From positions 1 through 53,029 of the IMG/VR virus record IMGVR_UViG_3300008267_000477: a stretch of 53,029 nt of DNA; one strand, written 5' to 3'. A program made the translations under genes and the position numbers. Below are positions 1 to 53,029 of this stretch, piece by piece. The DNA comes from a virus. How positions within the stretch are numbered: position 1 is the first letter of the stretch; every line of letters begins with the position of its first letter. The notes beneath the pieces are model-generated. The model saw only the letters and a list, made by a program, of their open reading frames with translations. It did no database searches and was not told the DNA's origin.

Positions 1-15
1 ACCTTTAGGTATAAA
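1..15 (+). promoter_or_regulatory. Early/middle phage promoter P1 (partial)
   Basis: The window opens inside a copy of the conserved ACCTTTAGGTATAA element that precedes many genes here. The upstream CTGTTGC half is cut off by the window edge. The start codon of the next gene follows at 28 in the context GAGAGATATG. Confidence 0.65.
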
Positions 16-27
16 AGATTGAGAGAT

Positions 28-252
28 ATGAGTAATCAAAACAACAAAGCAGCAGAGATCGTCAAGGGAATGATCGTGAAGTATGAAGGTGGCAACTACC
101 GTGTGTCATGTGTCAAGGGAGGGAAAGTCAACCTCAAGTCAGTATTCGGTAAGACAATCTATCACAAAGGGATTCCCGTTGAGTTGGTAGTAGAGGACGG
201 AAAGGCTTGGTACGAGAGATGGTCCCAGTCTGAAACTTATATGTGTATGTAA
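28..252 (+). CDS. Small hypothetical early protein, SH3-like
   Basis: This is a 74-residue protein of unknown function. I place the start at ATG 28 because it sits in the GAGAGATATG context shared by the early genes; a TTG nine bases upstream is in frame but would lie inside that leader. The sequence alternates short beta-prone segments (GMIVKYEGGNYRVSCV, then GIPVELVVEDGKAWYE) and could form a small SH3-like barrel, which is inference from pattern only. It follows promoter P1 directly and is separated from the AAA+ ATPase gene by promoter P2, so it is probably transcribed as a short early unit. No signal peptide or membrane segment is visible. Confidence 0.7.
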   Translation: MSNQNNKAAEIVKGMIVKYEGGNYRVSCVKGGKVNLKSVFGKTIYHKGIPVELVVEDGKAWYERWSQSETYMCM

Positions 253-267
253 AAAAGTTTTGCACAG

Positions 268-308
268 CTGTTGCAAACTCGAAAAATAGTAATGACCTTT
301 AAGTATAA
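268..308 (+). promoter_or_regulatory. Early/middle phage promoter P2
   Basis: CTGTTGC at 268-274 is followed, exactly 20 nt after its TTG, by GACCTTTAAGTATAA at 294-308. The ATPase start codon is at 325 in the context GAGAGATATG. The same spacing recurs in every full copy in the window. The second half resembles the Bacteroidota -7 element TAnnTTTG, with GA in place of TA. Confidence 0.75.
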
Positions 309-324
309 ATTTAAAAAGAGAGAT

Positions 325-1512
325 ATGAAAACTATGAATTATCCAATGATTGCCCAAGTAAAGATGGCCCCTGGCAAGGCTGGTAAGATGGTCGTTAAGG
401 CCTTCGATTCGACTTCCGGAGAGGAAGTGAAAGGTATTGTGTATGTAACCCTTCAAGGTGCCTTCAAGGCCGGAATGAATCTAGCCAAGGCTAGTGAGGA
501 TTCCTCTTGGATGCGTGTCGGTCAAGAGGTTACAGTTGAGACATTAGAGTCTATAATGAAAGGTGCTGAGCCTGCAAATGCTGCGGTCTCTGAAGCTCCT
601 AACGAGGTGATGGCCTTCCTTTCCACTTGTGTGGAGAAACGTCCTTCTACCTTGTATATTGAGGACCTTAACTGGAAGTTCATGTGTCGTACTGCGATGC
701 GTGGAGGTAACATGCTAATGACCGGACCTACCGGGTGTGGTAAGTCACAGACAGCCATTGCGGTTGCTAAGGCCCTAGGTCGTGAGTTGTTCTATGTGAA
801 CTTAGGAGCCACACAGGATCCACGAGGTACACTGATCGGTAACACTCACTTCTCCAAAGAGGTTGGTACTTTCTTTAACGAGTCTGCTTTCGTGAAAGCC
901 ATTCAGACACCTAACACAGTGATTCTCTTAGATGAGATATCGAGAGCACACCCTGAAGCTTGGAACATCTTGATGACGGTACTTGACCCAGGTCAGAGAT
1001 ACTTGAGACTAGATGAGGCCGTAGGTGCTCCAACAGTGCATGTAGCGGAGGGTGTAGCGTTCATTGCTACTGCGAACATCGGTAGTGAATATACCGCCAC
1101 TCGTGTGATGGACCGAGCAATGCTTGACCGATTCACGATCGCAGAGATACCTTACTTGACTGTGGCTCAGGAGTCTAAGTTGCTCACTCAGTTATACCCA
1201 GCCATGCCTAAGAAGACTTGTCAGAACATCGCAGAGATTGCGGGTCAGACAAGAGCAGAGGTACTGACAGATTCACCTAGGATCTCCACTGCGATCTCTA
1301 CACGATCAGTGATCGAGATGGCCGGGTTAATGTCTGACGGGTTTGCGATCGAAGAGACAGCCCAAGTGAGTATCTACCCACTGTACTCTAACGACGGAGG
1401 GATGCAGTCAGAAAGGACTTATGTGAAGCAGTTAGTACAGAAGTACATCAACGATGGAACATCTGACAACTTAGTAGGAGAAGAGGAGACTAGTTCAGCA
1501 ATACCATTTTAA
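325..1512 (+). CDS. MoxR/CobS-like AAA+ ATPase
   Basis: A 395-residue AAA+ ATPase of the MoxR/CobS/CbbQ type. Walker A is GPTGCGKS at residues 134-141, Walker B is VILLDE with D203 and E204, and a sensor-like FIATANIGS segment and an arginine-bearing AMLDRF segment follow. The first ~115 residues are a separate phage-specific domain. An in-frame ATG upstream at 271 is rejected because it lies inside promoter P2; ATG 325 has the GAGAGATATG context. Known MoxR-type ATPases work with VWA-domain partners to remodel or insert cofactors into target complexes, and the gene at 1902 encodes such a partner, so the two probably act together. Phages often carry cobS/cobT-like pairs, but their role is not established. 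No cobalamin pathway is implied. Confidence 0.88.
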   Translation: MKTMNYPMIAQVKMAPGKAGKMVVKAFDSTSGEEVKGIVYVTLQGAFKAGMNLAKASEDSSWMRVGQEVTVETLESIMKGAEPANAAVSEAPNEVMAFLSTCVEKRPSTLYIEDLNWKFMCRTAMRGGNMLMTGPTGCGKSQTAIAVAKALGRELFYVNLGATQDPRGTLIGNTHFSKEVGTFFNESAFVKAIQTPNTVILLDEISRAHPEAWNILMTVLDPGQRYLRLDEAVGAPTVHVAEGVAFIATANIGSEYTATRVMDRAMLDRFTIAEIPYLTVAQESKLLTQLYPAMPKKTCQNIAEIAGQTRAEVLTDSPRISTAISTRSVIEMAGLMSDGFAIEETAQVSIYPLYSNDGGMQSERTYVKQLVQKYINDGTSDNLVGEEETSSAIPF

Positions 1513-1522
1513 TCTGCTGAGT

Positions 1523-1828
1523 ATGAAGAAGTTCCAAACACAAGCACAGAAGGAGTTCCAAAAGATGAAGCGGTTTGTAGACAAGCGCTTCCCTGGAGCA
1601 CACACAATAGCAAAGCAAGTAGGTAGCAGGAAGCACTACATAGTACTAGACGGAAAGGGTTATGCCATAGTAGATCCGGAGCTCATGCTGCCACCTGCAC
1701 TATCAGTACGCAAGGCGTGGGAGCAGGCAAAGTATGCTGCATGGTTTACTAACATGATCCGTAAGAGCAACAATGCATTCTCAGACGAGAAAATGCTGAA
1801 GAAGATGGCAAGAGAATCTGCAGATTAG
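1523..1828 (+). CDS. Hypothetical basic protein between ATPase and VWA genes
   Basis: A 101-residue, lysine-rich protein that I do not recognise. The N-terminal 20 residues are strongly basic and helical (KKFQTQAQKEFQKMKRFVDK). A short beta-like stretch around HYIVLDGKGYAIVDPE follows, then another helical half. It starts 10 nt after the ATPase stop and ends before promoter P3, so it is probably co-transcribed with the ATPase. It lacks the GAGAGATATG start context of genes that follow a promoter, which fits an internal operon position. Its place between the ATPase and VWA genes hints at an accessory role in that system, which is only inference. Confidence 0.75.
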   Translation: MKKFQTQAQKEFQKMKRFVDKRFPGAHTIAKQVGSRKHYIVLDGKGYAIVDPELMLPPALSVRKAWEQAKYAAWFTNMIRKSNNAFSDEKMLKKMARESAD

Positions 1829-1849
1829 TGGAAAATTTTTCCCAGCAAA

Positions 1850-1890
1850 CTGTTGCACTATAGGAAAATAAGGAGGACCTTTAGGTATAA
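1850..1890 (+). promoter_or_regulatory. Early/middle phage promoter P3
   Basis: CTGTTGC at 1850-1856, then GACCTTTAGGTATAA at 1876-1890, with exactly 20 nt between TTG and GACC. The VWA gene starts at 1902 after AAGAGATATG. Confidence 0.78.
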
Positions 1891-1901
1891 GATTAAGAGA
1901 T

Positions 1902-4097
1902 ATGAATACAACGACAAAAATGAGTTATGATGAGTTGCTGAGAAAAGCGCTCAACAAGGGCAAGTCTACTAAGAAAGACAAGTTCGACAAGAAGAAAAAC
2001 TATGCTAGCTTCTGGATGGATGATCTAGGGCGTGGTGGTGATCGCTTCGGTATCAGTAGTGACTTCTCCGGTAAGTCTAGTGACTTGGTTAAATCAATCA
2101 AGTTGAACTCGTATCGTAGAGCTGTTGCGAACTTCGTTAAGATCCTGACTAACAAGGAGATACCGGTTCGCTTCCAGGGTACTGACTCTTATACGGATGG
2201 TAAGAGTGTTACTATCAGTACTGACATCAAAGATGATAACTTCGACGTTACAGTTGGATTAGCTTTGCACGAAGCCTCTCACATCTTGTTGACAGACTTC
2301 GCTATCTTGCCTATCCTTAACAGCGGTAACCACACTGAGGTAGAAAAGATCGTAAGTAAGTTTCCTGCTGAGGCTCACGGGATTATCCGAATGATGATCA
2401 AAGACTTACTTAACTGGGTTGAGGACAGAAGGATTGATAACTTCGTGTTCAGTACCTCTCCTGGTTACAAAGCTTACTACCACAAGTTGTACGACCACTA
2501 CTTCAACAACGATAAGATTGTTGCTAAGGGATTGAAAGCTAAGAAGTACCGAAACCCTAAGACTATTGATAGTTGGATGATGCACATCATCAACATGACC
2601 AACTCCAACTTCAACCCTACAGCAATGCCGGGCTTGCAAGAAGTAACTAACATAGTTGACATTAACAAGATCAGTCGATTGAAGTCCACGAATGATGCAC
2701 TAGAAGTGGTGTTGATGATGATGGAAGTGATCGCTGAGCACCTCGAGTTCAAGACTAAGGAACAAGAGGAAGAAGAGCAAGAAGGTCAACAACCGATGCC
2801 AGGTGAAGGTGGTGAGGAAGGTGAGAAACAGAAGAGCCAAGGTTCTGCTGGTGGATCAGGTGAAGGTAATGAAGAGGAGGGTGAGGAGTCTGAGTCAGAA
2901 GAATCTGAGGAAGATGAGACAGAAGATGAAGGTGAGGAGTTAGATGGTTCAGAAGAAGCTGCTATCGAGAGTCACATGGAGAAGCAAAAGAAGTTCGGTG
3001 ACGGAAAGACAATGAAGAAGTCTGCTGGTAGAAACCTTGCTAGAAAGCTTGACAAGGCTGAGAAGGAAGGTGTGACAATCGAACAAGTAGCTGGTAAGTA
3101 CACTTGTCTTAACTACGACATCACCGGTAAGGAGTTCGTAGCCTCAACTACTGCTTCAGAACAGATCAACCAGTTACAGAGTGAGAGATCGAGACTTCCT
3201 TACGGAGACAAGAAACGTGATGAGCTTGGCAAGCAGATCGATGCTCTAAGAGAGCAACGAGAAATGCTTGACAGCAACTACTTCGGTAGTAGCTCTGCGA
3301 GATATACAAAAGCAATCGAGGAAGGCTTACTAATGGGACAGTTGCTAGGAAGAAAGCTTCAGACCCGTAATGAGTCAAGAGATCGAATCGACAACAGACT
3401 TAGAAGCGGTAAGATAGACAACAGACGACTAGCTGCTGCAGGGTACGGAATCGAAAGTATCTTCCACCAGGTAACAGTAGATAAGTACAAGAAAGCAAAC
3501 ATCCACTTATCGCTAGACGGATCAGGAAGTATGGGAGGAACGAACTGGGCCAACACAGCCAAGCTCGCTGCAGCGATAGCCAAAGCAATCACATACACAC
3601 AGAACGTAAGTATGCAGATCTCGATAAGAGTAACTACTAACGACGGTGGAACCCTTCCAGTTAACTACTTCATCTACGACTCACGTAAGAACACAATCAG
3701 GGAATTGCAACTGATACTAGGAAGCTTCTCTCCTAACGGGATGACACCAGAGGGACTTTGCTTCGAGAGTATGTTGAAGAAAGGACAACTAGTGAAGAGT
3801 GACTCAGACATGGACAGCTACTTCGTAAACCTCTCCGACGGAGGACCTGGAGGAGTTGGTAACTACCAAGGAGAGACAGCAATGAGACACACAAGAGACC
3901 AGATCACTAAGATGCGTAACGAGCTAGGGATGAACATCTTAAGCTACTTTATGACAGAGTATAAGAGTGATGACTTCGGTAGCACTAGCTCAGGTAGAAT
4001 GTTCCAGGGGATGTACGGAAAGGCAGCTACACAAGTTCAACCAGACAACGCACTACAGATAGCTAAGACATTAAACAATATGTTCATGGGTAAGTAA
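1902..4097 (+). CDS. VWA-domain protein with metallopeptidase-like N-terminus (CobT-like)
   Basis: A 731-residue protein with three visible parts. The N-terminal part holds H123-E-A-S-H127 (ALHEASHILLTD), an HExxH zinc-peptidase-like motif. Residues ~285-350 form a very acidic Glu/Ser/Gly linker, as seen in CobT and midasin-type proteins. The C-terminal part is a VWA domain with a MIDAS motif, D539-G-S-G-S (SLDGSGSMGG), and a later NLSDGGPGG loop. The architecture resembles the family of putative metallopeptidase plus VWA-like domains (DUF2201-type). It follows promoter P3 and lies just after the MoxR-like ATPase gene, so an ATPase-VWA chaperone pair is the natural reading. Substrate and role are unknown; whether the HExxH site is catalytic cannot be judged from sequence. 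Confidence 0.85.
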   Translation: MNTTTKMSYDELLRKALNKGKSTKKDKFDKKKNYASFWMDDLGRGGDRFGISSDFSGKSSDLVKSIKLNSYRRAVANFVKILTNKEIPVRFQGTDSYTDGKSVTISTDIKDDNFDVTVGLALHEASHILLTDFAILPILNSGNHTEVEKIVSKFPAEAHGIIRMMIKDLLNWVEDRRIDNFVFSTSPGYKAYYHKLYDHYFNNDKIVAKGLKAKKYRNPKTIDSWMMHIINMTNSNFNPTAMPGLQEVTNIVDINKISRLKSTNDALEVVLMMMEVIAEHLEFKTKEQEEEEQEGQQPMPGEGGEEGEKQKSQGSAGGSGEGNEEEGEESESEESEEDETEDEGEELDGSEEAAIESHMEKQKKFGDGKTMKKSAGRNLARKLDKAEKEGVTIEQVAGKYTCLNYDITGKEFVASTTASEQINQLQSERSRLPYGDKKRDELGKQIDALREQREMLDSNYFGSSSARYTKAIEEGLLMGQLLGRKLQTRNESRDRIDNRLRSGKIDNRRLAAAGYGIESIFHQVTVDKYKKANIHLSLDGSGSMGGTNWANTAKLAAAIAKAITYTQNVSMQISIRVTTNDGGTLPVNYFIYDSRKNTIRELQLILGSFSPNGMTPEGLCFESMLKKGQLVKSDSDMDSYFVNLSDGGPGGVGNYQGETAMRHTRDQITKMRNELGMNILSYFMTEYKSDDFGSTSSGRMFQGMYGKAATQVQPDNALQIAKTLNNMFMGK

Positions 4098-4112
4098 TCA
4101 TATCTCTCTCTT

Positions 4113-4475
4113 AATCAAACACTTACCCAGGGGGACCTCCAGCAAAGATATAGCATGGGGGTCCCCCCTATATAAGCCGGTGTATATCGAGGGGATCCCC
4201 CTGTGCAAAACCGGTGCATAACGAGGGGGATATCCCCCGAAAAACGGTGCAAAAAGCGTGCAAAACACCCCCTATAATTACGTGAAAACCGGGTGGGTAT
4301 CGCCCTATTTTTCGGAAACTATATGCGTACACATTGCGATGGTGATTTTTTTTCCTATAGGACATTGACACTCGAGTTACACTGCGTGTAATGTCTATAT
4401 TTAACCTCCCATCCCCGATGGGAGCCACATAGTACAAAGTGGCACCCCATTAACAAAAGGGAATCCAAAACCGAG
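4113..4475 (+). other. Noncoding block with G/C palindromes, iterons and hairpins
   Basis: About 430 bases between the VWA gene and the first tagged protein have no credible gene. They hold GGGGGTCCCCC (4157-4167), GGGGATCCCC (4191-4200) and GGGGGATATCCCCC (4225-4238). CGGTG recurs at 4178, 4212 and 4245 (34 and 33 nt apart) and GTGCAAAA recurs at 4203, 4247 and 4258. Further on are an interrupted inverted repeat GACATT...AATGTC (4361-4395) and a hairpin CTCCCAT-CCCCG-ATGGGAG (4406-4424). The block separates the early genes from the cargo block. An origin of replication, a protein-binding array or a complex terminator are all possible. Confidence 0.6.
4177..4265 (+). repeat. Degenerate 33-34 nt iteron array
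   Basis: Two good copies and one decayed copy of CGGTG-(T/C)ATA-(A/T)CGAGGGG followed by a C run start at 4178, 4212 and 4245. Each good copy embeds a self-complementary GGGG...CCCC core. Such spaced direct repeats with internal dyads are typical of initiator or regulator binding sites; the binding protein is unknown. Confidence 0.55.
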
Positions 4476-4477
4476 CA

Positions 4478-4485
4478 TATTTATA
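4478..4485 (+). promoter_or_regulatory. Late-promoter-like TATTTATA
   Basis: CATATTTATACC stands 47 nt before the start codon of the first tagged gene. It matches the TATTTATA element found before most cargo, lysis and tail operons in this window. Confidence 0.4.
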
Positions 4486-4521
4486 CCAAATAACCGCTGG
4501 TTAAAAATAAAAAATTTAGTA

Positions 4522-4529
4522 TATTTATC
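4522..4529 (+). promoter_or_regulatory. Late-promoter-like TATTTATC next to start codon
   Basis: TATTTATC lies only 2 nt before ATG 4532. If it were a -10 element, the transcript would be leaderless, so this copy may instead be a start-site signal; the copy at 4478 may be the true promoter. Confidence 0.35.
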
Positions 4530-4531
4530 CC

Positions 4532-4768
4532 ATGAAAATCGACAAAAAAAAGCTAATGGAACTAGCCAATATCAAGGCTAAAAAGCGCAGCCTAAGAGAG
4601 GCAAAATCCAACATTAAAACTACGTGGAGAAACGTGCAAGACCTGGAAGCAGACTTGCAGGATTGGATGACTACATTAGACGCTCAACAAGTGCAGGACG
4701 TGCTAGATACGTTGCAGAACTTCGTGGATAACTACGAGGGTGAAATGGACATGGATGACGACTTTTAA
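4532..4768 (+). CDS. Tagged small protein 1 (putative packaged protein)
   Basis: A 78-residue protein with no recognised domain. Its N-terminus, MKIDKKKLMELANIK, is a short basic segment followed by L-M-E, the first of many such tags in this window. In T4, short N-terminal capsid-targeting sequences (such as MKTYQEFIAE) end in an [LI]-x-E site cut by the gp21 prohead protease, and this tag has the same layout. The rest is a Glu/Asp-rich helical body (DLEADLQDWMTTLDAQQVQDVL) ending in a very acidic tail, MDMDDDF. It is the first gene of a tightly packed run that continues to 8716. The packaging role is inference from the shared tag. Confidence 0.7.
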   Translation: MKIDKKKLMELANIKAKKRSLREAKSNIKTTWRNVQDLEADLQDWMTTLDAQQVQDVLDTLQNFVDNYEGEMDMDDDF

Positions 4769-4770
4769 CT

Positions 4771-4783
4771 CAGTAAAACACAC
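4771..4783 (+). repeat. Repeated 13-nt intergenic leader, copy 1
   Basis: CAGTAAAACACAC occurs here and again at 5034-5046, each time in the gap between a stop codon and the next start. It could be a duplicated translation leader or the scar of a gene duplication. Confidence 0.45.
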
Positions 4784-4785
4784 CA

Positions 4786-5031
4786 ATGAAAATCACTAGA
4801 AAACAACTCATTGAGAACGCTGGAATCTTCAGAGAAGGTACTTCAGATCGCGACGCAATCGCACACTACGTGTGGGGTAGAGATGAGCTTATGGATAAGT
4901 CAGAGGACGAGATAGAACGCGTTATTGATGAGATGGAAAAAGAGTGGATGGCATCCAAAGGCAACTACCCAAGTGTCGACGAGTACATCGAGGAATTTGA
5001 TGAAAACGGCGGTATAGAAATGTTCCTATAA
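4786..5031 (+). CDS. Tagged small acidic protein 2 (putative packaged protein)
   Basis: An 81-residue protein of unknown function. The tag is MKITRKQLIENAG, with the [LI]-x-E candidate cut site L-I-E before N-A-G. The mature part would be strongly acidic and helical (DELMDKSEDEIERVIDEMEKEWMASKGN), then a short acidic segment with IEEFDENGG. It follows the previous tagged gene after an 18-nt gap that contains the CAGTAAAACACAC leader. The acidic body and tag fit an internal head protein, but nothing indicates a catalytic activity. Confidence 0.7.
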   Translation: MKITRKQLIENAGIFREGTSDRDAIAHYVWGRDELMDKSEDEIERVIDEMEKEWMASKGNYPSVDEYIEEFDENGGIEMFL

Positions 5032-5033
5032 CA

Positions 5034-5046
5034 CAGTAAAACACAC
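5034..5046 (+). repeat. Repeated 13-nt intergenic leader, copy 2
   Basis: An exact second copy of CAGTAAAACACAC, 263 nt downstream of the first, again just upstream of a start codon. Confidence 0.45.
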
Positions 5047-5054
5047 AAACAACT

Positions 5055-5417
5055 ATGATAGCGTTTTTTGCACCATTCATCATAAGTCGACAAAAATCAG
5101 CTCCACTCTTAGGTAGCAAACCGGAGTTTCAATTGGGTATTGATCAAATCAAAGTCGGCGATTGGATCGGATATTACAACACCGATAAAAACCGCTGTCG
5201 CGGTGGAGGGCAGGTAATTGAGATCCGTCCTAAATCGGTTATTTTGGATCAGGTTAGAGGGTTTAAAATTGGTAGTATGAAAACCAAAGGATCACCGGTT
5301 GGAGATGGTAAAATGGAGTTAAAAATTGGTGGTGTAAGAAGTGGCAAGTTTAATGGCTGGAAAATCATAACTCCGGATAAAATTGCTCACGTTAAAAGTA
5401 AAGGAGCACGACAATGA
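5055..5417 (+). CDS. Hypothetical protein, possible SH3/KOW-like fold
   Basis: A 120-residue basic protein. The first ~12 residues (MIAFFAPFIISR) are hydrophobic and do not match the tags of its neighbours. The body contains DQIKVGDWIGYYNTD followed by glycine-rich beta-prone segments (GGGQVIEIRPKSVILDQVRG), which would suit a small SH3 or KOW-like barrel; this is a pattern guess. Its stop codon overlaps the next start (ATGA at 5414). An untagged member in this run may act in another compartment, or the true start may be elsewhere; no better in-frame ATG is evident near the 5' end. Confidence 0.6.
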   Translation: MIAFFAPFIISRQKSAPLLGSKPEFQLGIDQIKVGDWIGYYNTDKNRCRGGGQVIEIRPKSVILDQVRGFKIGSMKTKGSPVGDGKMELKIGGVRSGKFNGWKIITPDKIAHVKSKGARQ

Positions 5418-5758
5418 AACTAACCAAGAAACGCCTAATGGAAAACGCGGGCCTGCTGCAAGAAAAAGCACCAAGCCAATACGCTATCATGGTAGGATCT
5501 CACGCTGCTAGATTAGTGGGTTTTGAGGTTTCTATATCTAGCGGTAAAGCGATGGACGGCGGTACTGTTAGTGGCGATTTTCTAGTGGTTGGATACGGTA
5601 GTATAGTGCAAAATACTACTGGGGATTTTACCTATGACACTCGTCCATCTAACGGCATAATCTTCGTACAACAAGCATGGACCGGCGGTAGTGGAAAAGT
5701 GCAAGGAGTGTTGTATCATCCGAGTATGGACGGTAATTCTATTAAAGTAAAACAGTAA
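5414..5758 (+). CDS. Tagged protein 3 (putative packaged protein)
   Basis: A 114-residue protein with tag MKLTKKRLMENAGLLQEKA. It has two candidate [LI]-x-E sites, L-M-E and L-Q-E. The remainder is glycine- and serine-rich and beta-prone (GFEVSISSGKAMDGGTVSGDFLVVGYGS), ending in a short GVLYHPSMDGNSIKVKQ segment. No catalytic motif is recognised. The start overlaps the previous stop by 4 nt and its own stop overlaps the next start (TAATG at 5756-5760), so translation is probably coupled along the run. Confidence 0.7.
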   Translation: MKLTKKRLMENAGLLQEKAPSQYAIMVGSHAARLVGFEVSISSGKAMDGGTVSGDFLVVGYGSIVQNTTGDFTYDTRPSNGIIFVQQAWTGGSGKVQGVLYHPSMDGNSIKVKQ

Positions 5759-6153
5759 TGAAATTAAGAGAACTCAAAGCCATTATCAAAGAGGAAGTAC
5801 GTAGTGTACTAAAAGAAAACGCGGCGGTAGACTACGATAAATTGGTGGATCTTATCATGGGAGCTGACAATGACAGACAGCTTGCAATATCGTACGATTC
5901 GTACCACGGTGGCATTAAAATCGGTGGAGTCACTTACTCTAAGGGAGACCTAGTAAGAGTGTTTAAACAGCCGGTTGGATCGTCGGGAGACATTAAGGCT
6001 TTGTTCTACTACGCACAACAAGATCCCGCTAAAACAAAGGCGGAAGTTGAGCGTATTGCTAAACAAAAATTCGGGCCACATAGCTTGTTTGTTTCTACGG
6101 AAAAAGGGTTCGAGAATGAGATCATTGTCAAGTATTCACCACGCATTAGATAA
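5758..6153 (+). CDS. Tagged protein 4 (long helical tag)
   Basis: A 131-residue protein with the longer tag form MKLRELKAIIKEEVRSVLKENA: an amphipathic helix with alternating basic and acidic residues, ending in candidate site L-K-E before N-A-A. The body (DYDKLVDLIMGADNDRQLAIS...) has a mixed alpha/beta pattern and a C-terminal stretch with IAKQKFGPHSLFVSTEKGFENEIIVKY, but I recognise no family. It is separated by 6 nt from the next gene, whose tag begins with the same seven residues (MKLRELK), so the two tags probably share ancestry while the bodies differ. Confidence 0.7.
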   Translation: MKLRELKAIIKEEVRSVLKENAAVDYDKLVDLIMGADNDRQLAISYDSYHGGIKIGGVTYSKGDLVRVFKQPVGSSGDIKALFYYAQQDPAKTKAEVERIAKQKFGPHSLFVSTEKGFENEIIVKYSPRIR

Positions 6154-6159
6154 TATAAA

Positions 6160-6909
6160 ATGAAACTGAGAGAATTAAAGAAAATCGTTAAAGAAGAAAC
6201 CTCTAAGGTTGTTAATGAAAAGCTGAATTTCGTACTAGGACCAACCATTCATGGTGATCCTAATAAGCCTATGAAGGACGACTTCAAGATCGCTTTTACA
6301 AACCCAAAAAAGGCGATAATGACTATCATGCAAGTCAATCAAGATCTCAAGTCTCGAGGACTTGAACCCGTTAAGTATGATAACGTAGGAGTCGTGTTTA
6401 ACAAGCCAAGCAACCAACAAATGCAATTCATCTTAAACGCGTTTAACAACGAAGATGTTATGAGCGTTGGACGTGTGTTAAAAGAAGGTACACTTAACGA
6501 AGCATCGGGATGGCCAATCGGTCATTTTGAAGTAATAAACACGTTTAAAATCACACCGGGTGGTGGCTGGCAAGTGTCGTTTAATAAGGGTGATATTCTA
6601 CGAGTTGAAGATGCTTCAAAAATGGGATATCCCGGCGTTCAAAAGATCGTAAAATGGGATGCGTTAAAGAATGATTGGGTGACTAAACGTCCGCCAATTA
6701 GCGGCATGGAAGTGTTCCCAATTGACAAGTTTGCCGGCTCATATAACTGGGTTAGTACATTCACTCAAAACACAAAAGCACTTTCAAAAGGCGCGGCGGA
6801 ATCCAAGGCAAAATCTATGGCAAAAGAGACTGTACTTAGTGCACGTGATGCCATTAAAATGCTTCAAGGATTGTCACAAAATCAACAAGTAAAAATCACG
6901 ATAATCTAA
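6160..6909 (+). CDS. Tagged two-module protein with internal cut-like site
   Basis: A 249-residue protein starting MKLRELKKIVKEETSKVVNEK, a long helical tag. Residues ~22-105 form a first module (NFVLGPTIHGDPNKPMKDDFKIAF...). A linker RVLKEGTLNEASGWP follows, containing L-K-E and L-N-E, the same site type as the N-terminal tags. The second module (FEVINTFKITPGGGWQVSFNKGDILRVEDASKMG...) resembles a small SH3-like unit and ends in a Lys/Ala-rich helix. If the prohead protease recognises [LI]-x-E, this would be a polyprotein cut into two mature internal proteins. That is inference; no enzyme signature is seen. Confidence 0.68.
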   Translation: MKLRELKKIVKEETSKVVNEKLNFVLGPTIHGDPNKPMKDDFKIAFTNPKKAIMTIMQVNQDLKSRGLEPVKYDNVGVVFNKPSNQQMQFILNAFNNEDVMSVGRVLKEGTLNEASGWPIGHFEVINTFKITPGGGWQVSFNKGDILRVEDASKMGYPGVQKIVKWDALKNDWVTKRPPISGMEVFPIDKFAGSYNWVSTFTQNTKALSKGAAESKAKSMAKETVLSARDAIKMLQGLSQNQQVKITII

Positions 6910-7193
6910 TGCCTAACACAGTGAACACAAACAAACGAAGACTACAAGAATTAGCGGGTCTTAGACTTAATGAAGGCGCGTATAGTCCACAACAAGTGGC
7001 GGCTACAAAAGCCATGATTGCTAAGGCTCAAAAGGCGAAAAGTGACATGGAATTAGTGCTTAAAGATCTCCAAAAAATGGCGGGTGAAGATCGTCGATTT
7101 GAAGGAGATGTTACGTATCTTGAACAAGTGGTCAATGCTTTACATGCGTACATTATGGACGCTGATAAGTTTGTAATACAAGGCAAAGTTTAA
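6909..7193 (+). CDS. Tagged helical protein 6
   Basis: A 94-residue protein beginning MPNTVNTNKRRLQELAGLRLNEGA, the KRRLxELAG type of tag with candidate sites L-Q-E and L-N-E. The mature part is almost entirely helical and charged (QQVAATKAMIAKAQKAKSD, then EDRRFEGDVTYLEQVVNALH) and might be a two- or three-helix bundle. It overlaps the previous stop (TAATG). Function is unknown; the tag groups it with the other putative head-internal proteins. Confidence 0.68.
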   Translation: MPNTVNTNKRRLQELAGLRLNEGAYSPQQVAATKAMIAKAQKAKSDMELVLKDLQKMAGEDRRFEGDVTYLEQVVNALHAYIMDADKFVIQGKV

Positions 7194-7199
7194 GTAAAA

Positions 7200-7316
7200 A
7201 TGGCCAAAGCTAGAAAGGAAGGAAAGCCCAAAAGGAACCGAGTTAACTTGGCTAAAAGGGCCAAAATAATCGCGCGGAATCAAGCGCTTTTGAAACAATA
7301 TGAAAATGAAAAATAA
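7200..7316 (+). CDS. Very basic 38-residue peptide
   Basis: An ORF of 38 residues, MAKARKEGKPKRNRVNLAK then RAKIIARNQALLKQYENEK, with about a third Lys/Arg. It lies in the gap between two tagged genes and overlaps the next start by 17 nt. It has no tag of its own. The composition would suit a small DNA- or RNA-binding protein, possibly condensed with the genome, but this is inference from charge only. It could be a chance ORF, although the gap has no other explanation and the ATG sits 6 nt after the previous stop. Confidence 0.45.
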   Translation: MAKARKEGKPKRNRVNLAKRAKIIARNQALLKQYENEK

Positions 7317-7629
7317 CACGACAAAACGGAGGTTAATGGAGTTGGCTGCTATCAATGAAGCGCCTCTTGATTTCAAGTATAGTCCTGAAGTTAAACAAGC
7401 AAAAGAGCAGGTAATGAACGCTGTTAAAGACTTGCCTTACAACTTCAAAGATGACGATGATATGACGTTGGCTGGTATGTTTGATAACCTACTTGCTGAG
7501 GCTCTTTTTGGAGGTGATTACGATACGTTTGAAGAGAATGATGGCTATGGTTTACGTGATAAAATAATCGGTAATATCACTCAAGCAATGAAGGTTGCTG
7601 TTGAGAAGGAACTTAAAATGATAGGGTAA
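7300..7629 (+). CDS. Tagged small protein 7
   Basis: A 109-residue protein beginning MKMKNNTTKRRLMELAAINEAP, with candidate sites L-M-E and I-N-E. A second ATG two codons in (7306) is equally possible. The body has acidic segments (NFKDDDDMTLAGMFDNLLAEALFGGDYDTFEENDGYG) and ends in a helix, IIGNITQAMKVAVEKELKMIG. No known domain. Its stop overlaps the next start (TAATG). The tag is nearly identical to that of the following gene (TKRRLMELAAIN against TKKRLMELAAIN), with quite different bodies. Confidence 0.7.
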   Translation: MKMKNNTTKRRLMELAAINEAPLDFKYSPEVKQAKEQVMNAVKDLPYNFKDDDDMTLAGMFDNLLAEALFGGDYDTFEENDGYGLRDKIIGNITQAMKVAVEKELKMIG

Positions 7630-7865
7630 TGAAACACGAAACTACAAAGAAACGACTAATGGAATTAGCGGCAATTAATAACCCGTTCAAGAACGAAGCG
7701 TTAATGGCTGCCCCAGCTGCTGCTTCTGAGGTGTTATCAATGCTTGCTCATCCCGACTTGAAAAAGAGTATGGAAATGCTTGCTGACATGCTAGACGACG
7801 CTGAGTATATGGCTATCAAGAAGCTGTATGATGGCTTGTATAACGAGGTGAAAAAGTACGAATAA
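7629..7865 (+). CDS. Tagged small helical protein 8
   Basis: A 78-residue protein with tag MKHETTKKRLMELAAINNP. The rest is helical and acidic (EVLSMLAHPDLKKSMEMLADM, then LDDAEYMAIKKLYDGLYNEVKKYE). No family is recognised. It overlaps both neighbours at TAATG junctions, so translational coupling is likely. The shared tag with an unrelated body is the pattern that defines this block. Confidence 0.7.
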   Translation: MKHETTKKRLMELAAINNPFKNEALMAAPAAASEVLSMLAHPDLKKSMEMLADMLDDAEYMAIKKLYDGLYNEVKKYE

Positions 7866-8716
7866 TGATGAAAAATACAAAGATAGAAGCGATCATTCGC
7901 GAAGAGGTTAGTGCACTTTTTAACGAAGCTGCCAACCCGGAATTAGACAGAACAGTTGATAAATTCGTTAAGGGTTTAGCAACAAAATATGGATACAAAA
8001 GCTCGGATGCTGTCATGGCTATCTTCGAAGCTTTGAAGCGTTTGAACTTAATTCACAAGGATGCAAACTACAAAGCGCCTTCTGGGTTTGAAGTTGCTGA
8101 GTCAGCTTATGCCATGTTGGGTGGCGAACATCCTATGCAAGATGCTGAGATGAGAAAGAAGGTAGTTGAGCCTAATCTAGGACCTAACTACGAAGCAGTA
8201 ATCATGTTTAAGGACTCTGCGTACAAGCAAGTAGCTGCTAAATACCCATATGCAGTGACTGAGAAGTGGAAGAATTTGTATCGCTCTTCTAACTACCAGG
8301 GATATGCACAAATCTCTCCTGATGGTAAGGTGATTAAGGCTGCGATTTTAGATCAAGGTGGAATTGTAGGAGCTTACTATATTAAGTCTGGAGCTTCGGT
8401 GTCTGAGTCATTTAAAAAATCGCACTTGAAGGGGTTGATTCGTGAGGCAGTTAATGCTAAGTTGAGAAACGAAGGAGCAATGTCTGAGTTAGATATCTTA
8501 ATGGATGAATCACGCAACTTTGCAGACTTCTTAAACAAAGTCAAATCCGATCCTAAGTTTAAAGGTGTTGATGTGAACTCTCCGGAAGTAAAGGACTTTT
8601 TACAGACTATGTGGGACGATACAATGGATAAAGGTAGTACAATGGGAATGGCAGCAGAAGGACTTATCCGACGCCTTGTAAGAGAGGAGTTAAAGCAACT
8701 AAAAAAGAGCAAATAA
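7865..8716 (+). CDS. Tagged protein with three tag-like segments
   Basis: A 283-residue protein with tag-like amphipathic segments at three places: the N-terminus (TKIEAIIREEVSALFNEAA), the middle around residues 184-205 (LKGLIREAVNAKLRNEGAM), and the C-terminus (AEGLIRRLVREELKQLKKSK). Between them lie two modules: residues ~20-180, with an N-terminal helical half and a segment AAKYPYAVTEKWKNLYRSSN, and a shorter helical module, ELDILMDESRNFADFLNKVK. It looks like fused cargo units that kept their tags. It is the last gene of the first tagged block and is followed by a terminator hairpin. Function unknown. Confidence 0.7.
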   Translation: MMKNTKIEAIIREEVSALFNEAANPELDRTVDKFVKGLATKYGYKSSDAVMAIFEALKRLNLIHKDANYKAPSGFEVAESAYAMLGGEHPMQDAEMRKKVVEPNLGPNYEAVIMFKDSAYKQVAAKYPYAVTEKWKNLYRSSNYQGYAQISPDGKVIKAAILDQGGIVGAYYIKSGASVSESFKKSHLKGLIREAVNAKLRNEGAMSELDILMDESRNFADFLNKVKSDPKFKGVDVNSPEVKDFLQTMWDDTMDKGSTMGMAAEGLIRRLVREELKQLKKSK

Positions 8717-8739
8717 CATTGCGAAAATAAATACAAAAG

Positions 8740-8765
8740 CCACTCCAAAAGAGTGGTTTTTTTTT
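8740..8765 (+). terminator. Rho-independent terminator
   Basis: CCACTC (8740-8745), loop CAAAA, GAGTGG (8751-8756), then a run of nine T. It closes the first tagged block just before promoter P4. Confidence 0.85.
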
Positions 8766-8772
8766 GTCCAAA

Positions 8773-8813
8773 CTGTTGTAAAATCGGATTTATGTAGGGA
8801 TCTTTAGGTATAA
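8773..8813 (+). promoter_or_regulatory. Early/middle phage promoter P4
   Basis: CTGTTGT at 8773-8779 and GATCTTTAGGTATAA at 8799-8813, again 20 nt between TTG and the second element. It differs from consensus at two bases. The next start, at 8827, follows AAGAGAGATATG. Confidence 0.73.
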
Positions 8814-8826
8814 AATTAAGAGAGAT

Positions 8827-9066
8827 ATGAGAGTAAAATTCACAAACACATTATTTCGCGAAGTGATATTCGGAACCATTATTGAGATGGCTACTCCGGA
8901 GCTATTCGTTATTCAAGCTGACAAAGGTGGCCGTTACATAGTCAATCCTAACTCAGATTACAATTTCGGGTTTATCTGGAATGAGGAAGCGGAACGTAAG
9001 TATGCTGAGAAATTAAATGCTGTAGCTAAGGAGCTTGAAAGATTAGACAAAGTAATTACTAAATAA
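8827..9066 (+). CDS. Small hypothetical early protein
   Basis: A 79-residue protein that I do not recognise. The first half is beta-prone (FGTIIEMATPELFVIQADKGGRYIVN) and the second half is a charged helix (EEAERKYAEKLNAVAKELERLDKVITK). It starts in the GAGAGATATG context after promoter P4. It heads a run of tiny early genes that all use the same start context, which suggests a set of small host-interaction proteins expressed early. Confidence 0.7.
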   Translation: MRVKFTNTLFREVIFGTIIEMATPELFVIQADKGGRYIVNPNSDYNFGFIWNEEAERKYAEKLNAVAKELERLDKVITK

Positions 9067-9071
9067 GAGAT

Positions 9072-9224
9072 ATGAAAAATTCTAGAAAAACAATTGATAA
9101 AAATGATAAATTTGAGCAATGGTACAAAGACTATTTAAAAAACCCTGAAATAGAAAAATTGCCATTTTATGAAAAAACAAGGCTGAAATTAGCTCCGATA
9201 TATTTTATGTACCATTATAGATAA
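9072..9224 (+). CDS. Very small early protein (50 residues)
   Basis: A 50-residue ORF starting in the context AAGAGATATG five nt after the previous stop. It is rich in Lys, Tyr and Phe (NDKFEQWYKDYLKNPEIEKL, then PFYEKTRLKLAPIYFMYHYR). No domain is known. The conserved start context and tight packing support it being a real gene. Confidence 0.6.
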   Translation: MKNSRKTIDKNDKFEQWYKDYLKNPEIEKLPFYEKTRLKLAPIYFMYHYR

Positions 9225-9236
9225 AAATTAAGAGAT

Positions 9237-9386
9237 ATGAAAAAGGTTTACATAGTTGCTGAAATGTTAGATTACGGGTTGTATGATATGGCCAATGCAC
9301 GTGCATTTGAGTTAGAATCTGACGCCGTATTTGCAGCTGAAGAAAAGGGTTTTGAAATAATAGTATTGGACGTAGTTCCAGTTTAA
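9237..9386 (+). CDS. Very small early protein (49 residues)
   Basis: A 49-residue ORF starting in the context TTAAGAGATATG. The sequence reads MKKVYIVAEMLDYGLYDMAN, then ARAFELESDAVFAAEEKGFE and IIVLDVVPV, a beta-alpha-beta-like pattern. Function unknown. It sits between another tiny early gene and the metallophosphoesterase gene. Confidence 0.6.
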   Translation: MKKVYIVAEMLDYGLYDMANARAFELESDAVFAAEEKGFEIIVLDVVPV

Positions 9387-9397
9387 TTTAAGAAGAA

Positions 9398-9919
9398 ATG
9401 AGCGTAGTAAGATTCATTGCTGACCTACATTTAGGTCACGAAAATATGGCTAAGAAACGAGGGTTTTCTAGTGTAGAAGAGCATGATGAGCATGTCATAA
9501 AAATGTGGAATAGTGTCGTGCATAAACGTGATATGACTTACATTTTAGGAGACGTTACAATGGAGTCTTCCAAACCATATCCACTGTTAGATCGACTCAA
9601 TGGTCGTAAGAAAGTTGTGCTCGGAAACCACGATATGCCCAAGCATATTCCCGAGCTTCTAAAATACGTTGACCAGGTCGGAGCTCTTATGAGATATAAG
9701 GGTGTTTGGATGTCTCATTGCCCTGTCCACCCTATGGAATTAGAGCACAGAGTTGGTCGAATCATCCACGGTCATATTCACGAAAAGTTCGTGGAAAAGT
9801 GGTTTACTTTTTTAGGGTTTAACTTGTTCAAACGCATTGATCGTCGATACTATTGCGTGTCGTGTGAGCATGTTGACTACACTCCAAAAACCCTTGCTGA
9901 ATTAGGAATAATAAGATAA
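9398..9919 (+). CDS. Calcineurin-like metallophosphoesterase
   Basis: A 173-residue protein with all the metal-binding blocks of the calcineurin-like phosphoesterase superfamily in order: ADLHLGHEN (D9, H11), YILGDVTM, VVLGNHDMP, WMSHCPVHP and IIHGHIHEK. The enzyme would hydrolyse phosphomono- or diesters with two bound metal ions; phage members of this size are usually of unknown substrate, with nucleotides or nucleic-acid ends possible. It starts 12 nt after a tiny early gene, with an AAGAAG purine stretch upstream instead of the GAGAGATATG context. The early position suggests a role in nucleotide or nucleic-acid metabolism, which is inference. Confidence 0.88.
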   Translation: MSVVRFIADLHLGHENMAKKRGFSSVEEHDEHVIKMWNSVVHKRDMTYILGDVTMESSKPYPLLDRLNGRKKVVLGNHDMPKHIPELLKYVDQVGALMRYKGVWMSHCPVHPMELEHRVGRIIHGHIHEKFVEKWFTFLGFNLFKRIDRRYYCVSCEHVDYTPKTLAELGIIR

Positions 9920-9923
9920 CAAT

Positions 9924-10007
9924 ATGGATAGAGAAAAATTTGCTTCAATCGTATGCCAATCTGTATTGGCAGTTAGTGCCCTAGTATATGCTCAGACGTA
10001 TAGCTAG
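9924..10007 (+). CDS. Possible 27-residue hydrophobic peptide
   Basis: MDREKFASIVCQSVLAVSAL then VYAQTYS: a short hydrophobic stretch that could be a signal-peptide-like or membrane-associated peptide. It begins 5 nt after the metallophosphoesterase stop. It has no GAGAGATATG context. It may be a real micro-protein or chance. Confidence 0.35.
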   Translation: MDREKFASIVCQSVLAVSALVYAQTYS

Positions 10008-10031
10008 CGGTTCATAACTCGGTTCATAACT
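10008..10031 (+). repeat. 12-nt tandem direct repeat upstream of promoter P5
   Basis: CGGTTCATAACT occurs twice head to tail (10008-10019 and 10020-10031), 23 nt upstream of the CTGTTGC-like half of promoter P5. It could be an operator for that promoter. Confidence 0.5.
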
Positions 10032-10053
10032 TACAAAAATAAAACGCGGTTTT

Positions 10054-10092
10054 GTTGCATTTGTAAGATATTGTTCCGACCTTTAGGTATAA
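10054..10092 (+). promoter_or_regulatory. Early/middle phage promoter P5
   Basis: TTTGTTGC with TTG at 10055-10057, then GACCTTTAGGTATAA at 10078-10092 with the same 20-nt gap. It leads to ATG 10108 in the context GAGAGATATG. Confidence 0.77.
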
Positions 10093-10107
10093 CAAAAAAA
10101 GAGAGAT

Positions 10108-10917
10108 ATGAAAACAATTGAATTAACCCCCGCTGAATTGGAGATGATCCAATTAAAACGTGAACAAGAAGAGTTAGCTGCACAAGAAAAAGCTGCTCTC
10201 AGACAAATTGCAATCGAGAAAGAGATTGCTCGAGCTACCTTATATGTTAAGAACTATATGGATAGAAGTGCTCAACAAGTGAAAGCTGCTGAGGAGTTTG
10301 CTAAGTTAATCCCAACTGCTACTTATCATGTTGATAAGACTGAACGTACCGTTAATGCTTGCTACGATAGAGAGGTTGTTGAAACCCTCAAGTACACAGA
10401 GAGTAATGCTTACCTGATGTTAAAAGGATATAAGATCTCAGTGACCGAACATATAGTGTACAATAAGTGGAACTACCGAGGATCTAGTAGAGGATATAAG
10501 ATGTATGTCTCAGGTCCTGGTATCGACTACAAGACTTCAAATCGTGGTTACAAAAACGGTAAGAAAGTTGTTGAGTTAATTGAAGATACAATCGAAGCAA
10601 GAAAAGCTCAGGAGTTGTATAAGAACAAACAACGAAATGCTGTTGAGACTGCTGTTGCTAATTTAACTGAACAATTCCCTAACGCTAGGATCAACTCCGG
10701 ACGTGGTTGTAAGATTAATCCTTACGGTTCTGCTTCTAATCGATACACCGAGTATGATGAGATTGTTGTTGTGCTTGAAAACGGAATCGAAGTAAAGTAC
10801 CGAGTTTATGAGAATGGTGAGCTATCTAGAATGGATCTTAGGTTTCCAAACGCCAATGCGACACAGTTGCTCTCTCAGTTAAATGAAATGAATTTTTCTA
10901 CCGAAACTGTTGCTTAA
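10108..10917 (+). CDS. Hypothetical early protein with N-terminal coiled coil
   Basis: A 269-residue protein I cannot place in a family. Residues ~5-50 form a charged coiled coil (ELEMIQLKREQEELAAQEKA). Two similar beta-containing units follow: residues ~85-165 (KYTESNAYLMLKGYKISVTE, with SSRGYKMYV) and a C-terminal unit with NARINSGRGCKINPYGSASN and a YDEIVVVLENGIEVKYRVYE strand pair. The many Tyr, Lys and Asn residues suggest nucleic-acid contact, which is a guess. It follows promoter P5. Its last codons carry the upstream half of the next promoter (P6). Confidence 0.75.
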   Translation: MKTIELTPAELEMIQLKREQEELAAQEKAALRQIAIEKEIARATLYVKNYMDRSAQQVKAAEEFAKLIPTATYHVDKTERTVNACYDREVVETLKYTESNAYLMLKGYKISVTEHIVYNKWNYRGSSRGYKMYVSGPGIDYKTSNRGYKNGKKVVELIEDTIEARKAQELYKNKQRNAVETAVANLTEQFPNARINSGRGCKINPYGSASNRYTEYDEIVVVLENGIEVKYRVYENGELSRMDLRFPNANATQLLSQLNEMNFSTETVA

Positions 10918-10947
10918 TCAAAAACAAGTCCTGACCTTTAGATATAA
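10907..10947 (+). promoter_or_regulatory. Early/middle phage promoter P6 (starts inside upstream gene)
   Basis: CTGTTGC at 10907-10913 lies within the last codons of the upstream gene; GACCTTTAGATATAA is at 10933-10947, 20 nt after TTG. It drives the DNA ligase gene at 10961. Confidence 0.77.
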
Positions 10948-10960
10948 ACAAAAGAGAGAT

Positions 10961-12058
10961 ATGAAGTTACAAACACTATTTAAGCGAGCTACCAACGGAA
11001 AGGTTTTGGAGCACACAATCGAAGTTGAAAACAACGGTTACCGAACAATATCAGGTTATGTTGATGGAGTCAAAACTACAACAGAATGGACCTTTTGTCT
11101 TGGAAAAAACATCGGTAGAAGTAATGAAACTACACCGGAAGGTCAAGCGCTAGCTGAGGCTAATGCGGAGTGGAAGAAACGTACAGAACGTAACTACTTT
11201 GCTAATGTTGCCGACATTGATAACGGTACAATGTTCAAACCCATGCTAGCTAATAAGTGGGAAGACTACGCTGACAAGATTCAATATCCTATCTACTCTC
11301 AACCTAAGTTGGATGGTATTAGATGTATCGTACGTAACGATGGAATGTGGACTAGAACCGGGAAGCCAATCATCTCAGCTCCACACATCTTCGAAGCACT
11401 CAAGCCACTATTTGAACAAGACCAGGATCTTATATTTGACGGGGAATTGTATGCTGACAAGTATGCTAATGACTTCAACGCTATCGTATCGCTGGTGAAG
11501 AAATCCAAGCCAACAGCTAAGGACCTAGAAGATAGTGCTAAAGTGATTGAGTATCATATATACGACCTACCAAGTCACGATGATGTCTTTTTTGAACGAT
11601 ACAAGGAATTGTGTAAAATGGAACTCTACACCAAGACCTTATGCTGTATGACAGTTGAAACAAACTTAGTAGAAGAGCTTAGTGATGTTGAAATGTTGTA
11701 TGGAAACTATGTTAATGCTGGTTATGAAGGTCAAATGATTAGATTGAATGAGAAGTATGAAAACAAACGCTCTAAGTCATTACTCAAGCATAAGTCATTC
11801 ATTGATGAGGAGTACACAATCGTAGGGTATGAAGAAGGGAATGGTAATCTAGCTGGAATGATCGGAGCATTAGTATTCCAAACAGCACAAGGAGATAAGT
11901 TCACAGCGTCAGTGAATGGTGGATGGGATCATCTCAAAGAGCTATGGAGTGAAAGAGATACTCTAATCGGTCAGGAAGCTACTATCAAGTACTTCAACAT
12001 CACACCGGATGGTAAGCCTCGCTTTCCAAAAGTAACAGCTATTCGAAATTACGAATAA
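10961..12058 (+). CDS. ATP-dependent DNA ligase
   Basis: A 366-residue ATP-dependent DNA ligase. Motif I, with the lysine that carries AMP, is K116-L-D-G-I-R (SQPKLDGIRC). Later motifs are visible: LIFDGELYAD (motif III), GYEGQMIRL (motif IV-like) and KSLLKHKSF (motif V). A C-terminal OB-fold part follows (EEYTIVGYEEGNGNLAGMIG). The enzyme seals nicks in duplex DNA during replication and repair. An in-frame start 17 codons upstream is rejected because it falls inside promoter P6; ATG 10961 has GAGAGATATG. The ~110-residue N-terminal extension before the nucleotidyltransferase core is phage-type. It is probably expressed early with the neighbouring small genes. Confidence 0.92.
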   Translation: MKLQTLFKRATNGKVLEHTIEVENNGYRTISGYVDGVKTTTEWTFCLGKNIGRSNETTPEGQALAEANAEWKKRTERNYFANVADIDNGTMFKPMLANKWEDYADKIQYPIYSQPKLDGIRCIVRNDGMWTRTGKPIISAPHIFEALKPLFEQDQDLIFDGELYADKYANDFNAIVSLVKKSKPTAKDLEDSAKVIEYHIYDLPSHDDVFFERYKELCKMELYTKTLCCMTVETNLVEELSDVEMLYGNYVNAGYEGQMIRLNEKYENKRSKSLLKHKSFIDEEYTIVGYEEGNGNLAGMIGALVFQTAQGDKFTASVNGGWDHLKELWSERDTLIGQEATIKYFNITPDGKPRFPKVTAIRNYE

Positions 12059-12070
12059 AGTTTTATCTAA

Positions 12071-12111
12071 CTGTTGCCTAATTGAAATATAGTTCTGACC
12101 TTTAGGTATAA
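12071..12111 (+). promoter_or_regulatory. Early/middle phage promoter P7
   Basis: CTGTTGC at 12071-12077 and GACCTTTAGGTATAA at 12097-12111, with 20 nt between TTG and GACC. It is followed by AAAGAGATATG. Confidence 0.78.
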
Positions 12112-12122
12112 AAGAAAGAGAT

Positions 12123-12194
12123 ATGAAAACAATAGAAAAAAAAGTTCAAAAATTGTATGAAGCTGCAGTGAGAATGTTAATGGTTAATGATTGA
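12123..12194 (+). CDS. Possible 23-residue peptide after promoter P7
   Basis: MKTIEKKVQKLYEAAVRMLM then VND. A lysine-rich amphipathic helix starting exactly in the AAGAGATATG context. It may be a real micro-protein, a leader peptide for the gene at 12237, or the remnant of a longer gene. Confidence 0.45.
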   Translation: MKTIEKKVQKLYEAAVRMLMVND

Positions 12195-12236
12195 CCTCGC
12201 TGCTACATTAGAATTAACATTTTTAAAATAAGAGAT

Positions 12237-12461
12237 ATGACACAAGAATTTAGCTCAAGAGGAGACATTATCCTAGCCCTAGTTAAGGAGTTTGGTGAGA
12301 ATCCAAACTCGTTTAGTTACAACAAAACTGCTACAAAGTTTTGGACGTGGAACCGTTTGTATCACCATTATTGGGATATTAAGATGGGTCGCAAGTGGCA
12401 GTATGCGACTAAAAAAAACAAAGAAACAGGTTATTACGAATTAAAAACTAACACACCATGA
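12237..12461 (+). CDS. Small hypothetical early protein
   Basis: A 74-residue protein rich in Tyr, Trp, Lys and Asn (TKFWTWNRLYHHYWDIKMGR). It starts in the context AAGAGATATG without its own promoter, so it is probably read from P7. Its stop overlaps the next start (ATGA at 12458). No family recognised; the aromatic/basic content could suit nucleic-acid or protein binding. Confidence 0.7.
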   Translation: MTQEFSSRGDIILALVKEFGENPNSFSYNKTATKFWTWNRLYHHYWDIKMGRKWQYATKKNKETGYYELKTNTP

Positions 12462-12682
12462 TAAAGAGTTTAAATGAGATGCCACGTGCATCTAAGATCG
12501 AAATTGATTTAACGGGTCCGGAAGGAAACGCCTTCTACCTATTAGCACTAGCACAGAAACTTAGTAATGAATTTGACTTAGATTACGAAATCATAAAGAA
12601 AGAAATGATAGCAAGTGATTACGAAAACTTACTCCAAGTATTTGACAAGTATTTTGGTGGAATAGTTAATTTATTTCGCTAA
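12458..12682 (+). CDS. Small hypothetical early protein
   Basis: A 74-residue acidic protein (MIKSLNEMPRASKIEIDLTG, then PEGNAFYLLALAQKLSNEFD). It overlaps the upstream gene by 4 nt and ends just before promoter P8. The first residues resemble the later cargo tags only superficially and lack the basic segment before an [LI]-x-E site. Function unknown. Confidence 0.68.
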   Translation: MIKSLNEMPRASKIEIDLTGPEGNAFYLLALAQKLSNEFDLDYEIIKKEMIASDYENLLQVFDKYFGGIVNLFR

Positions 12683-12683
12683 A

Positions 12684-12724
12684 CTGTTGCATAAACAAAA
12701 ATTAGTTACGACCTTTAGGTATAA
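12684..12724 (+). promoter_or_regulatory. Early/middle phage promoter P8
   Basis: CTGTTGC at 12684-12690 and GACCTTTAGGTATAA at 12710-12724, separated by 20 nt from TTG to GACC. The next start is 12734. Confidence 0.78.
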
Positions 12725-12733
12725 ATGAGAGAT

Positions 12734-13030
12734 ATGAAAAAACAAGAGTATTTTAAATTGATCAGAAAGATCAACAAGGCGCTTAGAGCGCAAGGTGTTA
12801 ATTGGTTTCAGACCTATTCAGAACCACGTAAGAAGACTAGTTATCGAACTAAGTTGTATTACATTAATTACAATCCTTCCGGTAAGGTGTTTGACAGTCT
12901 TGCTGCTGCTGAGTTAGTGAGTGAACAATCAAACGGATTGCTTGAAGCTAGAAAGTTTCTCGGGAAGAATTACTATGGACATTTAGTGTCAAACTTAGTC
13001 ATTAGACCTGTTAATTTGTTAAACCAATAA
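12734..13030 (+). CDS. Hypothetical basic early protein
   Basis: A 98-residue basic protein (MKKQEYFKLIRKINKALRAQ, then GVNWFQTYSEPRKKTSYRTK). I choose ATG 12734, which sits in the GAGAGATATG context, over an ATG nine bases upstream that is part of that leader. No recognised domain. It is the last gene with its own copy of the bipartite promoter in this block. Confidence 0.7.
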   Translation: MKKQEYFKLIRKINKALRAQGVNWFQTYSEPRKKTSYRTKLYYINYNPSGKVFDSLAAAELVSEQSNGLLEARKFLGKNYYGHLVSNLVIRPVNLLNQ

Positions 13031-13040
13031 TACGAGAGAT

Positions 13041-13157
13041 ATGTCACAAGAAATGATCGGAAATTTTGTCTATTTGTATTTTATGATTAGTACAATAGCG
13101 TTGATGAGATGGGGATTTGAGATCCTTGATAAGTTTTCTAAAAATAAAAACAAATAA
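13041..13157 (+). CDS. Small membrane peptide (38 residues)
   Basis: MSQEMIGNFVYLYFMISTIA then LMRWGFEILDKFSKNKNK: one hydrophobic segment (residues ~6-25) and a lysine-rich tail, so probably a single-span membrane protein with its C-terminus inside. It starts in the context GAGAGATATG, 10 nt after the previous stop. A second membrane protein follows immediately, so the two may work together. Confidence 0.6.
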   Translation: MSQEMIGNFVYLYFMISTIALMRWGFEILDKFSKNKNK

Positions 13158-13158
13158 C

Positions 13159-13365
13159 ATGGCTGAGAATAAAAACACTAGTAACGGATTAGGATTAGGA
13201 ACTATATTGTTCTTGATATTTTTAACACTTAAACTTGCTGAGATCGGTCCGGTGCAATACTGGTCATGGTGGTGGGTTACTGCTCCACTTTGGATTCCTT
13301 TAAGTATTGTGTTGGTTATATTTGCAGTAATTGGAGTTGTAATGCTTATAGCTTCCAAACGGTAA
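13159..13365 (+). CDS. Small membrane protein, two predicted spans
   Basis: A 68-residue protein with two hydrophobic segments: LGLGTILFLIFLTLKLAEIG (residues ~10-29) and PLWIPLSIVLVIFAVIGVVM (~43-62), joined by a short VQYWSWWWVTA loop. The start at ATG 13159 (MAENKN) is 1 nt after the previous stop; an upstream in-frame start would overlap the neighbour heavily. Function unknown; early phage membrane proteins can affect host envelope or superinfection, but nothing here proves that. Confidence 0.65.
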   Translation: MAENKNTSNGLGLGTILFLIFLTLKLAEIGPVQYWSWWWVTAPLWIPLSIVLVIFAVIGVVMLIASKR

Positions 13366-13379
13366 CCTCAACTAAGTAC

Positions 13380-13387
13380 TATTTATA
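13380..13387 (+). promoter_or_regulatory. Late-promoter-like CTATTTATA
   Basis: TATTTATA with a preceding C, 39 nt before the first gene of the second tagged block. It directly abuts the terminator-like hairpin at 13389. Confidence 0.5.
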
Positions 13388-13388
13388 T

Positions 13389-13420
13389 GAAAGGTTCTTG
13401 TAACGAGAGCCTTTCTTTCT
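13389..13420 (+). terminator. Terminator-like hairpin
   Basis: GAAAGGTTCT (13389-13398) pairs with AGAGCCTTTC (13406-13415) with one G-U pair, followed by TTTCT. It can end the early transcripts, but it also lies inside the leader of the next late gene and may act as a 5' hairpin. Confidence 0.6.
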
Positions 13421-13426
13421 ATTCCT

Positions 13427-14107
13427 ATGATAAAGTTAAAACAGCTTATAGAAATGGTGACTGGCGAAGAGCAGTCTCGAGAGGAGTATGTGCTTAAACT
13501 ATCTCGTGAAATTGTCACAGCGTTTAAAAGTGGAACTGCTAGATATAAAACTACCTTTGACTACGTACGAGGTGATGAGTCTGTCGATTTGCTTGTTGAT
13601 ATTAAGTTTATTAAGCGACCTAACCAAGAGCATGCCTTTTCCATTGCTGCAGGATATGGACCTAGAACTTTTGTTAAAAAAGACGAAGATGCACTAGAGC
13701 TTTTAATTGAATACAATCCTAGCGCCTTTCCTAAAGCAATGAATGCGTTTGTGTCTGAGATAAAGGAAACTGTAGAGCATGAGTTTGAGCATGTTGGTCA
13801 ACAAAACTTCGAAGGACTTTATATCATATCCAATCGCTACAACGAGCCGTTGGCTTATCCTGAAGAGGCACCACAAGCACACAGTCACTTTCACTATCTC
13901 ACTAGTAACGTAGAAGTGCCTGCTTATGTTAAAGGATTGCTTAAGCGTGCTAAAGTTAATAAAATAACCTTCGAACAAGCCTTAGAAGATTACTATAGTG
14001 ACTACAAAGATACCTTTGTTTTGTATAACACAAGCTGGCCTACAGTGAAAAAGATTTGGAAGGATTGGGCAATAGCGAATCGAGATAGGCTTAGAAAGTT
14101 CACATGA
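13427..14107 (+). CDS. Tagged zinc-metallopeptidase-like protein 1
   Basis: A 226-residue protein. The N-terminus MIKLKQLIEMVTGE is the MIKLKxLLxE tag with candidate cut L-I-E. The body holds H118-E-F-E-H122 in VEHEFEHVGQQ, an HExxH zinc-binding motif, and E163 in NVEVPAYV is a plausible third ligand. This makes a gluzincin-like metallopeptidase likely, though the family is not recognised. In context it is the first of six genes with the same tag (through 17494), each with a different body. If the tag targets the head, this protease would be delivered with the DNA and could act on host proteins or phage proteins in the capsid. Target unknown. Confidence 0.75.
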   Translation: MIKLKQLIEMVTGEEQSREEYVLKLSREIVTAFKSGTARYKTTFDYVRGDESVDLLVDIKFIKRPNQEHAFSIAAGYGPRTFVKKDEDALELLIEYNPSAFPKAMNAFVSEIKETVEHEFEHVGQQNFEGLYIISNRYNEPLAYPEEAPQAHSHFHYLTSNVEVPAYVKGLLKRAKVNKITFEQALEDYYSDYKDTFVLYNTSWPTVKKIWKDWAIANRDRLRKFT

Positions 14108-14493
14108 TTAAACTCAAAGACATATTATTTGAAAGCATAACTCAAGCGCAACTAAAGTCGCTTGAACAATACGCTGACAAGTTATTTGCAGTTGTAGGAA
14201 TAGATGTAGAGTTCTCGAAACACTTCTTTGATCGAGTAAACGATCCCCGCAACTCTAAACCTATTTCAGACGCTGAGCTGACTGATATGTTTCAGAAAAC
14301 ATACGAGAAGTATGGTAAAAAGATATCACAACTTGGCCCTGAAGCAGAAGCTGTGATTGTTGATATGCAAAAGGATATTAACATTCCGTTTGTGTTACAT
14401 TACAATACTCAACACCAGCAACTGGAACTTGTCTCTAAAACAATAATGCGAAAGAAGAACTTTCAAACCACTAACCAAAAGCTAACCGTATAA
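14104..14493 (+). CDS. Tagged conserved phage protein
   Basis: A 129-residue protein with tag MIKLKDILFES (cut site L-F-E). The body has a distinctive pattern: FSKHFFDRVNDPRNSKPISD, then YEKYGKKISQLGP and a C-terminal INIPFVLHY...LELVSKTIMRKKNFQT. I recall similar sequences as hypothetical proteins in other large myoviruses, and the layout (one helix, then strands) is reminiscent of RelE/BrnT-type small toxins; that comparison is weak. It overlaps the previous stop by 4 nt (ATGA). Confidence 0.68.
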   Translation: MIKLKDILFESITQAQLKSLEQYADKLFAVVGIDVEFSKHFFDRVNDPRNSKPISDAELTDMFQKTYEKYGKKISQLGPEAEAVIVDMQKDINIPFVLHYNTQHQQLELVSKTIMRKKNFQTTNQKLTV

Positions 14494-14504
14494 TTAATTA
14501 GTAC

Positions 14505-14512
14505 TATTTATT
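14505..14512 (+). promoter_or_regulatory. Late-promoter-like CTATTTATT
   Basis: TATTTATT preceded by AC, only 3 nt from ATG 14516. The match to other copies is good, but so short a distance implies leaderless translation or a non-promoter role. Confidence 0.4.
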
Positions 14513-14515
14513 AAC

Positions 14516-15268
14516 ATGATAAAGCTAAGAAACCTCCTAACCGAAATCTCACAAGAGGATGCCAATATAGCAAACCTCGCTGCACTAGGTGCTGAGACTG
14601 TAGAAGACATCTCTTTTAAGTTTAAAAGCCAAAAAGCTGCGACACCTAAAGGGGTATTAATTCACGACATAATTACTATCGAAGCGTTTAATTTACCTGA
14701 CAAAGAAAACATACAATTTCAGAGGTATCATCTAATTTTTGGTGAAAGTAGTATGGCAATCTTTGATGCGTTTGGTGTTAATGAGACTGCAGGTCTTACT
14801 AGAAAAGATTGCCAAGCTCACTTGGATAAGTTAGCAGCTGAAGGGAAAACTGAAACGTGGGATGGTGCTTATATTGCTGGATTAACTAACTGGTCTGGTG
14901 CTGAATACTACTGCTTCTACAACGTAGGTAGATTGTTGTGGCCCGGCTACGCTAATCGAGTATTGCCTCACGAATCTCTTCACTTGGCACGTGGTTTAAT
15001 TACAATCGAAGCTAACGAATATATTAGAACCAATCAAGGTAAGGATAAGTGGTGGGAAGACGAAAGAGCTACTTTTACACAACTAAGTGACGATAATGAG
15101 GAGTACTTTGCTGAGACTCTTGAGCGCTGTAACGCTATTGCTTACAGTAGGTGGGATAAGGCTAAGTCCATGATGAAAGTTCCACCAAAGACTGGAACAC
15201 CAGTATCTCCTTCCGTAGGTAAGACGTCTGGTATCGATATCACTCAAACTCCAAAACAGCAAAAGTGA
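14516..15268 (+). CDS. Tagged zinc-metallopeptidase-like protein 2
   Basis: A 250-residue protein with tag MIKLRNLLTEIS (cut site L-T-E). It carries H152-E-S-L-H156 (RVLPHESLHLARG) and, downstream, EEYFAETLE, where E200 is a plausible third zinc ligand, so it is probably an HExxH-E metallopeptidase. It is not obviously related to the peptidase-like protein at 13427 outside these motifs. The C-terminus is a low-complexity Pro/Thr/Lys tail (PPKTGTPVSPSVGKTSG). Its stop overlaps the next start (GTGA). The tag and neighbours suggest a head-packaged enzyme; substrate unknown. Confidence 0.75.
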   Translation: MIKLRNLLTEISQEDANIANLAALGAETVEDISFKFKSQKAATPKGVLIHDIITIEAFNLPDKENIQFQRYHLIFGESSMAIFDAFGVNETAGLTRKDCQAHLDKLAAEGKTETWDGAYIAGLTNWSGAEYYCFYNVGRLLWPGYANRVLPHESLHLARGLITIEANEYIRTNQGKDKWWEDERATFTQLSDDNEEYFAETLERCNAIAYSRWDKAKSMMKVPPKTGTPVSPSVGKTSGIDITQTPKQQK

Positions 15269-16287
15269 TAAAAATTAAAAGCCTACTTCGCGAGGTTCGT
15301 TCCGATAAAATCGAACAGCAAATTGGTGATTACTTGAAGAAGTATCAAGCCAGCTCCTGCGCAGCTTATGTGTATAAGGATGGTAAGCCTTTGTTCGAGT
15401 ATTACAAAAATGCTGACAAAAGTAGTGTGTTTGGAATTGGATCAGTAAGTAAGGGTATAGATAAGATAGCCATAATGAAGTTAGTTCAAGATGGCAAGAT
15501 GAAGCTTTCCGATCCACTTTTTAAGTTTGGCTTTGATGTTCCGAAGGATGGTATTAACCTGGTTAATTACTACAATTGGGATTACTGGGAATCCGTGACT
15601 ATTGATCATTTAATGCATCACAAGTCTGGTATTCCAGATCTTATTAATGACATTCCAGAGTTTAACTTTCACTATGGTGAACATGGAAAGGACGAAGATC
15701 CAGACGAGCTCACAATACTTCGTGCACTAGCTAAGTACCCCTTTTACTTTAAGCCTGGTGAGCAGGAAAACTACAGTAACTCTAATTTTTGGTTTATTGG
15801 AAAGGTGATCGAGAAAGTTACCGGTAAGTCTTATGGCGATGCTATTAAGGAGCTTGTATTTGATCCGCTAGAGATGAAGAATACCTATTGGGCTTACAAA
15901 AGCACTAATCCTCCAGGATTGGTGAAAGGTAATGTCCTTGATGCTACTACAAACAAGCTGCTTCCCGCTTTTGAAATCAAACCGTTTGATGCGTGGGCAA
16001 TTTTCTACAGTACTCCAGATGATATGCTTAAATTGGGGGATGCTTTCATTAACGACAAACTGCTATCTGCAAAGACACGAAAGATGTTCTTTTCACCAGA
16101 ACCAGAAAACTCTCCAGGTCAGTTGGGTGCAATCCATGACGGATATACTTGTAGATGGGATGCATACGCTTCTAAGGGAGTTGTGATTTTGTTTGTTGTC
16201 AATGTGTTTGGGCAGACAGTAGTAGAACCAACTATGGTGATTGGAAAACAAATGCGAGACTCTTTTGTAACCGGATTATCCCAATGA
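15265..16287 (+). CDS. Tagged class C beta-lactamase/DD-peptidase-like serine hydrolase
   Basis: A 340-residue serine hydrolase of the beta-lactamase (class C)/DD-peptidase superfamily. The three active-site blocks are present: S60-V-S-K63 (SxxK), Y170-S-N172 (YxN) and H291-D-G293 (HxG). HHKSGIP and a WFIGKVIEKVTGKSY helix also fit the family. The start is GTG 15265, overlapping the previous stop; it is supported because it gives the tag MIKIKSLLREV (cut site L-R-E). Family members cut D-Ala-D-Ala peptides, beta-lactams or small esters. A phage member with a packaging-like tag could act on host peptidoglycan at entry, or hydrolyse a host ester; both are inference. Confidence 0.85.
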   Translation: MIKIKSLLREVRSDKIEQQIGDYLKKYQASSCAAYVYKDGKPLFEYYKNADKSSVFGIGSVSKGIDKIAIMKLVQDGKMKLSDPLFKFGFDVPKDGINLVNYYNWDYWESVTIDHLMHHKSGIPDLINDIPEFNFHYGEHGKDEDPDELTILRALAKYPFYFKPGEQENYSNSNFWFIGKVIEKVTGKSYGDAIKELVFDPLEMKNTYWAYKSTNPPGLVKGNVLDATTNKLLPAFEIKPFDAWAIFYSTPDDMLKLGDAFINDKLLSAKTRKMFFSPEPENSPGQLGAIHDGYTCRWDAYASKGVVILFVVNVFGQTVVEPTMVIGKQMRDSFVTGLSQ

Positions 16288-16937
16288 TAAAACTCAAACA
16301 CATATTACAAGAAATACAAGAGACATTTGATGATGCCGCATTTCACGGTAATGGTATGACTCCACAAGAGATGCGCACTGGTACTTGTAGTACGACGTGG
16401 CATACTCCGGATCAAGATACTGGATGTCCTAAGTTTGAATTTAGAGGAGGGCGGATATCTGACGAAGTATTGCAGCTAGCTTTACAGTATCTTAATAGCG
16501 AGGATATCAATACACTTATAGCGTTTTCGGCCGGAGGACCGTTGTTGATGGTTGCATTGTCAGCTGGAGCAAAGAGGCCGAAGCAAATTAATTTTGTAGC
16601 ACCGGCTTGGAAGAAGACTTGGGCTAAAGGTCGTACAATCAATCCACAAGATAGTGCTGGTCCTGGCTTCATAGTTCATGGAGTAGATGACATAGCAGTT
16701 CCTATTGCACATTCAGCTGAGCTATCAATCAAGACAGGAATGCCTTTATACATCTTTAAGGATAGACACCATATTACAATACTCAAACACAAACTCTCAC
16801 CTGCGGGTGGATTCCATTTAACTGGTAAAGACTTAACAAGAGCTTTGCAGGAATTACCGGATTGGGGAGTTGATCGTTGGGAGGCTAATCCCGAAGAGCT
16901 TAAGCAACAGCAAGACTGGTTCAAAGCACTCATGTGA
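16284..16937 (+). CDS. Tagged alpha/beta-hydrolase-like protein
   Basis: A 217-residue protein with tag MIKLKHILQEIQE (cut site L-Q-E). The body looks like an alpha/beta hydrolase: a nucleophile-elbow-like LIAFSAGGPLLM, then GFIVHGVDDIAVPIAHS (acidic residue after a strand), and KDRHHITILKH for the histidine. The elbow is F-S-A-G-G rather than G-x-S-x-G, so catalysis is not certain. It overlaps the upstream stop by 4 nt. It could be an esterase or lipase-like enzyme delivered with the DNA; no substrate can be inferred. Confidence 0.7.
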   Translation: MIKLKHILQEIQETFDDAAFHGNGMTPQEMRTGTCSTTWHTPDQDTGCPKFEFRGGRISDEVLQLALQYLNSEDINTLIAFSAGGPLLMVALSAGAKRPKQINFVAPAWKKTWAKGRTINPQDSAGPGFIVHGVDDIAVPIAHSAELSIKTGMPLYIFKDRHHITILKHKLSPAGGFHLTGKDLTRALQELPDWGVDRWEANPEELKQQQDWFKALM

Positions 16938-16951
16938 TTTACAAGACAACT

Positions 16952-17494
16952 ATGATAAAACTAAAATCCCTACTACCAGAAGCCTTTGCTGACACTTACG
17001 AAAAGAATAAGTGGATCCAACTACCTAAGGATGTTGTGAAGACTTATGCTGATGAAATGATCGATCTTATTGTTAGCGCCTACACTGCTAAGGGAGGAAA
17101 CTTTGAATTTAAGAACGCTGACGATATAAAAAAATCCGATCTAGATTTCTGGATTGCCAATGATATTGATGCCGATCCTGAGATGGATGCTGTAATTGGC
17201 GGAAAGAGAACTCCAGCCGGTACCAAGATGACTGTTTTTGGTCAAGATGGTAGCAGCGCGGCTAAGCGAGTTGGTATGACTAAAATGACCGACTACATGA
17301 AAGAGCGAGGCTTTTATGCTGAAGTTGATATTGATTTAGCTGCTAAGTTAGGAGTTGATTACATAAAGGATGAGGCTTTGATTCGCAAGGTACTCAACAA
17401 AGATATTAAGATGAATGCCGATGGAAGTTACAATAGAAAACTTACTGATGGTCCAGTAAAGACTAAAGTATTGATTGGTATTCCAAAGGTGTAA
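16952..17494 (+). CDS. Tagged hypothetical protein
   Basis: A 180-residue protein with tag MIKLKSLLPEAFA (cut site L-P-E). I take ATG 16952 rather than the upstream GTG 16934, because only the former gives the tag at the very N-terminus. The body has GGKRTPAGTKMTVFGQDGSSAAKR, a glycine-rich basic stretch that loosely recalls acyl-CoA binding in GNAT acetyltransferases, then MTKMTDYMKERGFYAEVD and a long C-terminal beta-rich part. The GNAT comparison is weak and I give no function. It closes this set of tagged genes and is followed by a strong terminator. Confidence 0.65.
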   Translation: MIKLKSLLPEAFADTYEKNKWIQLPKDVVKTYADEMIDLIVSAYTAKGGNFEFKNADDIKKSDLDFWIANDIDADPEMDAVIGGKRTPAGTKMTVFGQDGSSAAKRVGMTKMTDYMKERGFYAEVDIDLAAKLGVDYIKDEALIRKVLNKDIKMNADGSYNRKLTDGPVKTKVLIGIPKV

Positions 17495-17528
17495 GGCACG
17501 GCTTAGGACCGTATGGCTATGGCCATTA

Positions 17529-17570
17529 AACCACTTCAAGTGTCGCTACCTGGAGTGGTTTTCTTTTTTA
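17529..17570 (+). terminator. Rho-independent terminator
   Basis: AACCACTTCA (17529-17538) pairs with TGGAGTGGTT (17551-17560), with one G-U pair, followed by TTCTTTTTTA. It ends the tagged enzyme operon. Confidence 0.85.
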
Positions 17571-17578
17571 AGAACACC

Positions 17579-17586
17579 TATTTATA
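17579..17586 (+). promoter_or_regulatory. Late-promoter-like TATTTATA in a palindrome
   Basis: The motif is embedded in ACCTATTTATAGGT, which is nearly self-complementary. It lies 4 nt before ATG 17591. Confidence 0.45.
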
Positions 17587-17590
17587 GGTA

Positions 17591-18382
17591 ATGGAAGTAA
17601 GAGGATATATTCGCCCTGAGTCTTGTTTTGCTACAATATCTCAATGGGAAGACATAGCACGTTTGTTTCTTTTATTGCAAAAGAAAGGTGTTGATACTCG
17701 TAGTGGAATTTTAGATTCTGACCCTAAATTAGCAGCACTTGTGATGCGTTGGTTTGGTCATCAGCTGTTTGTAGAAACTCAGCTATTTGATCAGCTTACT
17801 CAGAAAAATGTACTAGACTTTGTAGAAGATTTTGTTAACCACCGAGTGTGGGGTTTAAGAAGAGAGTTTGGTACTTACTTCTACAAGGATGGTGAAGATG
17901 GTAGCTTTCTGGAAGATGTAAAAATCGCGTACTTTTATTCGAGAGGTGACATAGAGCCTTATGTGTTATTAGACGATGACTTTGTAATGGCTGTGTACGG
18001 TTCAACGACACATAAGGTGCAGACAAAGCACTGGACGACCGAGCAGGGATTGAAAAATCTATCTGACTCGATCGAGAATAATCATACGTTCGCAATAAGC
18101 ACTTTTACTAAACAATGGAAACCATTTTTCAGAAAAGAAAGTAATGTGCTTCTTTTGTTAGAAGGTAATTTGCGAGCTGCGTTTCGAAGTGATGTCAAGT
18201 CTCTAGCAACAGATAGAGGGAATCGAGCTGTAAATATGTATAGACTTGCTTACCCTGAAGGAGGTAGTAATTTGTGTATGAAATTAGACACGCTCGACAT
18301 TGGTGGTGCTACTTCTTTGTGGAATGAGTTTATCATAAAGCCAACTGCGATTCTAAAAGCAAAAACAATACCGAAACACTAA
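17591..18382 (+). CDS. Hypothetical protein before the lysis genes
   Basis: A 263-residue protein with no recognised family and no packaging tag. It has an N-terminal helical region (ATISQWEDIARLFLLLQKKG), a GLRREFGTYFYKDGEDGS loop in the middle, and a C-terminal half with FRKESNVLLLLEGNLRAAFR. It stands alone between a terminator with a late-type motif upstream and the late-type motif that precedes the holin candidate, so it is probably expressed late. Function unknown. Confidence 0.65.
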   Translation: MEVRGYIRPESCFATISQWEDIARLFLLLQKKGVDTRSGILDSDPKLAALVMRWFGHQLFVETQLFDQLTQKNVLDFVEDFVNHRVWGLRREFGTYFYKDGEDGSFLEDVKIAYFYSRGDIEPYVLLDDDFVMAVYGSTTHKVQTKHWTTEQGLKNLSDSIENNHTFAISTFTKQWKPFFRKESNVLLLLEGNLRAAFRSDVKSLATDRGNRAVNMYRLAYPEGGSNLCMKLDTLDIGGATSLWNEFIIKPTAILKAKTIPKH

Positions 18383-18391
18383 ACCCTGTCC

Positions 18392-18399
18392 TATTTATA
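18392..18399 (+). promoter_or_regulatory. Late-promoter-like CTATTTATATTAA
   Basis: TATTTATA, 13 nt before the start of the first lysis gene. One of five copies at a nearly constant 12-13 nt from the start codon. Confidence 0.6.
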
Positions 18400-18412
18400 T
18401 TAAACAAAGGTT

Positions 18413-18622
18413 ATGACATTACCAAAGCCTTTACTAAAAATGAAAAAGAACTACTACAGCCCGACTCCAGCTAAGTGGAGGAAGTTGGGTGATGCCTTAC
18501 TAGGAGTAAGCACTACAATCACCGGTTTCGCTATTTATGAAGAAGCTAAGTGGGTAGCTATTGCAGCTCTATTATCGGGTGTTGTAGGTAAGTTCCTTAC
18601 TAACCTTTTTTCAGAAGATTAA
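18413..18622 (+). CDS. Small membrane protein, holin candidate 1
   Basis: A 69-residue protein with a basic N-terminus (KKNYYSPTPAKWRK) and two hydrophobic segments, LGDALLGVSTTITGFAIYEE and AKWVAIAALLSGVVGKFLTN. It lies 2 nt upstream of the endolysin gene, which is the usual place for a holin, the membrane protein that lets endolysin reach the peptidoglycan. Length and topology fit. A second candidate lies just after the endolysin, so the roles (holin, antiholin) cannot be assigned. Confidence 0.6.
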   Translation: MTLPKPLLKMKKNYYSPTPAKWRKLGDALLGVSTTITGFAIYEEAKWVAIAALLSGVVGKFLTNLFSED

Positions 18623-18624
18623 TT

Positions 18625-19302
18625 ATGAGCTTAGATCTAACAAAGATTAAACAAGTTCCGTTACGCGAAACTCAGTTTATTAAAGAGGAAACAAAAAAGA
18701 AGCAAGTCGTATTACATCATACTGCAGGTAACTCTTCAGCTCCTGGTACGATTAAGATGTGGGATGCAGATGATCGAGGTCGTATTGCTACCTGCATTGT
18801 TATATCAGGAAAGGGATTGTCTAAGGACACTTTTGATGGTGAAATCTGCCAAGCATTCTCTTCTAAGTTTTGGGGCTATCACTTAGGTATTAAACCAGAC
18901 GTATTCAAGTCGCGAGGTATTGCTTATCAAAGTTTAGATAAGATTTCAATAGGAATTGAAATTTGCAACTGGGGACCTTTAACTAAGAAGGGAGATAAGT
19001 TTTACAACTATGTTGATAGAGAGGTTGCGTTGGATCAAGTTTGCACTCTTGCAACACCATACAAAGGTTACACACACTATCATGCATATACAGATGCTCA
19101 GATCGAATCCGTTAGACAGCTTCTTCTCTACTGGAAGGGTGTTCACGGAATCGACTTAACATACAGAGAACAGGATATGTGGTCAGTTTCGGACCGAGCG
19201 TTGAAAGGTGAGAATGGATTATTTACTCACAACTCTTATCGTAGGGATAAGTCTGACATTTCACCTCAACCGAAGATGATTGCAATGTTAAAAAATCTAT
19301 AA
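18625..19302 (+). CDS. N-acetylmuramoyl-L-alanine amidase (endolysin)
   Basis: A 225-residue amidase_2/PGRP-type endolysin. LHHTAGNSSAPGTIKMWDAD near the N-terminus holds the first zinc histidines (H31, H32), and there is a GIEICNWGP core strand and a HYHAYTDAQIESVRQLL segment with the second histidine position. Such enzymes cut the bond between N-acetylmuramic acid and L-alanine in peptidoglycan and release progeny at the end of infection. No signal peptide is visible, which agrees with holin-dependent export. It is flanked on both sides by small membrane-protein genes. The C-terminal ~50 residues (EQDMWSVSDRALKGENGLFT) might be a wall-binding part. Confidence 0.88.
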   Translation: MSLDLTKIKQVPLRETQFIKEETKKKQVVLHHTAGNSSAPGTIKMWDADDRGRIATCIVISGKGLSKDTFDGEICQAFSSKFWGYHLGIKPDVFKSRGIAYQSLDKISIGIEICNWGPLTKKGDKFYNYVDREVALDQVCTLATPYKGYTHYHAYTDAQIESVRQLLLYWKGVHGIDLTYREQDMWSVSDRALKGENGLFTHNSYRRDKSDISPQPKMIAMLKNL

Positions 19303-19321
19303 ACCATAAAAACAAAAAACC

Positions 19322-19489
19322 ATGAACAAAGAAAAAGTATTAGGTATTGTTCGTCACGTTTTGACTTTTGGAGGTGGTATCTTAATTGCTAAAGGTATTA
19401 TCGACGAGTCGACTGCGAGCGAAATCATTGGTGGAGTTATCACTCTAGTTGGTGCTATCTGGTCAGTCGTTGCTAAAAACAAAGCATGA
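19322..19489 (+). CDS. Small membrane protein, holin candidate 2
   Basis: A 55-residue protein, MNKEKVLGIVRHVLTFGGGI then LIAKGIIDESTASEIIGGVI, with two hydrophobic segments (residues ~6-24 and ~34-50) and a lysine-bearing C-terminus. It resembles short two-span holins seen next to endolysins in phages of Bacteroidota, as far as I can judge from pattern. Its stop overlaps the next start by 4 nt (ATGA). Confidence 0.6.
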   Translation: MNKEKVLGIVRHVLTFGGGILIAKGIIDESTASEIIGGVITLVGAIWSVVAKNKA

Positions 19490-19902
19490 ATCTAAAACAC
19501 CTTTTGATAGAAGTTGAGACAAAATGTCCTGCAGCAACGCAGGACATTAATCTCAATTTAGATAATCGTCAAAAGGCTATCGACAAGTATCACTACGGTC
19601 CTGCCAATCCAGATCATCCAGAAAATTACTGGAAGGATGCTGCTAAAAGGTGGAACGTATCTGAAGCGACTGCTAAAACTATGAAGTGTGCGAACTGCGC
19701 AGCTTTTGATGTTTCAGATAAGATGTGGGCTTGTATGGAAAAAGGTATTCTTGGAAAAGAGAAGAATGTTGATGCAATGGCTACTATAGAAAAAGCCGAC
19801 TTAGGTTATTGTAATTTTTTACACTTTAAATGTGCAGGTTCAAGAAGTTGTGCTGCATGGGTTACTGGTGGATCTATTGATGATAAAGATCGTACGAAAT
19901 AA
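19486..19902 (+). CDS. Tagged Cys-rich conserved phage protein
   Basis: A 138-residue protein with the tag MNLKHLLIEVET (cut site L-I-E). The body has cysteines in a conserved-looking arrangement: KCANCAAFDV, MWACMEKG, DLGYCNFLHFKCAGSRSCAAW. I recall similar proteins in other myoviruses with resemblance to high-potential iron-sulfur proteins; an Fe-S or zinc site is plausible. The tag places it with the putative head-packaged proteins although it is cotranscribed with lysis genes, to which it is joined by a 4-nt overlap. Confidence 0.72.
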   Translation: MNLKHLLIEVETKCPAATQDINLNLDNRQKAIDKYHYGPANPDHPENYWKDAAKRWNVSEATAKTMKCANCAAFDVSDKMWACMEKGILGKEKNVDAMATIEKADLGYCNFLHFKCAGSRSCAAWVTGGSIDDKDRTK

Positions 19903-19914
19903 ACATCTCGTACA

Positions 19915-19922
19915 TATTTATT
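19915..19922 (+). promoter_or_regulatory. Late-promoter-like TATTTATT
   Basis: ACATATTTATTAG, 13 nt upstream of the first fibre gene at 19936. Confidence 0.5.
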
Positions 19923-19935
19923 AGAAAAACAATCA

Positions 19936-21756
19936 ATGGCAAAAATTGACAGAACCGGTATAGCATTCGGTCAAGTAATTGAATCGCAACACGTATTGAA
20001 TATCGTTGACGCTCTTGACGGTACAGCTGCAACTGAATTGGTTGTTAGTGGTACTCTTAGTTTGAGTGGTTCTGTTTATCTTAATACGGCTTCTTTAAAC
20101 CAAAGTGCAGTATCAGCTGTACTAACTTTAGATACAGCATCCGGACAAATTAGCTTTACATCTTCTGCTGAGTTTGGTGTTTTAGGCGTTCCGACGGACA
20201 CTAACTATACTGATGGATTTTTTGATACCTTCACATCTACTACAAAAATATCAGATGCAATTGATGAAATTAGCGAAGCATTCTTAGATTTAGCACCACC
20301 CAAAGCTCCAGTATTAACTAACTCAGTACTGACTAGAACTAACCCAGCAATCTTTTCTGGAAGATTAGCAGGTGGATTAAACTCTGCAGACTGGTATGTT
20401 GGAACAAGTGCGTACAGTACAATCACAACTTTAACAGATTTAACAAACGCAACTCTTACTTCCATTGGGTTTAGAGCTGGAAAGAATTCTAACATAACCG
20501 CAAGTTTAGAAGGTGGCGTGACTGCTAGTAGGTCAATAGGATCTAGTGCTTATTCCATTATTGGAGTTCGAGATCTAGCTAGTGGTAATGGTACAGTTGG
20601 AGCCCTTACATTAGCTAATGTTAGCAAATACAACACATTCTGGGCGCAGGTTACTGCTTCTATTAATGCAGTACTCACGGCAACTGGATCTACCAGATAT
20701 ACGGTAGCGGCCGATAATGGTGCTGGGACGAGTAATGCATTTCAGTTGTTTTACGTAGGTGCAGATCCTTCTACAGACTTTCCAAATCAAACAGTAACAA
20801 CTCCTACTTCTCAGACTAGTTCGGTATCGTTAAAGTATTTGAGTGGAATACCGTACATTAATACTGCTACCTTTGCAATTGCATTTACCGGTAGTAATCT
20901 ATTCAACCCGGTATACAATACTGATCAAATATCCTTTTCATCTACTTATTTTTCAACTCTCAATACTGGAAGTAATTCTCCCCAGTCTAGCGATACATTG
21001 AGGTTAGATGTAACAAGGACGCTACTGGCAAATCAATCTTCTGGAATAACTAATCCAGACGCTCTTATTACTGCGACCAAACCTGGAAAGACAAACGCAA
21101 CAAGCACATTCACGCTAGCGACTCGTAGAGTTAATTCGTGGGGTACAGTTGATACGCAAGGCAACTCTCAAATCGCATTTTTCCTAGACGAAGACTACAG
21201 AATGTCCGACTTGCAGGACTCAAGTTTGACTTGGTTAGAGTCTAGCGCTCTAACTAATGGTAATCTTCAAGTAATGAATGGTAGGTTGATTGTTGGAGAG
21301 TATGGAGACTATCCTGCACTAACACAAGGTGGATCTGCTGGCGGATATGCAAACTATTTCAGAAGATCTGACCCTGCTTCAGATAACCGTCAGAATGGAT
21401 CCATAACACTTACTCGAGTTGCAAACGCCTTTGGTGCTTCAAGTCCAATAGCTGCATGGGGTAGTGGTGCTGGAGAACTTGAAATGGCTTTAGTATTGTC
21501 GAGTGATATTACGGGTCCAAGTTCAGCCAATGCTATCTACGATTTAGGTAGAGCTGTTGGTAGCGACTCTGGAGCTATTAAGGGTATTAGAAACACAATA
21601 ACAACAAACAACACTACAACTTACGCTGTAACTTGGGCACTACCTTCTGGTATTACTACTGGATTAGCTGCTTCAACTCATGTTGTATTGTGGGTTAGGT
21701 ATAACAACTGTGAGTCTGCCGACTACTTAACACAAATTAGCTTAATTTATTCATAA
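19936..21756 (+). CDS. Phage fibre/adhesin structural protein
   Basis: A 606-residue protein dominated by Ser, Thr, Ala, Asn and Gly, with short beta repeats (TLSLSGSVYLNTASLNQSAV) typical of trimeric tail fibres. The N-terminus, MAKIDRTGIAFGQVIESQHV, would be the attachment part. The C-terminal third has a compact segment FRRSDPASDNRQNGSITLTR that could be a receptor-binding tip. It is followed by another fibre gene 9 nt downstream, so the two are probably parts of one fibre or form two fibre types. No catalytic motif is seen. Receptor unknown. Confidence 0.75.
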   Translation: MAKIDRTGIAFGQVIESQHVLNIVDALDGTAATELVVSGTLSLSGSVYLNTASLNQSAVSAVLTLDTASGQISFTSSAEFGVLGVPTDTNYTDGFFDTFTSTTKISDAIDEISEAFLDLAPPKAPVLTNSVLTRTNPAIFSGRLAGGLNSADWYVGTSAYSTITTLTDLTNATLTSIGFRAGKNSNITASLEGGVTASRSIGSSAYSIIGVRDLASGNGTVGALTLANVSKYNTFWAQVTASINAVLTATGSTRYTVAADNGAGTSNAFQLFYVGADPSTDFPNQTVTTPTSQTSSVSLKYLSGIPYINTATFAIAFTGSNLFNPVYNTDQISFSSTYFSTLNTGSNSPQSSDTLRLDVTRTLLANQSSGITNPDALITATKPGKTNATSTFTLATRRVNSWGTVDTQGNSQIAFFLDEDYRMSDLQDSSLTWLESSALTNGNLQVMNGRLIVGEYGDYPALTQGGSAGGYANYFRRSDPASDNRQNGSITLTRVANAFGASSPIAAWGSGAGELEMALVLSSDITGPSSANAIYDLGRAVGSDSGAIKGIRNTITTNNTTTYAVTWALPSGITTGLAASTHVVLWVRYNNCESADYLTQISLIYS

Positions 21757-21765
21757 AACTAAATC

Positions 21766-24700
21766 ATGGCAATAAACAAGACAGACCTATCGTATAAGAA
21801 ACTTATTAACAAAGAGTTTACCGAAGATAGTCGTGAATTTTTTCAAGAGTCGACAGTTTCTACTTTTGATATAAACTCCCAAGAGGTTTATACTAGCATT
21901 ATCACATCTAATACTGCTAGCATGGTTACAGATGGAATAGCTAAGCAATTCACTCAGTTTATACTTACGCCCGATCCTACCTACCCAACAAACGCTTGGT
22001 ATTTTATTTCTGGTTCAGGATTTACACCGGGGGTTGGTACGTATGTAGGGAATACGGATAAGATTCAAAGAAATTTTATCAGCGATAAGTATGGTGCAAA
22101 TTACGAGATAAGATTATTTGATAATGCTGGTTCTCAGATATTCAAGACAGATGCTATTAACTGGTATTTCGATTACAAAACTGGAATACTTCACGTAGCC
22201 GATCCGGGTGCCTACTCGACGCCATACAAAGTATCCGTACTGCAGTATAGTGGTGTTAACCTTAGTGGATCTTTGGCATCTATAAGTTCTTCGATTGGAA
22301 TCTTGACAGGGTCATTAACAGCTTTATCTTCTTCTGTATCCTCAGGAGCTGGTAGTAAGTGGACTGGTAGTAATCCAATATCGAGGCAGAGTGACGTAGT
22401 GATTACTGGATCTCTCACTATCACCAATGATTTGACTGTTATAGGTTCAGCATCAATCACCTTTATTTCACAGTCAACACTTAATATAGGTACAAACATA
22501 GTAAATGTAAGTACATTCTCTCCGTCTGTAAGATTTGGCGGTCTAACAGTCGCTGACTCTGGATCATCACCTGCGACTTCTGGATCATTCTTATATGATT
22601 CTCAGCAAGATGAGTTTATATTTGTACATAAAGGTGCTTCGGCAACAGTAACCTCTTCTGTGTTTTTGTTAGGTCCTGAGACGTATAACAGTGTTGGTAG
22701 TGAAACTTATTTGACTCAAAATCGTATTCCAAAAGGAGTTGGTAATGAACATCTGAATGACAGTAGTATTTCAGATAACGGAAGTGTTGTATCCATTAAC
22801 AGTAGTACTGAGGTTACAGGTTCATTAAATGTTACTCAAGGAGTAACTGGTTCGTTGTTTGGAACTTCTTCGTGGGCAGTATCTGCTTCTCGAGCTGTTA
22901 CTGCAGCTAGTGCTGTGTCGGCATCATTCGCACCTAACTTTAGCAATACCAATCTAACCTTTTCGGGTAATCGGAATCACAACACGAACAAATTCAATGT
23001 TGAAATTAAAACATCTGCAACTGGATTTGATCAGTTTGATGGATACTTCGTCTTGCAGCCTAGTAGCTCTAGGTATGGCGTAAACAACGCTGGTTATATT
23101 CAGTTTGTAGGAATTACTCCTGGATCTCCTTATATGCAACTTGGCACCTCATTTGCCGCTGTTTTGTTTGATCAAAATGATAATTTGAATTTTCCTATAA
23201 CTCCAAACACTGGGTCAATTAAAATTCAAACCGGAAGGGTAAAAATAACAGGATCACTCAATGTTAGTAATGGAATTACTGGTTCATTATTTGGAACAGC
23301 TTCTCACGTCAACCTAGCAGCAGGTCCGTCCATTACGATAAACAAAGTTGGTAATACTTTTGAAATAAGTGGATCATCAACAGCCGTTGCTGCTGGTGCT
23401 GATAAGCAAATACAATTTAATAGCGCTAGCGCTTTTGCTGGTACAGCTTCTTTTGTGTTTAATTATCAATCTCAAAGTTTACAGGTAGGATTTAATAACG
23501 TGGCTTCTGGAGTCTATTCAACAGTAATAGCAGGAGGTAATAGTCGGGCAAAGGGACCAGGTGATCTTGCTCATGGTACTGGAGTTGTAGCTTGGAGTGA
23601 TAGAGATAATCCAGGCAATGAGGAAGGAGCTCATGCTCAAGGTGGTTTCACACTAGCTGTAGGTAATTATGCTCACGCAGAAGGTTGGTATACTACCGCT
23701 TCGTTTCAATCAGCTCACTCAGAAGGAGAGCAAACCCTTGCTGGTGGTCAGGGATCTCATGCTGAGGGTAATACTACAACTGCTTTGGGTGATTATTCTC
23801 ACACCGAAGGACTTCTAACCAGAACAGATGTTGGAACTAGTGCATGTCACGCTGAAGGTTATCTTAGTACAGCTTCCGCAGACTACTCTCATGCTGAGGG
23901 CGGATATTCACTTGGAGTTCAATCTTTTAAAGGAGGTCACACTACTGCAGCAGGTTCTCACGCCGAAGGCTTAGTAACTCAGACTGCTGGTTTGGGATCT
24001 CATGCTGAAGGAGAAAACACTTTAGCATCAGCCCGAGCATCTCACGCGGAAGGTTATTTTACTACTGCTTCTAGCGGTGGTACCCATGCTCATGTTGAAG
24101 GAAATAATACAATTGCAATCTCACCATACCAGCACGTGCAAGGTACCTTTAATATAGGAATATCTGGAAGCGGTGCATTTATTCACGGAAATGGTACTTC
24201 TACTGCAGCTAGACGGAATCTAATATATGCCTCCGGCTCTCAGATGCAAGTCACAGGTTCGTTAGTCATATCGGGATCTATTACTGGTTCAGCTAGAGTG
24301 ATTAACAATCTTACCGCGTCATATGCAATGACGGCATCATACTACGCTGGAACTGTTCAAGATTTTGGATCAGAACCAATCTCAGTAGTAGCTGCTACGA
24401 CAGTTGGACTTTCTGCAGTATATAGTAACGGCTCATCGGGTATTGGTGCTTCATTATCTGGTTCATCAAACGGCCTTTTGCCTACTATCGATGGTATAAC
24501 ACTTACTACTGCAGACAATGTCTTAATAAAAGATCAAACACCTGCATTGCAGAATGGGGTATACGATGTTGTGAGTGTTGGTTCGGGGGCGACTCGTTGG
24601 ATATTATCAAGATCACTAGCTGCTAATGAGACAGCAGAGTTTGATCCTCAAATTGTCATACCTGCTCAAGGAACTACTCAAGCTGGTTTAATTTATGCAC

Positions 24701-25452
24701 AAACGACAGATAATCCAACCATCGGAACTAGTCAAATAGTTTATACTCCAACAACAACAAACCAGAACGTAACTCAAGTAACAACTGGAACTCAAGCACT
24801 TTACCAAATTCCATGGTGGACTGGTACTACAAGACAATTGTCAAGAGGAGTTTCTAATTTAACTTTTGATAGTGCTAATAACGCATTTAGGTTGTCTGGA
24901 AGTTTGTTAGTTTCTGGTAGTACTGCACAGAATGCAACACTAAGAGCTGGAACTGTATCGCTTTTAGGGAATGTAGCTTTGTCTGGTAGTACTCACACTA
25001 TTACTGGTGCTACTACTGTTAACGGAGCTACAACAATGTTTGCATCAGCTTCTACCGTCACTATTTCGGGTAGCACTGTTGTGGTACAAAGAGAGCGTAT
25101 AAGAAACACAACACTCACAACTACAAACGCTACTCGTACAGATGCACTAACCTTCATTATGGCTCCAGATGATTGTAGTACGTTTGAGATCTATGTAACT
25201 GCAAATAGCGGTTCTAGCACTGATCATACCGCTCTAGGTGGTAGGTTGTTTGCAGTTGCAAAATACAATTTATCTGCTGCAGCTCCCTCAATAATGGGTG
25301 TAGAGTCAAGCAGCTACGATGATGGTTTCTGGCTTGGTCTTCCACCAAAGTTCGGATTCCGCGCAATAAACCTCTCCACAAACGTAGCTTTCTGGGTATC
25401 TGGATCAGCTAACGAAACTATAAGCTGGAATGTGGTATCTAAATGGGTGTAG
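21766..25452 (+). CDS. Large trimeric fibre with HAEG repeats
   Basis: A 1228-residue fibre protein. Residues ~600-800 hold many repeats of the form S/A-H-A/T/S-E-G at 14-17 residue intervals (GSHAEGNTTTALGDYSHTEG), like the head repeats of YadA-type trimeric adhesins. Around residue 920 is VLIKDQTPALQNGVYDV, a motif common in phage fibres. Several SGSLxVTxGVTGSLFGTAS-type segments occur before and after the repeats, and the C-terminus (STFEIYVTANSGSSTDHTA) looks like a small beta domain, possibly the tip. It probably adheres to host surface structures. Repeats like these often vary between strains. Confidence 0.82.
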   Translation: MAINKTDLSYKKLINKEFTEDSREFFQESTVSTFDINSQEVYTSIITSNTASMVTDGIAKQFTQFILTPDPTYPTNAWYFISGSGFTPGVGTYVGNTDKIQRNFISDKYGANYEIRLFDNAGSQIFKTDAINWYFDYKTGILHVADPGAYSTPYKVSVLQYSGVNLSGSLASISSSIGILTGSLTALSSSVSSGAGSKWTGSNPISRQSDVVITGSLTITNDLTVIGSASITFISQSTLNIGTNIVNVSTFSPSVRFGGLTVADSGSSPATSGSFLYDSQQDEFIFVHKGASATVTSSVFLLGPETYNSVGSETYLTQNRIPKGVGNEHLNDSSISDNGSVVSINSSTEVTGSLNVTQGVTGSLFGTSSWAVSASRAVTAASAVSASFAPNFSNTNLTFSGNRNHNTNKFNVEIKTSATGFDQFDGYFVLQPSSSRYGVNNAGYIQFVGITPGSPYMQLGTSFAAVLFDQNDNLNFPITPNTGSIKIQTGRVKITGSLNVSNGITGSLFGTASHVNLAAGPSITINKVGNTFEISGSSTAVAAGADKQIQFNSASAFAGTASFVFNYQSQSLQVGFNNVASGVYSTVIAGGNSRAKGPGDLAHGTGVVAWSDRDNPGNEEGAHAQGGFTLAVGNYAHAEGWYTTASFQSAHSEGEQTLAGGQGSHAEGNTTTALGDYSHTEGLLTRTDVGTSACHAEGYLSTASADYSHAEGGYSLGVQSFKGGHTTAAGSHAEGLVTQTAGLGSHAEGENTLASARASHAEGYFTTASSGGTHAHVEGNNTIAISPYQHVQGTFNIGISGSGAFIHGNGTSTAARRNLIYASGSQMQVTGSLVISGSITGSARVINNLTASYAMTASYYAGTVQDFGSEPISVVAATTVGLSAVYSNGSSGIGASLSGSSNGLLPTIDGITLTTADNVLIKDQTPALQNGVYDVVSVGSGATRWILSRSLAANETAEFDPQIVIPAQGTTQAGLIYAQTTDNPTIGTSQIVYTPTTTNQNVTQVTTGTQALYQIPWWTGTTRQLSRGVSNLTFDSANNAFRLSGSLLVSGSTAQNATLRAGTVSLLGNVALSGSTHTITGATTVNGATTMFASASTVTISGSTVVVQRERIRNTTLTTTNATRTDALTFIMAPDDCSTFEIYVTANSGSSTDHTALGGRLFAVAKYNLSAAAPSIMGVESSSYDDGFWLGLPPKFGFRAINLSTNVAFWVSGSANETISWNVVSKWV

Positions 25453-25489
25453 TATTTTGTAGTTAGGGTTTTATTTTGTATATTAGGTT

Positions 25490-26014
25490 ATGATTACAAC
25501 AGAAGCACAAGTATTATTCAGTCCGTGGGACATAGAAGAACGCGTTTTAGATATCGCTGAGAATCTTAACTTTATTTACGAAGACAATGCCGATGATGTG
25601 TTGTTTTGTCCAATCCTCCAAGGTGCAGTTCCTTTCTTTGCTGATATTTGCAAAGGAATAACATTTGCCCCAGCTGTAGATTACATTGGTATTTCGTCTT
25701 ACGAAGGACACACTCAAAAGGAGTTTAATGTCTATAAGATGCCGAATGCAAAGTTAGCTGAAGGTAAAATTGTATGGCTCTTTGATGATATCGCTGATAG
25801 TGGAAAGACATTAGAATTTCTAAAAGGAATCTTAATGCAGTATGGAGCAAAGGAAGTACACACATGCACTCTTCTCAAAAAGAAATCCTGCCCTATTGAA
25901 ATTGATTATCATGGTTTTGAAGTAGAGGATGATCAGTGGGTGTGGGGTTATGGAATGGATTTAGATAATTCAGTAGGTCGAACAGAATCAGCCATCTTCA
26001 GTGTTACCAAATAA
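25490..26014 (+). CDS. Hypoxanthine-type phosphoribosyltransferase
   Basis: A 174-residue type I phosphoribosyltransferase. The PRPP-binding loop is VWLFDDIADSGKTL; YIGISSYEG is the mobile loop region, and WVWGYGMDLDN fits the purine-contacting C-terminal part of hypoxanthine/guanine PRTases. It would transfer phosphoribose from PRPP to a purine base, salvaging nucleotides for phage replication. Size matches the family. It is placed after the fibre genes, away from other metabolism genes. A divergent member with another substrate cannot be excluded. Confidence 0.82.
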   Translation: MITTEAQVLFSPWDIEERVLDIAENLNFIYEDNADDVLFCPILQGAVPFFADICKGITFAPAVDYIGISSYEGHTQKEFNVYKMPNAKLAEGKIVWLFDDIADSGKTLEFLKGILMQYGAKEVHTCTLLKKKSCPIEIDYHGFEVEDDQWVWGYGMDLDNSVGRTESAIFSVTK

Positions 26015-26021
26015 CAGACGC

Positions 26022-26354
26022 ATGTTAATCTTACTAGGACTTTCCTTATTTGTTGTAGCTCAATCTACGGCATGGTTTCAAGTGAATGGTCAGTTTTTTT
26101 CAGAGTGGTGTAAAACTCACCCTTTCACCATGTCGCTGCTAGGCGTACCTATAGGTCTCGCATTTATGTATGGTACAAATTACCTCTACTTGGGAATGAA
26201 TGGTAAGGTTTGGCCAGCCCGTGTATTAACATTTGCAGTAGGGATAGTTGTCTTTATTGCTTGTACAAATTGGTTTCTTGGTGAAAGTTTAACCTGGAAA
26301 ACAGTTATTAGTTTAGTTCTCACTTTTGTTATTATTTTAATTCAAACACTATGA
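26022..26354 (+). CDS. Four-span membrane protein, SMR/DMT-like
   Basis: A 110-residue protein with four hydrophobic segments: MLILLGLSLFVVAQSTAW, FTMSLLGVPIGLAFMYGTNY, RVLTFAVGIVVFIACTNWFL and TVISLVLTFVIILIQTL. FLGESLTWKTVISLVLTFV resembles the last helix of small drug/metabolite transporters. ATG 26022 lies 7 nt after the previous stop; an in-frame GTG 21 nt upstream would overlap that gene. A transporter role is inference. Confidence 0.65.
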   Translation: MLILLGLSLFVVAQSTAWFQVNGQFFSEWCKTHPFTMSLLGVPIGLAFMYGTNYLYLGMNGKVWPARVLTFAVGIVVFIACTNWFLGESLTWKTVISLVLTFVIILIQTL

Positions 26355-26545
26355 CAGTTTCTTTTTACATGGAGATAGACGATCTCTATCAACTCGATTC
26401 TTATTTAGAAAACTACGATGAGGAAGAAGAAAATCCTACCTTGTATTATTCAAATACACCTTCATCACCTACAACACTACTTGTAACGATTGACTTCTAT
26501 CAGTTTAATGAACTTATCGATTTAGAATTACTACAATTATTTTGA
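26351..26545 (+). CDS. Small acidic hypothetical protein
   Basis: A 64-residue acidic protein (MTVSFYMEIDDLYQLDSYLE, then NYDEEEENPTLYYSNTPSSP). It overlaps the membrane-protein stop by 4 nt (ATGA) and ends 34 nt before the tmRNA gene. Its C-terminus is hydrophobic (LIDLELLQLF). No family recognised. Confidence 0.6.
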   Translation: MTVSFYMEIDDLYQLDSYLENYDEEEENPTLYYSNTPSSPTTLLVTIDFYQFNELIDLELLQLF

Positions 26546-26579
26546 TTTATCCTAAAAAAGGGGTATACTTATCTTATAT

Positions 26580-26977
26580 GGGGTCGACGTTGGATTTGAC
26601 AGATGACCGTAGTTCTTTGAGATGATGCAGGCAGGGTTAGATTGGAAATCCTTAATTACCTATCAAGCGATAAACGCAAACAAATACAACTCTGAGGATA
26701 TGATGAGTATCCCAACTTCAATCACTCGTGTGGCTGAAGAGGCTGAACTGCTATTGGCAGCTTAACCGCTGAGTCGCACTTACTCAGAATAAAAAAATGT
26801 GCACGCTGTGAGCACACCGGCTGGCTCCCTAAATCCGAGTCGGGAACCATTGGTTGTAGGTTGACGATGGAGAAGAACCAACCAACTAGTTGTTAGTTAG
26901 AAAACTAAATAAGCCTGTGAATGAGTCCTTAGTATTAGTCGTTATGGACGAGGGTTCGAACCCCTCCGACTCCACCA
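26580..26977 (+). ncRNA. ssrA: tmRNA (ssrA) with a 29-residue tag
   Basis: A one-piece transfer-messenger RNA. The 5' end GGGGTCG pairs with CGACTCC before the encoded 3' ACCA, with one G-U pair, and the T-arm reads GAGGGTTCGAACCCCTC. The tag ORF runs from GCA 26676 to TAA 26763-26765; its resume context is TAAAC-GCA-AAC. The tag begins ANKYNSEDMM and ends EEAELLLAA, so it finishes in the LAA degron signal. At 29 residues it is much longer than the usual ~10. tmRNA rescues stalled ribosomes and tags unfinished proteins for proteolysis. It needs SmpB, which is not encoded here, so the host protein would be used. Confidence 0.93.
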
Positions 26978-27012
26978 TATCTCTCAATGCTGCGAAGCAT
27001 ATCTTGTGTGTT

Positions 27013-27045
27013 AAGGAAGGCTGGGAAACCGGCCTTTCCTTTTGC
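27013..27045 (+). terminator. Terminator after tmRNA
   Basis: AAGGAAGGC pairs with GCCTTTCCTT with one bulged base, followed by TTTTGC. It lies 36 nt after the tmRNA 3' end. Confidence 0.75.
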
Positions 27046-27057
27046 TAGTTGCTGAGA

Positions 27058-27065
27058 TATTTATA
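27058..27065 (+). promoter_or_regulatory. Late-promoter-like TATTTATA
   Basis: GATATTTATATG, between the tmRNA terminator and the gene at 27175. The stretch 27066-27174 is very AT-rich; it also carries the degenerate promoter P9 and a short ORF that ends within it. Confidence 0.4.
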
Positions 27066-27114
27066 TGAAAGTACATTTTCTTACTGAAAATTATTTTAAA
27101 AAAATATCATCAAA

Positions 27115-27155
27115 CTGTTGACTTTCTGGATTTTTTTCGTGATATTAAAAAAATA
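27115..27155 (+). promoter_or_regulatory. Degenerate early/middle promoter P9
   Basis: CTGTTGA at 27115-27121, then GATATTAAAA starting at 27141, exactly 20 nt after TTG as in the other copies. The second half has diverged strongly, so activity is uncertain. The next start is ATG 27175. Confidence 0.4.
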
Positions 27156-27174
27156 AACAATTAAATTTTTATTT

Positions 27175-27471
27175 ATGATTTTTATCAGTATTTTATTTGT
27201 TGTTAGTTTTACTTTAAATGTTATCTTAGCATTGAAATTAAAAAAGAGTAATGCTAATAAAGAAGAGTTAGATGTAAAGCTCAAAGTTGTAACCGACTAC
27301 GCGGATGGTGTTGTCAAGGAAAAACTAGAATCTACTAAGGCTACCCTCGAGGCTATAGCTGAAGTTAAGATTGAAGATTCTATTGAAGTTTCGGCTGAAA
27401 AGGTTGTTGAGATTTCTAAGAAGCCAAGAAAACCAAGACGTAAGAAAAAACCAAATACACCTAAGGATTAA
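27175..27471 (+). CDS. Membrane-anchored Lys-rich protein
   Basis: A 98-residue protein with a single N-terminal transmembrane segment (MIFISILFVVSFTLNVILAL, residues 1-20), then a charged coiled coil (NANKEELDVKLKVVTDYADG) and a C-terminus made of Lys/Arg/Pro (EISKKPRKPRRKKKPNTPKD). It could tether a negatively charged partner such as DNA to the membrane; this is inference. Its stop overlaps the next start (TAATG). Confidence 0.68.
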   Translation: MIFISILFVVSFTLNVILALKLKKSNANKEELDVKLKVVTDYADGVVKEKLESTKATLEAIAEVKIEDSIEVSAEKVVEISKKPRKPRRKKKPNTPKD

Positions 27472-27890
27472 TGAATTGCTTTAAAAGATTAGTTGATTCT
27501 AACTTTTTAGCAAACGCTAAGAATGAGCTTCTTGCCGCCCAACGAGTACTAAAGGCGGAAGAAGCTCTTCCCTTTGATGCTACGCTAATCTTTAACCGAG
27601 ACGACGCAAAGTATGTTTATGATTGCTATATAGAGGATTACGCACTACTATTTGAAGTTGAGCAATCTGAAGAAGAATTACTTAAAGATGCGATCTACTA
27701 CATTCAAGAAGATCACATATTATTTATTTACAGCAAAACAAAGAAACTTGTTGATGAAGCCATTCTTTACAGCTACAACGTAAATGGCGACATTCCTCTC
27801 TACAGAGGAAGGCATAAAGTTAATAGACAAGTCGTATTTACAGCACTTATAGATGTGCGAATCCCCTTTTCACCCTCATCTCCCAACTAG
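27471..27890 (+). CDS. Hypothetical protein
   Basis: A 139-residue protein of unknown function, acidic in the middle (YDCYIEDYALLFEVEQSEEE) and ending in SRHKVNRQ-like basic and beta-prone residues (RGRHKVNRQVVFTALIDVRI). It is coupled to the upstream membrane protein (TAATG). No motif recognised. Confidence 0.65.
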   Translation: MNCFKRLVDSNFLANAKNELLAAQRVLKAEEALPFDATLIFNRDDAKYVYDCYIEDYALLFEVEQSEEELLKDAIYYIQEDHILFIYSKTKKLVDEAILYSYNVNGDIPLYRGRHKVNRQVVFTALIDVRIPFSPSSPN

Positions 27891-27928
27891 GTTGCTTATT
27901 TAATATATTTTGCATATAGTTACTGTAT

Positions 27929-28387
27929 ATGAGTAATAAAGCAAAAACATCACCCGGAAGAAAGTCACAAGAGACTCATTCTATAGAATGTAAGTTTTGT
28001 GGTTTAGAAAAGCAAGCAGCAATAGCTACAACAGCATATACATGCTGGCAGTGTGTTATTGAGCAATACTGGCATCCAGAAGATGCCCCTAAGAAAAAGT
28101 CTGTAGGGTATCCAAAGGGCTGGAGATTTATGAAGGAGTTTGTGCATGAGAACGGTACAGTATACCACAAAGGTGAAGAGCAACCGGACTTGAAAGGAAC
28201 ATTACAGCCAACTCCATTATCGATAAAAGAACCTAAAGCTAAAAAGAGTAAAGTACAGAAAGCACAAGAGAAGCAAGAAGCTTTGGCAAGATACAGTAAA
28301 CTCAAAAAAGATCTAGTTAAGGAAGTGAGAGTTACTTATCGTAAAAAGATAGAGACAGAATTAAAAAAGTTACAGAAATTAATCTAA
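27929..28387 (+). CDS. Zinc-ribbon-like basic protein
   Basis: A 152-residue protein with two CxxC knuckles, ECKFCGLEKQ and YTCWQCVIEQ, 18 residues apart, forming a likely zinc ribbon in the first 45 residues. A WRFMKEFVHENGTVYHKGEE segment follows, then a long Lys-rich helical C-terminus (KAKKSKVQKAQEKQEALARY). Such proteins bind nucleic acid or RNA polymerase. It is encoded directly before the HD protein and late sigma genes, so a transcription-related role is possible but not shown. Confidence 0.7.
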   Translation: MSNKAKTSPGRKSQETHSIECKFCGLEKQAAIATTAYTCWQCVIEQYWHPEDAPKKKSVGYPKGWRFMKEFVHENGTVYHKGEEQPDLKGTLQPTPLSIKEPKAKKSKVQKAQEKQEALARYSKLKKDLVKEVRVTYRKKIETELKKLQKLI

Positions 28388-28388
28388 T

Positions 28389-29192
28389 ATGAATTTAACA
28401 GCAGAACAATTGCAAGAGAACTTTGATAAGTTGATTGGACTTATTGAAGAACACATCTCCAGTCCTAGAAAGGAAAAACTAATCGAGATGTACAAAGATC
28501 ATCAAGAGCGCTTAATGCTTATGCCAGCAAGTGGAAACATCAACTACCACAACTGCTTTCCTGGCGGTTATGTTGATCATGTTAATCGCGTAGTTAATTG
28601 TTCATTAGAACTAGCGCGCGTTTGGACTACTCTAGGTGCTGAGATAGACTTCACATTAGAAGAGCTAGTGTTTGCAGCAATCAATCATGATTTAGGAAAG
28701 ATGGGTACTGAGCAAGCAGAACAATATATTCCAAACCCTTCTGAGTGGCATAGAAAGAATCAAGGAAAGATTTACACTAACAATCCAGCAAACTCATTTA
28801 TGACAGTACCGGATAGAAGTTTAAAGCTTCTAGCTGATAGAGGTATTACTGTAACGGATAATGAGTGGTTTGGAATCAAGTTACACGATGGTATGTATGA
28901 AGAAGCTAATAAAGCTTACTTTGTTAACTTCAATCCAGACAGTGCTTTGAGAACAAATTTACCTTACCTTCTACATCACGCAGATATGCTAGCATCTCGC
29001 ATTGAGAAAGCAAAGTCAGCAGGAACTATTCAAGTAACTCCTAGTCCCACAGCAAAAGTAACAAAGCGTGCTGCGCAGATTCCTGATAGCGCTACAGAAG
29101 CTGAAAAGGAAGACTTGGTTATACTGCGAAAGCTATGTAAGATTTATTTCAGCTATTTACTTTCGATTCAGAAATACTCGCGATCATATTAA
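28389..29192 (+). CDS. HD-domain phosphohydrolase, probably frameshifted at its end
   Basis: A 267-residue protein as read. The HD-domain metal site is visible: YHNCFPGGYVDHVNRV, INHDLGK with H100-D101, KLHDGMYEEANKAYF and LLHHADMLASRI. HD-domain enzymes hydrolyse nucleotides or related phosphate esters. The reading frame ends in an unlikely stretch, SYLLSIQKYSRSY, while the +1 frame continues with well-formed coding sequence to 29346. Removing one T at 29156-29158 would join them into about 318 residues (SYYFRFRNTRDHIKEVDRLG). The gene starts 1 nt after the zinc-ribbon gene. Confidence 0.8.
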   Translation: MNLTAEQLQENFDKLIGLIEEHISSPRKEKLIEMYKDHQERLMLMPASGNINYHNCFPGGYVDHVNRVVNCSLELARVWTTLGAEIDFTLEELVFAAINHDLGKMGTEQAEQYIPNPSEWHRKNQGKIYTNNPANSFMTVPDRSLKLLADRGITVTDNEWFGIKLHDGMYEEANKAYFVNFNPDSALRTNLPYLLHHADMLASRIEKAKSAGTIQVTPSPTAKVTKRAAQIPDSATEAEKEDLVILRKLCKIYFSYLLSIQKYSRSY

Positions 29193-29346
29193 GGAAGTTG
29201 ATCGTTTAGGATCATTTCAAGCTGACGATGAGGTAGGTTTTATTTTTAAAGAAATAGATCAATCAGTAGATGATCTATATACATTTATTACACGATATGT
29301 TAACACAGACACCAAAGATGAAAAAGACGAGAAAGCCGAAGACTAA
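29157..29346 (+). other. Displaced 3' coding part of HD-domain gene (+1 frame)
   Basis: This frame has no ATG in the region, yet reads as good protein: RFRNTRDHIKEVDRLGSFQA, then DDEVGFIFKEIDQSVDDLYT and a charged end DTKDEKDEKAED. It is best read as the C-terminus of the HD-domain protein, reached by a +1 shift at a T run near 29156. A single-base error, a real mutation or programmed frameshifting would all give this picture. Confidence 0.55.
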
Positions 29347-30025
29347 GAGAATGTACTTCGGGCCCGAAGTCGACTTAGAGATAATCAAATACAACGAAAC
29401 AAGTGATGAGTTCGAGAGAAGTAGAATCTACCAAAAAGGAATCCAAGCTGCATTTGAAAAGTTAGTTGAGAACATCATACACACTTTCAAATTCTACTAC
29501 ACAGACGATCAAAGTTTACAGCAAGTGCAACATGAAGTTGTCAGCTTCTTAGTAGAGAAGCTTCCTAAGTTTAAGCAGGATAATGGAAAGGCTTTTAGTT
29601 ATTTTAGTATTGTAGCTAAAAACTATTGCATTCTCAAAAACAAAAGTAACTACAAAAAGCTCACTAGCCATGATAGATTAGATTCATCCTCCGACTTAAT
29701 GGATAATGTAGTAGATATGGAGGAGTATGAAAATCAACTAAGCAATTTTGTTTCGAAGTTTGTTGATTACTGGGATGCTAATGTTGAAACTACTTTCCCT
29801 AAAAAAAGCGATCAAAGAATAGCGTATGCAGTTGTCGAGTTATTTCGTAAAAGAGATTCTATTGAACTGTTTAACAAGAAGGCGTTGTATATTTACATCC
29901 GCGAAATGTCAGATGCAAATACTCAGCAGATCACAAAAATGGTTAAGTGTATGAAGGAGAAGTACAAAGTAATGTATAACGATTACCTAACCTTAGGTTA
30001 CATGCCTACTAATAAAGTATATTAA
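29318..30025 (+). CDS. gp55-like sigma factor for late transcription
   Basis: A 235-residue protein resembling the T4 gp55 family of late-transcription sigma factors. The N-terminus MKKTRKPKTKRMYFGPEVD, then AFEKLVENIIHTFKFYYTDD, KAFSYFSIVAKNYCILKNKS and a C-terminal half ALYIYIREMSDANTQQITKM match the pattern I know from T4-like and cyanophage gp55 proteins. These bind host RNA polymerase core and recognise a short AT-rich -10-type promoter. I chose ATG 29318 over 29270 because it gives the family-like N-terminus. The TATTTATA motifs in this window are the likely targets. Confidence 0.82.
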   Translation: MKKTRKPKTKRMYFGPEVDLEIIKYNETSDEFERSRIYQKGIQAAFEKLVENIIHTFKFYYTDDQSLQQVQHEVVSFLVEKLPKFKQDNGKAFSYFSIVAKNYCILKNKSNYKKLTSHDRLDSSSDLMDNVVDMEEYENQLSNFVSKFVDYWDANVETTFPKKSDQRIAYAVVELFRKRDSIELFNKKALYIYIREMSDANTQQITKMVKCMKEKYKVMYNDYLTLGYMPTNKVY

Positions 30026-30273
30026 TGTTAATTGTAGTAAACAAAGAAGAGTTACTAGAATTTCTGCAGAAGGATTTAAAAAGTTGGGAATCTATTGGAG
30101 GAGGTCCCAACTTTTCTGCGTTTGAATTTAATCCAAAAAAGATATCACCTCAAGAGTTAGAGGAATTAGGTTACTACGAAAATAGAGATGCATGGGTTGC
30201 AGGAGTTCAAGTAGCTAAATTGCAACAATACATTGATCAAATACAAAACGCAGAGTCTTTGCGTATCTCGTAG
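30025..30273 (+). CDS. Small hypothetical protein after late sigma
   Basis: An 82-residue protein overlapping the sigma stop (TAATG). It starts MLIVVNKEELLEFLQKDLKS and contains a WESIGGGPNFSAFEFNPKKI segment. Fold and function unknown. The tight coupling suggests it is made together with the sigma factor and might be a co-factor, which is inference. Confidence 0.65.
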   Translation: MLIVVNKEELLEFLQKDLKSWESIGGGPNFSAFEFNPKKISPQELEELGYYENRDAWVAGVQVAKLQQYIDQIQNAESLRIS

Positions 30274-30291
30274 CAATTTCTAACTCATCGC

Positions 30292-30299
30292 TATTTATT
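30292..30299 (+). promoter_or_regulatory. Late-promoter-like CTATTTATT
   Basis: TATTTATT, 13 nt before the first gene of the baseplate operon at 30313. Confidence 0.6.
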
Positions 30300-30312
30300 A
30301 ACAAAGAGTGTT

Positions 30313-30660
30313 ATGGATAAGGATAGCAAATTATTTGACGATAAGTCTTTTTCAGATCTACTTCGAGATGTGTACACAAACACAAAAAAGAAGGAAAACC
30401 AGATTAATGGTTTGATTGATCAGTTAAAGCCTATGATTAAGAGTATGACTGATGCTTCAGTGATGGTGCCACTTGTTAAGGAGTACCTCGAGGTGTCTGT
30501 AAAGAATGACGATAACTTAGTTCGGTTGACAGCAATTGTACAGAGATTGTTAGTTACAAATTCCAAACCTAATGCAGAGGGTGAGTTAGGATTGACGGAT
30601 GCAGAACGAGCTCAGCTGATGTCAGAAGCTCAAGAAATTTTAGATAAAAGCATCAAGTAA
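30313..30660 (+). CDS. Helical protein opening the baseplate operon
   Basis: A 115-residue helical, charged protein (LRDVYTNTKKKENQINGLID, then QLKPMIKSMTDASVMVPLVK). No family recognised. It shares its stop with the next start (TAATG), so it is coupled to the baseplate hub-like gene. It could be a chaperone or a minor structural protein. Confidence 0.68.
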   Translation: MDKDSKLFDDKSFSDLLRDVYTNTKKKENQINGLIDQLKPMIKSMTDASVMVPLVKEYLEVSVKNDDNLVRLTAIVQRLLVTNSKPNAEGELGLTDAERAQLMSEAQEILDKSIK

Positions 30661-31661
30661 TGGGGATGTTTGATTTCCATAAAAGTCAATTCACAGGAGG
30701 TCCATCAACACCACCAGGCGGAACAAAGCAGAGAGTGTTTCCTGCAGTCGTAATAGAGGTGTGCTACGATGATAGTTCTAATTTATGGGAAACACCTGCC
30801 GATGTTGGTAAGATAAGATTTAAAGATGTGGGTAATGCATTCTTCTTTACTCCAAAAGCTGAATCGGAATTAGTAACTGTAGCATGGCCTTTGAATAGAG
30901 GTATATCACAGTACCCTGTTCCAGGGGAGCAGGTGTTGATATTTGAAGCTTTTGGTGATATTAAATTACCTAATGTTGGCGCAATGCAAAAGTTGCACTT
31001 CTATGCATCACCAATAAGCGCTACTCACAATCCAACCTACAATCAGCAACCCTTTGTAATGACTAGCACAAAGACGATTGAGAAGGGTACAAAGATTCCA
31101 ATATCTGTTGCAGAAAAGCGTTTCGAAAAACAGCTGCAAGATAAGCAAAAGTTTAGAGAGGGTAGTGATACTAAGATATACAAACAGCTAACACCATACG
31201 AAGGTGACTTTATTGTTCAAGGAAGAAATGGAAACACACTAAGACTGTCCTCTACGGGAAAGACCGCTGAAAAGGATGAGGCACCGTGGAAGAGTTATGG
31301 ACAGACTGGTGATCCAATAACAATTCTCAGAGTTAGCACAGACAATACGACTAACCCCGACGATCAGTATACAAAAGAAGATATTAACAAAGACGCAGGA
31401 TCTATTTATATGTGCTCTTCTCAAAACGTAGAGTTGACATTGCAATGTACTGCTAAGATGAAATCGTGGTTAGCAACTTACGACATTACAGAAGGTGAGA
31501 AATTAGAAAGAGTACCATCGAATAGTAAGCTGTTTGAAAAAGATGAGCGTTACGCTAAGATTGTTGATATGGCAAAACCAATAGCACAAGAGTATACACC
31601 AGCCGGACCTGGTAGCCCGCAAGGAGCTAATCCAGCAACACCTGCAAGTGGTTCTAATTAG
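30660..31661 (+). CDS. Baseplate hub-like structural protein
   Basis: A 333-residue protein. An OB-like part near residues 20-110 contains YPVPGEQVLIFEAFGD. The segment GDFIVQGRNGNTLRLSSTGK with GDPITILRVSTDNT and KDAGSIYMCSSQNVELTLQ resembles a conserved hub or spike-associated protein of T4-like cyanophages as I recall it. The C-terminus is Pro/Gly/Ala-rich. Position just upstream of muramidase, spike and peptidase genes supports a place at the central hub of the baseplate. Confidence 0.68.
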   Translation: MGMFDFHKSQFTGGPSTPPGGTKQRVFPAVVIEVCYDDSSNLWETPADVGKIRFKDVGNAFFFTPKAESELVTVAWPLNRGISQYPVPGEQVLIFEAFGDIKLPNVGAMQKLHFYASPISATHNPTYNQQPFVMTSTKTIEKGTKIPISVAEKRFEKQLQDKQKFREGSDTKIYKQLTPYEGDFIVQGRNGNTLRLSSTGKTAEKDEAPWKSYGQTGDPITILRVSTDNTTNPDDQYTKEDINKDAGSIYMCSSQNVELTLQCTAKMKSWLATYDITEGEKLERVPSNSKLFEKDERYAKIVDMAKPIAQEYTPAGPGSPQGANPATPASGSN

Positions 31662-31681
31662 TAATATAAACAAATAATAAC

Positions 31682-32666
31682 ATGCCAGGATTATCAGCAG
31701 CCGAGAAAGCGTTAGAAGATAAAATCACCGGCTTTTGCTAACCAATGCATTGAGATACGGGAGTTGGTAGATAAGAATTACGAAAAGATTGTTTTAGCTG
31801 CAATTAAGCAAGCAGTAAGTCAATCTGGAGTATCTCCTAGAATTCGCCCAACTACATTGGCTGATTTGTGTGAAAAGTTTTTAATTCCACAAGTTCAGAA
31901 GTTTGAAGGTGGTTGGGGAGATCACCCGAATGATTCCGGTGGTCCTACAATGCGAGGTGTAATTACTATGACGTTTCAGGGTTACTATCGTAGGTTGTTT
32001 ATAGAGTGGCCACGACTAGCTGGGTTGGGAGAAATTGCTACTAAGGCTGAGGCGTTAGCTAAAAACTATCCAGGAATTGTAGCTGGATCGAATAGAGGAG
32101 AGCACGTAAAGGGTGCCTTATATCATTTCAATTCTAGTCACAAAGTTGCATCTATGTTTATCTGGGGAGGTTTATGTGATGCAGGTACTGGATACCCAAT
32201 TGTTGTAATGTCAGCAGATGCGTGGTTAGGTTATATTCAGTTTGAAATGTGCTGGGGAGGTGGTCCAGGTTCTGTGTTTGGATCAGGAAAGGCTCAATTT
32301 GACGTTGTTGCAAAAAGCTCCTTTGGACGAGGTGCAATGGGAGTTAATGGTTGGGCTAAGTGGGTATGCAATACTCTAGATCCAGCAAGAGCACCTGAGT
32401 TTGCTTCAGCATGCTTTGCATCACAAGTAGGATTCTACGATAGAATTAGTCGAGCTGGAAGCAAAAACAACGTGTTCCGAAAAGGATGGTTTAATCGACT
32501 TATCAACTTTCCAACTTCAGATTTAAAGATGGCCATTATCATAAACGAAGTGTTTAATAAAAATGGCAAAAGCTTATTTAAGTTTGATGAAGCAGAAACA
32601 GCCTTTCTACAGCAGAAAGCAAAGATATATGAATCACTAACAATCAATTACCCAACGGGAGGATAA
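31682..32666 (+). CDS. Tail muramidase (GH108-like), apparent +1 frameshift near start
   Basis: The main reading frame from 31764 encodes 300 residues and includes FEGGWGDHPNDSGGPTMRGV, the catalytic signature of GH108-type muramidases (the Glu of FEGG being catalytic), and a C-terminal FYDRISRAGSKNNVFRKGWF like the peptidoglycan-binding part of that family. It has no ATG start of its own. An ATG at 31682 starts MPGLSAAEKALEDKITGF and hits a stop at 31739-31741; skipping one T of the run 31733-31736 continues into FANQCIEIRELVDKNYEKI, giving 327 residues. The position before the spike gene suggests a T4 gp5-like role in cutting peptidoglycan during DNA entry. Confidence 0.78.
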
Positions 32667-32667
32667 G

Positions 32668-33633
32668 ATGCCACAGTTATCGTACGCCGAGATATTAGAA
32701 AGAGTCAAGAAGGAAGGTGGCATAGAAGGCGCCCTGAAAGGGACGTCTAGTGGCGGTTCTGGATTTGGTGGCGAAGGAGAGGGTTCAGATTCAGCAGCAG
32801 GAGGTGGTGGATTTAATCCACAAGATCTCGTAGGTAGATCTATTGAAATTGAAGTTAAACAGCTACCCGTCATTGAGTTTCCTATGGAAGATCTCCAGTA
32901 TTCATCTGGAGTAAAAAAAGGAAAAAACAACGACGTAAACTCACTACTAAGTGTAAAGGATGGTAATGGTGGGAAGATTAACGATTTCAAGAAAGGAACT
33001 GGTCAGGTTATCATAAGTAGTAACCGACTCATAATGAATGCATCGAAAGAGCATTTGATGATGTTTGGTAAGGAGGGAGTAGCAGTAGCATCTCCAGGTC
33101 CAGTCAATATGGACTCTGAGACTTCAATAACCTTATTTGGTGAAAAGGGATTGTTCTTGGGAGTACCAAATAAAGGAGAACCAATTAAGGAAGAAATTCC
33201 ACTACCAAAGTCGAAAGGAGATCCAACACCAGACGAACTCTACGAACCGTTAGTGTTGGGTATTAAGTTGGCAAACATATTAGAAGACTTTTTGTTGATT
33301 CTAAAAAACGCAAACATAATTACACCAATTGGACAAGCGTATTTCAGAGAAGACACCCAGTGGGAATTGGCCAGCTTACAAGCACGTATTCCCGAAATGC
33401 TAAGCACCTTTGCGTATATTGATGGAATTAGTCATAGCAAACCGGATCCAGCTCCGGCAGCTCCAGAAAAACTAACACCATACCCAACTAAGTTAGTAGG
33501 TACAATTACAGCAATAGGTGATTCACCAGTGAATAGTAACACATCAACAAACAATCCTGCAACTGGACCTATAACGTCGCCGTTAGCGGAAACACCAGGA
33601 TTCTTTGAAAGTTTAGATTTATTCCCATTCTAA
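32668..33633 (+). CDS. Baseplate spike-like protein
   Basis: A 321-residue protein with a Gly/Ser-rich linker at residues ~22-50, then a set of short strands (VIISSNRLIMNASKEHLMMF, GVAVASPGPVNMDSETSITL) that suit the triple-stranded beta-helix of a gp5/VgrG-like spike. The C-terminus is Pro/Thr/Ser-rich. It begins 1 nt after the muramidase stop, so in this phage the lysozyme and needle of the T4 gp5 type seem to be on separate polypeptides. Inference from order and pattern. Confidence 0.65.
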   Translation: MPQLSYAEILERVKKEGGIEGALKGTSSGGSGFGGEGEGSDSAAGGGGFNPQDLVGRSIEIEVKQLPVIEFPMEDLQYSSGVKKGKNNDVNSLLSVKDGNGGKINDFKKGTGQVIISSNRLIMNASKEHLMMFGKEGVAVASPGPVNMDSETSITLFGEKGLFLGVPNKGEPIKEEIPLPKSKGDPTPDELYEPLVLGIKLANILEDFLLILKNANIITPIGQAYFREDTQWELASLQARIPEMLSTFAYIDGISHSKPDPAPAAPEKLTPYPTKLVGTITAIGDSPVNSNTSTNNPATGPITSPLAETPGFFESLDLFPF

Positions 33634-33637
33634 AGTT

Positions 33638-35419
33638 ATGGCAGATTTAAAAGGAAAGATAGGACAAATACCAACTGGAGCAGTAGTTTTTACGGAAGCG
33701 TATCCGTTGTGGACTAGAATGTTGGAGGATTTAAAAAAAGATAAAGGTCTTGAGTTGAAAGTAGTTCAAGGTTATGTGTCTAAGTTTGAAATAGTAGATC
33801 AACTACGAAAGCTAGCTAAAGACAAAGCACCGCAATCGGATCCAGCACTAGCTTCGTTGTTAGATCCTAAAGCTAAAATTGAAGACATATTAGGTATAAA
33901 ACCTAAAACCTCAGGTTCCGCAGCGACGGGCTCTGCAGCAACTGGCTCAGCAGCAACGGGCTCCGCTGCGACAAGCTCATCGGCAACTGGCGCATCCGGC
34001 TCAGCTACACCAGCCTTTCCGTCGGGTTCTTATGAAAAGTTGGAAAACTACATAAAGACTTTGACAGCAGCAGATTACGAGCCACCACTGAGTGTTAAGC
34101 AAAAAAGCCCAACACAGACCTTTGACGTACCACCCTTCCCAGGAAGCGTAGCTGAGGATCCGAGACGAACTGGAAAAGTGTTTGTAGTGGAAGGGGAGGC
34201 TCTCAAAAATAAAGACTTATTGACTTGGATATACAATAACAGCTTACTTTATGGGTTTCTACCGTACGGTAGTCCTGAGCCAAAAGCGTTTTATTACGTA
34301 GGTAAGGATAAGGTAAAAGAGTTAGTAAAGACAGCAAACGATGTTGGTAAAATAGTATCATCTTTTTTGCAGACAACCTTACCAAAGGACATCATAACTA
34401 TATCAGTAGACAAAGTATTGACCCACAGCTTACTTCCACCAGGAGGTTATGAGTTTGCTGATCCAGGTAACTTAGATGAAATCGTAGGAACAAATAAAGG
34501 AGGTCCTGAGCAAATTACAAATAACGCCAAGAAGCAGATTAAGATGTATTTGGTACCAAATGATGGAACGCAAGCAATCAGAGATGACGCTGCCTTCGCG
34601 TACGCTGCTATGAAGGAAGCTGCAAAGAAGGATGGAGTAAATATCCAACTAGGATCTGGATATCGTCCCGCATTTGGAGAGTTTTCTAAAATCAAAACAA
34701 AATCAGGAAAAGAGTTAAGTGTTACGTCACAATACTCTATAAGAAAGAGTAGAGCACCAGGCAAGGGAGAGGATTATTGGCTCACAGCTCCATCAAATGC
34801 CTACTCCCCACAAGTAGCACCTCCAGGAAAATCCAACCATGGTAATGGTATTGGGCTAGATTTAAACACCGGAGGTTATCCATCATATCCAGGATCACCA
34901 TTTAATCAAGGGGGAAAGATAATGGAGTGGCTAACTAAAAATGCACATCGATTTGGTTTTCTGAGATCTGTATCATCTGAGGCGTGGCACTGGGAATACT
35001 ATCCACCTAATAAACCGTACGGAAGCAAGAGTCCTGTTAGTTCAAAAGATGGACCATATGCAATTGTAGCAAAAGGACATTCTAGCTGGGGACCTTATGG
35101 TAACGTAGATTGGCAGAAGCAAGGTGGCTTTGCGGGATCAGTACAGACTGCATCCGCATCAGCAGGTAATGGGGGAACGTCAGCAACAACTACTCCAACA
35201 ACGGCAACAGAACCAGCTGAAGAGTTAGAATCGGATGGAGCAGTAGATTTATCACAAGCATTTGATGAACAAGGAGCAACGCAAGGAGCACCTCAAACCC
35301 AAACTACGGATCAAACTCAAGCACCAGCAGACGACCAGCCAGTTAACCTATCTCAAGCAGGTTTGTTTGACGCAGGAGAAGAAACAAACACAGAACAAAC
35401 AACACCAGAGAATCCATAA
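33638..35419 (+). CDS. Tail-associated M15 D-Ala-D-Ala carboxypeptidase
   Basis: A 593-residue protein. Residues ~92-125 are a SAATG repeat linker. The C-terminal domain has the M15/VanY zinc triad: H401 and D408 in SNHGNGIGLDLN, and H451 in EAWHWEYYP. Family members cut the terminal D-Ala or peptide stems of peptidoglycan. A Thr/Gln/Asp-rich tail follows the catalytic domain. Together with the muramidase it would let the tail tip open both glycan and peptide bonds. It lies between spike-like and coiled-coil structural genes, so it is probably part of the virion. The N-terminal ~90 residues are an unknown helical part. Confidence 0.82.
   Translation: MADLKGKIGQIPTGAVVFTEAYPLWTRMLEDLKKDKGLELKVVQGYVSKFEIVDQLRKLAKDKAPQSDPALASLLDPKAKIEDILGIKPKTSGSAATGSAATGSAATGSAATSSSATGASGSATPAFPSGSYEKLENYIKTLTAADYEPPLSVKQKSPTQTFDVPPFPGSVAEDPRRTGKVFVVEGEALKNKDLLTWIYNNSLLYGFLPYGSPEPKAFYYVGKDKVKELVKTANDVGKIVSSFLQTTLPKDIITISVDKVLTHSLLPPGGYEFADPGNLDEIVGTNKGGPEQITNNAKKQIKMYLVPNDGTQAIRDDAAFAYAAMKEAAKKDGVNIQLGSGYRPAFGEFSKIKTKSGKELSVTSQYSIRKSRAPGKGEDYWLTAPSNAYSPQVAPPGKSNHGNGIGLDLNTGGYPSYPGSPFNQGGKIMEWLTKNAHRFGFLRSVSSEAWHWEYYPPNKPYGSKSPVSSKDGPYAIVAKGHSSWGPYGNVDWQKQGGFAGSVQTASASAGNGGTSATTTPTTATEPAEELESDGAVDLSQAFDEQGATQGAPQTQTTDQTQAPADDQPVNLSQAGLFDAGEETNTEQTTPENP
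33914..33996 (+). repeat. 15-nt tandem repeats coding for SAATG
   Basis: At least four imperfect 15-nt units coding Ser-Ala-Ala-Thr-Gly in the linker of the M15 peptidase protein. Linkers like this change length easily by slippage. Confidence 0.7.
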
Positions 35420-35422
35420 ACA

Positions 35423-38400
35423 ATGCCTTACGATTTTGAAACAATGTTTGTACAACCCCTACTGGCTGATCTAGATGCCGGGGCAATCAGCGGAGCAGAA
35501 GCTTGGTCGTCGGCCATTGTAAAGTATTATTCTATGACAGTCAAAGCTGGATTACCACAAGGAGTCCCGCCATCACTTCCAGCTCCTGGATTAAACCCAA
35601 CAGCACCACCACCCTATCCAATAAATGTTATTGGGATTTCAAACAATCCTAACGAAAAGGCAATGAAAGAAATCATCAAAGCCTTTTTTCTAGCAAAAGA
35701 AATAGCCAACGATAAGGCAGCAGTTCGTAGCCTTGTGAATACAGTTACTCAGTTAGTTGAGAAAATAAAAGTAAGACGAAAGGAGGCACTGGAATTAATA
35801 GAAAATATCAAAAAGTTAGCACTAGAGGTAAAGAATGTACCACAATACATAAAAGAAGTAATCGATGCAGTAAAAGAAATTGTCGAAGAGGATAAGAATA
35901 AAGTCAAAGCTTTATTTGAGTTAATGGATAACTTCAAAGCGGAGTTGTCAGAGCAGCTTACAGCAGAAGATTTTCAACGAGTGTTTAAAGAGGAGTTAGA
36001 CATACTTAATACGTTAAAAAATTTCAAGATACAGTCGTTTGATGATTTAACATCTATCGTAGGCTTCATAGATGGATTGAGGAGTAAGATAGAGCGATTT
36101 AGCAAGAGTAGAGGTAATGCAGCCGGAGGAACGGCTCGAGGTGTTTTTTTTGAAGCGAAACCGAGAGGTGGTGAGTTTGATATTAAGTTGTACTTGTATT
36201 CACGAATAGGTGAGATTCTCGTGTCTATAGAACAACTTGCAAATATAGTATTAGATCCGCCAAACTTTTTGGCTTACGTAGAAAGGTTAAGAACAAAGTC
36301 TCCAAAGTTTGATAGAGCGTTTTTAGCTGTAAGTAAGCTAGATGCTGTTGAACGCTATGTAAAGCCACAAATACTAAAACTCGAAAAGTTAAAGGATCAA
36401 AAGATAAAAGAAATCAAGGAAAAGGTTCAACCAAAGATTGACGAAGTAAAAAAGAAACTTGAAGAAAAGATACAAGAACTATTAAGTAAGAGGAAAGAGG
36501 GGTTGAAGGATAACCTATACACAAAGACAAAAAAACGTGTAACTGACTTTAAAAAAACCCACGGAGCAAAGATCAAGCGAGTAAAAAATGAAATTAAGTT
36601 GATTGAGAAGGCAATTAAGCAGCTTAACTTAATCGTCGAAAAATCAAAAACACTAAAATCATCTTTAGAAACTGAATTTGAAATAATAAAAAGCGAGTTA
36701 ATACTACTACGCGATAATGCAAAAGAAGGTGTTTACGTTGATAAATTTAAAGACATCCAAGATGATCTAAAAAAGGCATTAGCAAAGTCGACTAAACCAA
36801 ACATCATAAAAGACGCCACAGGTTACAATCCAATACTACCTACAGGAAATAGTCCAAACCCACTTGACAATCCACCACGCTTAACGAGTGTTGAGATAAA
36901 ACAAGAGTATCTGGCACAAGTTGAGAGGAATGTGGGAGGTCCAGGCGACTTGGAGAGAACGAGAGCACTACGGAGAGAGCTTAAGAATGACATAGTAGAG
37001 GAGCCTAACGCTGATCAAGTTTATTTATACATGGAGCAGTTGGGTTTAGGTGACTTTTCGCAAGTAGTACTGAGTGTAATCTCAGAATCAAAAACAAGCT
37101 TAGACACTTTTAAACTCCTATTCGAACGACGTTTAACAAAATACAAGGCATACATAGAGGAGATTGAAACCTTAATCGGCGATATCAAAAAGCTATTTGA
37201 TATTCTTCAAGATATCCGTGAAGGAAAAGGGCCAGCAGGAAAGGCGGCCGATTGGGCAGCAAGGCAAGCTGCATCCTTAAAGAATAGTCAAGTAGGGCAA
37301 AATGTAGGTAGGTGGTTAGAAGGACAGGCAGCTTCTTTGAAAGAGCTTATGATGGACTTGGTAAAAAAAGTAGAACCGCTTATCAATAAAGCACGATCAT
37401 GGATTCAGAAGCAATATAAAAAAGCAAAAAAGTTTATAGAAGAGAAGGTTGCAAAGTTTGAGAAGGAGATAGAGTGGTATCTACTGAAACTTGTTCCACT
37501 TGGTAGCGATAAGAAGGATTTTGAAACAAAGCAAATAGAGATTGAAGCAAGAAAGTTAAAAGTCGATCATTACAAAAAACAAATACAATACTACTCAAAG
37601 CTGAGCCAAGCTATAGGTAAAGCAGCTCGAGGAGGTGTAGCCTTACAAAAAAGCATATTCACCAACAACCAATATAGTTTAGCGGCAAATGAAAGGCATA
37701 TAAAAAACATAACAGACGGTGTATTTGATTACAAAAAGTTAAGAGCAAACAACGATCCCACAATCAGCGCAGCCTTAGATGTAGAGAAGAAGGAGTTTTT
37801 AGCTCAAATGGCAGATCTCACTGTAATAGAGATGACCGTGTATGGTTTAATAGAATTCTTTAAGGTGGTTACAAATGGAAAGGAGTACTTAGAAGATTGG
37901 GATCGACTTGTAGCTAGCATTGAAGATACTACACTAAAACCAGCCTTAGATGCTCTAACTGCTGTTTACAAAAATCCACCAAAAGATCCTCGACAAATAA
38001 TAAACCTCGTAGAAGATACGATGAATACGTCAAACATATTCAACCTCTTCACAAAGACAGCTTTCATAGACGGTTTAGTTGCCTTGGAACAGAAACATCT
38101 AGGAAGAGTGCGAGAGGTATTAAAATCACTAACAGACGCTAGGTTGCAAGAAGCTGTTGAGAACACAGCAAGTGGAAAGATATCATCCAAAAACGTGTTT
38201 TCTTTTTTAGAAGATCTTAGTGATATCCTAAACAACAAAAAGTCGTTTGTAAAGTTTCTTTTAGAAAAACTAGAGTTTTATTTTAATAAACTAGTTCGTT
38301 TCATTAAGAAAGAAGTCGACAAGATTATCACAGACGTTAAGAAGTACATTGCAAAAAAACTCAAAAAAATAAAAGAGGAGTTCGACATTCAGTTAGAAAA

Positions 38401-38692
38401 AATAAAAGAAAAAGCTGTCAATTTAGAAGCACCAGTAATGAGTATTACGTTTGGGCTCGCAGCAAGGATATTCTGGACTGGAGCCACTTGGCCAGGACCA
38501 ACCGGTACTCAACACATCGTATTTAATGTAGGACAATTTGTACCGATGAAAGCTCTAACAAAGGATGGTGCTTCGGGTTTTGTGAAGGAGATGGCTCGTG
38601 GCTTCGAAGCACAGCTAAAAACGCTGCAAGGCTTGGCAACACCACCACCCAACACTGGAATACCACCAATCCCTTTTACGGGGTACAAATAA
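35423..38692 (+). CDS. Long coiled-coil tail protein (tape-measure candidate)
   Basis: A 1089-residue protein, mostly Lys/Glu-rich coiled coil (ETFVQPLLADL-type N-terminus, then long helical runs such as EKIKVRRKEALELIENIKKL and KKLEEKIQELLSKRKEGLKD). A Pro-rich segment at residues ~45-75 precedes them. The C-terminal ~90 residues (NVGQFVPMKALTKDGASGFV) are not coiled coil. Length and coiled-coil content would fit a tape measure of about 160 nm at the usual 1.5 A per residue, but its place among hub and spike genes also fits a long structural rod. No transmembrane segment is evident. Role not certain. Confidence 0.6.
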   Translation: MPYDFETMFVQPLLADLDAGAISGAEAWSSAIVKYYSMTVKAGLPQGVPPSLPAPGLNPTAPPPYPINVIGISNNPNEKAMKEIIKAFFLAKEIANDKAAVRSLVNTVTQLVEKIKVRRKEALELIENIKKLALEVKNVPQYIKEVIDAVKEIVEEDKNKVKALFELMDNFKAELSEQLTAEDFQRVFKEELDILNTLKNFKIQSFDDLTSIVGFIDGLRSKIERFSKSRGNAAGGTARGVFFEAKPRGGEFDIKLYLYSRIGEILVSIEQLANIVLDPPNFLAYVERLRTKSPKFDRAFLAVSKLDAVERYVKPQILKLEKLKDQKIKEIKEKVQPKIDEVKKKLEEKIQELLSKRKEGLKDNLYTKTKKRVTDFKKTHGAKIKRVKNEIKLIEKAIKQLNLIVEKSKTLKSSLETEFEIIKSELILLRDNAKEGVYVDKFKDIQDDLKKALAKSTKPNIIKDATGYNPILPTGNSPNPLDNPPRLTSVEIKQEYLAQVERNVGGPGDLERTRALRRELKNDIVEEPNADQVYLYMEQLGLGDFSQVVLSVISESKTSLDTFKLLFERRLTKYKAYIEEIETLIGDIKKLFDILQDIREGKGPAGKAADWAARQAASLKNSQVGQNVGRWLEGQAASLKELMMDLVKKVEPLINKARSWIQKQYKKAKKFIEEKVAKFEKEIEWYLLKLVPLGSDKKDFETKQIEIEARKLKVDHYKKQIQYYSKLSQAIGKAARGGVALQKSIFTNNQYSLAANERHIKNITDGVFDYKKLRANNDPTISAALDVEKKEFLAQMADLTVIEMTVYGLIEFFKVVTNGKEYLEDWDRLVASIEDTTLKPALDALTAVYKNPPKDPRQIINLVEDTMNTSNIFNLFTKTAFIDGLVALEQKHLGRVREVLKSLTDARLQEAVENTASGKISSKNVFSFLEDLSDILNNKKSFVKFLLEKLEFYFNKLVRFIKKEVDKIITDVKKYIAKKLKKIKEEFDIQLEKIKEKAVNLEAPVMSITFGLAARIFWTGATWPGPTGTQHIVFNVGQFVPMKALTKDGASGFVKEMARGFEAQLKTLQGLATPPPNTGIPPIPFTGYK

Positions 38693-38703
38693 TTTTCCAC
38701 AAC

Positions 38704-38711
38704 TATTTATA
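38704..38711 (+). promoter_or_regulatory. Late-promoter-like CTATTTATATTAA
   Basis: TATTTATA, 12 nt before ATG 38724, the first gene of the baseplate wedge set. Confidence 0.6.
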
Positions 38712-38723
38712 TTAAAACACAAT

Positions 38724-39194
38724 ATGAAAGCATCTGAATTTGTTAATTTAATGCGAAAGGTTATACGTGAAGAAGTGCGAACTATCATCAAGGAGGAGTT
38801 GAAAGAACTCAGAAAACCAATGATTCGAGAGTCAGCAAAAACACAAACACAACCAGCCGCAATACCTCAAGTAAAGCAAAAAACAATAAAGCGATCAATC
38901 CAACAACCCATATTTGAAGGACCGTTGGCAGATTTACTTAACGAAACTTATGAATCTATGTTAACACAACCACACGAAGAGGAGGAATGGCCAGATATTA
39001 ATGGTGGCCAGCCGATGAATAGTCAGCAGTTTGCTGGATACCAAGCAACCGATGCTTCAAATTTGTCATCACTACTAGATGACGAGTCACCACTTCCGGA
39101 TATGGGTGGTGGATATGGTGATCCAACATCGCAGTTCATAAAAGACTACTCTGGAGTAATGAAAGCAGCAGACGCACACCAAGGTAAAATCTAA
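38724..39194 (+). CDS. Protein with tag-like N-terminal helix in the wedge operon
   Basis: A 156-residue protein. Its N-terminus (VNLMRKVIREEVRTIIKEEL) is an amphipathic helix like the long tags of the cargo block (compare AIIKEEVRSVLKEN), but it lies in a structural operon. The rest is Gln/Pro-rich with LADLLNETYESML and an acidic end. It overlaps the gp25-like start by TAATG. It might be an assembly factor or a minor baseplate part; sharing the helix with the cargo tags may be convergent. Confidence 0.62.
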   Translation: MKASEFVNLMRKVIREEVRTIIKEELKELRKPMIRESAKTQTQPAAIPQVKQKTIKRSIQQPIFEGPLADLLNETYESMLTQPHEEEEWPDINGGQPMNSQQFAGYQATDASNLSSLLDDESPLPDMGGGYGDPTSQFIKDYSGVMKAADAHQGKI

Positions 39195-39616
39195 TGGCAT
39201 ATCAGGTAAAAATACATCCACTTGATTTTGAACCAAACGTTGCTATTGGTGTTGGATTGCCTATGTTTGGAGCTGATAATAGATTCAAACTAAATTACCT
39301 AACTCTAGATCAAGCCGTAGCAAATGCAAAAAACCTGTTACTAACAAACACAGGAGAACGAGTAATGCAGCCACTATTTGGTTGTGACCTTCGCAAAACA
39401 TTATTTGAAAACCTCTCAGAAGAGACTATTGAAGGATTGGAAGAGCGAATAAGAGAGGCATTTGCATATTGGTTACCTTACATATTTATTAATGAATTGA
39501 CTCTTACTCCCGACTACGATTACAACAAGCTAGCAATCAAACTATCAATAAGTTTGGAAGGCAATAAGTTTGATACAAGATCTATCCAGTTGGAAGTGAA
39601 TTTGGAAAGAACCTAA
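39194..39616 (+). CDS. Baseplate wedge protein, GPW/gp25-like
   Basis: A 140-residue protein of the GPW/gp25 family, which forms part of the baseplate wedge and primes sheath assembly in contractile tails. The typical core is seen: KNLLLTNTGERVMQPLFGCD with the G-E-R variant of the family EPR motif, then LRKTLFENLSEETIEGLEER. Length fits the family. It is directly followed by the gp6-like gene, the usual partner in the wedge. Confidence 0.85.
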   Translation: MAYQVKIHPLDFEPNVAIGVGLPMFGADNRFKLNYLTLDQAVANAKNLLLTNTGERVMQPLFGCDLRKTLFENLSEETIEGLEERIREAFAYWLPYIFINELTLTPDYDYNKLAIKLSISLEGNKFDTRSIQLEVNLERT

Positions 39617-39622
39617 AATAAA

Positions 39623-41542
39623 ATGGCTAATATATCGAAAACAACATCGAAAGAGATTAAGTACTTGGGGCGAGATTTTGACTCCCTAAAGAAAGGTCTT
39701 ATTGAGTTTACTAAGGTTTACTATCCAAATACCTACAACGACTTTAACGAAGCCTCACCAGGAATGATGTTTCTTGAGATGGCTGCGTATGTAGGAGATG
39801 TTCTCAATTACTATGTAGATTCTCAATTTAAAGAATCACTACTATTACACGCAACAGAGAAGCGAAACATCATGGCTATCGCAGCTGCAATGGGATACAA
39901 ACCAAAGCTAAAAGTTCCTGCACAAGTCGACTTAGATGTATATCAGCTAATTCCAGCTTCTGGTAGTGGTCCTGACGTAGCTCCAAACCCAGCCTATGCA
40001 TTGCGCATCCCTGCAGGTATGAGAGTCAGAAGTACTACCACTGGAACAAACCCAGATGGAACACCACAGCAGATAGAGTTTTTAGTACAAGAGGATGTTG
40101 ATTTTTCTGTGAATAACATCTACTCACCAACCGAGTATTCCGTCTACACTATTGACAATAATGGAGCTCCTAACTACTTTCTAGCAAAGAAGACTGTGGA
40201 AGCTCTATCAGCGCAACCCAAAACCGCAGCCATAGTAGTAGAGGGTGTTAAGAAGTTTTTCAAGTTTCAAATACAAGATCCAGACTTAATCGCAATCGAA
40301 AGTATTGTAGATGCAGATGGTAATGACTGGTACGAAGTACCTTATTTAGCACAAGATACTTTATTTGAAAAGGTTGAAAACACATCCTTCAATGATCCCG
40401 ATGCTGCAGTTTATAGTGAGGATACGCCTTTCTTACTGAAGTTAAGAAAAACACCACGTCGATATATTACAAGAGTAAATGATAAAGGAATTGAAGTTCA
40501 ATTTGGATCGGGAATAAGTTCATCGCCAGATGAAGAGCTTCTAGCAACACCAGAAAACATTGGCTTAAAGTTGCCAACCGGAAAGGACGACATAGACGCA
40601 TCTATCGACCCACAATCACCTATATTTACTGGCGCTTATGGTATTGCTCCGTCAAATACAACTCTAACAGTAACCTACTTAGTTGGCGGAGGTGTGAAGT
40701 CAAATGTACCTAGTAACACTATAACAGAAATAATTGCAACAAACCTCACCACAGTAGGGTTACCTGAAAGTACAGCAGATCTTAATGCAAATATCATAAA
40801 CTCGATAGCAGTAAACAATCCAACACCTGCAATAGGTGGTCGCGACGAAGAGACGTTTGATGAAGTTAAACAAAACACACTAGCTCAGTTTAATTCGCAA
40901 AACAGAGCTGTAACTAAGGAGGACTATATCATACGAGCTTATTCGATGCCGAACGTATATGGTAGTGTTGCAAAAGTATTCATAACGCCAGATGAGCAGA
41001 ATAATATAGGAACATCGGAAATCAACGATACAGTGTCTAACCCACTTGCACTTAATATGTACATACTAGGGTACAACAACAATAAGCAGTGCACTCTGGT
41101 GAATAGAGCTGTAAAGGAAAACCTAAAAACATACTTATCACAGTATCGTATGCTAACGGATAGTATCAATATCCGTGATGCTTACATAGTAAACATTGGA
41201 GTAGATTTTGATGTTATTCCAATTCCAGGATTTAATTCAAACGAAGTAATACTTAATTGTATTCACTTAATGAAAGATTTCTTTGATGTAGACAAATGGC
41301 AAGTTAATCAACCAATCGTTCTCGGAGATATTTACAATCTACTATTAAGAGCAAAAGGAGTTCAGACGATAACAGCTGTTAGAATTAAAAACTTAAATGA
41401 CGAACTGTTAGGATATAGCGATGTGTTTTATGACATCCCATCTGCTACGAGAAATGGAATAATATACCCAAGTCTTGACCCAGCAATTTTTGAAGTGAAA
41501 TATCCTGACAACGACATTAAAGGACGCATAGCAACATTCTAA
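39623..41542 (+). CDS. Baseplate wedge protein, gp6/J-like
   Basis: A 639-residue protein similar to T4 gp6/baseplate J proteins. The N-terminal part, KEIKYLGRDFDSLKKGLIEF, then DFNEASPGMMFLEMAAYVGD and LHATEKRNIMAIAAAMGYKP, matches the well-conserved beginning of gp6-like wedge proteins. The middle has the GGRDEETFDEVKQNTLAQFN and RAVTKEDYIIRAYSMPNVYG pattern of the J family. It builds the ring of the baseplate with gp25- and gp7-like proteins. Start 7 nt after the gp25-like stop. Confidence 0.88.
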   Translation: MANISKTTSKEIKYLGRDFDSLKKGLIEFTKVYYPNTYNDFNEASPGMMFLEMAAYVGDVLNYYVDSQFKESLLLHATEKRNIMAIAAAMGYKPKLKVPAQVDLDVYQLIPASGSGPDVAPNPAYALRIPAGMRVRSTTTGTNPDGTPQQIEFLVQEDVDFSVNNIYSPTEYSVYTIDNNGAPNYFLAKKTVEALSAQPKTAAIVVEGVKKFFKFQIQDPDLIAIESIVDADGNDWYEVPYLAQDTLFEKVENTSFNDPDAAVYSEDTPFLLKLRKTPRRYITRVNDKGIEVQFGSGISSSPDEELLATPENIGLKLPTGKDDIDASIDPQSPIFTGAYGIAPSNTTLTVTYLVGGGVKSNVPSNTITEIIATNLTTVGLPESTADLNANIINSIAVNNPTPAIGGRDEETFDEVKQNTLAQFNSQNRAVTKEDYIIRAYSMPNVYGSVAKVFITPDEQNNIGTSEINDTVSNPLALNMYILGYNNNKQCTLVNRAVKENLKTYLSQYRMLTDSINIRDAYIVNIGVDFDVIPIPGFNSNEVILNCIHLMKDFFDVDKWQVNQPIVLGDIYNLLLRAKGVQTITAVRIKNLNDELLGYSDVFYDIPSATRNGIIYPSLDPAIFEVKYPDNDIKGRIATF

Positions 41543-41543
41543 T

Positions 41544-42638
41544 ATGATACTACGATTTTATCCCACAAAAGACGCTACGATATATGAGCGTTACCCTCAA
41601 AAGAATACAGGGTTGGATGCTATATTAGATATATCAAAAGTACTAGAAGGATCAACTCCCTACAACTCTAGAGTTTTGGTTGATTTTGATCTAAACGCAA
41701 TCTCCTCTAAACTAGCTGAGTGGGGATTGAACTCACTTCCAAGAAGAAGTACGCTAAAAATGTACGTGAGTGATGAGCAAGAAGTACCATTACAATACAA
41801 CATCGATTGCCATGCCTTAGCTCAGAGCTGGAATATGGGAATTGGACGATACGGAAACATACCAGAAACTACAGAAGGTGTAAGTTGGTATTACAAAAAT
41901 TCACTTACAGACATAACATCTCTATGGCCTACATCTTCTTATGATCCAGATACAACGGGATCTTATCAAACCAATCCTGGAGGAGGTGTGTGGTCAACAC
42001 TAACATCCGCACAGCAGGGCTTTAACTACAAGGTAGGAGATTTGAAACTAGACGTATCACCTATCGTAGATGGTGCACTTCAAGGGGACTTTAGTTTTTA
42101 TGGCTTTTTGCTCAAAAAAGAAAATGCTGCTGAAGCATCTACATCAACCTTTAGAAGTATTAAGTTTTTCAGTAAAGATACGCACACAGTATATGCTCCC
42201 GTTTTAGAGGTAGGAATTGACGACGTACAATACAATACATCATTACCCTCAGTAGATACTGATGAACGATTTGTTATATCTTTCACAAACTTAAAAGAAT
42301 CATACAAAGAGTCTTCAGTAGAAAGGATACGAGTTTCTGCTCATCCGACATATGTTACACCAACATTTGTCACTTCATCAGGACATCTAGATAGGTACGT
42401 CTTACCCGAAGGATCACAATACGCAATATATAGTGCACATACAGATGACGTAATTGTTGACTTCAGTATATTCACTCGGTTGAGTAGTGATGATACTGGA
42501 AATTACTTTACGATGCCGTTTGAGTCATTTCAACCGGAAAGATATTATCGTTTCTTAGTAAGGATACCTAATAGCAATAACATAGGTTACCAAATGTACG
42601 ATAACAATTGGATATTTAAAGTTTCGCGCAATCAATGA
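41544..42638 (+). CDS. Baseplate-associated protein with DNRLRE-like N-terminus
   Basis: A 364-residue protein. The beginning, LRFYPTKDATIYERYPQKNT, resembles DNRLRE-type beta domains (strand, D-A-T-I-Y, N-T-G), which occur in adhesins and phage proteins. Beta-rich sequence continues throughout. It is joined to the next gene by an ATGA overlap. Probably a wedge or baseplate-peripheral structural protein; not a member of a T4 family that I recognise. Confidence 0.65.
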   Translation: MILRFYPTKDATIYERYPQKNTGLDAILDISKVLEGSTPYNSRVLVDFDLNAISSKLAEWGLNSLPRRSTLKMYVSDEQEVPLQYNIDCHALAQSWNMGIGRYGNIPETTEGVSWYYKNSLTDITSLWPTSSYDPDTTGSYQTNPGGGVWSTLTSAQQGFNYKVGDLKLDVSPIVDGALQGDFSFYGFLLKKENAAEASTSTFRSIKFFSKDTHTVYAPVLEVGIDDVQYNTSLPSVDTDERFVISFTNLKESYKESSVERIRVSAHPTYVTPTFVTSSGHLDRYVLPEGSQYAIYSAHTDDVIVDFSIFTRLSSDDTGNYFTMPFESFQPERYYRFLVRIPNSNNIGYQMYDNNWIFKVSRNQ

Positions 42639-45600
42639 GAAGATTAGATGGATCACTAGATGGTAACTTAAATGACAACATTTCTGCTAAAACGTCAGGA
42701 AGCGTTGTGTTTGTGCAAACCAGTAGTATAGATGAAAATCTAACACAATATGACTTACTTCCAGTTGTAGTAAACAAACCACCAATAATAACAATCCCAA
42801 TTTGGGAAGGTTCACGACCTCAAGTAAAATCAGCTAATACAGCTAATGCAACCGGAAACAACCTTTACAGGTTTGAAGATGGCATAGTTAAGGTTTACAT
42901 TGGATCTACTTTTACATTAAATGTAGGAGCAATACAACCTGACACCTACAATGTTGAAAACGGAATACCAACAATTAAAGCTCCAGATCAAGATTTATTT
43001 TATGTATGGCGACAAGACGAAGGTATTATTCGGAGTTACGATACACCATCCTTGCAAAGTAGAATAATAGCGAGTGGTAGTAGTTTGCGATTTGAAAGAA
43101 TCCAACCCGAATCAGCAGGAACATACACATGCGAGATATCTAACGACATAGGATCGGTGCTTTCTGAACCAATCACCATCGAAGTCTACAACCCAGATTT
43201 AGATGCTTATATTTATAGAAATTTGGTACAAAACGGAAGTGCCACTAACAACATTGATAGCTGGACAGCAAACAATGGGGAGTTTGTAAAGCGTGAGTTT
43301 TCGAGACTAAACACGCTAGACTTGAAGAAACCTAACCGGGTGGATTTGTTTGGATACAATATGGATATGATGCATCCAAGACCTTACCAAGTGGAACCTG
43401 GTATTTTAAAAAATATAAACTACGACAGACTCTTTTTTAGCCAAGATAGTCAGAATAGAGGAGGTTACTTTTCTCGAGATGTATATAAGTTTGAAAAAGC
43501 GGGAGGATCTTTTTATGTAAAGGCATATCAAGATATCGATGTTACTGAGATTCAAGATTTTATTAGAGGAAGTATCTACGGTATAGATGGTGTTCGAGCA
43601 GTATTTAGTTGTTACATAGGTAATGCAATACTAAACTGGATACCAACAAAAGAGCTCGTACTTCCGGATTCCAAAACGAATCCTGAGAATTACTTTTTAG
43701 GCGCACCTCGAGTAAGTGTAGAAAACTTTTTAACAGCAGGTCCAGGAAAACCTATGGATGAGTGCTATGTGACTTTGGAGGAGTATGATAACGAAACACG
43801 ACTAGCATCGACAGTACTAAATTCGGATGGATCAAAAACGAGACTACCAAAGTCGGTAATGCTAAAAGATCCGTGGGCAAAGCGAATGCCAGACAAATGG
43901 CAAAAAAAATACTACAATCAAGATATCTACAAGTTGGGTACAAAATCCAAAGGTGATTGGGTGGATGCTGTTTTGTGGGTAGCTGATGAGCTGTATCCAG
44001 ACAAAAACGAAAGACCAACGCACGGCCAGTACATGGAGTTTAATAGAGTTGTATTGGAGCGTCTTAATCCAAAAACAAACAAAATACGAATATCTCTTAA
44101 CTTCTGGACTAATGATTGGAAAATCTTTGAACACCTCGATTACGAGTTAACAAACAGTCCGCGAATCTTTGAGGTAATTGGATGGGAAAAGAACTATAAA
44201 AAGAATACCTTCGATAAGATAGGTGATACTTCTGAGGTGAATTGGATAAGGAGTATCATAGACACTAACTCAAAATACAAAGATAAAACTTATACAGAAC
44301 GATGGGCCTTATGTCCACCCCCACGAGCAGCAGTAACAGGAATTACACTATCACTACTGCCACTGGAGCGTTCTAATATGAAATCAACCGACAGATATAC
44401 TCAATCAGCTCTATCACTAAATAATAAGCCAAAAACCAAAGTACCATCGGCACTAATTTCGACTATGAAATTTGATCCATTTGGATTATTGAAACGACTT
44501 CTTGTAGTTAAGTTTAAAAACTATCAAACACCACTCAAAGTTGTTGATGGGGAACTTGTGACGAATCGTAGGTTAATGTTATCTCTTAGGGATAGAAAGC
44601 TAGACTCAACGGGAACACTTCAGAAGATTGAAAACACTTCAGGATCATTGTTTCCCTTTATTAAGGAAGCACCAGCCTATGCTTACGCTGAAAATTTGCT
44701 AGAGTTTAATACAAGGATGGAAAGCCTTACCGATCAATTCTTGATATACGAAAAAAACATCGATCGTCGTGTGGATATGGAGTTTGGATCAGTGCAGCGA
44801 AAATTTGCTACCGAAAAACTAAAAGATGTAGAACCTATGTTCACAGCTTTAACAAACTTCATTCCAGAAAAGCTAAAAAGAAGAAAAGCGGATTGGAATA
44901 ATATATTTAGATACATTGTATATTACAAAGCAATACCACCTGCAGGTAATTTTACATCAGTAAAAACAAACAGCTACTATCTAAAGGTTGAACCAGGATC
45001 CGACAAGCCAGTATTACTTTACCGTGATGAAGGTTTACCAAAAGGGTCAGGCGAGAATACCTTCGAGGTAAAAAACTTTCAAATTAACCTAGATGGAACT
45101 ATGACCATTGATTTACCAATGGACCTAATAACAGCGCCTGTAAATCAAGGTGGTTTAGGTGTTCCTAAAAAGTCAGTGCATTTTGTAAATTTAGAACCAA
45201 TTGAAGCATTACAGATTGCAAAAAAGCTAAAAAAACAATCAACAGCAGACGCCGTAACTAACGCAATCTTTGAAAAATGGTGGGATACACGACAACCTAA
45301 TACACCAGGATTTGGTAACACAGACTTCAATACGTTTGCTGTTCAGAGTTTGCAGAGTGGAGGTGAAAAAGCTGCAGCCAAGAGGTCCTTTCAAGCTGCG
45401 GTAAAAGAATTTTTTGAGGATAAAAAGACAATAAAAGTTCTTAGTGCGGAATGGGGATTAGTAAAATTACCTATCATAAGTGTGAAAATTGAGCAATCGA
45501 TGCCTGATCCCAATTGGACAGTATCACTGTACGCAGTACGTACTGCACCACAGTTAGGACCTACATTAAATGGATCTCCAGTATTTGGTTTTGGACCAAA

Positions 45601-45718
45601 CGGAGAGCAATATACGGTGACATACGACCTTGTAGAAGATAGCCACATACAAGAATTACTTGAACCTTCACAAAACCAATCACCAGGACAGTCTCTTCTT
45701 AATCTTATTCTCCCATGA
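42635..45718 (+). CDS. Large structural protein with Ig-like domain, paralogue A
   Basis: A 1027-residue protein. Residues ~120-182 form an I-set-like immunoglobulin domain (FYVWRQDEGIIRS, then ESAGTYTCEISNDIGSVLSE with the usual Y-x-C). A segment YRNLVQNGSATNNIDSW follows the Ig domain and recurs in the next gene. The remaining ~800 residues are unrecognised and probably baseplate structure. Ig-like domains in phage virions are thought to aid weak binding to cell surfaces or sugars. It is coupled to both neighbours by 4-nt overlaps. Confidence 0.75.
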   Translation: MRRLDGSLDGNLNDNISAKTSGSVVFVQTSSIDENLTQYDLLPVVVNKPPIITIPIWEGSRPQVKSANTANATGNNLYRFEDGIVKVYIGSTFTLNVGAIQPDTYNVENGIPTIKAPDQDLFYVWRQDEGIIRSYDTPSLQSRIIASGSSLRFERIQPESAGTYTCEISNDIGSVLSEPITIEVYNPDLDAYIYRNLVQNGSATNNIDSWTANNGEFVKREFSRLNTLDLKKPNRVDLFGYNMDMMHPRPYQVEPGILKNINYDRLFFSQDSQNRGGYFSRDVYKFEKAGGSFYVKAYQDIDVTEIQDFIRGSIYGIDGVRAVFSCYIGNAILNWIPTKELVLPDSKTNPENYFLGAPRVSVENFLTAGPGKPMDECYVTLEEYDNETRLASTVLNSDGSKTRLPKSVMLKDPWAKRMPDKWQKKYYNQDIYKLGTKSKGDWVDAVLWVADELYPDKNERPTHGQYMEFNRVVLERLNPKTNKIRISLNFWTNDWKIFEHLDYELTNSPRIFEVIGWEKNYKKNTFDKIGDTSEVNWIRSIIDTNSKYKDKTYTERWALCPPPRAAVTGITLSLLPLERSNMKSTDRYTQSALSLNNKPKTKVPSALISTMKFDPFGLLKRLLVVKFKNYQTPLKVVDGELVTNRRLMLSLRDRKLDSTGTLQKIENTSGSLFPFIKEAPAYAYAENLLEFNTRMESLTDQFLIYEKNIDRRVDMEFGSVQRKFATEKLKDVEPMFTALTNFIPEKLKRRKADWNNIFRYIVYYKAIPPAGNFTSVKTNSYYLKVEPGSDKPVLLYRDEGLPKGSGENTFEVKNFQINLDGTMTIDLPMDLITAPVNQGGLGVPKKSVHFVNLEPIEALQIAKKLKKQSTADAVTNAIFEKWWDTRQPNTPGFGNTDFNTFAVQSLQSGGEKAAAKRSFQAAVKEFFEDKKTIKVLSAEWGLVKLPIISVKIEQSMPDPNWTVSLYAVRTAPQLGPTLNGSPVFGFGPNGEQYTVTYDLVEDSHIQELLEPSQNQSPGQSLLNLILP

Positions 45719-48579
45719 AAAAGTTAACAACAACACTTACTTCTTATCAACAAGACGTAGCTGTGCGTGTAGGTGATTTTTTCTTAATGCCGGAAGCACC
45801 TTTCCCACCAGCCATAGCATCTGACCTACCAGGAAATGTAACACAAAAAACCTTTATTAAAAGGGTTGTTGATGGTGTTCCCGAGTATGAGGATTTAGTA
45901 ATGCGCAATAGGGTTTACTATATAACAGCAGGCACAGAGCTTGAGATGATAATCGTTGCGCAAGATCCATCACAAATAGACATGGATAGAGTAGGTGATG
46001 ATAGCAATCTAACCTACCAGTGGTACAAAGATGATGCTCCTATGGTGGGAGCAAATGCACTTCTTAATGGAAAGGGATTTAGAGGTCTGAGATTACCAGC
46101 AGCTGAGGTAACAATAGAAGCTTCGGGTGAATATCATTGTGAGATATCAAATGCATACGGAACAACCTCAACAACCTCCGTTGTAATAAGTGTAGTTGAT
46201 CCAAAAAGACACCCGTTAATGTATAAGAATCTACTACAAAACGGATCAGCAAATGGTGGAACGGACGGTTGGATAGCAGAGAATGGAATCATATCTCGAG
46301 CATTTTTGGATGAGATGTTTATCACGTACCACCATGGAAGCTTGCCACCATTCAGCTATTACGACGATGATCTAGAAAAGACAGCTCCAGCAACGATTCC
46401 TCACGACTTTAGATTTAGTCAGACAGGACATTCCGCACTAATGTGGAGTGTAATGAAAACAATACAAAGCAAAAATCCAAACGCATTTAAGCAAGGAGCA
46501 GAGAGCAACATAAACAACATATTACCAGATTGGCAGGCTTGGATGGTAAGAAGCCTTCCACCAAACATCGTAGCAAACGAAGACCTTAGTTTGGGTTCAT
46601 CTGAGAGAGCGGGTTTCTTCCCAGGAATAAGGTGGATGGATTTGTATAACAGAAACAACAATCCATCATTAATTGGGCTGGATGCTGAGTGTTATGATAA
46701 GGCCTTAAATTATTTTACACGAGACAAGATTAAATTTGAAAGAGCAGGAGGTAGAGCTGTAGCATCCTTATCACAGACTGTTAATATAGAAAACGCATCG
46801 GCACTCGTAGACAATACGGTATTAGGAGTTCCACCTATATTTGGTCAATTCTTTTCGTATGTTGGCGCTGGAATCACAGGATATAAGATCAAAGTGGTTA
46901 CGGAGGCTGGTGAAGAGGTATACAATTGGTATGTGTTAGATCCAAGTGATTTTTTCGAAAGACTAAAAAACAACAAAGATAATAGAATTCTTATTCAAGA
47001 AAACTCTACAATCGAAATAATACCACTAGTTGATGATCAAACAACAATAACCTTAACAATGCGAGATGCATCTTTAAATGTGTTATCAGAAGTGAAGTTC
47101 GATGGACCAGACGCAACCGATGTTTTTGCTATAAAAGAAAAATCATACCTACCACTAACATGGTATCCTATCTTTGATATGTTTGTTGCTAACAACAACC
47201 CAATAAAGATATTCGGAAGAACATACTCAACAACCAAAGCATTACAACCGTTAATGTCTCCGAATCCAGCAATTCCAGAAAAAGAGATTGTAGATTACCT
47301 ATTCGAATTAGAGATTAATGACCTATACACAAACCCAGCAAAGAAAATAGGCAATCGTAACAGAAACGATGTAAAGGATGTAATCATCGATTACATGAGT
47401 AAGGTTGCTTTTGCACCTAATAAGCAGTTGAGAGTTAGAACAAGAGAGGATGTAGAGAGATTTATATTAAAGTCACCAAAGAAGAGATGGAATCTTGACG
47501 ACCTGATAACAGATCGTAAAGCTAAGGGTGATTTTTATAGATATGAGTCACCTCGTGGATATCCAAAAGCATCCAAAGAGTATGAAATAGAACGACGAAG
47601 AAGCATATACAAAGGTGTTGCTGACGTCATCATGGCACAAGATCAGGATGCAAACATTACAAAAGGAATCGCAAGTAGAATTAGGGTAAAAATAATAGAA
47701 ACACCAATTTATCAAAAAACTAATCCAAATAACGAGTCGGCACCCATATACGAAAGCGACACTACAAGAATGGACAGAAACGCTGCCTTCTTCCTAAACA
47801 ACTTTCCTTTTAAGGAAGGGGGACGATTTATACCAGAAACAGCAAATGAGTGGGATCCATTTAAGCGAACAGCAATCAACGGTAAGAGAACTTACAAGGC
47901 AATGCAAGAGCTAGGAGCAGCCGCCATGTTCGCTGTGGGAGGTAATTTCCGCATTCCGGAAAAAACAAGATCAGTAGAAATCACTGTAGATTTTACACAC
48001 ACTTCGCCAGTATTTAGGGATGAGCAGCCAGAGATGAAGGGATGGACTAGTGACTTTTTGTATCGAGATGATTTTGGCAACAGAGCAGCAGATAGTAAGA
48101 GATTTGTAGAGTATGGATATCCACGCTGTGGCGTTACAATGATGAAGTTTTTATTACTACCACAAAACGCAGCTCCAGATAACTCCTACACAAGTTATTT
48201 TATACCATCTCAGGGTAACCAAGTTTGGGGATTACAGAAAAAATTAATGTACGATGAGAGTATAACAAATACATCTGAACCGGGAGATTTCCGTTACAAC
48301 TTTGTTATGCCAGAAAATCCAGGCAAGTTTAATCCAGTTGATATTTACGAAGTAGGTAAAGCTTACGAAACATTCGAAAAAGCAAGAGTTCACGAGGATT
48401 CTAAACTCAATCCAGGATGGGACGAGCAAGAATTGCAGCAGTTCCAAGAGGGAGTTATATTACGGGAGGATGCTAGTACGGATCGTATTGAGAATGATAG
48501 CGCATTAGAAAACGAAGAAGGAGGATTATCAGGTTTAGAGCAAGAGATAAACTTAAACATTAACAGACCTAATCCGTAA
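45715..48579 (+). CDS. Large structural protein with Ig-like domain, paralogue B
   Basis: A 954-residue protein with the same layout as its upstream neighbour. The Ig-like domain is at residues ~98-158 (TYQWYKDDAPMVGANALLNG, then EASGEYHCEISNAYGTTSTT), followed by YKNLLQNGSANGGTDGW. Further downstream the two differ more. The pair most likely arose by tandem duplication. A gp7/gp10-like wedge or fibre-attachment role is possible from position. The gene ends before a late-type motif at 48596. Confidence 0.75.
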   Translation: MKKLTTTLTSYQQDVAVRVGDFFLMPEAPFPPAIASDLPGNVTQKTFIKRVVDGVPEYEDLVMRNRVYYITAGTELEMIIVAQDPSQIDMDRVGDDSNLTYQWYKDDAPMVGANALLNGKGFRGLRLPAAEVTIEASGEYHCEISNAYGTTSTTSVVISVVDPKRHPLMYKNLLQNGSANGGTDGWIAENGIISRAFLDEMFITYHHGSLPPFSYYDDDLEKTAPATIPHDFRFSQTGHSALMWSVMKTIQSKNPNAFKQGAESNINNILPDWQAWMVRSLPPNIVANEDLSLGSSERAGFFPGIRWMDLYNRNNNPSLIGLDAECYDKALNYFTRDKIKFERAGGRAVASLSQTVNIENASALVDNTVLGVPPIFGQFFSYVGAGITGYKIKVVTEAGEEVYNWYVLDPSDFFERLKNNKDNRILIQENSTIEIIPLVDDQTTITLTMRDASLNVLSEVKFDGPDATDVFAIKEKSYLPLTWYPIFDMFVANNNPIKIFGRTYSTTKALQPLMSPNPAIPEKEIVDYLFELEINDLYTNPAKKIGNRNRNDVKDVIIDYMSKVAFAPNKQLRVRTREDVERFILKSPKKRWNLDDLITDRKAKGDFYRYESPRGYPKASKEYEIERRRSIYKGVADVIMAQDQDANITKGIASRIRVKIIETPIYQKTNPNNESAPIYESDTTRMDRNAAFFLNNFPFKEGGRFIPETANEWDPFKRTAINGKRTYKAMQELGAAAMFAVGGNFRIPEKTRSVEITVDFTHTSPVFRDEQPEMKGWTSDFLYRDDFGNRAADSKRFVEYGYPRCGVTMMKFLLLPQNAAPDNSYTSYFIPSQGNQVWGLQKKLMYDESITNTSEPGDFRYNFVMPENPGKFNPVDIYEVGKAYETFEKARVHEDSKLNPGWDEQELQQFQEGVILREDASTDRIENDSALENEEGGLSGLEQEINLNINRPNP

Positions 48580-48595
48580 TAAGTTTACTCTTCCA

Positions 48596-48603
48596 TATTT
48601 ATA
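48596..48603 (+). promoter_or_regulatory. Late-promoter-like TATTTATATTAA
   Basis: TATTTATA, 12 nt before the GTG start of the last gene. The flank ATTAAAA is shared with the copies at 18392 and 38704. Confidence 0.58.
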
Positions 48604-48615
48604 TTAAAAGACTAA

Positions 48616-51600
48616 GTGGCTAAAAAACCATCAAAACCAATAAGTACAATTAAGTTGGAAGGTAACAAAGGTGAACCTATAAAAGCGGGTGAATCTTTGA
48701 GAGGACCAAAAGGTAGAGTGGAACCACTAGAAAGAGGTTTATTGAATAATCCTACTTTTTATCCAAAACCACCAAAGCCCCAAAATCCACTACCACCAAA
48801 ACCAGTAGAGAGTTCTACTGTGTATCCTTTTGGAATAAAACCAAACAATCTTGTTGCATATCCAAATGATGCTCTAATTTTAGACATCAACAATGCTATT
48901 GGAAACTACCTAGAATCTGACTTTAGAGTTCGCTCATATACAAAGAGTGATTTACAAGTTACAATGGATGTGGAGAGTGATTTAAAGTCATTAGGCTACA
49001 TCTCTGGTAAGTATAACGTACTATACAAGTTTCACAGAAACTACCTAGGATCGGCTGATGCCCATAAGCTGGAGATACAAGAGATAAGTTCTGACGGATT
49101 AGAGATTCGACTTACACCAATAAGGAGCGACCAATACGACAATACAGCTTTTTTTGATTTTTTCGGAACGGGTTTCTGGCAAGTACCAAAATCCCAAACT
49201 TTAACAAACTTATTTCTATTAAAGCAAACTGAGCTAGGAACACAGGCGTATAGAATCTTTGACTACGTTCAAGATAAGTTTACCTTCAATCAGTTTCCTT
49301 TCAGTATAGTTGTAAAATTAGCATCTCCAGTTCCAACAGCTGTTACACTAGGAGACCGAATATGGATAGCGCAACAAGTTAGTGATCCTATAGGAGACTC
49401 AATAACACTAATACCACCTAAACCGGTTAGAAAAGAGACTCGAATTAGCGGTCCAAACTGGGACGTACTAAGTAAGTTACAAACAACAGTAACGACCCCG
49501 TATAAGGATTGGGATGATATTTTATCCAGCAATCGACCAACAACAGAAGGAATAATTAATCAACTACTAAGTAGTTCTTTTGTTGAAGGAATAAAGCTGA
49601 ATGTAGATTACAGAAGTTTTGAAAATCACATAACATTTGGATCGGCAGTTGAGCGACTAGAGAACTTCAAATACAAGATGTCCTTGATTGAGAGCTACGA
49701 CTCTCGCATTGCAGACCTTACTACAAACCTAAACGCATTACCAAGCAGTAGCGTTTCCAGTAGTCAGGCGTTTCAGACAAATGTTATTAACGCAAAGACT
49801 AAAAAGGCAGCACTAATAGGTAGCTTTGATTCTTATGAGAAGTATCTTTACTACCAATCGGCTAGTTATGAGTCAAGCAGCTATGGTGAATTTTATCCGT
49901 CAACTTGGCCAAAACAAAACTCAACAAAACCGTATGTTAACTATTCGGTAACATCTTCTCAGGTTGAGAGTTGGTACGAAGGTATAGCACAGTCAGCGAG
50001 TTTGTTTGATAACAATAACGATAAGGCACTATACAAGCTAATTCCGTCCCACATATTAGAGGATGTATCAAATGACGAGTATGTTCTATTCACACATATG
50101 ATAGGACATTACTTTGATATCCTAACACTTTACATTAAGCAGATAACTTTACCAACAGACAGACAGCAGTCTATCTATGAAGGATTTAGTCGTGATTTAA
50201 TTTTTAATGTAGCTCAGACTTTAGGATTAGACTTTGATAATGGAAACTCCTTGGATGAGTTGTGGGCTTACACCTTAGGAACAGATGCAACTGGATCAGC
50301 ACAATCTCAATGGGATGCAACCAGCGATGACCGAACTAAAGAAATTTGGAAGCGAATAATAAACAATCTACCATTCTTACTTAAAACAAAAGGAACAGAA
50401 AGGAGTATTCGAGCGCTGATCAACTGCTATGGTATTCCTCAAACAATTCTACGAATAAGAGAGTATGGTGGAGCTGAACCTGACTTTGATTCAAAGACAG
50501 ACTTACAGTATGAGCGATTTAATTACGCTCTAAATGTAGGTTACAACGGATTAGACAGTGCATCCTACGCTCTATATGGCTACGGAACATATGGATCAGC
50601 CTCCTATGGTGACGATGATCCGAGTGAATTGATACGAGTTCCATGGACAGCTTTGTCTGAAAATGGGTTGATGCCAATGAGTACGCAGCTGAGGTTTAGA
50701 ATGGCCAAAAACCAAACTAAGGAACAGCGCATCATGGAGGTTCCAGATCAGTGGTTAGTAAAAGCTCACACAAGCGGTAGTGACGAGTACATAGGTTTCT
50801 ACCTCAGTGGTAGTGCTGGATGGGCTACAGCAAGTGTTAGCTCTTCTATCTACGATAACGCGTTCTGGAGTTTAACACTTCTCAGAGAGAATAAAACAGA
50901 CACTAACTCGGATAACCAAACTTATACACTAGTCGCCAAGAGGGTAAACTACGATAAGGTGGTTTACACACACACTGCCAGTTTATTTATTGACGGAAAC
51001 ACGAGTAGCTCATACAACGATTCATATATAACACCGGGGTATCTATGGATTCCAGGCTCTGGATCGTTTACATTTGCCAACTCAGCTTCAATGACTATCT
51101 TAACGGGTAGTGTGCAGGAGTTTAGGTATTGGAGCGAGACATTGCAAGATGCTATATTAGACAATCATGCATTAGCTCCTACAAGCTTCCAAGGAAACAC
51201 AGACGAAGTGATGACTGGTAGTACGTCTAGCTATTATGATCTTGCTTTTAGATTGTGTTTGGGTTCCGATAATAGGCGAATCAATTACGCAGATACTTCT
51301 AGTTTTCCATCACAACATCCAAACCAATTCAACCTCAAGTTTGACGACGGATCGGATAAAAACGCACTCTTTTTAAGATCACTAGCACCAGTATACACAC
51401 CAATAGTTGAGCGTCATTCCCTCGAGTGGCCTGACCTAGGAGGTAACAGAAGTGTAGGTAATAAGATAAGAATAGAGAACACCTTTACAGCTGGAAGCAA
51501 CACTATTGGTGGCAATCGACAGCTTTACAGAGATAATAGTGTGCAAAGGAGTTTGTCAGACAGTCAACCACCAGATAGTCCACGATTGGGGATTTACTTC

Positions 51601-53029
51601 TCACCACAAAATGAAATCAATCAGGATATTGCTGAACACTTCGGTGGAATAAGTATAGATGACTACATTGGAGATCCTAGTCACCTGACATTAGACGAGT
51701 ATCCAGATCTACGAGAGCTAAAATGGGAATGGAGTAGGAAGTTTATTTTTGGACGAAACAACGCTCAAAATTACATTAGGCTTATACGTTATTTTGATTC
51801 GTCGTTATTTCAGATAATAAAGAAGTTTGTACCGTACAGAGCAAATACCCAAGTAGGCTTAGTAATCGAACCAACAATAATTGAAAGAGCAAAAGTAAGA
51901 TCTACAGTACCGACAAAGGAAGAGCTCCAATATGACACAACAATAGATGTAGGACCAGAAGCTATCTGGACACCTGGAGGATTTGTGCAGGATGGTGATG
52001 GTGAACCATTTAGAGATCAGCCATATTGGGCAAATAATGGATACGTTAAGGAGGGTACAATAGGTGGTGATGAGAGTGACTACATAACTCTAAGCGGAGA
52101 GCAGCATAGGGTAGCAGAGTACAACGACGTTATTCATTATCCTACGTACGACTTCCAAGCACCAAGAGAGGGCATAGATGTAACCCCAGACTTTGATGAA
52201 GTGGAGATTGACTTTGTCGTAATAGATGGGACAGAAGTTGAAACTGCACCAACGTTTGATGAGAGTTTTGCCAATCAATTTAACAACTTTGGCGTTGCAA
52301 ACAACCCAAGTACGAGTGGTAGTTTATTTACGTCGCTTGATATGGGTATTTCACAATACGGAAGAGATACTCGTGTTTTAGGATCTCAATACGTGTTTAT
52401 GACTTGGGAGCGATACGGCACTGGATCGAGTGTTTCAGCTCCATACATGATAACATCTAGCAGATATGATTATCACGAAGCCCTTAACCCAACCATCTTA
52501 GACAGTAGATTTAGTGAAGTCTCAAATCAAGGGGGCACTAACTACGACATTGACGTGTATGGTGGTCGAGCATTTACGGGATCGTTAGCATTCACACAAT
52601 CTGTGATACTATCATCATCTTTAGGACTGCAGACTAGTTTGTGGACATCGCAATATGGACTACACATAACCAGCTCCTTCACAGGATCTATAGCATCACC
52701 ATCTACAGCTACCCTTACAGCTTCTCTTAATACAAACTACCAATGGAGAATTGATCCGACTAACGGTTTAAATTTCTATAACTCATCAGGAGTGACTCAA
52801 AACCTTATCATAGGCACAGCTGAAATAGATGCGTTCTTCTTTTCAAGAGACAATCCGTACAGTACGGAGTATCTTTATGAGGTTGACGTCGTTTTACAAG
52901 ATACCGGAGGAACACTTACTAATATCGTAGAGCTTTATTTTGGTGGACTAGACTCTAACATAGTAGAAAGTATCTCAGGAATAACAACAACACCAACAGC
53001 GTATACGTTTATTACTAGAGCTGAAGGTC
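48616..53029 (+). CDS. Very large tail protein, incomplete at window end
   Basis: An open frame of at least 1471 codons with no stop before the window ends. The start is GTG 48616, directly after an in-frame TAA. The N-terminus is Lys/Pro-rich (NPTFYPKPPKPQNPLPPKPV). Around residue 585 is FLLKTKGTERSIRALINCYG, which I recall from large tail proteins related to phage tail protein I in Bacteroidota phages. Residues ~675-855 look like a LamG/concanavalin-like beta domain. The end is beta-rich with many TGS/SSS segments, as in fibres. Probably links the baseplate to fibres; C-terminus not visible. Confidence 0.78.
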   Translation, partial: MAKKPSKPISTIKLEGNKGEPIKAGESLRGPKGRVEPLERGLLNNPTFYPKPPKPQNPLPPKPVESSTVYPFGIKPNNLVAYPNDALILDINNAIGNYLESDFRVRSYTKSDLQVTMDVESDLKSLGYISGKYNVLYKFHRNYLGSADAHKLEIQEISSDGLEIRLTPIRSDQYDNTAFFDFFGTGFWQVPKSQTLTNLFLLKQTELGTQAYRIFDYVQDKFTFNQFPFSIVVKLASPVPTAVTLGDRIWIAQQVSDPIGDSITLIPPKPVRKETRISGPNWDVLSKLQTTVTTPYKDWDDILSSNRPTTEGIINQLLSSSFVEGIKLNVDYRSFENHITFGSAVERLENFKYKMSLIESYDSRIADLTTNLNALPSSSVSSSQAFQTNVINAKTKKAALIGSFDSYEKYLYYQSASYESSSYGEFYPSTWPKQNSTKPYVNYSVTSSQVESWYEGIAQSASLFDNNNDKALYKLIPSHILEDVSNDEYVLFTHMIGHYFDILTLYIKQITLPTDRQQSIYEGFSRDLIFNVAQTLGLDFDNGNSLDELWAYTLGTDATGSAQSQWDATSDDRTKEIWKRIINNLPFLLKTKGTERSIRALINCYGIPQTILRIREYGGAEPDFDSKTDLQYERFNYALNVGYNGLDSASYALYGYGTYGSASYGDDDPSELIRVPWTALSENGLMPMSTQLRFRMAKNQTKEQRIMEVPDQWLVKAHTSGSDEYIGFYLSGSAGWATASVSSSIYDNAFWSLTLLRENKTDTNSDNQTYTLVAKRVNYDKVVYTHTASLFIDGNTSSSYNDSYITPGYLWIPGSGSFTFANSASMTILTGSVQEFRYWSETLQDAILDNHALAPTSFQGNTDEVMTGSTSSYYDLAFRLCLGSDNRRINYADTSSFPSQHPNQFNLKFDDGSDKNALFLRSLAPVYTPIVERHSLEWPDLGGNRSVGNKIRIENTFTAGSNTIGGNRQLYRDNSVQRSLSDSQPPDSPRLGIYFSPQNEINQDIAEHFGGISIDDYIGDPSHLTLDEYPDLRELKWEWSRKFIFGRNNAQNYIRLIRYFDSSLFQIIKKFVPYRANTQVGLVIEPTIIERAKVRSTVPTKEELQYDTTIDVGPEAIWTPGGFVQDGDGEPFRDQPYWANNGYVKEGTIGGDESDYITLSGEQHRVAEYNDVIHYPTYDFQAPREGIDVTPDFDEVEIDFVVIDGTEVETAPTFDESFANQFNNFGVANNPSTSGSLFTSLDMGISQYGRDTRVLGSQYVFMTWERYGTGSSVSAPYMITSSRYDYHEALNPTILDSRFSEVSNQGGTNYDIDVYGGRAFTGSLAFTQSVILSSSLGLQTSLWTSQYGLHITSSFTGSIASPSTATLTASLNTNYQWRIDPTNGLNFYNSSGVTQNLIIGTAEIDAFFFSRDNPYSTEYLYEVDVVLQDTGGTLTNIVELYFGGLDSNIVESISGITTTPTAYTFITRAEG

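Follow-up and report, generated by a model that had tools for sequence, protein, structure and literature searches.

The tagged genes of the window

We have analysed a window of 53,029 nucleotides (the whole 53-kb stretch of viral DNA), in which genes between positions 4532 and 19902 start with short, similar N-terminal segments, here called tags. All 16 genes that had been listed for this region by the initial annotation are present as open reading frames, with N-termini as described. They fall into class A (MIKLKxLLxE; genes 13427, 14104, 14516, 15265, 16284 and 16952, plus 19486 with MNLKHLLIE), class B (KK/KR-x-LMExAxI; 4532, 4786, 5414, 6909, 7300 and 7629) and class C (IIKEEVxxVLKE; 5758, 6160 and 7865). 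Genes are named by their first position, and a caret marks the predicted cut.

4532..4768, + strand, class B, MKIDKKKLME^; tag 4532-4561
4786..5031, + strand, class B, MKITRKQLIE/NAGIFRE^G; tag to 4836
5414..5758, + strand, class B, MKLTKKRLME/NAGLLQE^K; tag to 5464
5758..6153, + strand, class C, MKLRELKAIIKEEVRSVLKE^N; tag to 5817
6160..6909, + strand, class C, MKLRELKKIVKEETSKVVNE^K; tag to 6219
6909..7193, + strand, class B, MPNTVNTNKRRLQELAGLRLNE^G; tag to 6974
7300..7629, + strand, class B, MKMKNNTTKRRLMELAAINE^A; tag to 7359
7629..7865, + strand, class B, MKHETTKKRLME, without a second [LI]xE site; tag to 7664
7865..8716, + strand, class C, MMKNTKIEAIIREEVSALFNE^A; tag to 7927
13427..14107, + strand, class A, MIKLKQLIE^M; tag to 13453
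14104..14493, + strand, class A, MIKLKDILFE^S; tag to 14133
14516..15268, + strand, class A, MIKLRNLLTE^I; tag to 14545
15265..16287, + strand, class A with a GTG start, MIKIKSLLRE^V; tag to 15294
16284..16937, + strand, class A, MIKLKHILQE^I; tag to 16313
16952..17494, + strand, class A, MIKLKSLLPE^A; tag to 16981
19486..19902, + strand, class A variant, MNLKHLLIE^V; tag to 19512

The proposed family of ca. 17 proteins stands for these 16 genes, with their three tag types, [LI]-x-E ends and unrelated bodies, but not for the candidate seventeenth member, 38724..39194 (+). The N-terminal helix of this gene is class-C-like, without a clear [LI]xE end, and a single conserved body follows it; the gene was dropped as a single conserved gene, located before gp25, that forms one tail-module family across 52 relatives. 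The [LI]-x-E ends were also found as described in the 16 genes, except that the site of 13427 is LIE at residue 9 and not 10, and that in 7629 the LME at residue 12 is followed by nothing further, the later FKNE not being an [LI]xE. Second [LI]xE sites are weak in both 7629 and 4532.

Additional tag-like stretches lie inside some of the genes. Gene 6160 contains VLKE/GTLNE^A at 6475-6501, possibly a second domain boundary, and gene 7865 has a second tag-like helix ending in LRNE^G at 8423-8473 and a third helix at 8651-8701. A tagged protein with a body related to that of 7865 is encoded by contig L082 and by G001, which is the closest long relative and has the same tags.

Conservation and spread of the tag

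A plain [LI]xE within the first 35 residues has too high a chance rate to serve as a test, and we have therefore used position-specific profiles. The profile built from the six window class A tags matched 54 of 2,100 N-termini in independent relatives, against 0.22 expected, and the class B profile matched 5 (0.0 expected). Regular expressions picked post hoc from the window itself gave 6 matches at window N-termini for class A and 5 for class B, where internal frequencies predicted 0.06 and 0.00, respectively. That for class C had no N-terminal matches in any group and was not used as a statistic, so this class rests on homologues and tag swaps. Sequence conservation drops sharply past the Glu of the tag; in class B it runs on beyond the first LxE. 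The P1' residue is unrestricted, leaving a cleavage site without sharp definition. When judged by the layout of the T4 capsid-targeting sequence or CTS ([LI]-x-E end, hydrophobic residues at 4, 7 and 8), class A fits throughout, 13427 with its LIE at residue 9 included, and classes B and C are longer than the T4 CTS and fit partially.

Searched as DNA, the tag gave at least 120 matching stretches in IMG/VR, against 2 for a reversed-peptide control. Across these matches it stands before 82 mutually unrelated body clusters, and the presence of unrelated bodies under one tag, already claimed for the window, is confirmed there as well. Most of the tagged bodies are patchily distributed. Class A and class C tags may alternate on one and the same body, the boundary lying at the Glu, and both occur in the KCPxATQ body family to which gene 19486 belongs. 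The homologues of 13427 in L262 and G001 retain the class A tag. Two cultured relatives, Flavobacterium phage vB_FspM_immuto (grown on strain LMO8) and Microcystis phage Mel-JY01, have tagged proteins as well, those of immuto including the ones at 103366, 112261 and 113188 of NC_055915. At least one body, of the SHPGMVEE family, is untagged in immuto, so that tagging is not obligatory for that body. In viral_contigs, no relatives of 14516 were found, and for 15265 only a spurious partial one. We found no published description of the tag in open-access papers, which is no proof of absence, and papers yielded neither virion proteomics of immuto or Mel-JY01 nor proteomics or genetics for the source phage or (as far as searched) cultured relatives.

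Head genes, tag exchange and polyprotein junctions

The 53-kb window contains no S77 (gp21-type) protease and no head genes. The gp21-like protease and the matching sites in head proteins that the initial annotation had suggested looking for were both found in relatives. G001 encodes a gp21-type protease (PF03420, E=3.9e-28; phrog_207, E=4.9e-51), as do 15 further relatives, and the S77 protease was seen in 7 of 14 long class A contigs, these being fragments. The major capsid proteins of relatives conserve QAKQL[LIV]xE where T4 has FLTE^A. In addition, the core protein gene located between protease and scaffold starts with the tag (MKLKRILKE^N, MIKLKDLLKE^), and so do several capsid proteins (MKVNNILAE^S, MNINSILKE^S, MDLKNILNE^G). 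This sharing of the cleavage motif by capsid and core is seen in relatives only.

A T4-style CTS naturally takes the place of the tag on bodies of the 14104 family (MKSFKxF..E in L268, L271, L289, L290 and L298), the 16952 family (MKSFKHFVKE^E in L289) and the DLRxWFGKG family (L290). The 14104 body is also embedded in polyproteins, and the fused multi-domain forms of relatives carry [LIVF]xE between domains, the window proteins being mostly single domain. An [LIVF]xE was present at the start of the body in 55 of 81 junctions (15.5 expected) and preceded 50 of 68 polyprotein-internal bodies (11.4 expected); the p-values overstate independence because homologous sequences are among the cases.

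These observations bear on two other explanations. One would be that the tag, never removed and unrelated to packaging, directs localisation or assembly within the cell, e.g., as an amphipathic membrane anchor or as a docking helix for an infection compartment. The basic and hydrophobic character of the segments would suit such a role, as would the long amphipathic helix of class C, present on the tail-module gene too. However, the same tag opens the protease-adjacent core gene and several capsid proteins, bodies exchange it for a T4-style CTS, and [LIVF]xE is retained where the tag is missing and the domain lies inside a polyprotein, all of which makes this explanation improbable. The other takes the tag for a translation leader or a leftover of duplicated 5' gene ends, an efficient start region that was copied to many genes and has no role as protein. 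The Leu and Ile codons vary from tag to tag with the residues constant, so it is the peptide that is conserved and not the DNA; moreover, the boundary [LIVF]xE is kept in polyproteins far from start codons, and T4-style tags stand in place of the tag on the same bodies. In spite of the tight operons and the A-rich first codons, we find a translation leader barely credible.

We consider it highly likely that the tag segments are capsid-targeting propeptides and that the cargo is kept in the head and enters the host. This reading, advanced by the initial annotation, is strongly supported in silico by what sequence comparison demonstrates, namely tags on unrelated bodies with a boundary at Glu, the protease and capsid site of relatives, the tagged core and capsid proteins and the T4-style swaps. 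During prohead assembly, each tag would dock its protein into the core around the scaffold, and a gp21-type prohead protease, presumably encoded outside the fragment, would cut after [LI]-x-E. The freed bodies would be retained in the head with the DNA, enter the host upon infection and perhaps act early, in host takeover or counter-defence.

The probable cargo and its known counterparts

The functions that we infer for the cargo are graded. The sole firm enzyme fold in the window is that of 15265, predicted from its sequence to be of the serine beta-lactamase / D-Ala-D-Ala carboxypeptidase / esterase type (PF00144, E=6e-41, aligned from residue 17; SxxK motif at 15442). Genes 13427 (HEFEH at 13778-13792) and 14516 (HESLH at 14969-14983) might encode zinc peptidases; the predicted structure of 13427 being poor (pLDDT 67), it is the HExxH motif that suggests this for it. 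Gene 16284 is possibly, on a weak indication, an alpha/beta hydrolase. The AF2 model of 14104 is confident for the body (pLDDT >90; residues 1-7 <50), and the best match in a fold search, the HigB2 toxin (E=0.02, TM about 0.3), was not significant. PADLOC gave no convincing match. Across relatives, the tagged enzymes include ART, zeta-type kinase, NUDIX, RNase_T, M23 and lysozyme; the claim of an arsenal more enzymatic than the T4 internal proteins is supported at that level, the window itself having one firm enzyme fold. Also in relatives, C45-like enzymes, placed in that family by a match to NCBIfam NF040521 that falls short of the curated cut-off, retain [LM]xE^Cys. A cut at this point would free the presumed nucleophile Cys; PDB searches with such an enzyme were without any match.

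It could be argued that the proteins bearing the tag are packaged as components of the core or scaffold, serving to build the head and then cut up or staying inside, and are not injected effectors. One tagged family is indeed the core gene that lies between those for protease and scaffold. In T4, gp21 cuts the core proteins gp22, gp67 and gp68, and IPIII has an effect on the assembly of the head (PMC9026906). However, this is very improbable for a set of bodies that are mostly unrelated to one another and patchy in distribution, and that comprises the enzymes listed above, which have no plausible scaffold role.

The tag on about 16 otherwise unrelated proteins of this T4-related environmental phage is very probably a head-address label that is then cut off. 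Phage proteins injected with the DNA are normally identified one at a time by proteomics; a shared head-address tag makes those that are probably injected readable directly from the genome. If this is true, head cargo could be read from sequence, by a 10-residue tag and its Glu, across many environmental phages, with a candidate list for takeover or counter-defence of >80 unrelated families, their functions mostly unassigned. The role of evolutionary loading device that has been suggested for the CTS of T4 (PMC9026906) would become a general, testable rule. It is also fairly likely that a large, mostly uncultured T4-related (RM378/Far-T4-like) clade has here a general delivery system, in which a modular tag and polyprotein [LI]xE linkers load ca. 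20 or more proteins per genome and the maturation protease activates some of them, e.g., by uncovering the N-terminal Cys of a C45-type enzyme.

Polyvalent proteins (Iyer et al., 2017, PMC5512222) are likewise predicted to be head-packaged and injected, with overlapping domains (ART, zincin MPTase-PolyVal). However, their domains are fused in one chain, whereas here we find mostly separate proteins with one tag each, and the fused versions have protease-type sites at the domain boundaries. The inner-head ejection proteins of phiKZ/SPN3US-type phages are similar in being many, head-packaged and ejected, some of them cut after Glu by a gp21-like protease, but the propeptides of these giant phages are mostly >100 residues (PMC5694885) and no 10-residue tag common to dozens of unrelated bodies is described there.

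The closest counterpart is the CTS of T4 (IPI, IPII, IPIII, Alt; gp21). Both systems have ca. 10 N-terminal residues, hydrophobic at 4, 7 and 8 and ending in [LI]xE, with the Glu at residue 10 in IPII/IPIII (MKTYQEFIAE), gp24 (MAKINELLRE) and the window tag (MIKLKxLLxE). In IPIII, residues 4 and 7 serve targeting and 8 and 10 processing, with the cut after L/I-X-E, and replacement of the Glu by Asp abolishes processing but leaves targeting intact (PMC9026906). Common to both are also a gp21-type protease, unrelated bodies and the same type of site in the major capsid protein (protease and capsid as seen in relatives). The differences lie in the consensus, MIKLKDLLxE plus two longer classes here against MKTYQEFIAE in T4, in the number of tagged genes, at least 16 in a 53-kb fragment against three IPs plus Alt, and in the many enzyme domains of relatives and the polyproteins with [LI]xE between cargo domains. 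The system is a new and much larger variant of the T4 capsid-targeting sequences.

A shared N-terminal tag on unrelated proteins

The window, a complete 53-kb IMG/VR record, covers part of the genome of a contractile-tailed phage; it has gp25-like and gp6-like baseplate genes and no head module within these 53 kb. No named phage matched it closely at the DNA level, and its relatives by gp6 and a MoxR-type ATPase are environmental phages. The closest long one is contig G001 (122 kb, gp6 identity 66%), whose capsid protein is nearest to those of Microcystis phage Mel-JY01 and Flavobacterium phage immuto among named phages, with Rhodothermus phage RM378 farther off. This probably places G001 in the outer T4 branch called Far-T4. 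The window also encodes a tmRNA (26580-26977, plus strand), whose tag peptide, ANKYNSEDMMSIPTSITRVAEEAELLLAA, seems long by tmRNA standards.

The initial annotation had described tag-like N-termini on genes at 4532-19902; 16 genes, named here by start position, were confirmed with these N-termini, in three classes: A (MIKLKxLLxE), B (KK/KR-x-LMExAxI) and C (IIKEEVxxVLKE). A MoxR-type AAA ATPase and a VWA/peptidase-like gene (271-4097, plus strand) lie immediately 5' of the first tagged block, and the same ATPase adjoins a tagged block in G001. Gene 38724-39194, with a class-C-like N-terminal helix, is conserved 5' of gp25 in 52 relatives and encodes a tail-module protein.

A profile built from the six class-A tags of the window and scored against 2,100 genes from other contigs (threshold 14 bits, expectation from internal Met-starting 10-mers) found 54 N-termini where 0.22 were expected; the class-B profile found 5 in genes of other contigs (0.0 expected). 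The back-translated class-A pattern matched at least 120 stretches in IMG/VR, against 2 for the reversed peptide with the same codons. Among the 132 matches listed, 130 stand at the start of ORFs 45 or more residues long (median 153), and the bodies fall into 82 clusters. Conservation among 80 class-A-tagged proteins was confined to the tag columns, positions largely preset by the search pattern. In class-A tags gathered under a looser rule, the Glu carries 4.3 bits of information and the two residues after it no more than 1.0 and 0.45 bits, and the Leu and Ile codons differ, which indicates a peptide-level signal ending at the Glu. In the AF2 model of 14104, segment 1-7 is uncertain (pLDDT <50) and the body confident.

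Candidate cargo in the window includes a serine beta-lactamase/D-Ala-D-Ala carboxypeptidase/esterase fold (15265; PF00144, E=6e-41), HEFEH and HESLH motifs (13427 and 14516, respectively) and a possible alpha/beta hydrolase (16284). In relatives the tag is carried by, among others, NUDIX, zeta-toxin-like kinase, HAD phosphatases, RimK-type ATP-grasp, RNase_T exonuclease, lysozyme, and M23 and MPTase-PolyVal metallopeptidases; contigs G032 and G030 carry ca. 20 tagged genes apiece, by inspection.

The boundary at the Glu and fused forms

The DLRxWFGKG body follows class A and class C tags at the same junction (MIKLSNILFE^DLRAWFGKG vs. MKKPQLEHLIKSAVRKVIVE^DLRKWFGKG, ^ marking the presumed cut), and the (I/V)G(E/D) body shows xE^(I/V)G in all six versions with different preceding sequence. 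Homologues that lack a class-A tag have an [LIVF]xE no more than 4 residues from the body start in 55 of 81 cases (15.5 expected), and domains that sit inside longer proteins have one there in 50 of 68 (11.4 expected), cases being partly homologous in both counts. The latter figure argues that fused cargo domains are set apart by sites of this kind, as in LLKE^DITKSQLD (contig L299) and VELSE^DLRKWF (G001). Large proteins (G021:113569-118257, G032:88375-91110, L299:2447-6286) contain cargo domains, often with [LI]xE sites between them, and in several the N-terminus is a nucleotidyltransferase (CTP_transf/NadR-like); they look like head-processed polyproteins. Internal tag-like segments in 6160 (6475-6501, ending LNE^A) and 7865 (8423-8473, ending LRNE^G) suggest that each is a two-domain polyprotein.

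Five proteins related to a C45-type acyltransferase/hydrolase (NCBIfam NF040521, with E 3e-10 to 2e-5 and so short of the curated cut-off) have [LM]xE, as the end of the tag or of the domain in front, immediately before the conserved Cys.

C45-type enzymes with [LM]xE before the Cys
G001 94892-95764 (= L240:14892-15764), minus strand
L300:2552-3427
L379:8317-9132
L306:9338-12181
G006 52882-54201

Enzymes of this N-terminal-nucleophile kind work with an N-terminal cysteine freed by cleavage, so a cut at the Glu would expose it, an inference that matches the site exactly. The prohead protease may stand in for autoproteolysis, switching the enzyme on only in the head.

Head genes of the relatives

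A gp21-like protease and the same site in the major capsid protein had been proposed as checks, and both were found in relatives. G001 has the order terminase, portal, S77 (gp21-type) protease, acidic scaffold-like gene and gp23-type capsid protein, and the S77 protease occurs in 16 of 41 relatives. The motif QAKQL[LIV]xE[AGS] is retained in the relatives' capsid proteins ca. 50-65 residues from the N-terminus, at the place of FLTE^A (residue 65) in T4 gp23. The small core protein encoded between protease and scaffold begins with MKLKRILKE, MIKLKDLLKE or similar in most relatives, and several capsid proteins themselves begin with the tag (MKVNNILAE, MNINSILKE, MDLKNILNE), so that undoubted head components bear it.

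Comparison with T4 capsid targeting

In T4, gp21 cleaves after L/I-X-E, and IPIII packaging needs no more than the first ten residues, targeting depending on residues 4 and 7 and processing on 8 and 10 (PMC9026906). The Glu is at residue 10 in IPII and IPIII (MKTYQEFIAE) and in gp24 (MAKINELLRE); the window tag likewise has hydrophobic residues at 4, 7 and 8 and its Glu at 10. The natural swaps for T4-style tags are the most telling evidence. The 14104 body (MIKLKDILFE in the window) stands in other phages behind MKSFKQFTISE, MKTFKQYIILE, MKSFKRYITE, MKSFSRYISE or MKSFSQFKE, while MKSFKHFVKE precedes a 16952-family body and MKRFKNYIAE a DLRxWFGKG body. One phage with such a swapped tag (L298, record G059) has the S77 protease. 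T4 Alt is an ADP-ribosyltransferase, and the relatives' tagged set likewise has one, HYD1-type. The proposal of a T4-like capsid-targeting tag on many unrelated proteins is supported as far as sequence allows, with packaging, cleavage and injection as predictions. Compared with T4-type capsid targeting, the system would differ in its tag, its far larger cargo and its polyprotein forms.
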